From: Tyzzerella sp.
GTDB lineage: Bacteria; Bacillota; Clostridia; Lachnospirales; Lachnospiraceae
DNA length: 44,382 bases
NCBI GenBank assembly: GCA_017410145.1
Contig: JAFQRJ010000011.1
Span: 1-44,382, forward strand
Direction of reading: 5' to 3'
A program made the position numbers and the translations under genes. Of the stretch, positions 1-44,382 are shown in pieces. Positions within the stretch are counted from its first letter, which is position 1. Every line of letters starts with the position of its first letter. The notes under the pieces are model-generated. The model worked only from the letters and a program-made list of their open reading frames with translations. It was not told the origin of the DNA and made no database searches.

Positions 1-24
1 GGTGAATTGTAGTCCGAGAGTCCC

Positions 25-220
25 GTTTGTAAGACGAAAACTGACATTTTGTAAATAAGATTCTCTTTTTGTAATCGAGAATCCCCTTTTGTAAGCAAAA
101 ATCCCGTTTTGTAAACGAAAATTTAGAGTTTACCTTTTGATTGTACCTTGATATAATTAGTTCAGCACATAAATTTTGTATGGCAAACAGAAGTCAAATC
201 TCGCTCAGCATGTTTTGTAA
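25..220. repeat. Degenerate TTTTGTAA tandem array
   Basis: The core TTTGTAA/TTTTGTAA begins at about 26, 47, 67, 87 and 107, so the units are spaced 22, 20, 20 and 20 bases. Most units end in a GAGAATCC- or AAAAATCC-like tail. A sixth copy at 213-220 is followed by the same kind of tail (CTGGAGATTCC). A possible plus-strand promoter lies between them (TTTACC at 129-134, TATAAT at 152-157, 17-base spacer). No coding sequence is visible in 1-289. Multiple 20-bp terminal repeats are known at the ends of IS21-family elements, whose transposase binds them, so this may be the end of an element whose body lies left of the window. That identity is inference. Confidence 0.55.
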
Positions 221-260
221 CTGGAGATTCCACCCCTTTTTGATGGTGTGAACTTGATTC

Positions 261-1625
261 CCGGCGGCGTGTCATTACAAGTTTATGAGTTACTTTTTGA
301 GAAGAACAGGCTTTAGAATAATGTCATCAGCTGGTACCTGATGGCATCCAAGTTTTTTAAGTACTTCTTCTCCGTAATAAAAGCTGAACGTTTCGTATGG
401 GCTACGGTTGTTCAGCTTTTTTCTTTTATAAGAATTGATATGATTCATCATCGCATCAATATCTTCCTGTGTCAGATTATTAAAGCTGCTTCCTTTGGGT
501 AACACTCTTCGAATGAGTTCATGGTTGACCTCAATAGCTCCTTTCTCATAAGGCTTGCTCGGATCGCAATAATAAACCCGTGTTCGCATAAGAGAATTCG
601 TTCCTGCAAACGTTTCTCGATATTCTATGGCTTTTGGATTGGAAAACTCACTCCCATTGTCTGTGAGAATAACTGGAAAAAGTTTATTAAACAGTTTAGG
701 ACCAAGAACTCCATCCAGATAGTTATATATATCAATAACCGACTTGGACGTATTGGCATCCCTTAGAAACGCCAGCATGAGACTCGTTTCCACAAAGTGA
801 ATGGTAAGCAGACATTTGCCGCCTACTTCACCAATAACAGAGTCCATCTGAACAATGGTAGTTTCTGGATTTTCAGCCAAGTATTTTTGAAACTCTTGAT
901 AACTACGACCAATACGGCACGCTCTATCAACTTTAAATTCAGGTTTCTTGTAGCGTGGGCGATACTTTACTTTTCGTGGAAGGTCAATGTTTCTCACTTC
1001 AAAGAAACACGCATCGATGTAGTTATATAATGTTTTCTCGCTACACATTAATTCATCTGCGTGATTCACATAAATCTGGTGAATTGACTGTCCTTGCTTA
1101 ATCAATGGTGTAATTAAGGCATTAATACGAAAGATATCTGCTTCGGCGGCCATTACTCCGGTTCTGCTTTCTGATAAGTTTTCTGAGAAATGCAAATGTG
1201 CATTCTCTGCATTATAGATATACTTTTTGAGAGTACATTTACCATATTGGCTACATCCATTACACACATAAGGCGGTTTAAATCTGCCTTGGCAAACTTC
1301 TTCCACAAACTCTTGGCAGTTGTCATTGCACTTATTGCATATACTACATTTGATAGTGGAATTAGGACGTGTACATGCAGAACCACATACTTTTTTCGCC
1401 TTACATGCTACTCGATGAATACAGGCATTATAAGGGTAATTGGAATAACCACTTTTAAGGTCATAAGCATACTTTTTTATTTCCTTAGCAATGGTAGTTC
1501 TATCTTTCCCGATTTCTTTGGCGATTGCTCCAAAGGACAAATTTTCACGAAGACCTTTTTCTATAGTCAAACGGTCTTCAAAGGTTAAAAACTTAGACAT
1601 GGACGACTCCTTTCTTGGCCGCCGG
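261..1625. mobile_element. IS30-family insertion element (boundaries approximate)
   Basis: The transposase gene is flanked by an 8-bp inverted match, CCGGCGGC at 261-268 and GCCGCCGG at 1618-1625. The left copy lies just beyond the transposase stop and the right copy just before its start. IS30 elements normally have longer terminal inverted repeats (over 20 bp). I could not extend this match convincingly, so the exact ends and any target duplication are unresolved. The left end sits beside the TTTTGTAA array, which raises the possibility that it inserted into or next to another element. Confidence 0.45.
290..1600 (-). CDS. IS30-family transposase
   Basis: A DDE transposase of 436 aa that would catalyse cut-and-circularise transposition of its element. 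Residues 1-45 form the N-terminal helix-turn-helix typical of IS30 (FLTFEDRLTIEKGL, then AIAKEIGKDRTTIAKEI). Residues 60-125 hold a cysteine-rich insert with several CxxC pairs, probably zinc binding. The integrase core carries the catalytic triad: D253 in QMDSV, D314 in LTDNGSEF and E357 in EKGAIE. The C-terminal segment HINSYKRKKLNNRSPYE is the usual IS30 tail. Length is normal for clostridial members of the family and the frame is open throughout, so the gene looks intact. It is transcribed away from the adjacent hipBA genes. Confidence 0.93.
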   Translation of the reverse strand: MSKFLTFEDRLTIEKGLRENLSFGAIAKEIGKDRTTIAKEIKKYAYDLKSGYSNYPYNACIHRVACKAKKVCGSACTRPNSTIKCSICNKCNDNCQEFVEEVCQGRFKPPYVCNGCSQYGKCTLKKYIYNAENAHLHFSENLSESRTGVMAAEADIFRINALITPLIKQGQSIHQIYVNHADELMCSEKTLYNYIDACFFEVRNIDLPRKVKYRPRYKKPEFKVDRACRIGRSYQEFQKYLAENPETTIVQMDSVIGEVGGKCLLTIHFVETSLMLAFLRDANTSKSVIDIYNYLDGVLGPKLFNKLFPVILTDNGSEFSNPKAIEYRETFAGTNSLMRTRVYYCDPSKPYEKGAIEVNHELIRRVLPKGSSFNNLTQEDIDAMMNHINSYKRKKLNNRSPYETFSFYYGEEVLKKLGCHQVPADDIILKPVLLKK

Positions 1626-1681
1626 TGTCTAAATCATAACAGAAAAGAGAACAGTCTACTAACTGTTCCTTTAAATATCTG

Positions 1682-1708
1682 TAAGAGAAAATCCATACCT
1701 TTCTCTTA
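1682..1708. promoter_or_regulatory. Perfect 9-bp inverted repeat upstream of hipB (IR1)
   Basis: TAAGAGAAA (1682-1690) and TTTCTCTTA (1700-1708) are exact inverted repeats around a 9-base centre ATCCATACC. It could be an operator for the adjacent HTH antitoxin or an RNA hairpin in the hipBA leader. Eight bases of its centre are complementary to the centre of the next inverted repeat. Confidence 0.5.
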
Positions 1709-1735
1709 AGCAACATATTTACTTTATAAAGGAGT

Positions 1736-1765
1736 ATCCGAAATAGTGGGTATGGAATTTCGGAT
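1736..1765. promoter_or_regulatory. Perfect 9-bp inverted repeat upstream of hipB (IR2), candidate HipB operator
   Basis: ATCCGAAAT (1736-1744) and ATTTCGGAT (1757-1765) are exact inverted repeats around a 12-base centre. It ends just before the hipB start. The outer TATCC (1735-1739) and GGAT bases recall the TATCC/GGATA half-sites known for E. coli HipB, although the spacing here is wider and the half-site centres are about two helical turns apart. A 15-codon mini-ORF (ATG at 1752, stop at 1797-1799) runs through the second arm and overlaps the hipB start. Autorepression is the usual mode for HipB and is inferred here. Confidence 0.5.
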
Positions 1766-1779
1766 TACAATTGAGGAAT

Positions 1780-2100
1780 ATGACAAAGAATCCATATAAT
1801 ATATTACCTACAACTGAAGAAATACTACGAACAATGGGTGAACAAATTAAACTGGCAAGGCTTCGCCGAAATCTATCCGTCGAACTCGTTTCTGAACGTG
1901 CCGGCATTAGTCGTGCATCTCTTTGGAATGTTGAAAAAGGAAGTCCGTCGGTTGCAATCGGTATTTATGCCGCTGTTCTACATGCCCTCAACAACATGGA
2001 TAAAGATCTTTTGCTCGTGGCGAAAGATGATGCAATGGGTAGAAAAATGCAGGACCTTCAATTAATAACAAGGAAGCGAGCACCACGAAAGGAGCGTTGA
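1780..2100 (+). CDS. hipB: HipB-like XRE-family antitoxin
   Basis: A small DNA-binding protein of 106 aa that should neutralise the HipA kinase encoded 4 bases downstream and repress the operon. The XRE/HTH_3 fold covers roughly residues 16-70: GEQIKLARLRRNLSVELVSE, then RAGISRASLWNVEKGSPSV, which has the usual recognition-helix pattern. The C-terminal tail is basic (TRKRAPRKER) and may contact HipA. Start choice is uncertain. ATG 1780 has GAGGA only 2-3 bases upstream. An in-frame TTG at 1771 has no clear ribosome binding site. Two inverted repeats lie directly upstream. The pairing with hipA makes the assignment secure, while solo XRE function is unlikely. Confidence 0.85.
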   Translation: MTKNPYNILPTTEEILRTMGEQIKLARLRRNLSVELVSERAGISRASLWNVEKGSPSVAIGIYAAVLHALNNMDKDLLLVAKDDAMGRKMQDLQLITRKRAPRKER

Positions 2101-2104
2101 TTGT

Positions 2105-3370
2105 ATGTCTTCCAATTCAAAAACAATACTTGTGTATGATGATTTCAGCACAGACATTCCCCTATTACTGGGAAAACTTTATGTTGATATGATAAAAGGC
2201 GGAGAGATCTACTCCTTCGAATACGATAATCATTGGCTTGAGAATACGTTGTTATCCGTCACTGTTGACCCCGATTTAATACCTTATGGCGGAAGACAGT
2301 ATCCAAGTCGCAACTCTATCTTTGGTTTGTTCGCTGATGCTTCTCCTGACCGTTGGGGTCGAATGTTAATGACTAAGAGAGAACGAATACTTGCAGACAA
2401 GGAATCCCGCAAACCTCGCAAATTGAATGATAGCGATTTTCTTTTAGGTGTTTATGACGAAACTCGCATCGGTGGAATTCGTTTTAAATTGGAGGAGGAT
2501 GGTCCTTTTTTATCTGACGATAGAGAAACAGCTACTCCTCCTTGGGCAACCTTACGTACATTAGAAGAGGCATCCAGACAATTTGAAAATGATGCCAACG
2601 CATTGAATGAAAAGTGGCTCAATCAGTTGTTGAGACCCGGTTCATCGCTGGGCGGTGCCAGACCAAAGGCAACTGTAGTAGACACAAAAGGTGATCTATG
2701 GATTGCCAAGTTTCCATCAAAAAATGATGAAAACAATACCGGTGCCTGGGAAAAAGTTGTTCATGACCTAGCAGCAATGTGTGGATTGAATGTTCCAGAA
2801 TCCAAACTTGAGACCTTTTCAAAATTAGGAAGTACTTTTCTTGTTAAACGCTTTGACCGCAATGGTAATAAGCGAATTCATTTTGCTTCTGCCATGACCT
2901 TACTCGGTAAAACAGATGGTGCATCTGCCGCTGACGGAAGCAGTTATCTGGATTTGGTTTCTTTTATAAAAGCAAATGGATGTAATCCTAAAAATGACTT
3001 AATTGAATTATGGAAACGAATTGTTTTTAATATGGCTGTATCTAATACCGACGACCATTTGAGAAATCACGCATTTATTCTTCACAAAAATGGCTGGACT
3101 CTATCTCCTCTATATGACGTTAACCCTGTGCCTTACGGCGACGAACTTGCTTTGAACGTCAATGAGGATGACAACCGGATATCCATCTCCTTGGCCATTG
3201 AAACTGCTCATCATTTCGGTATCAAAGAATCTGACGCACAAGTGATGGCACAAGAGATTACAATGATTGTGAGAGAAAATTGGGAATCACTTGCTAGGAA
3301 ATATAATATTAGCAGGGGACAACTCGAAGATATGCGCCCTGCTTTTAGTGCTTGTTATGAACAATTCTAG
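2105..3370 (+). CDS. hipA: HipA-family serine/threonine kinase toxin
   Basis: A 421-aa HipA toxin. The E. coli family member phosphorylates glutamyl-tRNA synthetase and induces persistence; the target here is unknown. Residues 1-110 match the N-terminal HipA couple-interacting domain (PYGGRQYPSRNSIFGLFADA, PDRWGR). The kinase part shows the glycine-rich SSLGGARPKAT loop at 180-190, lysine 202 in WIAKFPS, the catalytic NTDDHLRNH motif at 314-322 and the metal-binding aspartate in SPLYDVNP near 338. All key residues are present, so it should be active. AAAGGAG lies about 10 bases before the ATG. Length is normal. The gene is co-transcribed with hipB and followed by a strong terminator at 3405-3442. 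Confidence 0.92.
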   Translation: MSSNSKTILVYDDFSTDIPLLLGKLYVDMIKGGEIYSFEYDNHWLENTLLSVTVDPDLIPYGGRQYPSRNSIFGLFADASPDRWGRMLMTKRERILADKESRKPRKLNDSDFLLGVYDETRIGGIRFKLEEDGPFLSDDRETATPPWATLRTLEEASRQFENDANALNEKWLNQLLRPGSSLGGARPKATVVDTKGDLWIAKFPSKNDENNTGAWEKVVHDLAAMCGLNVPESKLETFSKLGSTFLVKRFDRNGNKRIHFASAMTLLGKTDGASAADGSSYLDLVSFIKANGCNPKNDLIELWKRIVFNMAVSNTDDHLRNHAFILHKNGWTLSPLYDVNPVPYGDELALNVNEDDNRISISLAIETAHHFGIKESDAQVMAQEITMIVRENWESLARKYNISRGQLEDMRPAFSACYEQF

Positions 3371-3404
3371 GATTGAATAAGACTATTGCAATGTATAAGT
3401 CTAG

Positions 3405-3442
3405 AAGGGAAGTTATCCCCCGTTGGAAAACTTCCCTTTTTT
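3405..3442 (+). terminator. Rho-independent terminator after hipA
   Basis: The stem AAGGGAAGTT (3405-3414) pairs with AACTTCCCTT (3429-3438) and continues into a TTTTTT run on the plus strand. It stops hipBA. On the minus strand the U-tract is weak (CCCTTCTAG), so it may terminate the large operon ending at 3448 less efficiently. The 12-mer GGGAAGTTATCC at 3407-3418 recurs exactly in the terminator after the araC gene. Confidence 0.8.
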
Positions 3443-3447
3443 CTATA

Positions 3448-4644
3448 TTACTTTTTCCTAATCGGCGCAGCCACCAGAACACCGGCTAACATCAGGGCTC
3501 CCCATACAAGAATCAAATTCCCCCAACCAATGTCTGATACGGCATTTGCAAACAACTGATTAGCCAATGCAGCCGCTGCATAACTCAGAAAATCCAGATA
3601 CCCGGTTGCGGTTGACACCATTCCTGTATCTTTTAAGCTCGGACAATATGCATTCCACAAAGCACATGACGCACCATTTGCAGTCAAAATTGCTAGGAAG
3701 AAAAATAAAATATTGACGGCACCATTTGACACGATATACATCATCAGAAAAGAAAGTGCACTAGATGCAAACGTCACTATCAGCATTACATTTACATTCC
3801 TTTTTAAAAGCTTATCATAGAGTAAAACCATACTAACATACGGCGTTACCGCCTGGGCAATTGACATTACTGTAAATATAGTTGTAGCACTCGCAGAAGA
3901 TAATTCCAAATACTGCGACAGATAGGTTGGAATCCAAAATACAACGGAGGTTCTTACGATACCAGTCAAAATCGCCACAAAAGAGAATTTAATAATGGCA
4001 TGTTGCAATAAAATTTTGATACCCCCGCCCTTCTCTGATGTCTTCTGTATCTGTTTGTATTGAATAATTCCTGATTTCTCAAACCTATGGAAGCAAATAA
4101 AACTTAGTACTCCAATAAATATTAAGGTGAAACCACATACAACAAAGACCATATTCCACCGGAAAACAATAGCCAGTATTCCCACAATTGGAGTTCCCGT
4201 CAAAGAAGCAAAGGTAAGTCCTAAACTACAGCGAATTGCATGTATCGGTCTCGTATTTTCTGCAATCACCTTCATCATTGGAGCATACAACATTGATAAA
4301 AAGAAGCCACTTAAACTGTATACTGCCGTAACCAGCATTCTCACATCAGAAAATGCCATAATCAGATAACAGATTCCGGAAAAGGTTAATCCAAAACCTA
4401 TCATGTATTTTGACTTAATTCTATCTCCAATGATTCCATTTGCCAACTGACCTACAGCGTAAAAAAGCATATTGGATGTTGAGAGAAGGCCGATATACTG
4501 AATATCATAGAAGCCTTCCTCAATCATATAAGGTGACACAACGCCAAGTAGATTTTTTGCAAAATAACATGCCACATATCCCAGAACACAGATTGCTCCT
4601 ATGTAAAATGCATTCTTGGCATCTTTTGTTTTAAAAATAGTCAT
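3448..4644 (-). CDS. MFS transporter, organophosphate:phosphate antiporter (GlpT/UhpT-like)
   Basis: A 398-aa inner-membrane carrier with about 12 hydrophobic segments. The first helix region YVACYFAKNLLGVVSPYMIEE and the loop GQLANGIIGDRIKSKYMIGFG match the MFS signature and are closest in style to the OPA branch (GlpT, UhpT, PgtP), which swaps sugar-phosphates or glycerol-3-phosphate for phosphate. The substrate cannot be read from sequence. It is the last gene of the 18-gene run, starting 2 bases after eutH, whose final codons (GGA GAA TAG) supply the ribosome binding site. That indicates translational coupling. Its neighbours are two phosphoesterases and an ethanolamine carrier, which supports a phosphorylated substrate. 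Confidence 0.75.
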   Translation of the reverse strand: MTIFKTKDAKNAFYIGAICVLGYVACYFAKNLLGVVSPYMIEEGFYDIQYIGLLSTSNMLFYAVGQLANGIIGDRIKSKYMIGFGLTFSGICYLIMAFSDVRMLVTAVYSLSGFFLSMLYAPMMKVIAENTRPIHAIRCSLGLTFASLTGTPIVGILAIVFRWNMVFVVCGFTLIFIGVLSFICFHRFEKSGIIQYKQIQKTSEKGGGIKILLQHAIIKFSFVAILTGIVRTSVVFWIPTYLSQYLELSSASATTIFTVMSIAQAVTPYVSMVLLYDKLLKRNVNVMLIVTFASSALSFLMMYIVSNGAVNILFFFLAILTANGASCALWNAYCPSLKDTGMVSTATGYLDFLSYAAAALANQLFANAVSDIGWGNLILVWGALMLAGVLVAAPIRKK

Positions 4645-4646
4645 TC

Positions 4647-5735
4647 CTATTCTCCCTTAATGTTGCTTTTCTTTTTCAGTTCGTACACATAGTTTGCCAC
4701 AAAGATCGCAAACACGCCTGCAACCAATTTGCCCACAATCATCGCCGGAACATAACTCTGGTCAAGTGCCATTGTAAATGCAAGATGACCTCCAAAAACA
4801 AATGCTGCCGATACGGAGAATGCCGAATTTAGAACCACGCCTTTTTTATCCATTTTATACATGAATCCAAAGGTCGGACTGCTGGATACCAACGTGGAAA
4901 CAAACCCAAGAGCTGACACTTCGTTGATTCCCATCTTTTCCCCAATATAACACAGTGGCTTCTTTAAGAGTTTTGTGACAATCCACATGAAAGGAAACGC
5001 GCCCGCAAGCACGACACTGGCATTTACACAAACCATAGCTCCCTCTTCTAAGGTTGAAATTGGACTCACAAGCTCATTTCCGGTCAAGAAATGAATCATC
5101 CCTATCACCAGCCCTACTGTTATCAGTCCGCGAATGAAGACTGCAAAACCACTAAAAATCTTGATACAAGCATCCGGGTATCTCAGAAGTCCAAAACCAA
5201 CAATTCCTGCAAATATCAGAAGTGGAAACAAATCAACCAGCAATGCTCCCAATGAAATCTGCAACATCAATCCCGAAACCAGGCAACCCAAAGGAATTGC
5301 AACTATACCACACAGCACGCCCAGAAAAAGTTCCTTATGCTGTTCAAACTTTACAACTCCCAAGGCAAATGGAATGGTATAGGAAATGGTAACACCCATC
5401 ATACTGGAAATAATCAAGGCATTGAAGCCACCAACCTGTTCATTGACTGCTATCTGTGTAGCCAGAGGCGCACCTCCCATATCGTTTGCAAATAACATAG
5501 CCGGAACAACCGACGGATCAATATGTAAATACTTCCACACAAATGTAAACACCGGTTCCAACACGCTGGCAAGCCAAGGCGTAATCACAATCATTCCAAT
5601 CATGGATAACGCCATGGCTCCTAATAATCCGAATCCTTTTTCAAATTCCTTTCCAAGCCCAAATCTGCCGCCTATGATACGGTCCAAAGCCCCCAATATC
5701 GAAAACACTATCACTACAACTGTAATAATATTCAT
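4647..5735 (-). CDS. eutH: EutH-like ethanolamine transporter
   Basis: A 362-aa polytopic membrane protein with roughly 10-11 hydrophobic helices. EutH proteins carry ethanolamine across the membrane, mainly when external levels are low or acidic. Family features include N-terminal SILGALDRIIGGRFGLGKEFEKGF, the FANDMGGAPLA motif near 82-92, and the C-terminal LVSSSPTFGFMYKMDKKGVVLNSAFSVSAAFVFGG region (shown here in outline). No other eut gene (ammonia lyase EutBC, shell proteins, EutD/E) occurs in this window, so the gene has been recruited into the glycan operon or the rest of the pathway is elsewhere. It lies 19 bases after the PHP gene, with GAGAGGATAGGAAG before its ATG. Confidence 0.88.
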   Translation of the reverse strand: MNIITVVVIVFSILGALDRIIGGRFGLGKEFEKGFGLLGAMALSMIGMIVITPWLASVLEPVFTFVWKYLHIDPSVVPAMLFANDMGGAPLATQIAVNEQVGGFNALIISSMMGVTISYTIPFALGVVKFEQHKELFLGVLCGIVAIPLGCLVSGLMLQISLGALLVDLFPLLIFAGIVGFGLLRYPDACIKIFSGFAVFIRGLITVGLVIGMIHFLTGNELVSPISTLEEGAMVCVNASVVLAGAFPFMWIVTKLLKKPLCYIGEKMGINEVSALGFVSTLVSSSPTFGFMYKMDKKGVVLNSAFSVSAAFVFGGHLAFTMALDQSYVPAMIVGKLVAGVFAIFVANYVYELKKKSNIKGE

Positions 5736-5754
5736 CTTCCTATCCTCTCACTCT

Positions 5755-6564
5755 TTACAGTTCCGTTGGAATGAACCCATCCTTAGTAAGTATAAACTGT
5801 TCCTTAAATCCGCACTCTCTCAAAACTTCTACAGCATCTTGATATCCATAATCCAAGAATCTGGAGTCGTGACAATCTGTGGAAATAATAGCACCAAATC
5901 CAAGTCGTTTCAATTCCTTTAGCAAAAACATATCTGGATATGGTGATGTGCGATATCCTCTTGCCATGGCTCCTGTATTCACTTCAAAATACGGAATCTT
6001 TCCTGCAAGCTGTTCCGCAGCCTCAATAGCCGCCCACTGATACTCTTTTGAACTCCTATCAAAAAACTGTACCTTCTCACAATGCTTGGTAATCAAGTCA
6101 AAATGAGCGATGATATCAAAAGAACCATGCTGTGGCAACTGGGCTAACTGCTGATAGTATGCTTTGGCGTATGCCATCCCATCGCCACCAAAATATTGTT
6201 GAATAATGGTCTGTACATCCTGTGCAGACCAATCAAAACAAACAAATTCATTCCCGAGTGGCAAGTAATGCACAGCACCAATTAGATAGTCAAAACCGCA
6301 CAAATCCATATCTCCATGCATTTCACATTCTAACCCGCAAAACACTTCTATCTTATCAGCAAACTTCTTTTTAAATTCAGCAATCTCATATTTGTAATTA
6401 TCGATAACCTGCTTCGGCACGGGCAAACCTTTCCAAAAAGCGTGGGACGAAAAACCAATAGACCGCAAACCTTTCTCACATGCTGCAAGAATCATTTCCT
6501 CTATCGTATCTTTCCCATCACAATAAGTTGAATGTGTATGTAAATTCTGTAGACACTTTGCCAT
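5755..6564 (-). CDS. PHP-domain phosphoesterase (histidinol-phosphatase family)
   Basis: A 269-aa polymerase-and-histidinol-phosphatase fold protein. The first metal site is visible as LHTHSTYCDG (H9, H11), followed by GFSSHAFW, GLECEMHG, a YLIGAVHYL segment, IIAHFDLITKH, FEVNTGAMARGYRTSPYPD and a C-terminal ISTDCHD motif, which together give the trinuclear metal site. Annotated relatives are HisK/HisJ histidinol-phosphatases, but no histidine gene lies nearby. In this context it more likely cleaves a sugar- or alcohol-phosphate released from the glycan, which is inference. It starts 15 bases after the GH13 gene and has a TTGGAGGAGAGCGT ribosome binding site. It is probably cytoplasmic, as no signal peptide is seen. 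Confidence 0.8.
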   Translation of the reverse strand: MAKCLQNLHTHSTYCDGKDTIEEMILAACEKGLRSIGFSSHAFWKGLPVPKQVIDNYKYEIAEFKKKFADKIEVFCGLECEMHGDMDLCGFDYLIGAVHYLPLGNEFVCFDWSAQDVQTIIQQYFGGDGMAYAKAYYQQLAQLPQHGSFDIIAHFDLITKHCEKVQFFDRSSKEYQWAAIEAAEQLAGKIPYFEVNTGAMARGYRTSPYPDMFLLKELKRLGFGAIISTDCHDSRFLDYGYQDAVEVLRECGFKEQFILTKDGFIPTEL

Positions 6565-6579
6565 ACGCTCTCCTCCAAC

Positions 6580-8127
6580 TTATTCATATACCTTCATCCA
6601 CACATATGAAATCGGTTTTAATGTAATCTTATCCTCTGCCATCTCTATATTGGAAGATGCTAACACATCTCCTATTTTGTGGTCAACTGTGTATTCTCTT
6701 TCTGAAGGGTTTACCGCACAAATCAGGCTTTCCTTCCCTGTTGTTCGTTTAAATACCAGCGGATATGTATCTGATATTAATTCAAAATCATTTCCACATC
6801 CAAACAACTCTGGGTATGCTCTCTTAACCTCTACAAGTTTTTGCACTTCTTTTATTAAAGAACCCTCTTCATTTAATTGTGCTTCCACATTGACATCCTT
6901 ATAGTTGTCATAGATTGGGAGATACATTTCCCCATCACCTGCACTAAATCCTGCGTTCTTTCCCGCACTCCACTGCATCGGGGTACGGGCACCGGTTCTG
7001 CAGTATCCGCCGTCCTTACTATTCAGTCTCTCATACGGCATTCCAATTTCATCTCCATAATAGATCAGTGGTACATTTGGAAGGGCAAGAATAAATGCAA
7101 ACACTGTCTTTAACTCTTCCGGAGTACGTCCCATAGCAATACGTGGAAGGTCATGATTCCCTGTAACAATGGAAACATATCCCTTTTCCTTCACTTCTTC
7201 CAAATTATATAAGAAGTATTCAAAGAAGGATTGTGCCTCACCCTTCCCTTCCGGTCTGAAGAAACTGTTTCCGTCTGCATAGAATGCATTGGTTCCTGGT
7301 TCCTTTCTGAAGAGGTTATTGTATCCTTCGTTATAACAATGGGTAAAGAAATCAATATCAAAATCTCCATTCTTCACCGCATACATCGGTTGTCCCCACT
7401 CCGATACGAAGATTGCATCCGGATATTCCTCACGAACTTTTCCAAAAATCTTTCTCCAAACTTCACAGGAATACTTGCCGTTTACATCATCTTTTACAAT
7501 GCTTCCAGCTAAGTCTACACGGAATCCATCTACACCCATAGCCAGATAATATTTGATAATATCAATTACAAGACCGTGTACTTTCTGACAAACTGCATCC
7601 GTGTAATGATACTGCCAGCTTTGCTTCTTTTCCGCAAAACCAAAGTTCAGTGCCGGTTGGAAACAGAAGAAGTTAATCAAGTAATTTCCATCTCTATCGC
7701 TGTTTCCACTCATATGTTTGTATGGACAATAACCAAATACATCATCGCTCCACACGTAGTAATCCCAGTACTCATTTCGCTCTGCTTTTGCAGACTCCTT
7801 GAACCATTTGTGCTGGTCAGAAGTGTGCCCAACCACAAGGTCTAAGAGTACCTTTAATCCTAACTTGTGCGCCTCTTTAATCAAGTCTTGCAAGTCTTCC
7901 ATAGTTCCAAATTTGTCATCAATTGCATAGTAATCCTCAATATCATATCCACCATCTCTAAATGGCGACTTGTAGATTGGATTAATCCATACAATATCTG
8001 CAAACTGTTTGATATAAAGGAGTTTCTCTGTAATTCCCTTTAAATCCCCAATTCCATCTCCATTGCTGTCATAGAAGGATGTTGGGTATACATTATAAAT
8101 AATTGAGTTTTTTATATTCTGATTCAT
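6580..8127 (-). CDS. GH13 alpha-glucosidase/oligo-1,6-glucosidase-like enzyme
   Basis: A cytosolic 515-aa alpha-amylase superfamily enzyme that should cut alpha-glucosidic bonds in imported oligosaccharides. Conserved GH13 regions are VLLDLVVGHTSDQH (93-106), GVDGFRVDLAG with nucleophile D205, FVSEWGQP with acid/base E243, and VTGNHDLPR with H325/D326. The N-terminal YNVYPTSFYDSNGDGIGDL has the QPxSxxDxxGDGxGD-like oligo-1,6-glucosidase signature, and PMQW appears later. I chose ATG 8127 because GAAGGAG lies 11 bases upstream. A longer frame to 8190 would run back into the preceding metallophosphoesterase gene. The exact specificity (isomaltose, sucrose, trehalose-P) cannot be decided by eye. 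Confidence 0.88.
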   Translation of the reverse strand: MNQNIKNSIIYNVYPTSFYDSNGDGIGDLKGITEKLLYIKQFADIVWINPIYKSPFRDGGYDIEDYYAIDDKFGTMEDLQDLIKEAHKLGLKVLLDLVVGHTSDQHKWFKESAKAERNEYWDYYVWSDDVFGYCPYKHMSGNSDRDGNYLINFFCFQPALNFGFAEKKQSWQYHYTDAVCQKVHGLVIDIIKYYLAMGVDGFRVDLAGSIVKDDVNGKYSCEVWRKIFGKVREEYPDAIFVSEWGQPMYAVKNGDFDIDFFTHCYNEGYNNLFRKEPGTNAFYADGNSFFRPEGKGEAQSFFEYFLYNLEEVKEKGYVSIVTGNHDLPRIAMGRTPEELKTVFAFILALPNVPLIYYGDEIGMPYERLNSKDGGYCRTGARTPMQWSAGKNAGFSAGDGEMYLPIYDNYKDVNVEAQLNEEGSLIKEVQKLVEVKRAYPELFGCGNDFELISDTYPLVFKRTTGKESLICAVNPSEREYTVDHKIGDVLASSNIEMAEDKITLKPISYVWMKVYE

Positions 8128-8153
8128 CTCTTGCCAAACTCCTTCAACTCTTG

Positions 8154-9242
8154 CTATAGTTTTTCTTCCCGAACAGTTTCGCCCAAACAATCGGTAAATG
8201 TTACCACCGTGTCAGCCTCATCAAACATGAGTCCTGCTCCGGCATAGTATTCGTGGTTCGCTTTTATATCAGAACCAACCACAACTGGGAACTGCTGCCC
8301 ATAAAGGTCCTTTTCATTCCCCGGTCTGACAATATCCAAGTAGTGCATATGACCGCTTAGCATCAAGGTCGGTCTGATATTCTTAGCAATCAAGCTTGCC
8401 CATTCTCCATAAAGTTCTTCTTCAATATCAAAAGGTGCTCTCTGCTTTACTGTAAACGGATGGTGTGCAATCACCATACGATATTTTACATCATCTGCCG
8501 AATACTCCTCTTTTGCGCGTGCAATCACACCTTGGATAAATGCAGTCTGTCTTTCACGAAATGCGTGACAACAAATGGTTCCGCCATACTCCCCATTTTC
8601 GTCAACCTTATCTTCTCCGCAGTCAAGAATCATTCCCCAAATATTTCCCAAACGGAATGTATAGTAAGATTTTCCATTATCTGTTGGTGTAAGTTCACAA
8701 AAACGCTCCGCAAGAAGACCTCTCATATCATGGTTTCCCCTTGCAAATACAATCGGAATACGTCCTTCTGCAACCTTCGATGCAATCTCATAAATCGTTA
8801 CACAGTTCTCAATACATCCGCTATGGTCAGGGATATCTCCGTTAAAAATCAAAAAATCAATATCTCCGTATGCTTTTGCAGCAGCCACCGGACCTTCTAC
8901 CCAGTTGTGGGTATCTGCGATATGATAAGCACGTACAGGTTCCTCTAATGGCACCGGACAAAATTCATATGTATATTCCTGTGTCTCCTCAATCTCAGGA
9001 TAATACGGCTTTCTTTCAATCACTTTTCGAAGACATACCGTATAAGCCCCGGCCGCATTTAATTCCTCCATCGGAACAATTGCTCTATGCACCTGCGTAT
9101 TGGAACGTAAAATACCATTTGCTTCGTCATAATATTTCTTATCGCCAACCTGTACCCACATAAGGCTCGGCTCCGACACATACATCATAATGTGATACTC
9201 TTGTTTTACTGCAAAAACTGCCGGTGTTAAGATTGTGTTCAT
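8154..9242 (-). CDS. Calcineurin-like metallophosphoesterase
   Basis: A 362-aa cytoplasmic phosphoesterase with the full dimetal motif set: D110-x-H112 in IADTH, G135-D136 in FNGDIPD, GNHD at 169-172, H260/H261 in IAHHPF and GHMH at 297-300. Residues 1-100 form a beta-rich N-terminal domain like that preceding purple acid phosphatase-type cores. The ATG at 9242 is preferred because GGGAGG lies 9 bases upstream; an extension to 9350 would overlap the GH20 gene. It sits 26 bases after GH20 and 26 before GH13. With the PHP enzyme two genes on, it suggests dephosphorylation or phosphodiester cleavage of imported material. The substrate is unknown. Confidence 0.85.
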   Translation of the reverse strand: MNTILTPAVFAVKQEYHIMMYVSEPSLMWVQVGDKKYYDEANGILRSNTQVHRAIVPMEELNAAGAYTVCLRKVIERKPYYPEIEETQEYTYEFCPVPLEEPVRAYHIADTHNWVEGPVAAAKAYGDIDFLIFNGDIPDHSGCIENCVTIYEIASKVAEGRIPIVFARGNHDMRGLLAERFCELTPTDNGKSYYTFRLGNIWGMILDCGEDKVDENGEYGGTICCHAFRERQTAFIQGVIARAKEEYSADDVKYRMVIAHHPFTVKQRAPFDIEEELYGEWASLIAKNIRPTLMLSGHMHYLDIVRPGNEKDLYGQQFPVVVGSDIKANHEYYAGAGLMFDEADTVVTFTDCLGETVREEKL

Positions 9243-9268
9243 ATTCTTGTTCCTCCCATTACACATGC

Positions 9269-10894
9269 TTATAGCACATTTGTCGTAATTGCTCGTTTCC
9301 AACTGCCGCAAACCGTGATTTCCTGTGCCAAAATCTCTCTTGCACCGCAAAAATCCAATTGCACCTCTTCCAGTTCCTCGATTCTATCTATGGTTCCATC
9401 GTAAAGTTCCTGTAATCTTTCCATACAGCTTTGTATACGACGTATCACGCCACCAATTCGTATATCCTGAACGTCGAATCCATGTGGCTTATTATCTGTA
9501 AACCATTGTTTTCTGTAGGTATAATAAAAATCCTGCATTGTTTGTAGCATTGTTCGATAATCTTGAATTAAGGTGACTAATACCTCGCGGTCTCTGGATT
9601 GGTAAACCTCTCGCGTGCGTCTTCCTAATTCTGCTTTAATGGATAACACTGCACAAAGATTCTCCTGTGTTTCAAAGAGATATCTCCATTCAGTCCCTTT
9701 CGCCGCTTTACTTAACTGTTCCGCAGTATACGCATACTGCGCATTCTCTCCACCTGCAATAGTAGAATCCAGAAGACCGGTAAAGCAATCATTATAAAAC
9801 AAATATTTTTCCGGATTATAGAGCATTCCCCTTTTTCTTGGACTATCTGGTAAATCCAAGAGCATAAATGTGTCATACGAAATGCCGAACTTCTCCTCAA
9901 ATTTCACCTTGATATCATCTGCATCGTTATTTCCCTTTGCAATCTCAGATGCATAAAAGAGCGCCGGAAGCATTGCATATTTGGAACACTCTGCGCCGTC
10001 ATCTCCCCAGATAGTCAGGAATACATTTTGCACACCATTGTCCATACAGCTTTGAAGTCCCGGCACGAGGGTCCTAAGGCTAAATTCATTATACGGCGCT
10101 ATGGAATTCCATGCGTATAAACCACCGGCAAATCCCGTTCCCTTTTTCATCTTTTCATGGGCCTGAATCATGTTGTCGTAATGTATCTTATCATCATGAT
10201 AGTAATCCCAATAAATCAGTTGCACGTTACTTGGAATCTGCTTTGTAACTTCCTCGCTAATTTGTGTCTTACTCACATCTTCGCTTCCATACTTTCCACC
10301 TGTTGCCAAGCGAAAGAACATATCAGACCACATTTCCAAAGTAAAGCCATATTTTTCAGCAATCTGGGCAACCCGTTTTAAATGCTCTACGAAGATTTGG
10401 AAACGATTTACCTCGCCATGCAAGTCATAATATTTTCCACGGCCAAGCATGTGAGCCTCGTCCATACCAATATTCACAACCTTCGTGGTATAGCATTCTG
10501 CTATGGTGGCAAACATCTTGTCTATCAATTCATATACCTTTTCATCGCCCACAAGCAATATATCATTCACATCCACATGTGGTCTGTAATCCGGCCAAGC
10601 AACAATTGCATTGAGGTGCGCCAGCGTCTGAATACATGGAATTAATTCCATACCTTTAGAAAGAGCATATGCATCCACTTCCTTTAACTCCTCTTTGGAA
10701 TAACGGCCACGCATATATCCAAAGTAAGGATTGTCTTCCACTTCATAGGTATCTTCTGTATACAAAAGGAGTGCATTGTAGCCCAAATCTGAAGTGATAT
10801 CAATCCATCTTTTCAGACTGTCTACCTTCATGACTGCATTTCTGGAGCAATCAACCATTGTTCCAAAACGCTGGAATTTCACTTTGTTTTCCAT
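9269..10894 (-). CDS. GH20 beta-N-acetylhexosaminidase (GH20C-like, cytosolic)
   Basis: A 541-aa enzyme expected to release terminal GlcNAc or GalNAc from imported oligosaccharides by substrate-assisted catalysis. The adjacent D145-E146 pair in VNIGMDEAH is the GH20 catalytic signature. The barrel is visible around it: LGYNALLLYTED, GMELIPCIQTLAHL, LEMWSDMFFR, LIYWDYYHDD and FAGGLYAWNS. No signal peptide is present, as in the intracellular GH20C type. The ATG at 10894 follows GGAAGAAAGGAAAAAATC. An in-frame upstream start at 10942 lies within a hairpin and is less likely. A 60-base gap with an 11-bp stem separates it from the small protein gene. Confidence 0.87.
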   Translation of the reverse strand: MENKVKFQRFGTMVDCSRNAVMKVDSLKRWIDITSDLGYNALLLYTEDTYEVEDNPYFGYMRGRYSKEELKEVDAYALSKGMELIPCIQTLAHLNAIVAWPDYRPHVDVNDILLVGDEKVYELIDKMFATIAECYTTKVVNIGMDEAHMLGRGKYYDLHGEVNRFQIFVEHLKRVAQIAEKYGFTLEMWSDMFFRLATGGKYGSEDVSKTQISEEVTKQIPSNVQLIYWDYYHDDKIHYDNMIQAHEKMKKGTGFAGGLYAWNSIAPYNEFSLRTLVPGLQSCMDNGVQNVFLTIWGDDGAECSKYAMLPALFYASEIAKGNNDADDIKVKFEEKFGISYDTFMLLDLPDSPRKRGMLYNPEKYLFYNDCFTGLLDSTIAGGENAQYAYTAEQLSKAAKGTEWRYLFETQENLCAVLSIKAELGRRTREVYQSRDREVLVTLIQDYRTMLQTMQDFYYTYRKQWFTDNKPHGFDVQDIRIGGVIRRIQSCMERLQELYDGTIDRIEELEEVQLDFCGAREILAQEITVCGSWKRAITTNVL

Positions 10895-10922
10895 GATTTT
10901 TTCCTTTCTTCCATTTGAAAAC

Positions 10923-10946
10923 ACGGATGCGACAAGTCGCATCCGT
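10923..10946 (-). terminator. Strong hairpin between the small protein gene and GH20 (attenuator or processing stem)
   Basis: ACGGATGCGAC (10923-10933) and GTCGCATCCGT (10936-10946) are a perfect 11-bp inverted repeat with a 2-base centre. On the transcribed minus strand it is followed by GTTTTC, a poor U-tract. It probably causes partial termination or stabilises the 3' end of the upstream mRNA, lowering expression of the distal cytosolic genes. It is the only such structure I see within the 31-kb gene run. Confidence 0.55.
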
Positions 10947-10954
10947 ATGTTTAC

Positions 10955-11056
10955 TTAAAATTCTTCACCAGGATTTATTGGTGTATTACCAGAAAGCGTA
11001 ACAATATCTCCTTTTAATTCTATCACATCTATGGTTGGTTTTTCATATTTTTTCAT
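10955..11056 (-). CDS. 33-aa small protein of unknown function
   Basis: A short open frame, ATG 11056 to TAA 10955, with an excellent ribosome binding site (GGAGG, then TGTAAC, then ATG). The product starts MKKYEKPTIDVIELKGD, continues IVTLSGNTPINP and ends GEEF. It is 10 bases after the giant secreted protein gene and 60 before GH20. There is no signal peptide or membrane segment. Short proteins opening with KKYxKPxIxVIEL are, from general knowledge, a recurrent and mostly uncharacterised type in gut Clostridia, sometimes resembling RiPP precursor leaders. No maturation enzyme is seen in this window. Function unknown. Confidence 0.7.
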   Translation of the reverse strand: MKKYEKPTIDVIELKGDIVTLSGNTPINPGEEF

Positions 11057-11066
11057 GTTACACCTC

Positions 11067-14000
11067 CTATTTACCAATTCCCATGCTTACGCATTTCACT
11101 GCAGTTTCTCCGTAAACCGTAGTTCCATCTAGAGTAACCCAATATGGTGTCACTACAAACTTCGCTCCAAAACTCTTTGCAGGCATATTTCTAAACGTAT
11201 ATGCAAAGAAATGGGTCGATGCTGTACTGAACTCTTTGTACGGTTTGTATTCATTATCTACCTGACTGTTACTTCCCACATAGAACAGTGTATGATATAC
11301 ATTATTAGAAGTAACTGTTTTCTTATATCGTCCGCCCAGTGTAACATCAAATCCTACTGATTTATAATCCAGACTATCTACAGTTGTCACAAATCGAATA
11401 TCGGAACTTGTACTGTTTGCATTTGTACCTGATGTAATCTGCGCTTTCACTTTCAACACATCTTCACTGACAAATTTTGCATATGCAGTTCCTGTAATGG
11501 TATCTGCTGTGATTGCGCTCTTGCAATCAGCATCTTTAAACCATCCTGAGAAAATATAGCCCGGTTCTGCATCAGGAACACGATTGCCTGTTGCTGAGCG
11601 ATATGTTGCATATTCACTTGCCGAGAATTCTTGTACTGTATCTTCAATTACAACCAATACACCTTCACCTGCTGCAAGACTAATGCTTAATTCTTTATTT
11701 GTGGTGCTGCCATATGTAGCAACTGCATTTTGAACAATTTTGTACTTGTAATCATCAGCAAATTTCAATGTAACTGTCTCTGCCTTGCTTACATCATAGT
11801 TCACAACATAGAATGCTTCTGTATCACGGTAATCAAAACATCCCACGATAGCACCATCACCACTTGTTGCACTCATGCTCTTTAACATATCTGTGCTAGA
11901 TGTAAGATCAATAGCATTTAATTGATAGTTTGCCTGTGTGCCAACTGCCATAATACCAGTACTCTTAGCTTTCATAAGCACATCATCAATAGCAGCAATG
12001 TGTGTATTAATCTCTTTCGCATAATCATAGAATGGTGTCTTCTCCGCATCTGCTCCTATAACACCGTTTCTATCATAATCTTTGCCATTTTCAGCAGTTG
12101 AATCGTTTGCAAATCCTTCTGGTTGTACAAGTGGGAACCACTGAATACCTTTTGCCCCAAATGCTAATATGGTATTTACATTCCAGAATGTCTTAGCTTT
12201 ATTAGGAATCAATGAACTATTTGTTGCATTATCACCCTCTTCATCACGGAAGTCTCCACCTGCCTGCACGGTGCCCCAGAATGGCATCTCTGTACCGGCT
12301 GCATTGCGTACTTTCCACAGTGTTTCAAAATACTCATCTGCATTATATGTTCCCGAACTTGTATTAAATGGATAATGGTCCACACTCAATAATTTGGCAT
12401 TCATATTATCTCTAACTGCCGTAATGTAGCTATCATATATGTTTATTAATCCATTTTGTACTTGTGGAGCCGTTGACGGATATAAATTAACAAATCCAAT
12501 CATATTAGTGAAAGTATTTAGCTTACTTCCCAGTCCATCGTAATATTGCAATTGTCTGTTAATCCAGTCTTCATTAGACATATTAGCAAGATTTGGAGTA
12601 GGCTCATCAATAACATTGATTCCAAGGAAGTTTTCGTAACTTGCATAACGATTCAAGTATCTCATGAACTCTTCATCTGTCAATGTTGCGCCTTCTGTCT
12701 TTGTTCCATAAATCAAATCAATTTCTGCATTCAAGTCAAAATCTCGCATATAGTATCCAAGACCGAATTTTTCTGCCATCTTAATCGCTTTCAATGCATG
12801 GCCATTATTTTGTCCCATTGCATGGCCTGCAGAGCTAATCATGTTCACGCCGCTATCTTTGATTAACTGCAGAACTCCATCTGTCATAAGGTCATTTTCA
12901 CCAATGTAAGGACCGTTAAATCCTACGATTGGCATTACATCATCACCACCAAGGTAATCGTATGTAATTGCAGGTACATGATATTTGTCCTTAATACTCT
13001 GCATTGTTGTACCTTCTGTAACAGATTTTAACAATGACAAATCTTTGAAGCCTACGTTGCCATCGTTATCAAGGTCTGCCGCATACTCAGCCGCTTTCGT
13101 TGCTTTGTATTCTTGTTTCACGGTACTAAGCATTTCTTCTAATGCAGTATAATCGCTTGCTTCTCCGGCCGTGCCATTTAAATCCACATCCCCAAGTTTA
13201 TACAAAGATACTGTTTGTACGTACTGTACAAAGTTCTGTTCTCTTACAACCGTATAATCTCCCGGTGTGCTTAATGTTGTACCGGTTGTTTTTTCTTCCT
13301 CATTTACTGTTACTTTTGTTCCTGTTAACAAATAATTTCCTTTATCCAAATCATAAGAAACCGGTGATTGATTTTTCGTTGTCAGGTTACCGGCACTCTT
13401 TACAGTAACGGTTCCGCCTGATGATAAAGTACAGATTGTTAATATTTCACCTGTATTAGCAACGGATTTCAATTCTACGTTTTCTGCGACTAACACATCG
13501 TCAATCCATAATGAATAGATAAGATCACAGGAAGCCGTTCCATAACCTTCGCCAAAATCAACTGCCAATTTCATATTAAATGGTTCAGAAAGAGATGTTA
13601 ATCCCAGTTGCTTTAAGGTATATTTGTCACTTCCTACATAGAAAGAACCATTCTTTACAGCAACCATAAGTCCTTCCCATTGATTGTTGTTACCATAACG
13701 AATAAATTCATTGCTTCCGACAGCTTCAAATGAAACATCCATGTTCAGATATTTCATATCAAGACTACCAACGCTGGAATTACCTACTGATAATTTATAA
13801 TCTCCAGATTCACATTGATAGGTTCCGTCTGCCAATCCAAAATCATTCAATGTAACGGATGTGTAGCCCATTTCTTCCGGTGTCTTTTGGATTGTTGCTT
13901 TTGGAAGTGTTCGGCTAAATTTGATTGCATTTCCCTGAATGATATGCGCTTGATTTGACATACCTGATACTTCCTTATAGGCAACTTTATCAATCAATAC

Positions 14001-17000
14001 ATCGTCAACCCATAATGTATAAGTAGCATCACATGCTCCAGAACCAAACCCTTCTCCAAACGTTGTTCCAAATTTCAAATTAAAACGATCTGTAATTTTT
14101 GAAAGTCCTAGCTGTGCTGCGCTATATGTCTTTTCTCCAGCCGCACACCAAATTGCAAGATTTCCACTGCTATTCACATAAATTCGATACCCTGAATACA
14201 ATCCGTCTGCTGCATATACCAAATATGCACTACTTTTCTCCGCCATTGTCATATCTACATCCAAATATTTGTTGTTGAGACTATCACCTATATATGTCCC
14301 ACCTTCTACAGGAACACCGCCATAAGTAGTAAATGCTAATCCAACTTGATCCAATGTCACCCTTGAAAGTCCCATCTCTTCCGGGGTGGTATCTGGTTTA
14401 CTAAATGTAATAGCACCGCCGCCGAGTATATGTGCTTCATTACCCATTTTCTTTGCGCCTGTGTATGTTACCTTATCAATCAACACATCATTAATCCATA
14501 ATACGTAGGTGGCATCACAGGTTCCAGAATCAAATCCTTCTCCAAATATGGTTCCAAACTTTAAGTTAAACTTATCAGTTATCTTTGTTAATCCTAAATC
14601 CTTTGCAGTATATGTCTTACTATGAGTACTTCCCGAGTTACTCTGTGCTTGGTCTACTACAAGATTTCCACTTCCATTCACATAGATACGATATCCATCA
14701 TAAAGTCCTGTAGCTGCATATACCAAGTTTGCACTGCTCTTCTCTGCCATTTTCATATCTACATCAAGGTATTTGTTGTTCAGACCTTCGGTATATGTAC
14801 CGCCAGCTGTCTGTCCAGAATAAGATTGATATTTTAGTCCTACATTTGTAACTTCAATTCGTGAAAATCCTAATTCCTCAGGTGTGTTTTGCAAGAAATT
14901 TTCGCTTGCAATTAATGCTGTACCACCAAGGAAATTCATCGTATCACCAGCTGCAAGTTTTGCGACTGTATATTTGTCTACCAAAACATCGTCAATCCAC
15001 AAAATGTAAGTACACTCACAATCTGCGGATTTATAATTTTCTGGTAAAATAACACCAAATTTCAGATTGAACTTATCCGTAATATTTTCCAAGCCAAGAC
15101 GTTTTGCCGAATACGTTTGTTTGGAACTGTTACTTCCTTTAGCAAATACCGCTTCCACAACTAGCTCACTGTTCTTTATATAAATACGAAATCCGGTCCA
15201 TTTCCCACTGGCTGCATACGTTAACATTGCGCTGCTTGTTGCTGTGGCCTGAAGATCCACATCTAAATATTTATTATTAATGCTTCCATTATTATAAGCA
15301 GAGTTTGTTGTATCTGCAGAATGAGAACCATAAAGTTGTCCAAAATCTGCAATCGTCACTCTAGACATTCCTAAGTCTTCAGGTGTCAAAGTCTTTGCTA
15401 ACGTTGGGAAAGCTAAAGTAAATGAGTTTGTATAACCGGTCTCCCTATAGGTACCCAATTTATTACCCATCTGTTTTGCACCTTTATATGTTGTTCTGTC
15501 AATCAACACATCATTTACCCACAAGATATAAGTTGCATCACAGGTACCAGTTTCCAATCCTTCCCCAAAGATTGTTCCAAATTTTAAGTTGAATGTATCA
15601 GTAATAGCATTCAATCCTAGTTCTTGCACAGTATATGTCTGTTTGCTAAAACTACCAGAATTACCTGCTGCTTGCTCGACTACCAAAGAGCCTGAGGATG
15701 TATAAATTCTAAATCCATAATATTTATTAGTACCTGCGACTGATAATATGATATTTCCTGTATTAGGTAACGTGATATCCACATCAAGATACTTATTATT
15801 CAAACTATATCCGTTATATTCCGCTGCTGTCACCTCGCTTGAATATGTTTTATATGTATATCCTGCAAAGTCAGTAACCCATATTCTTGATAGACCAAAT
15901 TCCTCTGGTGTTTGCTGTTCTAATGGTTCTCGCATCGTAATACTTCCTGTCCAAGAACTAATGTACCACGTTCTGAGACTATTACCCATACCCTCAACAC
16001 CGGTGTAGGTAACTTGGTCAATGAACACATCATTTACCCACAACACATAAGTTGCATCGCACGCTCCAGAGCCAAACCCCGTTCCAAACTTCGTTCCGAA
16101 CTTCAGATTAAATCGGTCTGTCATTGCATTCAATCCAAGTTCTGTCGGCGTATACGTTTTCTTTTTTCCCGACAGTGCTTGTTCAACAACAAGATTTCCA
16201 TCCTTGGTATAAATACGATATCCCTGTTCATTATTCGCAGCTGCATATTCAAATATCATACTAGAGCCTGTACCTGACATAATCAAATCTACATCTAGAT
16301 ATTTATCATTCAATCCAGCACTGTAAGTACCCTTTGATGCAGTTGTTGTATATGTTTTATACGCGAATCCGCCAAAATCTGTAAGTGTCACCCTCGAAAA
16401 TCCCATTTCCTCCGGTGTTTTCAGTTCTGCGGGCTCTCTAAAGGTGATTGCAGTTCCTGCTAATATATGTGCTTGGTCTCCCATTGTCTGCGCTACATCA
16501 CAAGATACCTGATCTATCAAAACATCATTTACCCATAAATAGTAAATACTTTGACATGCTGTTTCCACACCATAACCTTCACCATATGCTACTGCAAATT
16601 TGAAGTTGAAACGGTCTGTAATTTTGTCAATTCCCAGTTCTTCCGGGGAATAATAATTTTTACTATCAGGTGTGGCTAATTGTACTACAAGATTTCCATC
16701 CTGTGTATAGATTCGATATCCACCATACAAACCATTTGCCGCATATACCAATGTGGCGCTGCCTGTTTCCGGCATAATTAAGTCTACATCCAGATATTTG
16801 TTATTAAAACTTCCACCAGTATACGCTTTTCCGCCTGTTTGAGCCGAATATGCTTGATAATTTAATCCGAACTCCGTTATTGTTGCCCTCTTAAATCCAA
16901 GCTCTTCCGGTGTTGGATTAGCATCTTTCGCAAAACTTGCCAATGGTCCGTATTGCATTGCAAGGGACAGTACCATGCAAAGTGCCAGAAATGCCGCACA

Positions 17001-17036
17001 CCATTTTTTACTTAGTTTTTTTATTGTTCCTTTCAC
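11067..17036 (-). CDS. Giant secreted repeat protein with dockerin-like and GH-like domains
   Basis: A 1989-aa exported protein. Start: GTG 17036, because GGAGG lies 8 bases upstream and the ATG at 17051 has no ribosome binding site. Layout: signal peptide (KKWCAAFLALCMVLSLAMQYGPLASFA); seven repeats of about 165-174 aa starting near residues 40, 205, 375, 549, 716, 882 and 1049, each opening with TPEE(L/M/F)G and carrying NNKYLDVD, GYRIY, NLKFGTxFGEGF and LWVNDVLID; a dockerin-like pair of calcium loops near 1279-1344 (DVDLNGTAGEASD, DLDNDGNVGFKD); a barrel-like GH domain near 1356-1800 with IDEPTP; an InlB-like GWFKDADCKS segment near 1810-1860; and a beta-rich C-terminal domain. There is no sortase motif, SLH domain or final membrane helix. 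The repeats are probably jelly-roll carbohydrate-binding units (inference). Confidence 0.88.
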   Translation of the reverse strand: MKGTIKKLSKKWCAAFLALCMVLSLAMQYGPLASFAKDANPTPEELGFKRATITEFGLNYQAYSAQTGGKAYTGGSFNNKYLDVDLIMPETGSATLVYAANGLYGGYRIYTQDGNLVVQLATPDSKNYYSPEELGIDKITDRFNFKFAVAYGEGYGVETACQSIYYLWVNDVLIDQVSCDVAQTMGDQAHILAGTAITFREPAELKTPEEMGFSRVTLTDFGGFAYKTYTTTASKGTYSAGLNDKYLDVDLIMSGTGSSMIFEYAAANNEQGYRIYTKDGNLVVEQALSGKKKTYTPTELGLNAMTDRFNLKFGTKFGTGFGSGACDATYVLWVNDVFIDQVTYTGVEGMGNSLRTWYISSWTGSITMREPLEQQTPEEFGLSRIWVTDFAGYTYKTYSSEVTAAEYNGYSLNNKYLDVDITLPNTGNIILSVAGTNKYYGFRIYTSSGSLVVEQAAGNSGSFSKQTYTVQELGLNAITDTFNLKFGTIFGEGLETGTCDATYILWVNDVLIDRTTYKGAKQMGNKLGTYRETGYTNSFTLAFPTLAKTLTPEDLGMSRVTIADFGQLYGSHSADTTNSAYNNGSINNKYLDVDLQATATSSAMLTYAASGKWTGFRIYIKNSELVVEAVFAKGSNSSKQTYSAKRLGLENITDKFNLKFGVILPENYKSADCECTYILWIDDVLVDKYTVAKLAAGDTMNFLGGTALIASENFLQNTPEELGFSRIEVTNVGLKYQSYSGQTAGGTYTEGLNNKYLDVDMKMAEKSSANLVYAATGLYDGYRIYVNGSGNLVVDQAQSNSGSTHSKTYTAKDLGLTKITDKFNLKFGTIFGEGFDSGTCDATYVLWINDVLIDKVTYTGAKKMGNEAHILGGGAITFSKPDTTPEEMGLSRVTLDQVGLAFTTYGGVPVEGGTYIGDSLNNKYLDVDMTMAEKSSAYLVYAADGLYSGYRIYVNSSGNLAIWCAAGEKTYSAAQLGLSKITDRFNLKFGTTFGEGFGSGACDATYTLWVDDVLIDKVAYKEVSGMSNQAHIIQGNAIKFSRTLPKATIQKTPEEMGYTSVTLNDFGLADGTYQCESGDYKLSVGNSSVGSLDMKYLNMDVSFEAVGSNEFIRYGNNNQWEGLMVAVKNGSFYVGSDKYTLKQLGLTSLSEPFNMKLAVDFGEGYGTASCDLIYSLWIDDVLVAENVELKSVANTGEILTICTLSSGGTVTVKSAGNLTTKNQSPVSYDLDKGNYLLTGTKVTVNEEEKTTGTTLSTPGDYTVVREQNFVQYVQTVSLYKLGDVDLNGTAGEASDYTALEEMLSTVKQEYKATKAAEYAADLDNDGNVGFKDLSLLKSVTEGTTMQSIKDKYHVPAITYDYLGGDDVMPIVGFNGPYIGENDLMTDGVLQLIKDSGVNMISSAGHAMGQNNGHALKAIKMAEKFGLGYYMRDFDLNAEIDLIYGTKTEGATLTDEEFMRYLNRYASYENFLGINVIDEPTPNLANMSNEDWINRQLQYYDGLGSKLNTFTNMIGFVNLYPSTAPQVQNGLINIYDSYITAVRDNMNAKLLSVDHYPFNTSSGTYNADEYFETLWKVRNAAGTEMPFWGTVQAGGDFRDEEGDNATNSSLIPNKAKTFWNVNTILAFGAKGIQWFPLVQPEGFANDSTAENGKDYDRNGVIGADAEKTPFYDYAKEINTHIAAIDDVLMKAKSTGIMAVGTQANYQLNAIDLTSSTDMLKSMSATSGDGAIVGCFDYRDTEAFYVVNYDVSKAETVTLKFADDYKYKIVQNAVATYGSTTNKELSISLAAGEGVLVVIEDTVQEFSASEYATYRSATGNRVPDAEPGYIFSGWFKDADCKSAITADTITGTAYAKFVSEDVLKVKAQITSGTNANSTSSDIRFVTTVDSLDYKSVGFDVTLGGRYKKTVTSNNVYHTLFYVGSNSQVDNEYKPYKEFSTASTHFFAYTFRNMPAKSFGAKFVVTPYWVTLDGTTVYGETAVKCVSMGIGK
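13390..16920 (-). repeat. Seven TPEE-type repeats inside the giant protein gene
   Basis: Repeat starts, read on the minus strand, lie near 16917, 16422, 15912, 15390, 14890, 14390 and 13888, so the unit is about 495-522 bp. Each encodes TPEE(L/M)G(F/L)SR, then NNKYLDVD, then a YAAxGLYxGYRIY strand, a variable ligand-side insert, then ITDxFNLKFGTxFGEGFGxGxCDATYxLWVNDVLIDxVTY. Units differ in loop inserts, e.g. GNSGSTHSK or a WCAAGEKTYS stretch. Confidence 0.9.
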
Positions 17037-17055
17037 TTTCTTTACCTCCATTGAT

Positions 17056-19233
17056 TTACACAATGTTCCAAACCACTTGGTAACTTGTATGCACTCTCAT
17101 CCACACAGACAATGGCAATCCGCCATTCATCAATGCTGCTCCGCTGTATGATTGACCGGTAGCTGCATCTGCATAAATGGCATCCGGCACAAGACCTTTC
17201 ATCTTGATATAACTGAATTCGTTATGTCCTTTTTGATCTATTTTTACAACATTCAGCATTGCCTGACTTCCATCCTCAGAGACAAATTGCCATGCTGCAA
17301 ATTTATCCTCCAAAGGACTCGTTAACCGGTAATACTTTCCTGTCTGAATTAATTTTGCATACGTTTTATATGTTTTTATCTGTTCCTTAATGACTTTCTT
17401 TTCTTCCTCACTCAGCTTCGCCGGATTCAATTCGTAACCGAAGGTTCCTTCCATTGCCACTATCCCTCTAGTTGACATATCTACATTTCGTCCAGTCAGA
17501 TAATTTGGCACATCTGTTACATGCGAACCATTTGCTGAGATTGGATAGAAGAATGAGGTTCCATATTGTATGTGAATACGGTCAATTGGGTCTGTATTAT
17601 CACTGCCCCATATCTGTGGTGTGTAATACAACATACCTGCATCAAATCTTCCACCTCCACCACAACAACCTTCTATCAGTATGTTCGGATATCGCTCACG
17701 CAATCTTTCTGCGAACTCATATACTCCGAGCACATAGTCATATGTTACTTTTCCTTGCAATGTTTTCGCGGAATAAATATCATCCAAGCTTCGATTCATA
17801 TCCCACTTAATGTACTCTACATTTCCTTGGTCTAACACTGCACAAATCTGTTCAAAGATACAATCCCTAACTTCCTTTCTCGTGAAGTCAAGTACCAATT
17901 GGTCTCTAGACACAATTGGATTTCTGTTAGGCTGTTTTAATATCCAATCTGGATGAGCGCGATATAAATCACTGTCTTCAGATACCATTTCTGGTTCAAT
18001 CCAAATTCCAAATTTTACGCCCAAATCATTGATTCTTTGAATCAATTCACCTAGTGTACAACCGAGTTTTTCTTCATTTACTTTCCAGTCGCCTAGACTA
18101 GTTCTGTCATCTTGACGGTTTCCAAACCATCCATCGTCCATCACAAGCAAATCAATTCCTAGTTCTGCTGCCTGTTCCGCCATTTGATAGATGGTCTCAC
18201 CATTGAAATCAAAGTACGCTGCTTCCCAGCTATTTAGAACAATCGGCCTTACTGCATGCTGATACATTCCTCGCACAATGTGTTCTCTGATACAACGATG
18301 ATAACGATGTGAAAGCTCCGCAAATCCTTGGTTAGAATATGTCAGAATCGTTTCTGGCACAATGAGTGTCTCACCTTGTGCTAATGGATAATGGAATCCA
18401 TCACGATGAAGCCCCATCGTCGCTCTCGTTGTTCCAAACTGGTCTTTTTCCGCTTCAAACAAGAAGTTTCCGCTATACACAAACAACATGCCATAGCAAC
18501 TTCCACTGTCTTCTGTTGCATTTTTTTCTGCCAAAACAACAGCTGGATTATATTGATGACTCGAATGTCCTCTATTACTATCAATCATCTGGCGCGAATG
18601 ACAAATCGCAGTTCTCTCGAATTGACGTTCCATGGTTGCACGCCCCCAGAAACGAATCAAATCATAGTCTCCTGCTAAGAGGTCAAGATTGGCCGAAGCT
18701 GCTTTTTCAACCACAACCTGTTCTTGTCCTCCATTGATAATCAATGCACTCCTGGTGATGATATCTTCTTCCTCTAATACACCATATAACAGCTTTACCT
18801 GTAATTTGGTAATAGGGTCCTCTAATAGAATAGAAAGAGTTTCTGCTTCCTGCTGCGTCGCATACACCGCAGGAAGCCCTTCTAATTGATATTTACCTTT
18901 TTCTATGTGATGTTCCACATAACGTAAATCACAACACTCTGAACCATCTGTGTTCCGTACAATCAATGCATTATTTCGAAAATCCCCTGTTCCTACAGTT
19001 GGATATTCTCTTGGTAATACGCCCATAGAGTAGGAACGATCTTGCCCAAGTTCATATGGAACTCCTGCAAAACATCTTGGTTGATGAAGTACAAGATAAT
19101 CCATGTTGTACTCTACTCGGTCACCATAATATAAATGAAGTAAAACACCATGTTCATCGGCTTTCATTTGATAAGTGGTATTTGCCGTTTGCAATGAAAA
19201 GACTCTATTTTCTTTATCAAATAATATTGCCAT
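17056..19233 (-). CDS. GH36 alpha-galactosidase
   Basis: A 725-aa cytosolic enzyme that removes terminal alpha-galactose from imported oligosaccharides. GH36 landmarks: PIVLNSWEAAYFDFNGE (about 330-346), LLVMDDGWFGNRQDDRTSLG, KFGIWIEPEMVSEDSDL, the nucleophile D478 in YIKWDMNR, and the acid/base D545 in IWGSDNTDP after the cysteine/glycine stretch EGCCGGGGRFD. Length is normal for tetrameric bacterial members (AgaA/RafA type). No signal peptide. It starts 1 base after the 1238-aa protein gene, whose last codons CTA GGA GTT include its AGGAG ribosome binding site, and ends 19 bases before the giant gene. It is therefore embedded between two secreted repeat proteins. Confidence 0.95.
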   Translation of the reverse strand: MAILFDKENRVFSLQTANTTYQMKADEHGVLLHLYYGDRVEYNMDYLVLHQPRCFAGVPYELGQDRSYSMGVLPREYPTVGTGDFRNNALIVRNTDGSECCDLRYVEHHIEKGKYQLEGLPAVYATQQEAETLSILLEDPITKLQVKLLYGVLEEEDIITRSALIINGGQEQVVVEKAASANLDLLAGDYDLIRFWGRATMERQFERTAICHSRQMIDSNRGHSSHQYNPAVVLAEKNATEDSGSCYGMLFVYSGNFLFEAEKDQFGTTRATMGLHRDGFHYPLAQGETLIVPETILTYSNQGFAELSHRYHRCIREHIVRGMYQHAVRPIVLNSWEAAYFDFNGETIYQMAEQAAELGIDLLVMDDGWFGNRQDDRTSLGDWKVNEEKLGCTLGELIQRINDLGVKFGIWIEPEMVSEDSDLYRAHPDWILKQPNRNPIVSRDQLVLDFTRKEVRDCIFEQICAVLDQGNVEYIKWDMNRSLDDIYSAKTLQGKVTYDYVLGVYEFAERLRERYPNILIEGCCGGGGRFDAGMLYYTPQIWGSDNTDPIDRIHIQYGTSFFYPISANGSHVTDVPNYLTGRNVDMSTRGIVAMEGTFGYELNPAKLSEEEKKVIKEQIKTYKTYAKLIQTGKYYRLTSPLEDKFAAWQFVSEDGSQAMLNVVKIDQKGHNEFSYIKMKGLVPDAIYADAATGQSYSGAALMNGGLPLSVWMRVHTSYQVVWNIV

Positions 19234-19234
19234 T

Positions 19235-22200
19235 TTACAAAACTCCTAATGTTTTTTTCCAATTGCTGTCAAATCCGTAGATAGATAAATCTGATTTTGT
19301 TTCTACTGATTTTGCTTTAAACGGCCCATTAAATACCTTGACACGCAATGTTCTTGTCAGTTGCTCTACTGCAGCATCCTCTACGGTGAAATGCTGGTCG
19401 TTATATAACTTGCCATTTACGTAAACACCTAATTTCAGATTGTATATGTCTTCTGCCACTTCAAGAAGGTCAAAGGTAATTCTGATTGTAAGGTCCTTAT
19501 TTGCAAATGTATCAAGTCCCAGTACTTCTGGTTTCATATAAGTAACTGTCTTTTCTCCATCACCGCTTGGGTCAACAAAGACAAGCCAGATTTGGTCTTT
19601 CTTTGTATAGATAACAGAAAGACCGCCCCAGTCATTTCCTCCGATTTCCAATCTGTCTTCTGCTGCTGTAGTCGAGAAGTTCAAGATACTTGTAAATGCA
19701 CTTCCATCAAAGCTCGCATAATCACAGTAATTACGTTTTGTATATGCTTCTTTTACATCGATATCAAAAATCGAAAAATCATGCAGAGTCAACTCTTCAT
19801 ATTTCACCGTATTGATCTTAAAAGTTCCATTTTCGGAACCGATTGTCCAAACACGCTTCAATACATCAAGTTCCACATTATCTACTGTAATTGCTTCAAA
19901 ATTATACAAAATTTTATTAATGTAAATTTCCATTGTAAGCGTATTCTTTGTAGCTGTTCCTTTGATTCTAAAGGTGAATCTCCACTCATGTTTATCATTC
20001 AGTGAGGATACTCCTGCCTTTTTCGCTGTCAATGTTTCCAGTTTTGTTTCTTCTCCAGCAGAATCAACATAGTCTACGCTGATGCTTCCGTCCTTTTTCA
20101 TCTGCAAGCGAATACCTGCATCTTCGGAACCGAACAACATATAATCGCCAGATTTATCTGAGAAGCTCATTTTTGCTGTTATAGCCGTTGCATCCAGCAA
20201 ATTGCTGTCATATGTAGCCACATGAACCTTCTTCTGAATAGAACTGCTATCTAATCCAAAATCCGAAGGTGTTAATTCCGTGAATGGTGTTTCAACCGGA
20301 ATTTCCAACATAATAGAACCTTTGTGGCCATCTCCTGTAAAGGTACTCATACCATTTCCCATTCCCTTTACGTTCTTATATGTCACTTCATCAACTACAA
20401 CATCATTAATCCACAATACATAAGTTGCATCACAAGATTCTTCCACACCAAATCCTTCGCCAAAGATAGTACCAAACTTCATGTTGAATTTATCCGTAAT
20501 TGCATTTAATCCTAATTTCTCCGGAGTGTATGTCTGCTTTAATCCGGAAAGTGCCTGCTCGATAATCAGGTTACCGTCTTGTGTATACATACGATATCCA
20601 TGCCATTGATTTGGACTCGCATATGTGAAATAGGTACTTGCTGTTTCCGGCCATGTGATATTAACATCCAAGTATTTGTTGTTTAAATCACCTTTCTGAC
20701 ATTCTACCCATACTGTATTGTGTTTGTACTCACCATCGAAATGCTTGAAATCACCGATTGTTACTCGTGAGAATCCCATTTCTTCCGGTGTTTTTTGTTC
20801 CAACACTTTTGGCATTGGGTCACTTACTATAACAGTGTCATTACTTCCACCATCTAAGAAATTCAAGTTGCTTCCCATTCCCTTTGCACCGGTGTAAGTT
20901 ACCTTATCAATCAATACATCATTGATCCACAAGTAGTAAGTGGCATCACATGCGTCAGCTGTACCAAATCCTTCTCCAAACTGCACGCCAAACTTCAAAT
21001 TGAATTTGTCAGTTATTACTCGAAGTCCTAATTTATCTGTATTGTATGACTTTTTATGAGTACTACCGGAATTGCCAAGTGCCTGGTCAATCTCAAGTTC
21101 CCCGCTGCCATTCACATAAATACGGTATCCATACCATTGACTAGTGTTTGTTGCAAAAGCAAGCATTGCACTACTCTTCGCCGGCATTGTCAAATCTACA
21201 TCCAGATATTTGTTATTCAGACTTCCATCTTTATATGGCTGGTTCACGGTATTTCCGGAATATGATGTATATGAATGTGCAAAATCTTCTATGGTTACTC
21301 TTGAAAGTCCAACTTCTTCCGGTGTTTTTTGTATAAGAGGTTCACTTACCCAAAGCTTTGTTCCGCCCAAGAAGTTCATGGTATCACCAACTGCCGCTTT
21401 CTCATGTGTCACACGGTCAATTAGCACATCGTTAATCCACATGGTATAGGTTGCTTCGGTATCTCCTGAACCATAGCCTTCCGGAAAATCCACTCCAAAT
21501 TTGAAATTAAATTGATCTGTAATATTTTCCAAACCAAGTTTCTTTGCTGAATAAGTTACTTTTTTGCTGTTGTATCCTTTGTTATATACACACTCTACAG
21601 TAAGCTTGCTGTTTTGGATGTAGATACGATATCCGGTCCATTTACCGGAAGCTGCAAAAACCAGGGTTGCACTACTGCTACCTGTAGCTTGCAAATCTAC
21701 ATCCAAATATTTGTGATTTACACTTCCACCACTATATGCTGTGTTCGTTGAATCAGAAGAGTAAGGACCATAAGAATGTCCGAACTGATCAATGGTCACT
21801 CTTGTAAATCCAAGTTCTTCCGGCGTCTTCTGTTCAAGTGGTGCACTGAATGTAATTGTTGCACCGCCGATAATATGTGCTTGATTTCCCATTCCGGTTG
21901 CATTTTCGTAAGAAACCGTATCAATCAACACATCATTAATCCACAATGTATAACTGATATCACAAGCTCCTGCTCCAAATCCTTCTCCGAAGGTTGTTCC
22001 GAATTTCAAATTAAATCTCTCTGTAATTGAATCTAATTCCAATTGTTTAACAGAATATGTTTTCTCACCAGCAGCGCACCATACACTAAGGTTTCCACTA
22101 CCATTTACATAGATTCTGTATCCATCCCAAAGACCTTTTGAGGCATATACCAAATATGCACTGTTTGTAGCTGCCATTGTCATATCTACATCTAGGTATT

Positions 22201-22951
22201 TATTATTCAGACTTGTGCCAGTATAAGTACTACCAGACGTATTACCTGAGTAGGACTGATACCCAAGTCCTACTTCTGTAATTGCAACCTTTGTAAAACC
22301 TAATTCTTCTGGGCTTTTCTGCTCTGGTTTCGGTTCAACAGGTTCACTAAATGTAATCTTTGCTCCCCCGATTACATGTGCCTGATTTCCCATACTCTTT
22401 GCTCCGGCGTATGTCACCTTATCAATCAACACATTATTAATCCACAAAACATAGGTCGCATCGCAATCTCCAGAACCAAATCCTTCTCCAAAGGTTGTTC
22501 CAAATTTCAAATTGAACGTATCCGTTATGGCATTCAGGCCCAAATCTTTCGCTGTATATGATTTACTATGAGTACTACCTGCATTGCCATATGCCTGGTC
22601 TACTACAAGATTGCCGTCACCGTTTACATAAATTCTGTATCCGTCCCAAAGTCCTGTTGCTGCATACACCAGATAGGCACTGCTTGCAGCTGCCATTGTC
22701 ATATCTACATCCAGATATTTGTTATTCAGACTATCTCCGCTATATGTACCCCCGGCCGTGTTGCCCGAATAGGATTGATAGTTTAATCCGACATCTGTAA
22801 TCGACACCTTTGTAAATCCCATTTCTTCCGGTGTTTTCTGTTCTACGCCTTCTGCCTTACTAACCAATGGTCCGTATTGCATCACCAACCCAGATATCAG
22901 GCAGATTGCAAGCAATATAGAACAAATTTTCTTAAACATTATATTTTTCAT
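19235..22951 (-). CDS. Secreted repeat protein, paralogue of the giant protein
   Basis: A 1238-aa exported protein. ATG 22951 has GGAGG 9 bases upstream. The signal peptide (KKICSILLAICLISGLVMQYGPLVSKAEG) shares the unusual MQYGPL stretch with the giant protein. Five clear TPEE/SPEE repeats begin near nucleotides 22840, 22320, 21830, 21325 and 20797. Two diverged copies follow from about 20280 (ELTPSDFGLDSSS) and 19790 (ELTLHDFSIFD); they keep the FTFRIKG/IRITFDL and YINKILYN/YVNGKLYN strands but lose the LDVD-GYRIY core. No GH-like domain, dockerin, anchor or SLH is present, so it appears to be made only of binding modules. Role: probably glycan capture outside the cell, inferred from the fold-like pattern and operon context. 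Confidence 0.87.
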   Translation of the reverse strand: MKNIMFKKICSILLAICLISGLVMQYGPLVSKAEGVEQKTPEEMGFTKVSITDVGLNYQSYSGNTAGGTYSGDSLNNKYLDVDMTMAAASSAYLVYAATGLWDGYRIYVNGDGNLVVDQAYGNAGSTHSKSYTAKDLGLNAITDTFNLKFGTTFGEGFGSGDCDATYVLWINNVLIDKVTYAGAKSMGNQAHVIGGAKITFSEPVEPKPEQKSPEELGFTKVAITEVGLGYQSYSGNTSGSTYTGTSLNNKYLDVDMTMAATNSAYLVYASKGLWDGYRIYVNGSGNLSVWCAAGEKTYSVKQLELDSITERFNLKFGTTFGEGFGAGACDISYTLWINDVLIDTVSYENATGMGNQAHIIGGATITFSAPLEQKTPEELGFTRVTIDQFGHSYGPYSSDSTNTAYSGGSVNHKYLDVDLQATGSSSATLVFAASGKWTGYRIYIQNSKLTVECVYNKGYNSKKVTYSAKKLGLENITDQFNFKFGVDFPEGYGSGDTEATYTMWINDVLIDRVTHEKAAVGDTMNFLGGTKLWVSEPLIQKTPEEVGLSRVTIEDFAHSYTSYSGNTVNQPYKDGSLNNKYLDVDLTMPAKSSAMLAFATNTSQWYGYRIYVNGSGELEIDQALGNSGSTHKKSYNTDKLGLRVITDKFNLKFGVQFGEGFGTADACDATYYLWINDVLIDKVTYTGAKGMGSNLNFLDGGSNDTVIVSDPMPKVLEQKTPEEMGFSRVTIGDFKHFDGEYKHNTVWVECQKGDLNNKYLDVNITWPETASTYFTYASPNQWHGYRMYTQDGNLIIEQALSGLKQTYTPEKLGLNAITDKFNMKFGTIFGEGFGVEESCDATYVLWINDVVVDEVTYKNVKGMGNGMSTFTGDGHKGSIMLEIPVETPFTELTPSDFGLDSSSIQKKVHVATYDSNLLDATAITAKMSFSDKSGDYMLFGSEDAGIRLQMKKDGSISVDYVDSAGEETKLETLTAKKAGVSSLNDKHEWRFTFRIKGTATKNTLTMEIYINKILYNFEAITVDNVELDVLKRVWTIGSENGTFKINTVKYEELTLHDFSIFDIDVKEAYTKRNYCDYASFDGSAFTSILNFSTTAAEDRLEIGGNDWGGLSVIYTKKDQIWLVFVDPSGDGEKTVTYMKPEVLGLDTFANKDLTIRITFDLLEVAEDIYNLKLGVYVNGKLYNDQHFTVEDAAVEQLTRTLRVKVFNGPFKAKSVETKSDLSIYGFDSNWKKTLGVL
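19240..22845 (-). repeat. Repeat array in the 1238-aa protein (five clear, two diverged units)
   Basis: Units of about 490-530 bp encode the same module as in the giant protein. By residue patterns, unit 1 pairs with giant unit 5 (THSK-YTAKDLGL), unit 2 with giant unit 6 (WCAAGEKTYS), unit 3 with giant unit 4 (LDVDLQATxxSSA, ASGKWTG, GDTMNFLGGT) and unit 5 with giant unit 2 (YTxDGNL-EQALSG). The order is thus rearranged between the two genes. Confidence 0.85.
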
Positions 22952-22981
22952 CCTCAAATTCCTCCTTCATTGCTTGCTAAA

Positions 22982-24412
22982 TTACTCAAATACTACAAGT
23001 GCACTATTTCCGGCTGACAATGTCAGTTCCAAATTGTTTCCGGAAATGTTACTTTCTTTTGCATCTTGAATCACTGTTACATTGCAGTTTTTCACAAAAT
23101 CCAAATTGATTTTCTGTGCATATTCCATGTCATAGTTCACTACATACAAAGCTGTTTTTCCTTGATAGTTAAAACAACCAATCAGTGCTTCTCCGGAAGC
23201 ACCTTTTAGTTCACGCCATGAAGTGCCTTCCATCAAATATTCTCCGGCATCTCCCATGTGTGTTTTAACATCTTCTGTTGTTGCTATGACACCCACATTT
23301 GCAGCGTTCATAAGAACCTCGTCAACCGCTGCAATTTGTGCATTCATATCTTGCGCGTAGTAATACCAACGAGTTTTATTTCCCCATGCACCAATCAAAC
23401 CATTTCTCTGGAAGTCAAATGGCTCTGTGAGAGAATAAGCAAACCAATATGGTTGAATCAGCATAAAATACTGAATACCTTTTGCACCACATGCAAGCAG
23501 GGTTCCTACATTCCAGAAGAACTGTCCTCGATTTGGATAGTAACCTTCCGTATCAAAATGAAGCTGATTATCATTCCACTGTGAACCACACTGTGCAAAC
23601 GCATAATACGGAAGACCTGCTTCCTCAGCAGCCTTGCGCATTACAAAAATATTTTTGAAGTAATTCTCAGAGTTTTGTAAGCCTTCTTCCTTATTAAATG
23701 GGTAAAGGTCATATCCTAAATACACCGGATTACACAACTTTAAATAATCCGATACATATTGTTCATATGCCTCATCCGGTCCCAATCCGATTGGAAAAAG
23801 GTTTCCATAACCGAAATGACCTAGCTCTGTCATTTTGGTAAAGATTGAAGCGAAATCTTCCACAAACACACCCTTATCCGCTGTATTTCGATACTCTGTG
23901 TGGTAAGGCTCATCTTTGATGTAGTTACCACAGTAAGCCGGATAGTTGGAATAATCATTAATATAAGTATCTATCTGCTCAATCGTTAAATCACCTGTCA
24001 GAATACGTGAATCATTTACCAAAAGTCCCATTCCGTTCTTTTCTGCCAGTTCCAACATTTTCACAACGTGAGTTGGATAACTCTTATAATCGGTTCCGTT
24101 ATAACCAATCATATTGATTCCTGTTCCTGCAATTAATTCAAAGAACTCTTCTGAATAATAATCCGGCAATGTATTTCCGTTATAGCTATATGCAGAAGTG
24201 GCAGGACCGTAGAAAGCAATAATCGGCATAACATCTTCTCCGCCGATTGCATCGAAGCTATACTTATATACCTCTGCAGGTTCCATTGCTTCGATAACAA
24301 CTTCTTCAGATTTTCCTTTCCCGGTAACCATGCTGCATCCCGTCACTTGTAAGAGCATTACTGCTATAAGTAAGATGCTTACCAAACGATAAAATCTTTT
24401 ATTGTTCACCAT
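22982..24412 (-). CDS. Surface lipoprotein with a glycoside hydrolase-like domain
   Basis: A 476-aa lipoprotein. The N-terminus is hydrophobic and ends in the lipobox LQVTGC (C26), so the protein should be tethered to the outer face of the membrane. Residues 52-400 resemble a TIM-barrel glycosidase: GGEDVMPIIAFYGP, GINMIGYNG, MGLLVNDSR, NYIKDEPYH with D167-E168, FWNVGTLLACGAKGIQYF and QIAAVDEVLMN. The same landmarks occur in the giant protein (GGDDVMPIVGFNGP, NVIDEPTP, FWNVNTILAFGAKGIQWF, HIAAIDDVLM). The C-terminal 80 residues form a beta domain (GCFNYQGKTALYVVNYD). Only the DEP glutamate is an obvious catalytic candidate. I do not recognise the family number. Confidence 0.78.
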   Translation of the reverse strand: MVNNKRFYRLVSILLIAVMLLQVTGCSMVTGKGKSEEVVIEAMEPAEVYKYSFDAIGGEDVMPIIAFYGPATSAYSYNGNTLPDYYSEEFFELIAGTGINMIGYNGTDYKSYPTHVVKMLELAEKNGMGLLVNDSRILTGDLTIEQIDTYINDYSNYPAYCGNYIKDEPYHTEYRNTADKGVFVEDFASIFTKMTELGHFGYGNLFPIGLGPDEAYEQYVSDYLKLCNPVYLGYDLYPFNKEEGLQNSENYFKNIFVMRKAAEEAGLPYYAFAQCGSQWNDNQLHFDTEGYYPNRGQFFWNVGTLLACGAKGIQYFMLIQPYWFAYSLTEPFDFQRNGLIGAWGNKTRWYYYAQDMNAQIAAVDEVLMNAANVGVIATTEDVKTHMGDAGEYLMEGTSWRELKGASGEALIGCFNYQGKTALYVVNYDMEYAQKINLDFVKNCNVTVIQDAKESNISGNNLELTLSAGNSALVVFE

Positions 24413-25958
24413 TCTTCCTGCCTCCTTTCTTCCTTTTCCATATGAAACTTATTACTGTTCCACTGGCAATTAATACAACTGTCGTTGCCGCACTGACAAT
24501 CATAAGAACTTCTCCTGAGGATAATCCTTTTTCTTCTTGTGCTTTATTTTCGTCTTCTCTAAATACCATTTTTGTGTCTTCATCTGTCAGAACATAATCT
24601 TCTGCTGTTATCACGGAAGACTTATAGTCTGTGTCAACCAACGCTCCGTCTTTGTCCAAGTTCGTAATTTTTAAATTATCAATTGCGAATGTAGAGTTAC
24701 CGGAAGACCAGATACGCACATAGCCTTTTGCATAATCTTCATAATAATCAGTAGCAACTGTGGTATATTCCTTGTCTTTTGCTCCTTTTAACTGCAGGGT
24801 TCCTTTGCCATCCACCAAAGTGAATTTTACGGAATATCCAACATTATTTTCCTTGTCTACGAAATTGGTATCTTCCACTGCTACCTTCCAAGTCTTTTTA
24901 AGCCAGCTCTGTGCTATGGTGCTTCCCAATAAGAAGAAGTCTGTATCCTGTATATATCCTTCCCCCTCCGGAGCTTCATTCTGTTCTCCGAATCCCAGAC
25001 AAACACCTCCACTGGCTTTTACTTCAAGCCTTTTATCTTCATCGTAAATGTCTGTATATTGGAAGTACGGAACATCAAAACTAATCTCGAAATTGGAATA
25101 CTCATATCTCGTTCCTATGTATCCAAGACCTGCATTGTAAAACATGAACACTTTATTTCCGTTATAGTCTTCAATCTTTGCGTAACTTGGGAAACATCCA
25201 TTACTTCCTCTCACAAAAGAGGACATCGCACTTGCATCAAATTCCCCGTCTTCGAAATCTTCCTCTATATTCACATTTTCCGGTGTTTCATAAGATTGAA
25301 CAACTACTGAAAGTTCTGAAATTTCAGCTCCACAAGAACCTGTCTGTAAAATACCAAATCTTCCCTGACCGCTTACAGGAAGCTCTTTGTTGCAAATGTT
25401 CTTTCCATTTACGGCAACTGTAAAGTTTCCATTTGAGCCGATTGCCGCATTTAATGTAAACTTGGAATTTACGGAAATTCCACACTTTGCTTTGTCAACA
25501 AGAGTAATTGCTTCATCATCGCTATAAGCAATTACAGAACATACAATCCCACCATTGTTAGCAAAGACAATTTCCACATTTCCATTTTCCCCCGACTCGG
25601 CTTCAATATTCGCAAGCCCAAAGGCGAGAATGAACTGCTCGCCTTCCGGTAATTGTGTAATGCGCATTGCTGCAGAAGCTGTTATCAATGTATCCACCGC
25701 TGTACTCTTTTTAACAACACTCTTTGAGATGAATTTTGTCTGGTCTGTACTACTTGCCGCTGGAATCATTAATTTATTATCTTTCACATAAATGTTCTCA
25801 TCCCCGACATGCCACTCTGTCAAATTCACTTCTCCAGAGTCCGCCAGAAAGTCTGACGTTAGTTTTCTGGCACCAGCAAGAGCTGAAGTGTCCTGAAAGA
25901 AACATGCAACGAGTACAAGTACGAGTGATAAACTTAATACCCGAATTTTATTTTTCAT
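24399..25958 (-). CDS. Membrane-anchored surface protein with lectin-like beta domains
   Basis: A 519-aa exported protein: signal peptide (SLSLVLVLVACFFQDTSALA), two extracellular beta-rich domains (about 30-215 and 235-440), and a C-terminal anchor of one helix (GEVLMIVSAATTVVLIASGTVISFIW) followed by the positive KRKKGGRK stop. The first domain has LTEWHVGDENIYVKDNKLMI, FTVAVNGKNICNKELP and a FGILQTGSCGAEISELSV strand. The second begins IEEDFEDGEFDAS. These are typical of concanavalin A/LamG-like glycan binding domains (inference). It overlaps the lipoprotein start by 14 bases and follows the binding protein by 11. It is probably a cell-surface capture protein working with the importer. Confidence 0.75.
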   Translation of the reverse strand: MKNKIRVLSLSLVLVLVACFFQDTSALAGARKLTSDFLADSGEVNLTEWHVGDENIYVKDNKLMIPAASSTDQTKFISKSVVKKSTAVDTLITASAAMRITQLPEGEQFILAFGLANIEAESGENGNVEIVFANNGGIVCSVIAYSDDEAITLVDKAKCGISVNSKFTLNAAIGSNGNFTVAVNGKNICNKELPVSGQGRFGILQTGSCGAEISELSVVVQSYETPENVNIEEDFEDGEFDASAMSSFVRGSNGCFPSYAKIEDYNGNKVFMFYNAGLGYIGTRYEYSNFEISFDVPYFQYTDIYDEDKRLEVKASGGVCLGFGEQNEAPEGEGYIQDTDFFLLGSTIAQSWLKKTWKVAVEDTNFVDKENNVGYSVKFTLVDGKGTLQLKGAKDKEYTTVATDYYEDYAKGYVRIWSSGNSTFAIDNLKITNLDKDGALVDTDYKSSVITAEDYVLTDEDTKMVFREDENKAQEEKGLSSGEVLMIVSAATTVVLIASGTVISFIWKRKKGGRKNGEQ

Positions 25959-25969
25959 TCATTTTCACC

Positions 25970-27532
25970 TCACTTGATATTCTTTAACCAGTTTGTTTCG
26001 TAATCATCATTGATTTTATCAATTACTAATTTCCATGCTTGTTCCGCTGTCATTTGCTCTCCTGCATTGTTCGTACAGAAGCTAAAGATATATTCAACCT
26101 CTGCGAAATCTGATGCCCCCGCATTAAAGATTGCATGTCGTTTATTCATATGCATATCTGGCAGATTTTCAGCTTGTTCCAGCAAACTGAAATGTTGTTT
26201 TGCATACGCACTATATTTAGATGTGTCATACGTTTCCCCTGTACTTAAAGCAATAGGCATCGGATTCTGTACGGTATCAGCATAGATTTTCAAGCCCTCA
26301 TCGGAATACATGTATTTCAAGAATTCTTTTGCACCTTCCTTAGAATTTGAATAAGTAGGAACAAATGAAACCTGACCTGCAAAGTTGCTGGCAACTGTAT
26401 TTCTTGCAGCCGTTACATATTCCCAATCTGCTTTGGAAATAACAGTATCTCCAATTTTGTAATCTTCTCCGGATGCATAGTCAGAAAGCTGCTTCTTTCC
26501 TTCTGAAATCTGATCAACTGCTGTGATAACTTTTCTTAATAACTTGTCGTCATTGACGGTTGATAACTTGTCTTTAATACTTGATAATACCGGTGTTTGC
26601 ATAACCGCAAATTTATCAGAAGAGCCAAGGTTTCTCATTTCGTATGACAACCAAGAACCATTGAACATCATTGCCGCTTTGTCATTTAAGAATTCAGTCT
26701 GTATCTCTGTATGGCTTTTTGAATTGGAACCTGCCAATACATATTCTGGTGTGATAAATTGTTCATATGCCTTCAATGCATAGTAACGACCATCCTTCTT
26801 TGTTAAAACATCCTTGCTTGGGCTTTTTCCTGCTTCATCCTTACATGAATAGAAATTATTTGTATAATAATCAATACCATCGTATTGAGCCATAAATACT
26901 TGAGTCATATATGTATAATATCCACCCTGTACAAAGTGGCAAAGTGGTGTGACACCATAACTTTTCAAAGTATCACATACCAATGTCAATTCATCCGTTG
27001 TTCTTGGTAACTGTGTAATCCCGGCTTCTTCGAACATCTTTGTATTGTATACCATTCCCAATGTTCCACCACCGCAGGTTAGTGAATAGTAATGTCCGTC
27101 TTCTGATTGTGCTCCTGCCAGGTAAGTGGCATTAAATTTTTCTTTCAAAGACTTTTGATCGCCATCTGCCGTAGCATCCAAAATATCGTCCAATGGCTCC
27201 ATAACCTCATACTCGCGAGACACATAAGTCAAATACAAATCCGTAGTATCGATATCTGCCATTCCAAGAGATGCATTTACTGTCTTTATATTTGACGAAT
27301 CGCTAAAAGTCACATTGTACTCTGGATGTTTTTTTTCAAAACCTGCTATAACATTTTCAAGCCACTCAATCCCAATTCCACTGTTCCATACAGCAATCTC
27401 AATATCCACTCCTGCTTTGTTGGAACTCGTTTTCTTGTTGCCACCTTCTCCGCCTCCACATCCCGTGAGACAAGCAGCAGTCATTGCTGTCGCCAAAAGA
27501 ATTGCTAAATATTTTTTTCCTTTTTTCATCAT
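25970..27532 (-). CDS. Sugar ABC transporter substrate-binding lipoprotein (family 1)
   Basis: A 520-aa extracellular binding protein that would deliver oligosaccharides to the permeases encoded just upstream. The lipobox is CLTGC (C25). The family 1 pattern is clear: IAVWNSGIGIEWLENVIAGFEKKHPEYNV, then MVYNTKMFEEAGI, the AAMMFNGSWLS motif and a C-terminal YMYSDEGLKIYA. GGAG lies 9 bases before ATG 27532. At 520 aa it is longer than common maltose-type binding proteins (about 420), mainly through inserts in the middle, which may mark a larger or unusual ligand. Confidence 0.9.
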   Translation of the reverse strand: MMKKGKKYLAILLATAMTAACLTGCGGGEGGNKKTSSNKAGVDIEIAVWNSGIGIEWLENVIAGFEKKHPEYNVTFSDSSNIKTVNASLGMADIDTTDLYLTYVSREYEVMEPLDDILDATADGDQKSLKEKFNATYLAGAQSEDGHYYSLTCGGGTLGMVYNTKMFEEAGITQLPRTTDELTLVCDTLKSYGVTPLCHFVQGGYYTYMTQVFMAQYDGIDYYTNNFYSCKDEAGKSPSKDVLTKKDGRYYALKAYEQFITPEYVLAGSNSKSHTEIQTEFLNDKAAMMFNGSWLSYEMRNLGSSDKFAVMQTPVLSSIKDKLSTVNDDKLLRKVITAVDQISEGKKQLSDYASGEDYKIGDTVISKADWEYVTAARNTVASNFAGQVSFVPTYSNSKEGAKEFLKYMYSDEGLKIYADTVQNPMPIALSTGETYDTSKYSAYAKQHFSLLEQAENLPDMHMNKRHAIFNAGASDFAEVEYIFSFCTNNAGEQMTAEQAWKLVIDKINDDYETNWLKNIK

Positions 27533-27557
27533 ATCTGTCTACTCCTTTTCTTTTTGA

Positions 27558-28418
27558 TTATCCTTTAATTCCGCCAACCGAAACGCTGGTGGTAAGCACT
27601 TTGTTAAATGCAATAAACATAACCAATGCCGGTATTGCAACAATCATACATGCTGCAAAAAGTACATCCAGTCTTGCTTTATAAATCATCTCAACATTAA
27701 ATTGCTGAATACCAACAGGAAGTGTCGGTAATTTCGGCAAGTACAAAAGTACGCTGCTCCAGTTGTTCCAGCTAGCTAACCATGTTGTTAAAAACAGCGA
27801 GAAGAACAACGGTTTTGCCTGTGGCAACATAACCTTTGAGTAAATTTGAAAATGGTTTGCACCATCCATCATGGCTGCCTCTGCATATGTCCATGACAAG
27901 TTCTTAAAATATGCTCTGTAATACAGAAAATGTAGATTAAAACCTGCACAAGAAGCCAACACATGTGCATATGTATTAATCAATCCCAATTCGTGATATA
28001 GTCTGTAGGTTGCTCCTCCGGTTCCATATATCGGAAGTGTTGTCATAATCAATACAATGGTATAAATCCATTCGGAACCAGGAAATTTATACTTGGAACA
28101 GCAATACGCGAAAGCAATCGTTACAAACTGCTGCAAAAACGCTCCTACTACCGAGAACCAAACACTGTTAAACAACATTTGACCGAATCCATTATTATTG
28201 ACATAGAATACCTCAGGCAGTTCTGAGTAACTGCTCCAGTTCAATACTTTAGGTAACGAAAATGGGTCTAATACGATTTCCGTATGTGTTTTTAGGGAAC
28301 TCATGAGAGTCCAAGCTATTATGTAGATATAACTTAATGCAAACAGCAAGAAAACTAGTGATACAAAACAATATAGAAGTTTCTCTGCCGGCGCTTTTCT
28401 TTTTAAAGATTTAAACAT
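27558..28418 (-). CDS. Carbohydrate ABC transporter permease (MalG-type)
   Basis: A 286-aa inner-membrane permease with six predicted helices and the cytoplasmic coupling motif EAAMMDGANHFQIYSKVMLPQAKP, which docks the ATPase. The C-terminus TTSVSVGGIKG is typical of MalG-like subunits. A GGGAGG ribosome binding site precedes the ATG. It pairs with the next upstream permease (15-base gap). No ATP-binding subunit is encoded in the window, so a shared MsmK-type ATPase elsewhere is expected, a known arrangement in Firmicutes CUT1 systems. Confidence 0.92.
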   Translation of the reverse strand: MFKSLKRKAPAEKLLYCFVSLVFLLFALSYIYIIAWTLMSSLKTHTEIVLDPFSLPKVLNWSSYSELPEVFYVNNNGFGQMLFNSVWFSVVGAFLQQFVTIAFAYCCSKYKFPGSEWIYTIVLIMTTLPIYGTGGATYRLYHELGLINTYAHVLASCAGFNLHFLYYRAYFKNLSWTYAEAAMMDGANHFQIYSKVMLPQAKPLFFSLFLTTWLASWNNWSSVLLYLPKLPTLPVGIQQFNVEMIYKARLDVLFAACMIVAIPALVMFIAFNKVLTTSVSVGGIKG

Positions 28419-28433
28419 GTTTTTCTCACCTCC

Positions 28434-29339
28434 CTAAAATTCCACGTCATCGAACATTTTATCAGTGAATTTTCTGATTCCTATTGAGATTCCAATGGCC
28501 ACAATTGTTGTCATCAATCCCACTGCTGATAAATAGTTATAGACATTTGCTGTATAAGACGCTCCTGACGATTCCAGTACCTGTTTGTACATCCAAACAC
28601 TCAGGGTAATTGTTCCATGACTACCATTGTTCAAAAGGAAAGCATTACCGCTTGCACCAAAGATTCCGCAGAATAACAATACCATCTGCAATGCCACTGT
28701 CGGCCATACCATCGGCACAATAATTTTGGTAAACTCACTCCACCAGGTAACACCATCAAGAGAAGCTGACTCCAGCACTTCCTCCGGAATACGTGCGAAA
28801 GTTCCTCCCCAGATAATCAAATCCCCTGGGAACTGTAACCATAACATCTCTAACAAAACAACCGTATTCGCAAATCGTTCGTCCTGCAAAAGCTCCGGTG
28901 TGTATCCCAAGTCCAAAATTTCGCCCACAGATTGTGCAATGAAACCATTCACACCAATAATTCGGCTGAATACCATCGTCGTACAAACCGCGAATAGAAT
29001 ACTTGGCAAGAAAAACACAATACGGTAAAAGCCGGAACCCGGTACCTTTTTATAAATAAAATAAGAAACCATTACTTTGAACGGATACGCCACAAAAAGA
29101 ATACCAAATGTCAAAAATGTATTCCGAAACGCAAGTCTGATATCAGACGTCGGAAGCTTAAGCTCCTTAAAAAATCGTGTAAAGTTATCCAACGACCATA
29201 CGCCTTGACTATCCCGAAAGGCCATAAAAATCGTCGAGAAATTCGGATACACGTAAAAGATTAACCACTGTATAATCGGTACAGAAATACAACAAATAAT
29301 AAAAATTACTTCGTTAAATTTCCTTTTTTTCTTTTCCAT
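28434..29339 (-). CDS. Carbohydrate ABC transporter permease (MalF/UgpA-type)
   Basis: A 301-aa inner-membrane permease with six helices, opening with CISVPIIQWLIFYVYPNFST and containing the coupling motif ESASLDGVTWWSEFTKIIVPMVWP. It forms the heterodimeric channel with the MalG-type partner. Its start lies 26 bases inside the end of the 580-aa surface protein gene, with AGAGGG upstream of ATG 29339, which suggests translational coupling of surface capture and import. The substrate is not evident from sequence. Confidence 0.92.
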   Translation of the reverse strand: MEKKKRKFNEVIFIICCISVPIIQWLIFYVYPNFSTIFMAFRDSQGVWSLDNFTRFFKELKLPTSDIRLAFRNTFLTFGILFVAYPFKVMVSYFIYKKVPGSGFYRIVFFLPSILFAVCTTMVFSRIIGVNGFIAQSVGEILDLGYTPELLQDERFANTVVLLEMLWLQFPGDLIIWGGTFARIPEEVLESASLDGVTWWSEFTKIIVPMVWPTVALQMVLLFCGIFGASGNAFLLNNGSHGTITLSVWMYKQVLESSGASYTANVYNYLSAVGLMTTIVAIGISIGIRKFTDKMFDDVEF

Positions 29340-31056
29340 TTGCTTGCCCTCTTTTCAAAATCAGTACAAATGCCACAACACCTACAGCCAAAATTGATAC
29401 ACTAATCAGAATCGGAGCTAGTAGGGATTCTCCTGCCGGTTTATCAATTTCGCCATTCGCAATAAATACCTTGCCGCCGTCGCCTGAATATTTTGCATAT
29501 AAAACTGTAGATTCTGTAACTATTTTTTCAAAATCAAATTCAGTACCATCTTTTAAGCACCATCCCTCGAACTCATATCCTTCCATTTTCGGTTCTGTAG
29601 GTCGCATCGCATAATACCCATATTTGTTCGAAAGCTTCTGTGTCTCAATCTTTTGCTCTGTACCGGTCACAAAACGCACTTGATAATTGTACAAACGTTC
29701 ATATTTCATTCCTTTGCTGTCTGTAATTCGCTTATACAGATAATCCAGGGTTTCTTTATTCTTTCCAATGGATGCAGTCATCACATTTTCGGAGATCTGA
29801 TATGTACCATCTTGTGTTGCTTTGTCTTTTGTAAATTTCAATTTTTGGTCTGCATAAAGTGCAAATGAATTTTCATTCTCTTTACAATAGTAGGTTGCTT
29901 CACACCCTGCGTAATCCTCCATTAAACCATAATGTTGAATTACAGCATCTTTATTACATTGCACTCCGAGATGATTCTTATTCCCGTCGTAGCATTTGAA
30001 ATTCGTAAGTTTAAAACTACCTGTCTTGCTTTCACCAAACCATAAAGAAAAGATATTCAAATCCTCTTTCTCTGTATTTAAATTCTGTATGGTTTTAAGA
30101 ACATGTATGGTAGTAACACCGTTCTTTGTTTTCTGAATCCATACATTAAAATGTGGTTCTGTCTTTTCCATGCAGATGATATATTCTGCCCCCACATCTA
30201 ACAGTAACACTTGCTTTTCCTCTGCAGAATAGTTGGTATATCTGAGAATACCTGTAGAATGTGGATATCCTGCTTCCGGCTTATTCGACAAAGCAATTCC
30301 GTCTTGATTAAATGCATAATCCGCTTCTTCCACCTTGTATTCCATGTACACCTTTGATGTAGTTGGAATCTTCACATGGCTAATCGCAATGTTGGATTGC
30401 TTGTTAATCGTAATATCATAGCGATGGTCAATAATGGTATCTTTTTTCAATCGAGTACTTGCATTAAGCACCATACCTTGTTCATCCGATACATAAACAC
30501 CCAAATCATTGCCTTCGGCATCATAACAACGAACATTGGTCAATTCTACCTTTGCAGCCGTTGCACCCAGCCACAAACCAAAGTGTTGCATCTTATCAGT
30601 ACCTTCGCCATACACCATCTCCATGTAAACTTCTTCTAGTGCATCACCTTTTGCCTTTGTTACGTTGTAACGGAAACCACCTTCTGCAACTCTGAATTTA
30701 ATAAAATACGTGGCTCCTTCATCCAACATATGTTGGTCGTCGTTGCTACCTCTAAGTAAGCCACCCTTCTCATAAGGGTAGTTCTGCGTACAATCATCTG
30801 TACCAACAAGTCCCTGTTGAAGCGGGTTTTGTTCCACTTTTTTAACGGTGTACGTCATAAAGTATTCTGTTCCTACCTCTGAACCATTTGCTTTCTTATT
30901 ACACACAAATGCAGCATTTCCATTTAGGTAAACATTGTAATTTACTGTACTTGGCGTTACCGCCTCCGCTGTCAATGTGAGCTGACCGAAAGCGGAAACC
31001 AGCATGATGGCCATCATTAGGAAACTTGCAACGGTTTTTGCAATTTTCTTTTGCAT
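29314..31056 (-). CDS. Membrane-anchored surface protein with duplicated beta domain and InlB-like module
   Basis: A 580-aa exported protein. The signal peptide ends near LTAEA. Two related extracellular domains follow: the first (about 37-200) contains EYFMTYTVKKVEQ, FGLWLGATAAKVELTNVRCYDAEGNDLGV; the second (about 215-370) repeats this as VYMEYKVEEADY and FSLWFGESKTGSFKLTNFKCYDG. Then come a lipocalin-like stretch, an InlB B-repeat-like segment (YEFEGWCLKDGTEFDFEK, TVLYAKYSG) and a final helix (LLAPILISVSILAVGVVAFVLIL) with KRGQANGKEKK as stop. This should display the two binding domains on the cell surface. GGAGGG lies before ATG 31056. Function as a glycan receptor is inferred. Confidence 0.75.
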   Translation of the reverse strand: MQKKIAKTVASFLMMAIMLVSAFGQLTLTAEAVTPSTVNYNVYLNGNAAFVCNKKANGSEVGTEYFMTYTVKKVEQNPLQQGLVGTDDCTQNYPYEKGGLLRGSNDDQHMLDEGATYFIKFRVAEGGFRYNVTKAKGDALEEVYMEMVYGEGTDKMQHFGLWLGATAAKVELTNVRCYDAEGNDLGVYVSDEQGMVLNASTRLKKDTIIDHRYDITINKQSNIAISHVKIPTTSKVYMEYKVEEADYAFNQDGIALSNKPEAGYPHSTGILRYTNYSAEEKQVLLLDVGAEYIICMEKTEPHFNVWIQKTKNGVTTIHVLKTIQNLNTEKEDLNIFSLWFGESKTGSFKLTNFKCYDGNKNHLGVQCNKDAVIQHYGLMEDYAGCEATYYCKENENSFALYADQKLKFTKDKATQDGTYQISENVMTASIGKNKETLDYLYKRITDSKGMKYERLYNYQVRFVTGTEQKIETQKLSNKYGYYAMRPTEPKMEGYEFEGWCLKDGTEFDFEKIVTESTVLYAKYSGDGGKVFIANGEIDKPAGESLLAPILISVSILAVGVVAFVLILKRGQANGKEKKEI

Positions 31057-31070
31057 TTTTTATTCCCTCC

Positions 31071-33143
31071 TTATTTTGAATTTAAATATTCACTTAATAT
31101 TTCATAATAATAAATCGGCATTGCACTCCATCCGTGACACAAAGAACCAGCATGAGCAAAGTCTGCCTCTCCTTTGATTGTCTCCCAGAAGGTTGTTGCG
31201 CCGTTTCTTAACATGTATAAATAAGTCTCATCGATTTCTTCCAATATGAACTTGCCATACTGTTCTCTATCTGCTTTGAGCAATGCGTCATAACGGTATG
31301 CATTCATGGAAAGTGTTGCCGGAATCACATTTGCATGAGGTTCGACTGAGCCGTTCGCTCTCATTATCTTTATCATTTCCTGGCTATTTACGCTTTCACC
31401 TGCTCCGCACAGGTATGCCCACGCATTTCCCAGAACACTATAATCCACATCATGACCTATACAGGTTCGGAACAAACCGATCTTCTCATTGTAAAAATTC
31501 TCCACGATACGACGGTTCAATTGCTGTTTTGCTGTGAAGTATTCCTCCTTGCAAATTCCCACCACATCACAAAGCTTCATAAAGTGGTCCATTACAAAAG
31601 AGAACAAGGTGTTCAGGCACAGGTCGTAGGCTTGACCTTTATAGGTATAACCCTCCAGTCCTTCCTGCCATTCATAGAAGTTCCAGAATTTCTGTTCCTC
31701 ATCAAAGTTCGGTAACAAGCCTTTCTTATCAATTCGTGCCAGAAAACTTTCCACAATTTTCTTCACTGTTCCAAAACATTCTTCCACTGTTTCCTTGTCT
31801 TTCGTGTACTCATAATACTCCCTCAGTTGTATCACATATGCGAGTGTGAAAGACGGAATGGAAAGTCGTTCTCTAGTCGGAAAGCAGATTGGCAAGGCTC
31901 CGTCATCCCTAACGGATTTTGCAATCAGTTTCAAAGTTGCCTTTGCAAACTCGTATTCCGAAAATGCATAATACCCACAAAGCATCTGATTGCGTGTATC
32001 CATCGTATACAGAGACTGTTCTCTCCAAGGACAATCCTCGTAGTGTTCATGCATACAATGTAGCAATGTGTCCTGACTTACCTCGTAAATCTTGTCTCGG
32101 AGTAAGTTCCCACTCTGGAAAACCTTTCTTTTTACCGGATAGGTAGTTGGTCGTAAACCCGCATAATGAATCTTTACTTCTTTTGTATGTATAAAAAACT
32201 GAAGGTAACGACATCCCAAACGGCGGAATGGATTCATATATGCATTGAGACCTTTCTGCAATTCCACCGTCACAGAAAAGTTTCTTGTACCAATACTGGT
32301 TCGACATCGTCCATCCTCCAAATGCTCGCCCCAGCCTACTTCCATACAGCAGTCATCCGGCACTTCCAATTCAAAGTCAAGATATCCTGAGGTTTCTTTT
32401 TGCAAATCTACAATAAAGTAGATATCTTCTCCCGTAGGAGAAACCAGTGTGTCCTGACCTATTTCCCAATATTTGTAACTAGTTAAATTCGCATATTGCA
32501 TCTTGGCTCCGAAATGATTTTCTCCCTCTCGATAGGTAAATGTACCTCTCTGCACAATCTTTGTGTCAACACGTGGGTTCACACATAATTTTTCAATTGG
32601 TCTTGGAACTAACTCCTTAGGCATATCATCCACAATTTGACTAACACCGAAACCTGTTTTTGATTCGCCTGTCATCCACTTATTTGATTTCCTAAGATTT
32701 ACATGGAAATTCAATCCCAATTGGGCAGTAATCATTTCGTTCTTTCCACTGATATATCTCTTACTATTTCGACTTAGAATGAATTCGTTAGAGCTTCGAA
32801 CCACATCTCCATTTCTTTCTATCTCAAACAATAACCCCGGAGTCCCAACATAATAATTAAAAGAAGAAACTCCGTAATACCAGACTATGAAGGCGATATG
32901 GTTAATACCTGTTTTGATAAAACTACTTAAATCAAGCTCATCGTATACTTTATAAAATGGATAGTCCCCGTATTGACCACTATTTACAAAACGTCCATTT
33001 ACATAAACCGCATAATTAGAGTCAGCCGATAGTCTCAAACAAACTGCATCATGTTCTTGAAATTCACAACTGGTGATAAATTCCGTATAACAATCTGTAC
33101 CTTTGGAATCGGAATTCCAAATCCACTTTGCATTGTCAAACAT
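31071..33143 (-). CDS. GH78-like alpha-L-rhamnosidase family glycosidase
   Basis: A 690-aa cytosolic enzyme. The N-terminal half is beta rich (WIWNSDSKGTDCYTEF, NYAVYVNGRFVNSGQYGDYP), as in the accessory domains of GH78. The (alpha/alpha)6 barrel starts near 340. The signature DCPWREQSLYTMDTRNQ at 370-386 aligns with the DCPxRxERLGWTGD motif of GH78 but has W-R-E-Q-S in place of the usual charged pattern. A second acidic candidate is in NGATTFWETIKG near 650, and HGWSAMPIYYY follows. Overall family placement is good; rhamnose specificity is not assured, because the motif departs from the characterised enzymes. GGGAGG precedes ATG 33143. Confidence 0.8.
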   Translation of the reverse strand: MFDNAKWIWNSDSKGTDCYTEFITSCEFQEHDAVCLRLSADSNYAVYVNGRFVNSGQYGDYPFYKVYDELDLSSFIKTGINHIAFIVWYYGVSSFNYYVGTPGLLFEIERNGDVVRSSNEFILSRNSKRYISGKNEMITAQLGLNFHVNLRKSNKWMTGESKTGFGVSQIVDDMPKELVPRPIEKLCVNPRVDTKIVQRGTFTYREGENHFGAKMQYANLTSYKYWEIGQDTLVSPTGEDIYFIVDLQKETSGYLDFELEVPDDCCMEVGWGEHLEDGRCRTSIGTRNFSVTVELQKGLNAYMNPFRRLGCRYLQFFIHTKEVKIHYAGLRPTTYPVKRKVFQSGNLLRDKIYEVSQDTLLHCMHEHYEDCPWREQSLYTMDTRNQMLCGYYAFSEYEFAKATLKLIAKSVRDDGALPICFPTRERLSIPSFTLAYVIQLREYYEYTKDKETVEECFGTVKKIVESFLARIDKKGLLPNFDEEQKFWNFYEWQEGLEGYTYKGQAYDLCLNTLFSFVMDHFMKLCDVVGICKEEYFTAKQQLNRRIVENFYNEKIGLFRTCIGHDVDYSVLGNAWAYLCGAGESVNSQEMIKIMRANGSVEPHANVIPATLSMNAYRYDALLKADREQYGKFILEEIDETYLYMLRNGATTFWETIKGEADFAHAGSLCHGWSAMPIYYYEILSEYLNSK

Positions 33144-33171
33144 GTTTTTCCTCCCAAATGCTACAAATCCA

Positions 33172-33750
33172 TTAAATATTTTCAGGACGAACCTCTAATT
33201 TCAGAGGAAAGTCTCCCAATTTATTTACTTTAAAGCCATTTGCTTTGTATTCTTCATAATTAAAGGCTTCCAACTCATCAATTGCCAGTTTGTGGAATTC
33301 ATAGAAGTTGTGCCACCATTCATAACCACTGCCAAGCTCTGCATTCAAATAAGCATCTGCAATATCGCATCCCATTGCCGGAGCTACATAAAAGGCTCCC
33401 ATCGCAAGAACATTGACTCCGTTACCCGTAATTGCACGAAGTGCAGCCGGAACGCTTTCTACAACACCCGCATGAACATGAGGACATTTACTTGCAGCAA
33501 TATGAATTCCCATTCCTGTTCCACAGAAAAGCAATGCTCTTTCAAATTCACCTTCCGAAACCAAAGAACCTGCACGTAAACCTACGCGATGGAACATAAG
33601 ATCTGTGTCATCCGGGTCAGAATCAGCGCGCACACCAACGTCTGTAACTTCCCACCCCTTCGCTTTCAAATGTGCAACAACCGCTTCTTTTAATGGGTAA
33701 CCTGCGAAATCTGCACCTACTAAAATTTGTTTGTTTTTCACTGTCTTCAT
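33172..33750 (-). CDS. RpiB/LacA-family sugar-phosphate isomerase
   Basis: A 192-aa aldose-ketose isomerase of the RpiB/LacAB fold. Visible: ILVGADFAGYPLKE at the N-terminus, the active-site cysteine loop FCGTGMGIHIAASK, NGVNVLAMGAFYVAP, and a C-terminal extension of about 45 residues (HNFYEFHKLAIDELEAFNYEEYK) beyond the usual 150 aa. The family DHAG motif reads DFAG here, losing the His that participates in ring opening in RpiB. This argues for a substrate other than ribose-5-phosphate, for example a tetrose- or deoxysugar-phosphate. It lies second in the glycan operon, with TGGAGG before its ATG. Confidence 0.85.
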   Translation of the reverse strand: MKTVKNKQILVGADFAGYPLKEAVVAHLKAKGWEVTDVGVRADSDPDDTDLMFHRVGLRAGSLVSEGEFERALLFCGTGMGIHIAASKCPHVHAGVVESVPAALRAITGNGVNVLAMGAFYVAPAMGCDIADAYLNAELGSGYEWWHNFYEFHKLAIDELEAFNYEEYKANGFKVNKLGDFPLKLEVRPENI

Positions 33751-33766
33751 TCTTCATTTCCTCCAT

Positions 33767-34498
33767 TTAATGATTCATAATTGTATGTACCAACTGCCAT
33801 GCAAACAACTCATGCATTTCTCTGACAGGGTGATTCAATCCATTTGATAAAAGCTCTGTTGTATTTACTCCGCATTCCTGCATCTTTTTCCAGATAGCAT
33901 AACAGTCACAAAGCACAACATTCTCTTCCTTACAAGCCTCTCTTGCTGCTTCCATATATGCATCAAAGACACCTTCGTTTTGCCGTTTTGCAAAAACTTC
34001 AGCCAAAGGCTCTAAAATGTCCCCCGGCGAAACCTTGCTTGAGTCTGTATTCATCATGTTCGGCGTCATGAAAATCGTTTCGATGCCTTCTTCTTTTGCC
34101 GTTTGAAAAATCTTTTTTAAAGTCTCTTTGTAGATGTCAATTCCTTCTGCATCTCCATTACTGTCGTTTAATCCGAAACACACAACCATTAAATCCGGTT
34201 TCATCGGTAGCACATCTCTTATCAATCTCTCATACCCTGCAGGAGCTGTACTACCATTTACTCCAAAATTCAAGATAGACACCGGTGCCTTCGGATAAAG
34301 AAGTGCCATAATCTTCTTAACTTTCTCCGCATATCCTGCCAGACTGTCGAACACCACTTCAAAACTTTTTCCTTTTTGGTAAACCTCAAAGCACCCTTGT
34401 GTAACACTGTCTCCCAAGAACGCAATCATAGGTGTTCTGGTGCCTGGATTATCTTCTGTTTTTTTCTTTAATACTTCAACAAACTTCATCCTTAACAT
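33767..34498 (-). CDS. SGNH/GDSL-family esterase, first gene of the operon
   Basis: A 243-aa hydrolase, probably a carbohydrate O-acetyl/acyl esterase acting inside the cell (no signal peptide). Blocks seen: IAFLGDSVTQG with the nucleophile serine, FGVNGSTAPAGYE for the oxyanion glycine, FGLNDSNG for the asparagine, and NGLNHPVREMHE for the histidine. The Asp that usually lies three residues before the catalytic His is Gly here. The start is weakly supported: ATG 34498 has AAAGG close by, and a second ATG lies 9 bases further in. It is the promoter-proximal gene, read divergently from araC. Confidence 0.85.
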   Translation of the reverse strand: MLRMKFVEVLKKKTEDNPGTRTPMIAFLGDSVTQGCFEVYQKGKSFEVVFDSLAGYAEKVKKIMALLYPKAPVSILNFGVNGSTAPAGYERLIRDVLPMKPDLMVVCFGLNDSNGDAEGIDIYKETLKKIFQTAKEEGIETIFMTPNMMNTDSSKVSPGDILEPLAEVFAKRQNEGVFDAYMEAAREACKEENVVLCDCYAIWKKMQECGVNTTELLSNGLNHPVREMHELFAWQLVHTIMNH

Positions 34499-34533
34499 CG
34501 CCTTTCTTGTATTAAATGCATAAAATTCCTATA

Positions 34534-34548
34534 ATTATAATAATTATA
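34534..34548 (-). promoter_or_regulatory. Candidate -10 region of the 31-kb glycan operon
   Basis: Two overlapping minus-strand TATAAT matches (complement of 34534-34539 and 34543-34548) lie 36-50 bases before the first gene. No good -35 is seen at the right distance, which fits a promoter needing an activator such as the divergent AraC protein. The surrounding 300-base gap (34499-34799) is extremely AT rich and holds no gene. Confidence 0.35.
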
Positions 34549-34665
34549 ACTTTTCTTCCGATTATCCTCTCCCTATATTTATCATTTTTTATGTTACATT
34601 TTATTAATTATTTTTTTGATTTGTATTTTATTTTTCCTTGTATATACTTGATTTTATCTTTTTTA

Positions 34666-34704
34666 TATTACATTTTTTATAACTTTTTTATTACATTTCT
34701 TTAT
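34666..34704. promoter_or_regulatory. Direct repeats, candidate AraC-family operator
   Basis: TATTACATTTTTTAT (34666-34680) and TATTACATTTCTTTAT (34689-34704) are near-identical direct repeats offset by 23 bases, about two helical turns, as expected for the two HTH motifs or a dimer of an AraC protein. A third partial copy, TTACATTTTA, is at 34594-34603, nearer the operon. The second copy abuts the araC -35 box, so autoregulation is possible. Confidence 0.4.
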
Positions 34705-34708
34705 ATTA

Positions 34709-34738
34709 TTGACGAAAAAATGTTTTGTCTAATATAAT
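34709..34738 (+). promoter_or_regulatory. Promoter of the araC-family gene
   Basis: TTGACG (34709-34714), an 18-base spacer and a perfect TATAAT (34733-34738), a good sigma-A promoter. The gene starts about 62 bases downstream. Confidence 0.75.
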
Positions 34739-34799
34739 ATATAAATAATTATTTTACTTTTTTATTTTGTGCACTTTTCCATACATAGGAGGACAGGCA

Positions 34800-35636
34800 A
34801 TGAACCCGACAAATACAGTAAATTATAATTATGATTTTGATGACGTATACGCCAATATTAGGCTTGGCTCCTATGGTGGCTTTGGCTTCACATCTTTAGA
34901 TACTAAGCACCACAGGCACAATGACTACTATGAAATTACTTGTGTCATCTCTGGTGTTTATATCCATACATATAAGGGACATAATTACAACCTCATACCA
35001 GGAGACTTGCTCCTAATGAGTCCACATTCGGAACATCAACTATATACCGAACCGATGCAAGCAACCTTCTTTGCCATCTGTATCCGTGAAGATTTCTTCC
35101 AGGCTTTTATAAAGCAGCATTTTCCGGATTTTGCTGAAAATCCCTTGTCAAAGTGCACTCTTATTCACCTTGACACAGCTGATTTCGCTTATCTAGAACA
35201 GTTAGGACGCAAACTCAGCGCAACAAGACCTTCCATACATATTGCAGATATGTTAACGTACCTTGCTTTGACAAATATATTTCATGATAAAGGTAGCCAG
35301 AAGAAAGATAATTCAGAGTATGTACAGCGATTGTTAAACGTACTAAATGAACCTTCTAATCTGCATATGTCTGCCGAAAGAATTTATAAAACTGTTAACC
35401 TTTCGGTTCCGACCATAACCAAGATTTTCAAGGAGCAAACCGGTTATACAATTGTTGAATACAAGAACAAAAAGAGAATGGAACTTGCCGCTAATATGTT
35501 GAAAAGTTCCGATAAGAAAATCATCGATATTGCTTATGAACTCCACTATGATGCTCTCAGTTGCTTTTTACGTGCTTTTAAAAAGGAATACGGCATGACT
35601 CCAACCGAATACCGTAAGAAATATAAGAACGATTAG
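34800..35636 (+). CDS. AraC-family transcriptional regulator
   Basis: A 278-aa regulator, probably the sugar-responsive activator of the divergent operon. Residues 1-150 form a cupin-type sensor (HHRHNDYYEITCVISGVYIH, LIPGDLLLMSPHSEHQ). Residues 180-278 hold two helix-turn-helix motifs: SAERIYKTVNLSVPTITKIFKEQTG and IIDIAYELHYDALSCFLRAFKKEYGMTPTEYRKKY (the AraC signature, shown as landmarks only). ATG 34800 was chosen because AGGAGG lies 7 bases upstream; a longer frame from 34767 lacks one. It has its own promoter and a two-way terminator downstream. Confidence 0.92.
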   Translation: MNPTNTVNYNYDFDDVYANIRLGSYGGFGFTSLDTKHHRHNDYYEITCVISGVYIHTYKGHNYNLIPGDLLLMSPHSEHQLYTEPMQATFFAICIREDFFQAFIKQHFPDFAENPLSKCTLIHLDTADFAYLEQLGRKLSATRPSIHIADMLTYLALTNIFHDKGSQKKDNSEYVQRLLNVLNEPSNLHMSAERIYKTVNLSVPTITKIFKEQTGYTIVEYKNKKRMELAANMLKSSDKKIIDIAYELHYDALSCFLRAFKKEYGMTPTEYRKKYKND

Positions 35637-35696
35637 TAGTTTAGAATAATAGAATACCATATATATTACTGGAAATTTCCTGGTATATATTGGATG

Positions 35697-35738
35697 AAAA
35701 AGGGGAAGTTATCCTTGCTTTTGATAACTTCCCTTTTT
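35697..35738. terminator. Bidirectional terminator between araC and the second SGNH esterase
   Basis: GGGAAGTTATC (35703-35713) pairs exactly with GATAACTTCCC (35723-35733). Five A bases precede the stem and five T bases follow, so it serves both convergent genes. It shares the 12-mer GGGAAGTTATCC with the hipA terminator. Confidence 0.85.
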
Positions 35739-35750
35739 GTTTGCAATTTC

Positions 35751-36389
35751 CTATAGTTCCTTAAATGCTTTCAACCACTCTCTTTTAATCATTTCATGGC
35801 CCATCGATGTTGGATGCACGCCATCCCCTAACCAATATGTATTCTCTGCCGTCTGCGCTAATTGTTCAAACTTGTCCTGCAACTCAATAAACACCAAGCC
35901 GTATTTTTCAGCAATAGCCTTTGCTTTTGCTGCTCTCTTTTTTACCTCGTTATAAAACGTGTTCCACTTGTTCGGCTGTGTGTCTGTGTCTTCAGTACCT
36001 GAGCCTTTCAGGCAAAATGGTTCTAATATCATAATCTTAAGCTCTGGTAATGCTTCTTTGATTTCTTCAACAAGCATACTGTATATTTTTTCAAACTTAT
36101 CTTCGTCAACTCCATTATTAACTTCGATTTCATGCCAAACATCATTTACACCAATCAGCAGACTCATGTAGTCCGGCTTCAAATTAATAATATCCGCCTT
36201 GATTCTTGCATACACATCAACAATGCGATTACCACTAATGCCCCTGTTATAAAATTGATACTGATTCGGATTTTCAAACCCCAATTGCGATTTTACAAGC
36301 AAAGCATACCCAGTTCCTACGTATCCGTCATCTTCTCTGCTTCTCCCACAGTCTGTAATGGAATCTCCTTGAAATAAAATTGTTTTCAT
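35751..36389 (-). CDS. SGNH/GDSL-family esterase (canonical)
   Basis: A 212-aa intracellular esterase with all four blocks intact: LFQGDSITDCGRS, NRGISGNRIVD, LLIGVNDVW, and GDGVHPTSMGHE with the D-x-x-H pair. This is the pattern of bacterial acetylxylan or other carbohydrate acetyl-esterases. It is not part of the large operon: it lies beyond the araC terminator, converges on araC and has its own upstream region. It differs from the operon-encoded SGNH protein in keeping the catalytic Asp. GAGGTGACAAACT precedes the ATG. It may remove acetyl groups from the same glycan, but that is only proximity. Confidence 0.88.
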   Translation of the reverse strand: MKTILFQGDSITDCGRSREDDGYVGTGYALLVKSQLGFENPNQYQFYNRGISGNRIVDVYARIKADIINLKPDYMSLLIGVNDVWHEIEVNNGVDEDKFEKIYSMLVEEIKEALPELKIMILEPFCLKGSGTEDTDTQPNKWNTFYNEVKKRAAKAKAIAEKYGLVFIELQDKFEQLAQTAENTYWLGDGVHPTSMGHEMIKREWLKAFKEL

Positions 36390-36420
36390 AGTTTGTCACC
36401 TCAATGCTCTTTTTTCTCGT

Positions 36421-36448
36421 ATTTTAACATATTTTTTGTCTTTGTAAT
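36421..36448 (-). promoter_or_regulatory. Possible promoter of the second SGNH esterase
   Basis: On the minus strand ATTACA (36448-36443) and TAAAAT (36426-36421) are 16 bases apart, about 32 bases before the ATG. The -35 box is imperfect. Confidence 0.35.
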
Positions 36449-36523
36449 AGTGAAAAAAGAAATACTCGCATTGTGCCACATTTCTACCTTATATTTCATA
36501 AGCCTTAATAAATATTCCGGCAT

Positions 36524-37555
36524 TTATTTCCCTTCAATCTCCTGTTTCCAATATACACGAAACTGTGTCTCATCTATCTCCTCAACGAATCTCTTTTTAT
36601 ATAGAAGAAACTCCTCCATATCCATCAGCACATGATAGAGTTCTGCGCGGCTTTCAAACTCCTCGTGAGTCTCCGGAAGAGGCTCATTGCGGAGTTCTGT
36701 GAGTAACCCTTCCAACTCCTCAATCTGTTTCTTTGGATCATTCATTTCCGTCACATACTCTGTAATATCTGTAATAAAATCTGCTACAATGTGCGCTTGC
36801 TTTGGCATATTTCGCATACGTCGCATTTCTGAATGCAGATTATGGAGCGCACCGCACTGTTTCATTCGCATTTCAAAATAATTGATATAATATTCCGGAT
36901 GAGAGTGGAACGTATTATTCTGATATTCATAAGCCAGTTCCAAATATTCATCTAGTTCCCGTTCCAATTTTATCAAATCTTCCCATACACTATCACCGGA
37001 TGACTGAATCGACAAGTAGCTGGCTAGCTCAGATAGAATCAATTTCATCTGATTCTCTACATGACGCATGCTCTGGATAATACCATTTTCCTGTGCATTA
37101 TTAATGTGTATCAAATTCAGAAGAATTGCAATTACGATTCCAATCACAACCAGAAGCAGTTCATTAATCAAGAACTCGAATGTAAAATTCTGAGTTGTCA
37201 AAAAATGAGTTCCTATAACCGCATTTACAGATAAGGTACTTCTCCATCCCATCACTTCTCCCAAGAGAACAATGCAGAATAAAAATATCCCATACTCAAT
37301 CCACATATTGGGAATAAAATGAAAAATCACCCAACAAAACGCCACCGATATGGCATATGTTACCAGACGTAAAAGGGAAAGCTTCAACGTCTCCCATTTC
37401 GTAGTAATCAGGGTAAGTAGTGTAATAATACCTGCTGAAGTGGCATATTCCAAATTCAGAAGCTGTGCAATATAAATTGCTACGCTCGCACCAATTCCTA
37501 TTTTTGCCGACAACAACAATAACTTTCTTATTTTAAATCTTTGTTTTTCGTTCAT
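36524..37555 (-). CDS. Aromatic acid exporter family (ArAE/FUSC-like) membrane protein
   Basis: A 343-aa protein with a hydrophobic N-terminal half of about five to six helices (AKIGIGASVAIYIAQLLNLEYATSAGIITLLTL, shown in part as landmarks) and a charged helical C-terminal half (EEFESRAELYHVLMDMEEFLLYKKRFVEE). This two-part form matches the ArAE_1 family (YqjA-like proteins in Firmicutes) thought to export aromatic or amphipathic compounds. The actual substrate is unknown. Its first codon overlaps the sirtuin stop by 4 bases, so the two are coupled. Confidence 0.78.
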   Translation of the reverse strand: MNEKQRFKIRKLLLLSAKIGIGASVAIYIAQLLNLEYATSAGIITLLTLITTKWETLKLSLLRLVTYAISVAFCWVIFHFIPNMWIEYGIFLFCIVLLGEVMGWRSTLSVNAVIGTHFLTTQNFTFEFLINELLLVVIGIVIAILLNLIHINNAQENGIIQSMRHVENQMKLILSELASYLSIQSSGDSVWEDLIKLERELDEYLELAYEYQNNTFHSHPEYYINYFEMRMKQCGALHNLHSEMRRMRNMPKQAHIVADFITDITEYVTEMNDPKKQIEELEGLLTELRNEPLPETHEEFESRAELYHVLMDMEEFLLYKKRFVEEIDETQFRVYWKQEIEGK

Positions 37556-38265
37556 AACGCTCCTAATACTTCACCTATTGGTTCTTGGATACACAAATCT
37601 GCATAGGAATCTCTGGATGTCGCACTTTTATTCAGCACTACCAGATGGTCACCTCGGAAATAATCAACAAATCCCGCTGCCGGATACACCACAAGTGATG
37701 TCCCACCAATAATCAACATATCCGCCTCGCTAATTGCCTTGAGCGATTTATTTATAATAGTATTATCCAGTCCCTCTTCATATAATACCACATCCGGCTT
37801 TATGATGCCACCACACTCACAGATGGGAATTTCCGGAGATTCCTTTACGTATTTTGCATCATAAAATTTGCCACATTTCTGACAATAGTTACGGTGGATG
37901 CTTCCATGTAACTCCAACACATTTTTACTGCCCGCCATCTGATGAAGTCCGTCTATGTTTTGCGTAATTACCGCAATCAACTTTCCTGCCTGTTCTAATT
38001 CTGCCAATTTTAAATGCGCTTTATTCGGTTTCGCATCTAAATACATCATTTTATTCTTGTAAAAATCATAAAATAGTTTTGTTTTCTGCACAAAAAACGT
38101 ATGACTCACAACCTGTTCCGGAGGATAATGATATTTTTCCTGATATAGCCCATCCGCACTACGAAAGTCCGGAATGTTGCTTTCCGTAGAAACTCCTGCT
38201 CCGCCAAAGAAAACAATGCGGTTGCATTTTTCTATCATTTCTCGCAGTTTTGTGATTTTCTCCAT
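37552..38265 (-). CDS. cobB: NAD-dependent protein deacylase (sirtuin)
   Basis: A 237-aa sirtuin that removes acetyl or other acyl groups from lysines using NAD. Motifs: FFGGAGVSTESNIPDFRS for NAD binding (19-36), TQNIDGLH (101-108), catalytic H120 in ELHGSIHRNYC, and a four-cysteine zinc site C128, C131, C149 and C151. GTSLVVYPAAG closes the Rossmann part. ATG 38265 is supported by GAGGAG 8 bases upstream; a longer frame to 38283 would use the ribosome binding site as coding. It overlaps the exporter gene by 4 bases and follows the nucleoside phosphorylase gene, so a three-gene unit is likely. Confidence 0.93.
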   Translation of the reverse strand: MEKITKLREMIEKCNRIVFFGGAGVSTESNIPDFRSADGLYQEKYHYPPEQVVSHTFFVQKTKLFYDFYKNKMMYLDAKPNKAHLKLAELEQAGKLIAVITQNIDGLHQMAGSKNVLELHGSIHRNYCQKCGKFYDAKYVKESPEIPICECGGIIKPDVVLYEEGLDNTIINKSLKAISEADMLIIGGTSLVVYPAAGFVDYFRGDHLVVLNKSATSRDSYADLCIQEPIGEVLGAL

Positions 38266-38337
38266 ATTAATTTCTCCTCCCATCCAGTTCTATCTTTAAC
38301 GCTTCTTCTCCGCTTATCTGCGGTTGTCTATCTTCTT

Positions 38338-39177
38338 CTACTGCCTTGTAGCATGATAAATATTCAAAATAGCCTGTGTGATTAATCTCTTAAAATCGAC
38401 GGCCACGCGGTCTGCTGTCTCCTGCACCTCTGCATGTGATAGAGGCTGGTCAAGCATACCACACCCAAGATTGGTAATACACGAAATGCCACACACCTTC
38501 ATGCCCATGTGATTGGCTGCCACGGCTTCTGCCGCCGTACTCATACCTGCTGCATCTGCGCCCAATGCTCTGCACATTCTCACCTCTGCCGGTGTCTCAT
38601 AATTCGGTCCTGTAAGCTGAATGTATACACCCTCCTGTAGTTTGATGCCAAGCTCCTTTGCAGTACCTCGAATAATTTCTTGAAGATCCTTTTTATACAC
38701 ATCGCTCATATCAGGAAAACGGGCACCCAGTTCGTTTATATTTTCCCCAATCAGCGGAGACGGAACAAAAGTCATGATGTGATCGGTAATCATCATGAAA
38801 TCTCCCGCATGGAAATCAAAGTTCAATCCTCCTGCTGCATTTGTCAAAAAGAGAACCTTTGCGCCCATCATTTTCATCAACCTGGTCGGCAACACCACAT
38901 CTGACATGGCATAGCCTTCATAGTAGTGAACGCGCCCCTGCATACATACCACCGGAACACCCTGAATATAACCGAAAATAAAACGCCCTTTATGTCCCTC
39001 TACAGTTGATATCGGAAATCCTTCGATATCATGATAATCCAAAGTTGCTACGATATCTATGGTTTCGCCATAATCGCCAAGGCCGGAACCCAAGACCAAC
39101 GCAATCTCCGGTTTGAAATCAATCTTCTTTTGTATACTTTCATAACATTTTAATAATTTTTCATATACTGGATTCAT
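38338..39177 (-). CDS. punA: Purine nucleoside phosphorylase
   Basis: A 279-aa trimeric-type PNP that splits guanosine/inosine nucleosides to base and ribose-1-phosphate. Typical motifs: LVLGSGLGDYGE for phosphate binding, the EGHKGRFIFG loop, GRVHYYEGY, FLTNAAGGLN, the purine-site LTGPNYETPAEVRM, and MSTAAEAVAANHMGMKVCGIS with ITNLGCG. Length and motif order are normal. The start at 39177 faces the divergent tRNA-Leu gene. The symbol follows common Firmicutes usage (punA/pupG). Confidence 0.93.
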   Translation of the reverse strand: MNPVYEKLLKCYESIQKKIDFKPEIALVLGSGLGDYGETIDIVATLDYHDIEGFPISTVEGHKGRFIFGYIQGVPVVCMQGRVHYYEGYAMSDVVLPTRLMKMMGAKVLFLTNAAGGLNFDFHAGDFMMITDHIMTFVPSPLIGENINELGARFPDMSDVYKKDLQEIIRGTAKELGIKLQEGVYIQLTGPNYETPAEVRMCRALGADAAGMSTAAEAVAANHMGMKVCGISCITNLGCGMLDQPLSHAEVQETADRVAVDFKRLITQAILNIYHATRQ

Positions 39178-39243
39178 TCCTGTCCCTCCCCATTTGACTC
39201 AATCTCCTGATTTTTCATAATAGTATCTTATCATATTTTACTC

Positions 39244-39272
39244 TTGCTATACATACTTTTTTGTGATAAAAT
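39244..39272 (+). promoter_or_regulatory. Promoter of tRNA-Leu(CAG)
   Basis: TTGCTA (39244-39249), 17-base spacer, TAAAAT (39267-39272); the tRNA starts 11 bases later. Confidence 0.65.
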
Positions 39273-39283
39273 ACCTTTTGTTA

Positions 39284-39367
39284 GCGGATATGGCGGAATT
39301 GGCAGACGCGCTAGATTCAGGTTCTAGTCGGGGTTTCTCGGTGCAGGTTCAAGTCCTGTTATCCGCA
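39284..39367 (+). tRNA. tRNA-Leu (anticodon CAG)
   Basis: An 84-nt class II tRNA. The acceptor GCGGATA pairs with TATCCGC, with discriminator A at 39367. The anticodon arm CTAGA-TTCAGGT-TCTAG gives CAG. A long variable arm (CGGGGTTTCTCGG) and the T arm GTTCAAG are present. The CCA end is not encoded. A terminator follows at once. Confidence 0.96.
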
Positions 39368-39371
39368 TAAT

Positions 39372-39413
39372 AAAAAGGAGTATCAATTTTCTTTACAATT
39401 GATACTCCTTTTT
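39372..39413. terminator. Bidirectional terminator after tRNA-Leu(CAG)
   Basis: The 17-bp perfect stem AAAAAGGAGTATCAATT (39372-39388) / AATTGATACTCCTTTTT (39397-39413) has A and T tracts at both ends. It can stop both the tRNA transcript and a minus-strand transcript from the promoter at 39548-39575. Confidence 0.9.
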
Positions 39414-39541
39414 AATTTGTTGGTTCAATCATTTTACGTATCTCCTTTATATACAAAGACTTTTGATTTTTAATTTACGTTTTTGGTGGTCCGTCCTCCT
39501 CGTCCTTATTTTTTGTTATTTTTCATTTATCTTTTGTGTAT
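39372..39541 (-). ncRNA. Candidate small RNA or mini-transcription unit
   Basis: A minus-strand unit of about 170 nt: a good promoter (39575-39548), no open frame longer than a few codons, and a strong terminator at the end. The RNA contains a GGA-rich stretch, GGACGAGGAGGACGGACC (39508-39491 approximately), and a 6-codon frame (ATG 39432, product MIEPTN) with AAAGGAG upstream that runs into the terminator. Either a regulatory RNA or a leader remnant. No known RNA family is recognised. Confidence 0.35.
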
Positions 39542-39547
39542 ACTGTC

Positions 39548-39575
39548 ATTATATCATCATTTTTGCATTTGTCAA
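39548..39575 (-). promoter_or_regulatory. Minus-strand promoter downstream of glmS
   Basis: Consensus TTGACA (complement of 39570-39575), 16-base spacer and TATAAT (complement of 39548-39553). No protein gene follows before the tRNA terminator. Confidence 0.6.
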
Positions 39576-39612
39576 TACATTTTAATAAATTGTTTTTAAG
39601 TTGTCTGACATT

Positions 39613-41433
39613 TTATTCTACTGTTACCACTTTCGCAAGATTTCTCGGTTTATCCACATCGAAGCCTTTATCAGATGAAACATAGTATGCCAAGAGCTGC
39701 AACGCAACAACAGCCGGAAATACCATGAATTTATCCTCCAAATCCGGAAGAAGTACAAGCTCGTAATCTTCTTTTAATTGCTCTGCCAGCGATTGTTTAA
39801 TAAAGAGCACGACACTGGCACCACGTGCTTTCACTTCCTTGATGTTAGATAATTCCTTTGACATTAGTTTTTCTTGTGTAACCAGTGCAACCACCGGAAC
39901 GTCCTGCGCAATTAAGGCAATCGGTCCATGCTTTAATTCACCGGCTGCATATGCCTCAGAATGAATATAGGATACTTCTTTTAACTTCAAAGAACCTTCC
40001 AACAAGGTAGAGTAATCCATGCCACGACCAATCATAAATAAATCTTTTGCTTCCAATACATTTTTGGCAACCACATGGATTTCTTTTCGTTGTTCCAAAA
40101 CTTTTGAAATCGCTTCCGGAACCCGCTGAAATTCTTCCATGTAATGGCGGGTTTCTTCTACCGTATACTCTCCTCTGAGAAGTGCCATCTTCGCCACCAA
40201 AAGGTACATAACCGCCAACTGGGTGGTGTATGCCTTTGTACTTGCGACTGCAATTTCCGGTCCTGCTTCCGTGTAAAGCACGTAATCACTTTCACGCGCA
40301 ATGGAAGAACCGCGCACATTTAAAACAGCCAGACATTTTGCTCCTTTTTGTTTTGCATATTTCACTGCTTCTAATGTATCTACCGTTTCCCCTGATTGTG
40401 ACACAGCAATGAGCAAGGTGTTCTCATTAATGACTGGGTCTGAATACATAAATTCCGATGCCAACTCCACATCGATATGCATGTGCAAAACAGATTTCAC
40501 CAAAGCCTGTAGCATCAACCCTGCATGCCATGCTGTTCCACAAGCTACAACACAGATTCTCTTACATGAAGTCAAAGCCTCATCCGACACACCGTCTACC
40601 GTAAAATCAGGCAATCCATTCACAATTCTGTTCTTAACAGTAGCCATAAATGTATCCGGTTGCTCCATGATTTCTTTTTCCATATAGAATGGGTAGCCAT
40701 TTTTACCAAGGCTCTGCATTTCCCAATCAAGGGTTAAGAGCTCTGGCTCCACCACATTTCCGTCAAACCCGACTAACGTCATTCGGTCAGCTTCCATCTT
40801 TAAAACTGCGTGTTCCGGCATAACAAAGTATTGCTTTGTGAATTGTCCGAGCGCCGTTAAATCAGATGCCAACATCATGCCTTCTTCGCACTCTGCCACA
40901 ACGATAGGGCTGACGTTACGAATGGCGTAAATCACCCCTGGTTGGTCCTCAAACATCATAACAAGGGCGTATGTTCCTTTTAATTTACCTGCTACCTTTT
41001 GAATTGTTCTTTGTGCATCGCCATGATAATAATGGTCTAACAAAGCCGCTACTACCTCTGTGTCAGTTTCTGACACTAATTGCTCCTGCAGCTCGTAATT
41101 TTCAATTAATTGGCGATAGTTTTCCACAATCCCATTGTGAACAATGGTTACCTTTCCACAGCGGTGAGGATGTGCATTTTTCTCCAGCACAGCCCCATGG
41201 GTGGCCCATCTTGTATGCCCAATACCACAAGTGGAACTGAGTGTCTCTTGTTCACACTCCCTTCGCAAATCACGCACTCGCCCTACACATTTATCAACGC
41301 AAACTTGGCTCGTCTCGCTGTCAAACCTGGCAATTCCCACACTGTCATATCCTCTGTGTTCCAACAGTTCCAACGAATCCAGCAAAATTTCCCTTGCATC
41401 TTTTACCCCTGTATATCCAACAATTCCACACAT
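39613..41433 (-). CDS. glmS: Glutamine--fructose-6-phosphate aminotransferase (isomerising)
   Basis: A 606-aa enzyme that makes glucosamine-6-phosphate, the entry to peptidoglycan amino sugars. The N-terminal glutaminase starts at C2 in MCGIVGYTG and contains HRGYDSVGIA, GHTRWATHG and HNGIVENY. Two SIS domains follow (CGTAWHAGLM, SQSGETVDTLEAVKYAK, and GRGMDYSTLLEGSLKLKE), ending with the typical DVDKPRNLAKVVTVE tail. Length is normal. The leader is only about 55 nt from a standard promoter and shows no room for a glmS ribozyme. GGGGAATATT precedes the ATG. Confidence 0.97.
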   Translation of the reverse strand: MCGIVGYTGVKDAREILLDSLELLEHRGYDSVGIARFDSETSQVCVDKCVGRVRDLRRECEQETLSSTCGIGHTRWATHGAVLEKNAHPHRCGKVTIVHNGIVENYRQLIENYELQEQLVSETDTEVVAALLDHYYHGDAQRTIQKVAGKLKGTYALVMMFEDQPGVIYAIRNVSPIVVAECEEGMMLASDLTALGQFTKQYFVMPEHAVLKMEADRMTLVGFDGNVVEPELLTLDWEMQSLGKNGYPFYMEKEIMEQPDTFMATVKNRIVNGLPDFTVDGVSDEALTSCKRICVVACGTAWHAGLMLQALVKSVLHMHIDVELASEFMYSDPVINENTLLIAVSQSGETVDTLEAVKYAKQKGAKCLAVLNVRGSSIARESDYVLYTEAGPEIAVASTKAYTTQLAVMYLLVAKMALLRGEYTVEETRHYMEEFQRVPEAISKVLEQRKEIHVVAKNVLEAKDLFMIGRGMDYSTLLEGSLKLKEVSYIHSEAYAAGELKHGPIALIAQDVPVVALVTQEKLMSKELSNIKEVKARGASVVLFIKQSLAEQLKEDYELVLLPDLEDKFMVFPAVVALQLLAYYVSSDKGFDVDKPRNLAKVVTVE

Positions 41434-41489
41434 AAATATTCCCCTTTTTTTATTTACATTTATTTTATTATTCTCCCCAGATAGCTCCC

Positions 41490-41519
41490 ATTATACCGCG
41501 CATATTATAACATCAGCAA
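41490..41519 (-). promoter_or_regulatory. glmS promoter
   Basis: On the minus strand TTGCTG (41519-41514), 18-base spacer, TATAAT (41495-41490). Transcription would start about 50 nt before the glmS ATG. Confidence 0.65.
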
Positions 41520-41520
41520 A

Positions 41521-41550
41521 TAAAAAAGAGAAGAGCATCTCACTCTTCTC
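41521..41550 (-). terminator. Terminator after the sigma-like/YARHG gene
   Basis: On the minus strand GAGAAGAG (41550-41543) pairs with CTCTTCTC (41535-41528) and is followed by TTTTTT. It lies directly upstream of the glmS promoter. Confidence 0.8.
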
Positions 41551-41560
41551 CTCTGGTACT

Positions 41561-42841
41561 TTATTCCAATCCTTCTTCCACCTGGTTAATCAATGCAACG
41601 TTGGCTTCTTCAATCCCTGACATCTCAACTTTGTCATAGAAATCATCATATGAATAAGTTGGTCTGTACCATGATTTTTCGCCAAAATATGCATCTAAAT
41701 CAGGTACTCCAAAAATCATGCCATGGCGAGCAAAGATTTCATTTCTAGCCAATCGCAGCTTTTCCTTCGACAATCCTTGCAAATCCGCTCTCGTAAGTCT
41801 TCTCGAATTGCTATCTGGTAAAATATATGTGGAATCCTTCTCCACCTGAGTATCCTCATCCTGAGTTTGGTCATCTTGGACTTCATTCTCTTGAACCTCG
41901 TCTTGGTTCTCATCATCCTGTGTATTATCTTCTTGTACATCATCCTCTTGGATGTCGTCTTCATTTTGCTCTACCGGCGGTTTATTATCCTTCGGTTCTT
42001 CCTTCTTATCACCATTTCCTAATACTAAGATTGCTACAAGAGCCAAAACAGCCAATCCTCCAACAATCGCTGCAATAAGCACAACCTGCTTCTTATCCAA
42101 TCCCTTTTTCACGCTGTAACTTTGAAGTTCTTCCTTCACAGTATCTATTCCGTTTTCAGACTCCTCTTTTTGCACCTTACCTGACACATCTGCATCATCT
42201 GATTCATCCACTTCATTCACCAAAGCTTCTACCGGTAAATCCAATTCCTTACATAAGCTAGTATAAAGGTTCTGCGCTACGGTCTCATCCATTGTATTCT
42301 CAGCAGCCCATTTTTTCAATGCTTCATACACCATCTGAACCGAAAATTGCACCTTTACCTTATGCTCTTCCTGATAATCCTCTAGCTTCTTGCTGAAGTA
42401 TTTGTGAATATAATTCAAGCGATTGATGATGACTCCTGCATTGTATCCCATCATAGATGCAAGTTCTTTTATAGAATACTTGTCCATATAAAACGCAACC
42501 AATAATGCATGATACAAATCCGGAAGTTCCATAAAAGTCTCGCAAATCAATTCCTTTGTTTTGTCTATATCTATGCCTTTACCCGCCTCATATTCTGTTT
42601 CAAGTAATTCAATTATCTCTGCTTCACGGGCTTTTTTCTTTCTGAACTTTCCACATCCCAGAATATAGGTTTGCTTCTCCATCCATGCTTTAGCATTCAC
42701 ATCTGCCACATTTGACTCTACCGCAAGTAAATACACTTCCTTTACAAGAGCAATCACATCTTCTTCTTTGCTCATAATGCTTTTTGCACGACAATAAATC
42801 GATTGATAAGATTCCGAAAAAACGGATTTAAAATTCTCCAT
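41561..42841 (-). CDS. Membrane protein: sigma factor-like N-terminus fused to extracellular YARHG domain
   Basis: A 426-aa single-pass protein. Residues 1-155 look like an ECF sigma factor: a helical region 2-like part (SESYQSIYCRAKSIMSKEEDVIALVKEVY, in outline) and a region 4 HTH (ELPDLYHALLVAFYMDKYSI, then KELASMMGYNAGVIINRLNYI). One membrane helix lies at 252-275 (VVLIAAIVGGLAVLALVAIL). Next is a very acidic Asp/Glu/Gln linker at 280-335 and a YARHG domain near 357-395 (LSKEKLRLARNEIFARHG, YFGEKSWY). By topology the HTH is inside and YARHG outside. It may sense the wall and regulate transcription, or be a decayed sigma fold used for scaffolding. It follows the acyltransferase gene by 12 bases. 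Confidence 0.78.
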   Translation of the reverse strand: MENFKSVFSESYQSIYCRAKSIMSKEEDVIALVKEVYLLAVESNVADVNAKAWMEKQTYILGCGKFRKKKAREAEIIELLETEYEAGKGIDIDKTKELICETFMELPDLYHALLVAFYMDKYSIKELASMMGYNAGVIINRLNYIHKYFSKKLEDYQEEHKVKVQFSVQMVYEALKKWAAENTMDETVAQNLYTSLCKELDLPVEALVNEVDESDDADVSGKVQKEESENGIDTVKEELQSYSVKKGLDKKQVVLIAAIVGGLAVLALVAILVLGNGDKKEEPKDNKPPVEQNEDDIQEDDVQEDNTQDDENQDEVQENEVQDDQTQDEDTQVEKDSTYILPDSNSRRLTRADLQGLSKEKLRLARNEIFARHGMIFGVPDLDAYFGEKSWYRPTYSYDDFYDKVEMSGIEEANVALINQVEEGLE

Positions 42842-42853
42842 AAACCCTACTCC

Positions 42854-44146
42854 TTACCTTATTTTGAATTTTGTTCTTCTTGCTTCTTTTTCCATTTTGT
42901 ACATCTCTTCTGTTGCAAGACGTGTCTTTGCAACAATGTCTCCACCTGCTTTCGGGAAACAATAATAGGATACATTGTTATCACCTATGCAGATTACATC
43001 CCCGATTTCATACCAATAGTAATCAGCATATAGACTATAAGATGTTGTCGCTTTCTGGCTGTAATTCAATTTTCCATCGCATCCCGTCAGACGAAAACCT
43101 TCTCTGTCGTGCGAAAGAACTCCTTCTCCTACGCGATAAATACACTTCATATCCACCAGCATACAGATGTCCACCGGTACGTTCAATTCATATGTACCAT
43201 CTAAAATGTCTTTTCGGACGCATTCTCTTTCCCATTGATACCAATCCGGAACATGGTCAAATTTTGTATCCCCATCCTTGGCCTCCAAATAACCATACTC
43301 CGTGAGTTCGTATTCTTTTCCGCATTCCTCACATATCAGCATAGTGCCTTTTCCAAGCAATTTTCCTTCTGTCATACAGTGCGGGCATTTATACAATACC
43401 CGATTCAATCCTTCTGCACGTTCTGCATCCGAAATGGAAATTTGATTCTCCTGCTGCCATGCAAAATTATCAAAATCAAACTCCTTATTGATAATCTCGT
43501 TGATGTCATCTGCACCCTTTACTGCCACTTCGTCTGCTGAAAGTACATATTTAATATCTGCAGAAACTTGGACTTTTCGCTTACGCAAACAGTTATATAA
43601 AGGCTGTCTCGCAAATGCCCCATAGGTCCGAATCACAACAACCGGAACACCTAACATTTTGATGCATCGTCCGATACTGTCCGGCAATGGTGTTGCTGTT
43701 CCATCAAAGCTGTAACTGGCTTCCGGATACATTACCACAGAGCTCTTTAAATTCTTAACACAATACAGCATATCACGAATTAACTTGGTATCTGTCACGA
43801 ATTTCCTCGTCGGGATACATCCAATCAGGCGCATCACCCATTTCATAATGCCCATAAAGGAATCGGTAGTCGCAACAATATTGAACTTCCTAGGAAACAA
43901 AACGGATGCTACAATTTCCAGATCAATGAAACTGGAATGATTCATTAAAACCAAGCATGGCTCATCTGGTTTCAACCGTTCCATCCCAATCTTGTTACAT
44001 TTAAAATGTGTTGCCGCCAAATCAAAACTAGAGGCAAGTTTTAAAAGTACGCGAAAGAACATACTTTGCTTCATTGGCTGAAACTGCTTCTCTTTCGGCA
44101 AAGCAATGACTTCTTCGTATCTTTTGTCTTTTACTGTTGTTTTCAT
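42854..44146 (-). CDS. PlsC-type acyltransferase with C-terminal zinc ribbon
   Basis: A 430-aa protein. Residues 60-200 form a 1-acyl-glycerol-3-phosphate acyltransferase domain: the H70-x4-D75 catalytic motif in MNHSSFID, IPTRKF, and YPEASYS at 140-146 in the position of the usual EGTRS. Residues 254-275 form a zinc ribbon (C254, C257, C272, C275; CPHC and CEEC), followed by about 150 residues of unknown beta-rich sequence. Plain PlsC enzymes are about 240 aa, so the tail is an addition. It may acylate lysophospholipid or another acceptor at the inner membrane face. GGAGTGAGAA precedes the ATG; it is probably first in a two-gene unit. Confidence 0.85.
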   Translation of the reverse strand: MKTTVKDKRYEEVIALPKEKQFQPMKQSMFFRVLLKLASSFDLAATHFKCNKIGMERLKPDEPCLVLMNHSSFIDLEIVASVLFPRKFNIVATTDSFMGIMKWVMRLIGCIPTRKFVTDTKLIRDMLYCVKNLKSSVVMYPEASYSFDGTATPLPDSIGRCIKMLGVPVVVIRTYGAFARQPLYNCLRKRKVQVSADIKYVLSADEVAVKGADDINEIINKEFDFDNFAWQQENQISISDAERAEGLNRVLYKCPHCMTEGKLLGKGTMLICEECGKEYELTEYGYLEAKDGDTKFDHVPDWYQWERECVRKDILDGTYELNVPVDICMLVDMKCIYRVGEGVLSHDREGFRLTGCDGKLNYSQKATTSYSLYADYYWYEIGDVICIGDNNVSYYCFPKAGGDIVAKTRLATEEMYKMEKEARRTKFKIR

Positions 44147-44229
44147 TTCTCACTCCGTTAGATTTTCATATCTTTTCCTATTGTACCATGTTATTGCGAG
44201 AAATTCTATTGCAATTTTAGAAGGCAAAC

Positions 44230-44259
44230 AAAAAAACTCAGAAACCTTTTGTTTCTGAG
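44230..44259 (-). terminator. Terminator after tRNA-Leu(UAG)
   Basis: On the minus strand CTCAGAAAC (44259-44251) pairs with GTTTCTGAG (44245-44237), then a run of T. It lies a few bases after the tRNA end. Confidence 0.85.
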
Positions 44260-44265
44260 CCTTGA

Positions 44266-44345
44266 TGCGGATGACAGGAGTTGAACCTGCACGGTCGCCC
44301 ACTAGAGCCTAAATCTAGCGCGTCTGCCAATTCCGCCACATCCGC
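44266..44345 (-). tRNA. tRNA-Leu (anticodon UAG)
   Basis: An 80-nt class II tRNA on the minus strand. The acceptor GCGGATG pairs with CATCCGC plus discriminator A. The anticodon arm CTAGA-TTTAGGC-TCTAG gives UAG. The variable arm (GGGCGACCG) is four bases shorter than in tRNA-Leu(CAG) at 39284. CCA is not encoded. Its promoter would lie at or beyond the window edge. Confidence 0.95.
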
Positions 44346-44382
44346 ATATCCATATGAAATTATGGAATAAAAAACACCAACC

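Follow-up and report, generated by a model that had tools for sequence, protein, structure and literature searches.

A six-gene surface cassette, encoding in order a membrane-anchored protein (g16), two permeases (g15 and g14), a binding lipoprotein (g13), a second membrane-anchored protein (g12) and a barrel lipoprotein (g11), lies within an 18-gene locus of an uncultured gut Tyzzerella sp. and recurs complete, in this one order and with giant secreted repeat proteins behind it, at 11 of the 27 barrel-bearing loci examined, in 7 genomes. From the gene content we infer that the locus may be a Gram-positive PUL built round this conserved cassette, which would import a rhamnose-bearing heteroglycan with alpha-glucosyl side chains, a reading to which we give about an even chance. 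The window is the whole stretch of DNA that was analysed, 44,382 nucleotides long.

Gene content and order of the locus

The first-pass annotation of the window had described a single-direction run of 18 genes beside a divergent AraC gene, and we recovered both the 18 minus-strand open reading frames and the regulator (Table 1). Its claim of tight spacing, with gaps of 1-60 bases or overlaps, holds for most of the run: with Shine-Dalgarno-supported starts the intergenic gaps range from -26 to 30 bases, or reach 42 with one alternative start. It fails for a single gap, which separates the GH20C gene from the giant that ends at 11067 and measures 124 bases by the longest GH20C reading frame, or 172 bases if GH20C starts, as is likely, at 10894. 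The five extracellular products announced besides the binding lipoprotein are confirmed by their N-termini, a lipobox and hydrophobic stretches at the C-terminus, and the GH36, GH20 (GH20C), GH13, GH78-like, SGNH and RpiB-like enzymes by family matches. Also encoded, and not named in that annotation, are EutH, a PHP protein, a calcineurin-like phosphoesterase and an MFS permease. A divergent AraC-like gene lies upstream of 8 of the 11 complete cassettes, not always adjacent to them. Promoter-like and terminator-like matches showed no clear excess over shuffled sequences.

Table 1. Features of the locus and its surroundings, with the evidence for each assignment
Feature	Coordinates	Strand	Evidence
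Locus of 18 genes	3448-34498	minus	Open reading frames read from the sequence
Terminator-like hairpin after last gene, weak T run	3402..3445	minus	z -3.49
g2, MFS permease, organophosphate-antiporter-like	3448..4644	minus	Pfam MFS_1 1e-31; NCBIfam PgtP 8.8e-28 (below its cut-off)
g3, EutH-like permease	4647..5735	minus	Pfam EutH 4.6e-107
g4, PHP-domain phosphatase-like	5755..6564	minus	Pfam 4.7e-16
g5, GH13 alpha-glucosidase-like	6580..8190 (likely start 8127)	minus	Pfam 9.6e-80; PDB match
g6, calcineurin-like phosphoesterase	8154..9350 (likely start 9242)	minus	Pfam 8.7e-13
g7, GH20C beta-hexosaminidase-like	9269..10942 (likely start 10894)	minus	Pfam 5.8e-55; PDB GH20C 7.3e-130
Strong hairpin	10921..10948	minus	12 pairs, -18.7 kcal/mol, z -5.45
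ORF of 33 codons, inside wide gap	10955..11056	minus	Shine-Dalgarno site AGGAGG
g8, secreted giant (1998 aa)	11067..17063	minus	Seven repeats, dockerin-like segment, barrel domain
g9, GH36 alpha-galactosidase	17056..19233	minus	Pfam Melibiase 3e-142; PDB AgaSK 1.7e-296
g10, secreted giant	19235..22957	minus	Six repeats at first pass, seven after iteration
g11, cassette gene 6, barrel-family lipoprotein	22982..24412	minus	Distant GH42/GH-A likeness
g12, cassette gene 5, secreted, C-terminal TM anchor	24399..25958	minus	Synteny
g13, cassette gene 4, solute-binding lipoprotein	25970..27532	minus	Pfam SBP_bac_1 5e-23; NCBIfam TIGR03850 8.5e-33 (below its cut-off)
g14, cassette gene 3, sugar ABC permease	27558..28418	minus	Pfam BPD_transp_1 2.4e-11; synteny
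g15, cassette gene 2, sugar ABC permease	28434..29339	minus	NCBIfam MalF-like 5.5e-12 (below its cut-off); synteny
g16, cassette gene 1	29314..31056	minus	Signal peptide, Listeria-Bacteroides repeat, C-terminal TM; synteny
g17, GH78-type alpha-L-rhamnosidase-like	31071..33143	minus	Pfam Bac_rhamnosid6H 1.6e-22; PDB Rhamnosidase B 9.5e-53
g18, RpiB/LacAB-like isomerase	33172..33750	minus	Pfam 6e-28
g19, SGNH/GDSL esterase-like	33767..34498	minus	Pfam Lipase_GDSL_2 9e-18
AraC-family regulator	34767..35636	plus	Pfam HTH_18 8.3e-19, AraC_binding 1e-9

Conservation of the surface cassette

The first-pass annotation had set its reading against a scattering of these genes in relatives; instead, the synteny of the six genes is conserved at the 11 loci. 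The order check took in 18 of the 27 barrel loci (11 of 18 complete) and left out contigs C14, C18, C27, C29, C30 and C31 of the Tyzzerella sp. genome and loci L052-L054, on all of which the six-gene block was absent on inspection; synteny was not judged for the short loci L019, L023-L026, L031, L032 and L034. Several paralogous cassettes occur per genome, and in the cassette tree the three copies of RUG223 fall into three clades common to other genomes (support 1.0, 1.0 and 0.88). Some of the cassette-bearing gut bacteria come from goats. Among the matches listed in a search of open-licence literature, titles and abstract openings gave no description of the six-gene cassette.

Pfam Flg_new was found in 10 of 10 g16 homologues, six other families were each matched by a single homologue (0.012 or worse), and most of the g16 sequence matched no Pfam family. 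The window's g12 matched none at all, and among 16 members of its family three Pfam families turned up once each (0.013 or worse); a C-terminal hydrophobic stretch is present in 16/16. Pfam gave no lectin family for either protein, so that the label 'lectin-like', which the first-pass annotation had given to surface proteins, lacks database support for g12, g16 and the repeats of the giants alike. Nor do we claim lectin or jelly-roll kinship for any of them: for the repeats, hhalign probabilities of 0.6 and 0.4% amounted to no link, and g12 aligned with g16 at a probability of 54% over only 47 columns. The ABC ATPase family is absent among the 18 genes; one OB_MalK ATPase was found in genome G004 and none in the incomplete assembly of the Tyzzerella sp. 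itself.

Secreted giants and the barrel family

The repeats of the two giants have no credible Pfam or PDB sequence match, the best Pfam hit being BspA_v at 0.0018 in 1 of 12 repeats. The g8 giant holds the second barrel copy of the locus and a dockerin-like segment (Dockerin_1 6.2e-4, 20.3 bits, below the Pfam cut-off of 22.9) that may recall cellulosomes; among the window's proteins no cohesin family was found.

At least 15 members of the barrel family are encoded in the genome of origin (68% complete). A first scan of genome contigs with g11 alone found no relative. Its likeness to the beta-galactosidases of GH42 and GH35 (clan GH-A) lies in distant, partial profile matches: the best PDB match reaches 1.9e-4 and is partial, and among 53 barrels Glyco_hydro_42 was matched in 3 and DUF4434 in 2, at up to 0.01. 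Compared with GH42 and GH35, the acid/base motif of the barrels reads Asp-Glu-Pro, and at the presumed place of the GH-A nucleophile, the catalytic Glu at the end of strand 7, most members have Gln (Gln in 43/54, Glu in 3/54, with the strand assigned by eye). Since the nucleophile is mostly missing, the barrel may be inactive, a relic of GH-A enzymes that binds glycans and has no catalytic role. We regard this as possible though doubtful, as the Asp-Glu pair and a Tyr are each invariant in 55/55 barrels, and about 11 of 56 are stand-alone forms without a hydrophobic N-terminus, for which a surface binder would have no use. Some of the extracellular layer at least, namely the barrel family, looks enzymatic.

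Enzymes and transporters

In the seven complete cassettes that could be read past the giants, GH78-type and GH13 genes occur in 5/7 and RpiB-like and SGNH genes in 4/7; no such enzymes lie behind the giants of the complete cassettes RGIG2058 and SUG1655 C27, or of the RGIG8226 locus, which lacks g16. When genomes were searched whole, homologues of g17, in which we saw no signal peptide, were found in 10/11 and those of g5 in 8/11, SUG1655, RGIG8226 and RUG14147 having no close g5 homologue. A g19 homologue (42-44%) is present in 3 further cassette loci, and g18 is 84-90% identical in 3 further ones. Of 18 places with an RpiB-like gene, 9 have a GH78 gene within 10 kb, where 1.0 would be expected; outside cassettes it is 5 of 14, with 0.77 expected. 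The RpiB-like gene is not cassette-specific: a close homologue occurs in 28/291 genomes of the class, with a cassette in 0 of the 13 neighbourhoods fetched.

No other cassette showed EutH, the PHP protein or this MFS permease, so these three may be separate cargo. EutH was also rejected as a general marker: it occurs in 4 of 17 genome handles (two apparently the same genome), and apart from the window the contigs that carry it have no cassette. The EutH-like permease recalls eut ethanolamine operons; in contrast to these, EutB was found neither in the genome of origin (68% complete) nor in G004 (0/2 genomes).

Internal gap and transcription

With a strong hairpin in its interior, the run need not be transcribed as one unit. 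The hairpin could be an attenuator, a terminator or a processing site, and together with the 33-codon ORF it sits in the sole wide gap, as would fit a division into at least two independent neighbouring units, the cassette from 34498 to 11067 and another from 10942 to 3448. In UBA3220, homologues of PHP and EutH, 1.7 kb from each other and on opposite strands, lie away from the cassette of that genome. We nevertheless rate this division as a lesser possibility, since the T run is weak and genes downstream of the hairpin recur in other cassette loci, GH13 in 4 and the phosphoesterase in SIG426. The 33-codon peptide was rejected as a common element of cassettes, with a single other similar ORF (L043:2992-3132).

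Discussion

The usual picture of a monoderm glycan locus is a single binding protein accompanied by hydrolases. The first-pass annotation's glycan locus with an unusually rich extracellular layer is upheld here; of its multi-protein capture layer, the rich layer stands, while the capture of a glycan is a proposal and the lectin identity lacks support. In the arrangement that we propose, the AraC protein would sense an import product and switch the locus on. The secreted repeat giants would bind the polymer near the cell, g16 and g12 would hold the polymer or a giant at the wall, and the barrel domain, in lipoprotein g11 and the C-terminal part of the giant, would cut or bind it. Oligosaccharides would then be imported by the binding lipoprotein and the two permeases, with energy from an ATPase encoded elsewhere, and dismantled in the cytosol by the GH78-type, GH13, GH36 and GH20C enzymes, the esterase and the isomerase; decorations resembling phosphate and amino alcohols may be dealt with by the phosphoesterases, EutH and the MFS permease of organophosphate type.

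We propose a heteroglycan that bears rhamnose and alpha-glucosides because GH78-type and GH13 genes recur together in the readable complete cassettes; the varied specificities of both families count against this reading. At this locus the polymer would most likely also carry alpha-galactose, beta-HexNAc and phosphate, and we take it to resemble the rhamnose-rich cell-wall polysaccharides of bacteria. The same machine might instead serve a glycoprotein, plant (hydroxyproline-rich or N-glycosylated) or host, whose terminal rhamnose, alpha-galactose on serine, HexNAc and GPI phosphoethanolamine would account for GH78, GH36, GH20C, the phosphoesterases and EutH. Neighbouring genes are consistent with such a target: a GH38 alpha-mannosidase lies behind the RGIG3649 cassette, and in the genome of origin a GH38 gene is found less than 20 kb from a barrel gene on contig C14, a GH29 fucosidase gene some 13 kb from another on C30, and genes of the metallopeptidase families M24/M81 next to the cassette on C13. 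In RUG223 the C81 cassette adjoins a serine hydroxymethyltransferase gene. We still consider it unlikely, for it gives no clear role to GH13, found in 5/7 readable loci, and peptidase and mannosidase families are absent among the 18 window genes. A gpPUL of the ordinary kind, directed at rhamnose-bearing polymers of plants (RG-I, arabinogalactan side chains), with the extracellular proteins as plain CBM-like binders, would suit the herbivore gut named in the titles of 7 of 18 relatives and the GH106 and GH43 of the RUG223 C78 locus. It leaves the phosphate-related genes unexplained, and polysaccharide lyase, GH28, GH105 and GH88 families are absent among the 18 genes; we find it no more probable than the glycoprotein.

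The conserved extracellular block, with its several divergent copies in a genome, would be a defined capture machine for these gut Clostridia, and the giant secreted proteins that stand as orphans in their genomes would gain a context. The barrel family would be a candidate glycoside hydrolase family with an unusual, testable active site. Much the boldest version, which we think quite improbable, would make the system a modular Sus counterpart of monoderms, with a paralogous six-gene cassette across families and the barrel as a new GH group whose nucleophile Glu became Gln, and with substrate-assisted catalysis via Asp-Glu on amino-sugar linkages of bacterial rhamnan-type polymers.

The SusC/TonB and SusD families that mark Bacteroidetes systems are absent from the 18 proteins by Pfam, and import is of the monoderm ABC type; the likeness to Bacteroidetes Sus/PUL would lie in a conserved surface-import block of which a genome carries several divergent copies, all with enzymes of their own. 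A gpPUL has been defined by at least one polysaccharide-degrading enzyme, a carbohydrate transport system and a transcriptional regulator (PMC5320581). By that definition the locus is a gpPUL, with GH36, GH20C, GH13 and GH78-type enzymes (presumed to act on a polysaccharide), a solute-binding protein with two sugar permeases, and AraC; like the gpPULs of Roseburia and Eubacterium rectale described there, it joins a regulator, an ABC importer and glycoside hydrolases. Polymer binding is there expected from CBMs within enzymes (PMC5320581), whereas this locus has repeat giants and a conserved six-gene block that includes two membrane-anchored proteins and a barrel lipoprotein; we regard it as a variant that is new and conserved, with an extracellular layer dedicated to it.

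Organization and transcription of the locus

The window locus consists of 18 genes in a single orientation with a divergent AraC gene beside them. With starts chosen by Shine-Dalgarno sites, the intergenic gaps, which the first-pass annotation had put at 1-60 bases or overlaps, range from −26 to 30 bases (42 with one alternative start). The sole wide gap, of 172 bases, separates the 1998-aa secreted repeat giant g8 from the GH20C gene g7 and holds a short ORF and a hairpin (z −5.45); another, with z −3.49, lies 3′ of the last gene. It is plausible that the 18 genes form a single transcript, of which part may stop at 10930.

Coordinates of features in the window and at related loci
Feature	Sequence	Position	Strand	Remarks
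18-gene locus, divergent AraC gene beside it	window	3448-34498	−	
33-codon ORF, MKKYEKP...	window	10955-11056	−	AGGAGG site; inside the 172-base gap; strong hairpin after the ORF
RpiB-like gene g18	window	33172-33750	−	
HTH_38-domain gene and HipA-like gene	window	290-3370		at locus end; HTH_38 gene presumably transposase-like
ORF similar to the 33-codon ORF	L043	2992-3132		directly ahead of the cassette
Serine hydroxymethyltransferase gene	L037	1988-3241		immediately ahead of the cassette; Pfam match
Serine hydroxymethyltransferase gene	L038	2020-3258		immediately ahead of the cassette; N-terminus look-alike
M81/MlrC and M24 metallopeptidase-family genes	L010 (Tyzzerella sp. C13)	1187-3859		between AraC-like gene and cassette

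A conserved, paralogous cassette

To the outside of the cell the locus contributes a binding lipoprotein (g13), a barrel lipoprotein (g11), two membrane-anchored proteins (g12 and g16) and the giants g8 and g10, and to the membrane two sugar permeases (g15 and g14), EutH and an organophosphate-type MFS transporter. We inspected 27 barrel loci, namely nine contigs of the Tyzzerella sp. genome including the window and 18 named loci, and found the full order g16-g15-g14-g13-g12-g11 at 11 of them: three in the Tyzzerella sp. genome (C10, which is the window, C8 and C13), three in RUG223 and one each in RGIG3649, UBA3220, RGIG2058, SIG426 and SUG1655. Contig ends truncate the cassette at L039, L042 and L049, where the genes in view keep the order; L046 and L051 have the cassette without g16, and L045 only the permeases and g11. 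SUG1655 C29 carries g16, g13, g12 and g11 and lacks both permeases; as a complete cassette lies elsewhere in that genome, the two possibly share permeases. Barrels without the cassette block occur at nine of the 27 loci (L052-L054 and Tyzzerella sp. C14, C18, C27, C29, C30 and C31), and the Tyzzerella sp. six are a second, looser locus type. The barrel genes of these six contigs are at L011-L017, those of C30 and C31 beside other ABC importers.

An opposite-strand AraC-like gene is found upstream of 8 of the 11 complete cassettes, adjacent in some, not all. In a tree of concatenated cassette proteins from 16 loci, the three RUG223 cassettes fall into separate clades common to other genomes (support 1.0, 1.0 and 0.88). 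The C8 and C13 cassettes are 85% identical, and that of C10 is 45% identical to them.

A search with g11 matched 3 of 98 relatives, the Tyzzerella sp. genome counted and one match weak; among nine other genomes of the genus it matched only G004, apparently RUG223 to judge by the shared N-termini of their proteins. At 1e-10 the barrel profile was found in 3 of 397 family genomes, with at most four candidates scored per genome. Full-length g16 gave 13 matches in 8 of 18 genomes preselected for barrels, and among 398 phylum genomes it was seen in the Tyzzerella sp. genome only; 33 others, among the matches listed, match its repeat part alone. Titles place the named loci in Lachnospiraceae, Ruminococcaceae, Oscillospiraceae, Clostridiales or Clostridia, and for 7 of the 18 they name the gut of a herbivore as source (goat, roe deer, water buffalo, horse); RUG in genome names we take to mean rumen.

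The surface proteins and the importer

Searching the Tyzzerella sp. genome with g11 returned 15 matching stretches including g11 itself, two of them within one ORF, and the profile likewise counted 15 barrels, over nine contigs. In the alignment of 59 stretches from 56 proteins, Asp167-Glu168 is present in all 55 sequences with a letter there, Tyr237 in 55/55 and Asp235 in 51/55. At position 274, 43 of 54 sequences have Gln and three have Glu. The Asp-Glu pair is, we assume, comparable to those of GH20. Among solved structures, the closest matches are to beta-galactosidases and to a beta-1,2-glucosyltransferase (1.9e-4 to 1.5e-3, partial), and from its sequences we read the family as putative enzymes whose active site is altered. 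A simple hydropathy criterion finds no hydrophobic N-terminus in 15 of the 56 proteins, about 11 of them stand-alone proteins once doubtful starts and fragments are excluded.

The giants carry seven repeats apiece, the seventh of g10 recovered only by iteration; an alignment of 12 of the 14 found no credible match in Pfam and the PDB. Pfam has no family for the window's g12, and its sole match in g16 is the Listeria-Bacteroides repeat. No ABC ATPase family member was found among the 18 genes; one OB_MalK ATPase was detected in G004 and none in the incomplete Tyzzerella sp. assembly. This is in line with an importer energised by a shared ATPase encoded elsewhere, as ABC sugar importers of this type are known to use one.

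Enzyme cargo and substrate

We saw no signal peptide in the GH36, GH20C, GH13, GH78-type, SGNH, RpiB-like, calcineurin-like and PHP phosphoesterase-like products. In the PDB comparison the GH36 enzyme (g9) is near AgaSK (1.7e-296) and the GH78-type enzyme (g17) matches Rhamnosidase B (9.5e-53). A motif scan found the expected catalytic motifs of GH20, GH36 and GH78; those of the GH13 enzyme (g5) gave no match in the pattern scan and were read by eye. We take the motifs scored in all four to be catalytic.

Seven complete cassettes are readable past the giants. GH78-type and GH13 genes accompany five (window, RGIG3649, UBA3220, SIG426 and RUG223 C78), with the GH13 proteins 45-70% identical to g5. 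RpiB-like (84-90%) and SGNH (42-44%) proteins are encoded at the same loci except RGIG3649, where neither gene was seen. None of the four genes was found behind the giants of RGIG2058 and SUG1655 C27, nor there at the g16-less L046. Ahead of the L051 permeases lie homologues of GH20C and g17, the latter a weak one. Further homologues are a GH20C behind the RGIG3649 cassette (36%) and a phosphoesterase at that of SIG426 (50%). EutH, PHP and the MFS transporter were found at no cassette except the window's; in UBA3220, the PHP and EutH homologues are separated by 1.7 kb and sit on a different contig from the cassette. Of 11 genomes searched whole, 10 have a g17 homologue somewhere (RGIG2058, SUG1655, RUG14147, RGIG4713 and, on C70, RUG223 included) and 8 a g5 homologue, SUG1655 having none. 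On RUG223 C70, a contig other than C78, the closest g17 homologue (57%) and a g5 homologue (43%) are about 8 kb apart; possibly both belong as cargo to the cassette on C81, a contig that stops early.

Across many families of the class, identity of the RpiB-like protein is in most cases 83-95%, with three at 70-73%; its cassette-locus neighbours have far lower values. A 94% copy lies on Tyzzerella sp. C23. As 28 of 291 class genomes carry a close homologue, the gene is not cassette-specific. Across 18 places (15 of 30 listed and three cassettes), a GH78 gene lies within 10 kb of the RpiB-like gene at nine, against 1.0 expected; outside cassettes this holds for 5 of 14, against 0.77. Together with the GH78-type cargo, this proximity points to a rhamnose-bearing target as the best common denominator for most cassettes, not all; features of the substrate beyond rhamnose are inferred.

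Comparison with known systems

By the published definition (PMC5320581), the locus is a Gram-positive polysaccharide utilisation locus. Among the listed titles and abstract openings of open-licence literature we found no description of such a conserved paralogous extracellular block and barrel family. The Sus system, to which the first-pass annotation compared the locus, would resemble the cassette in a possible mode of working, not in descent.
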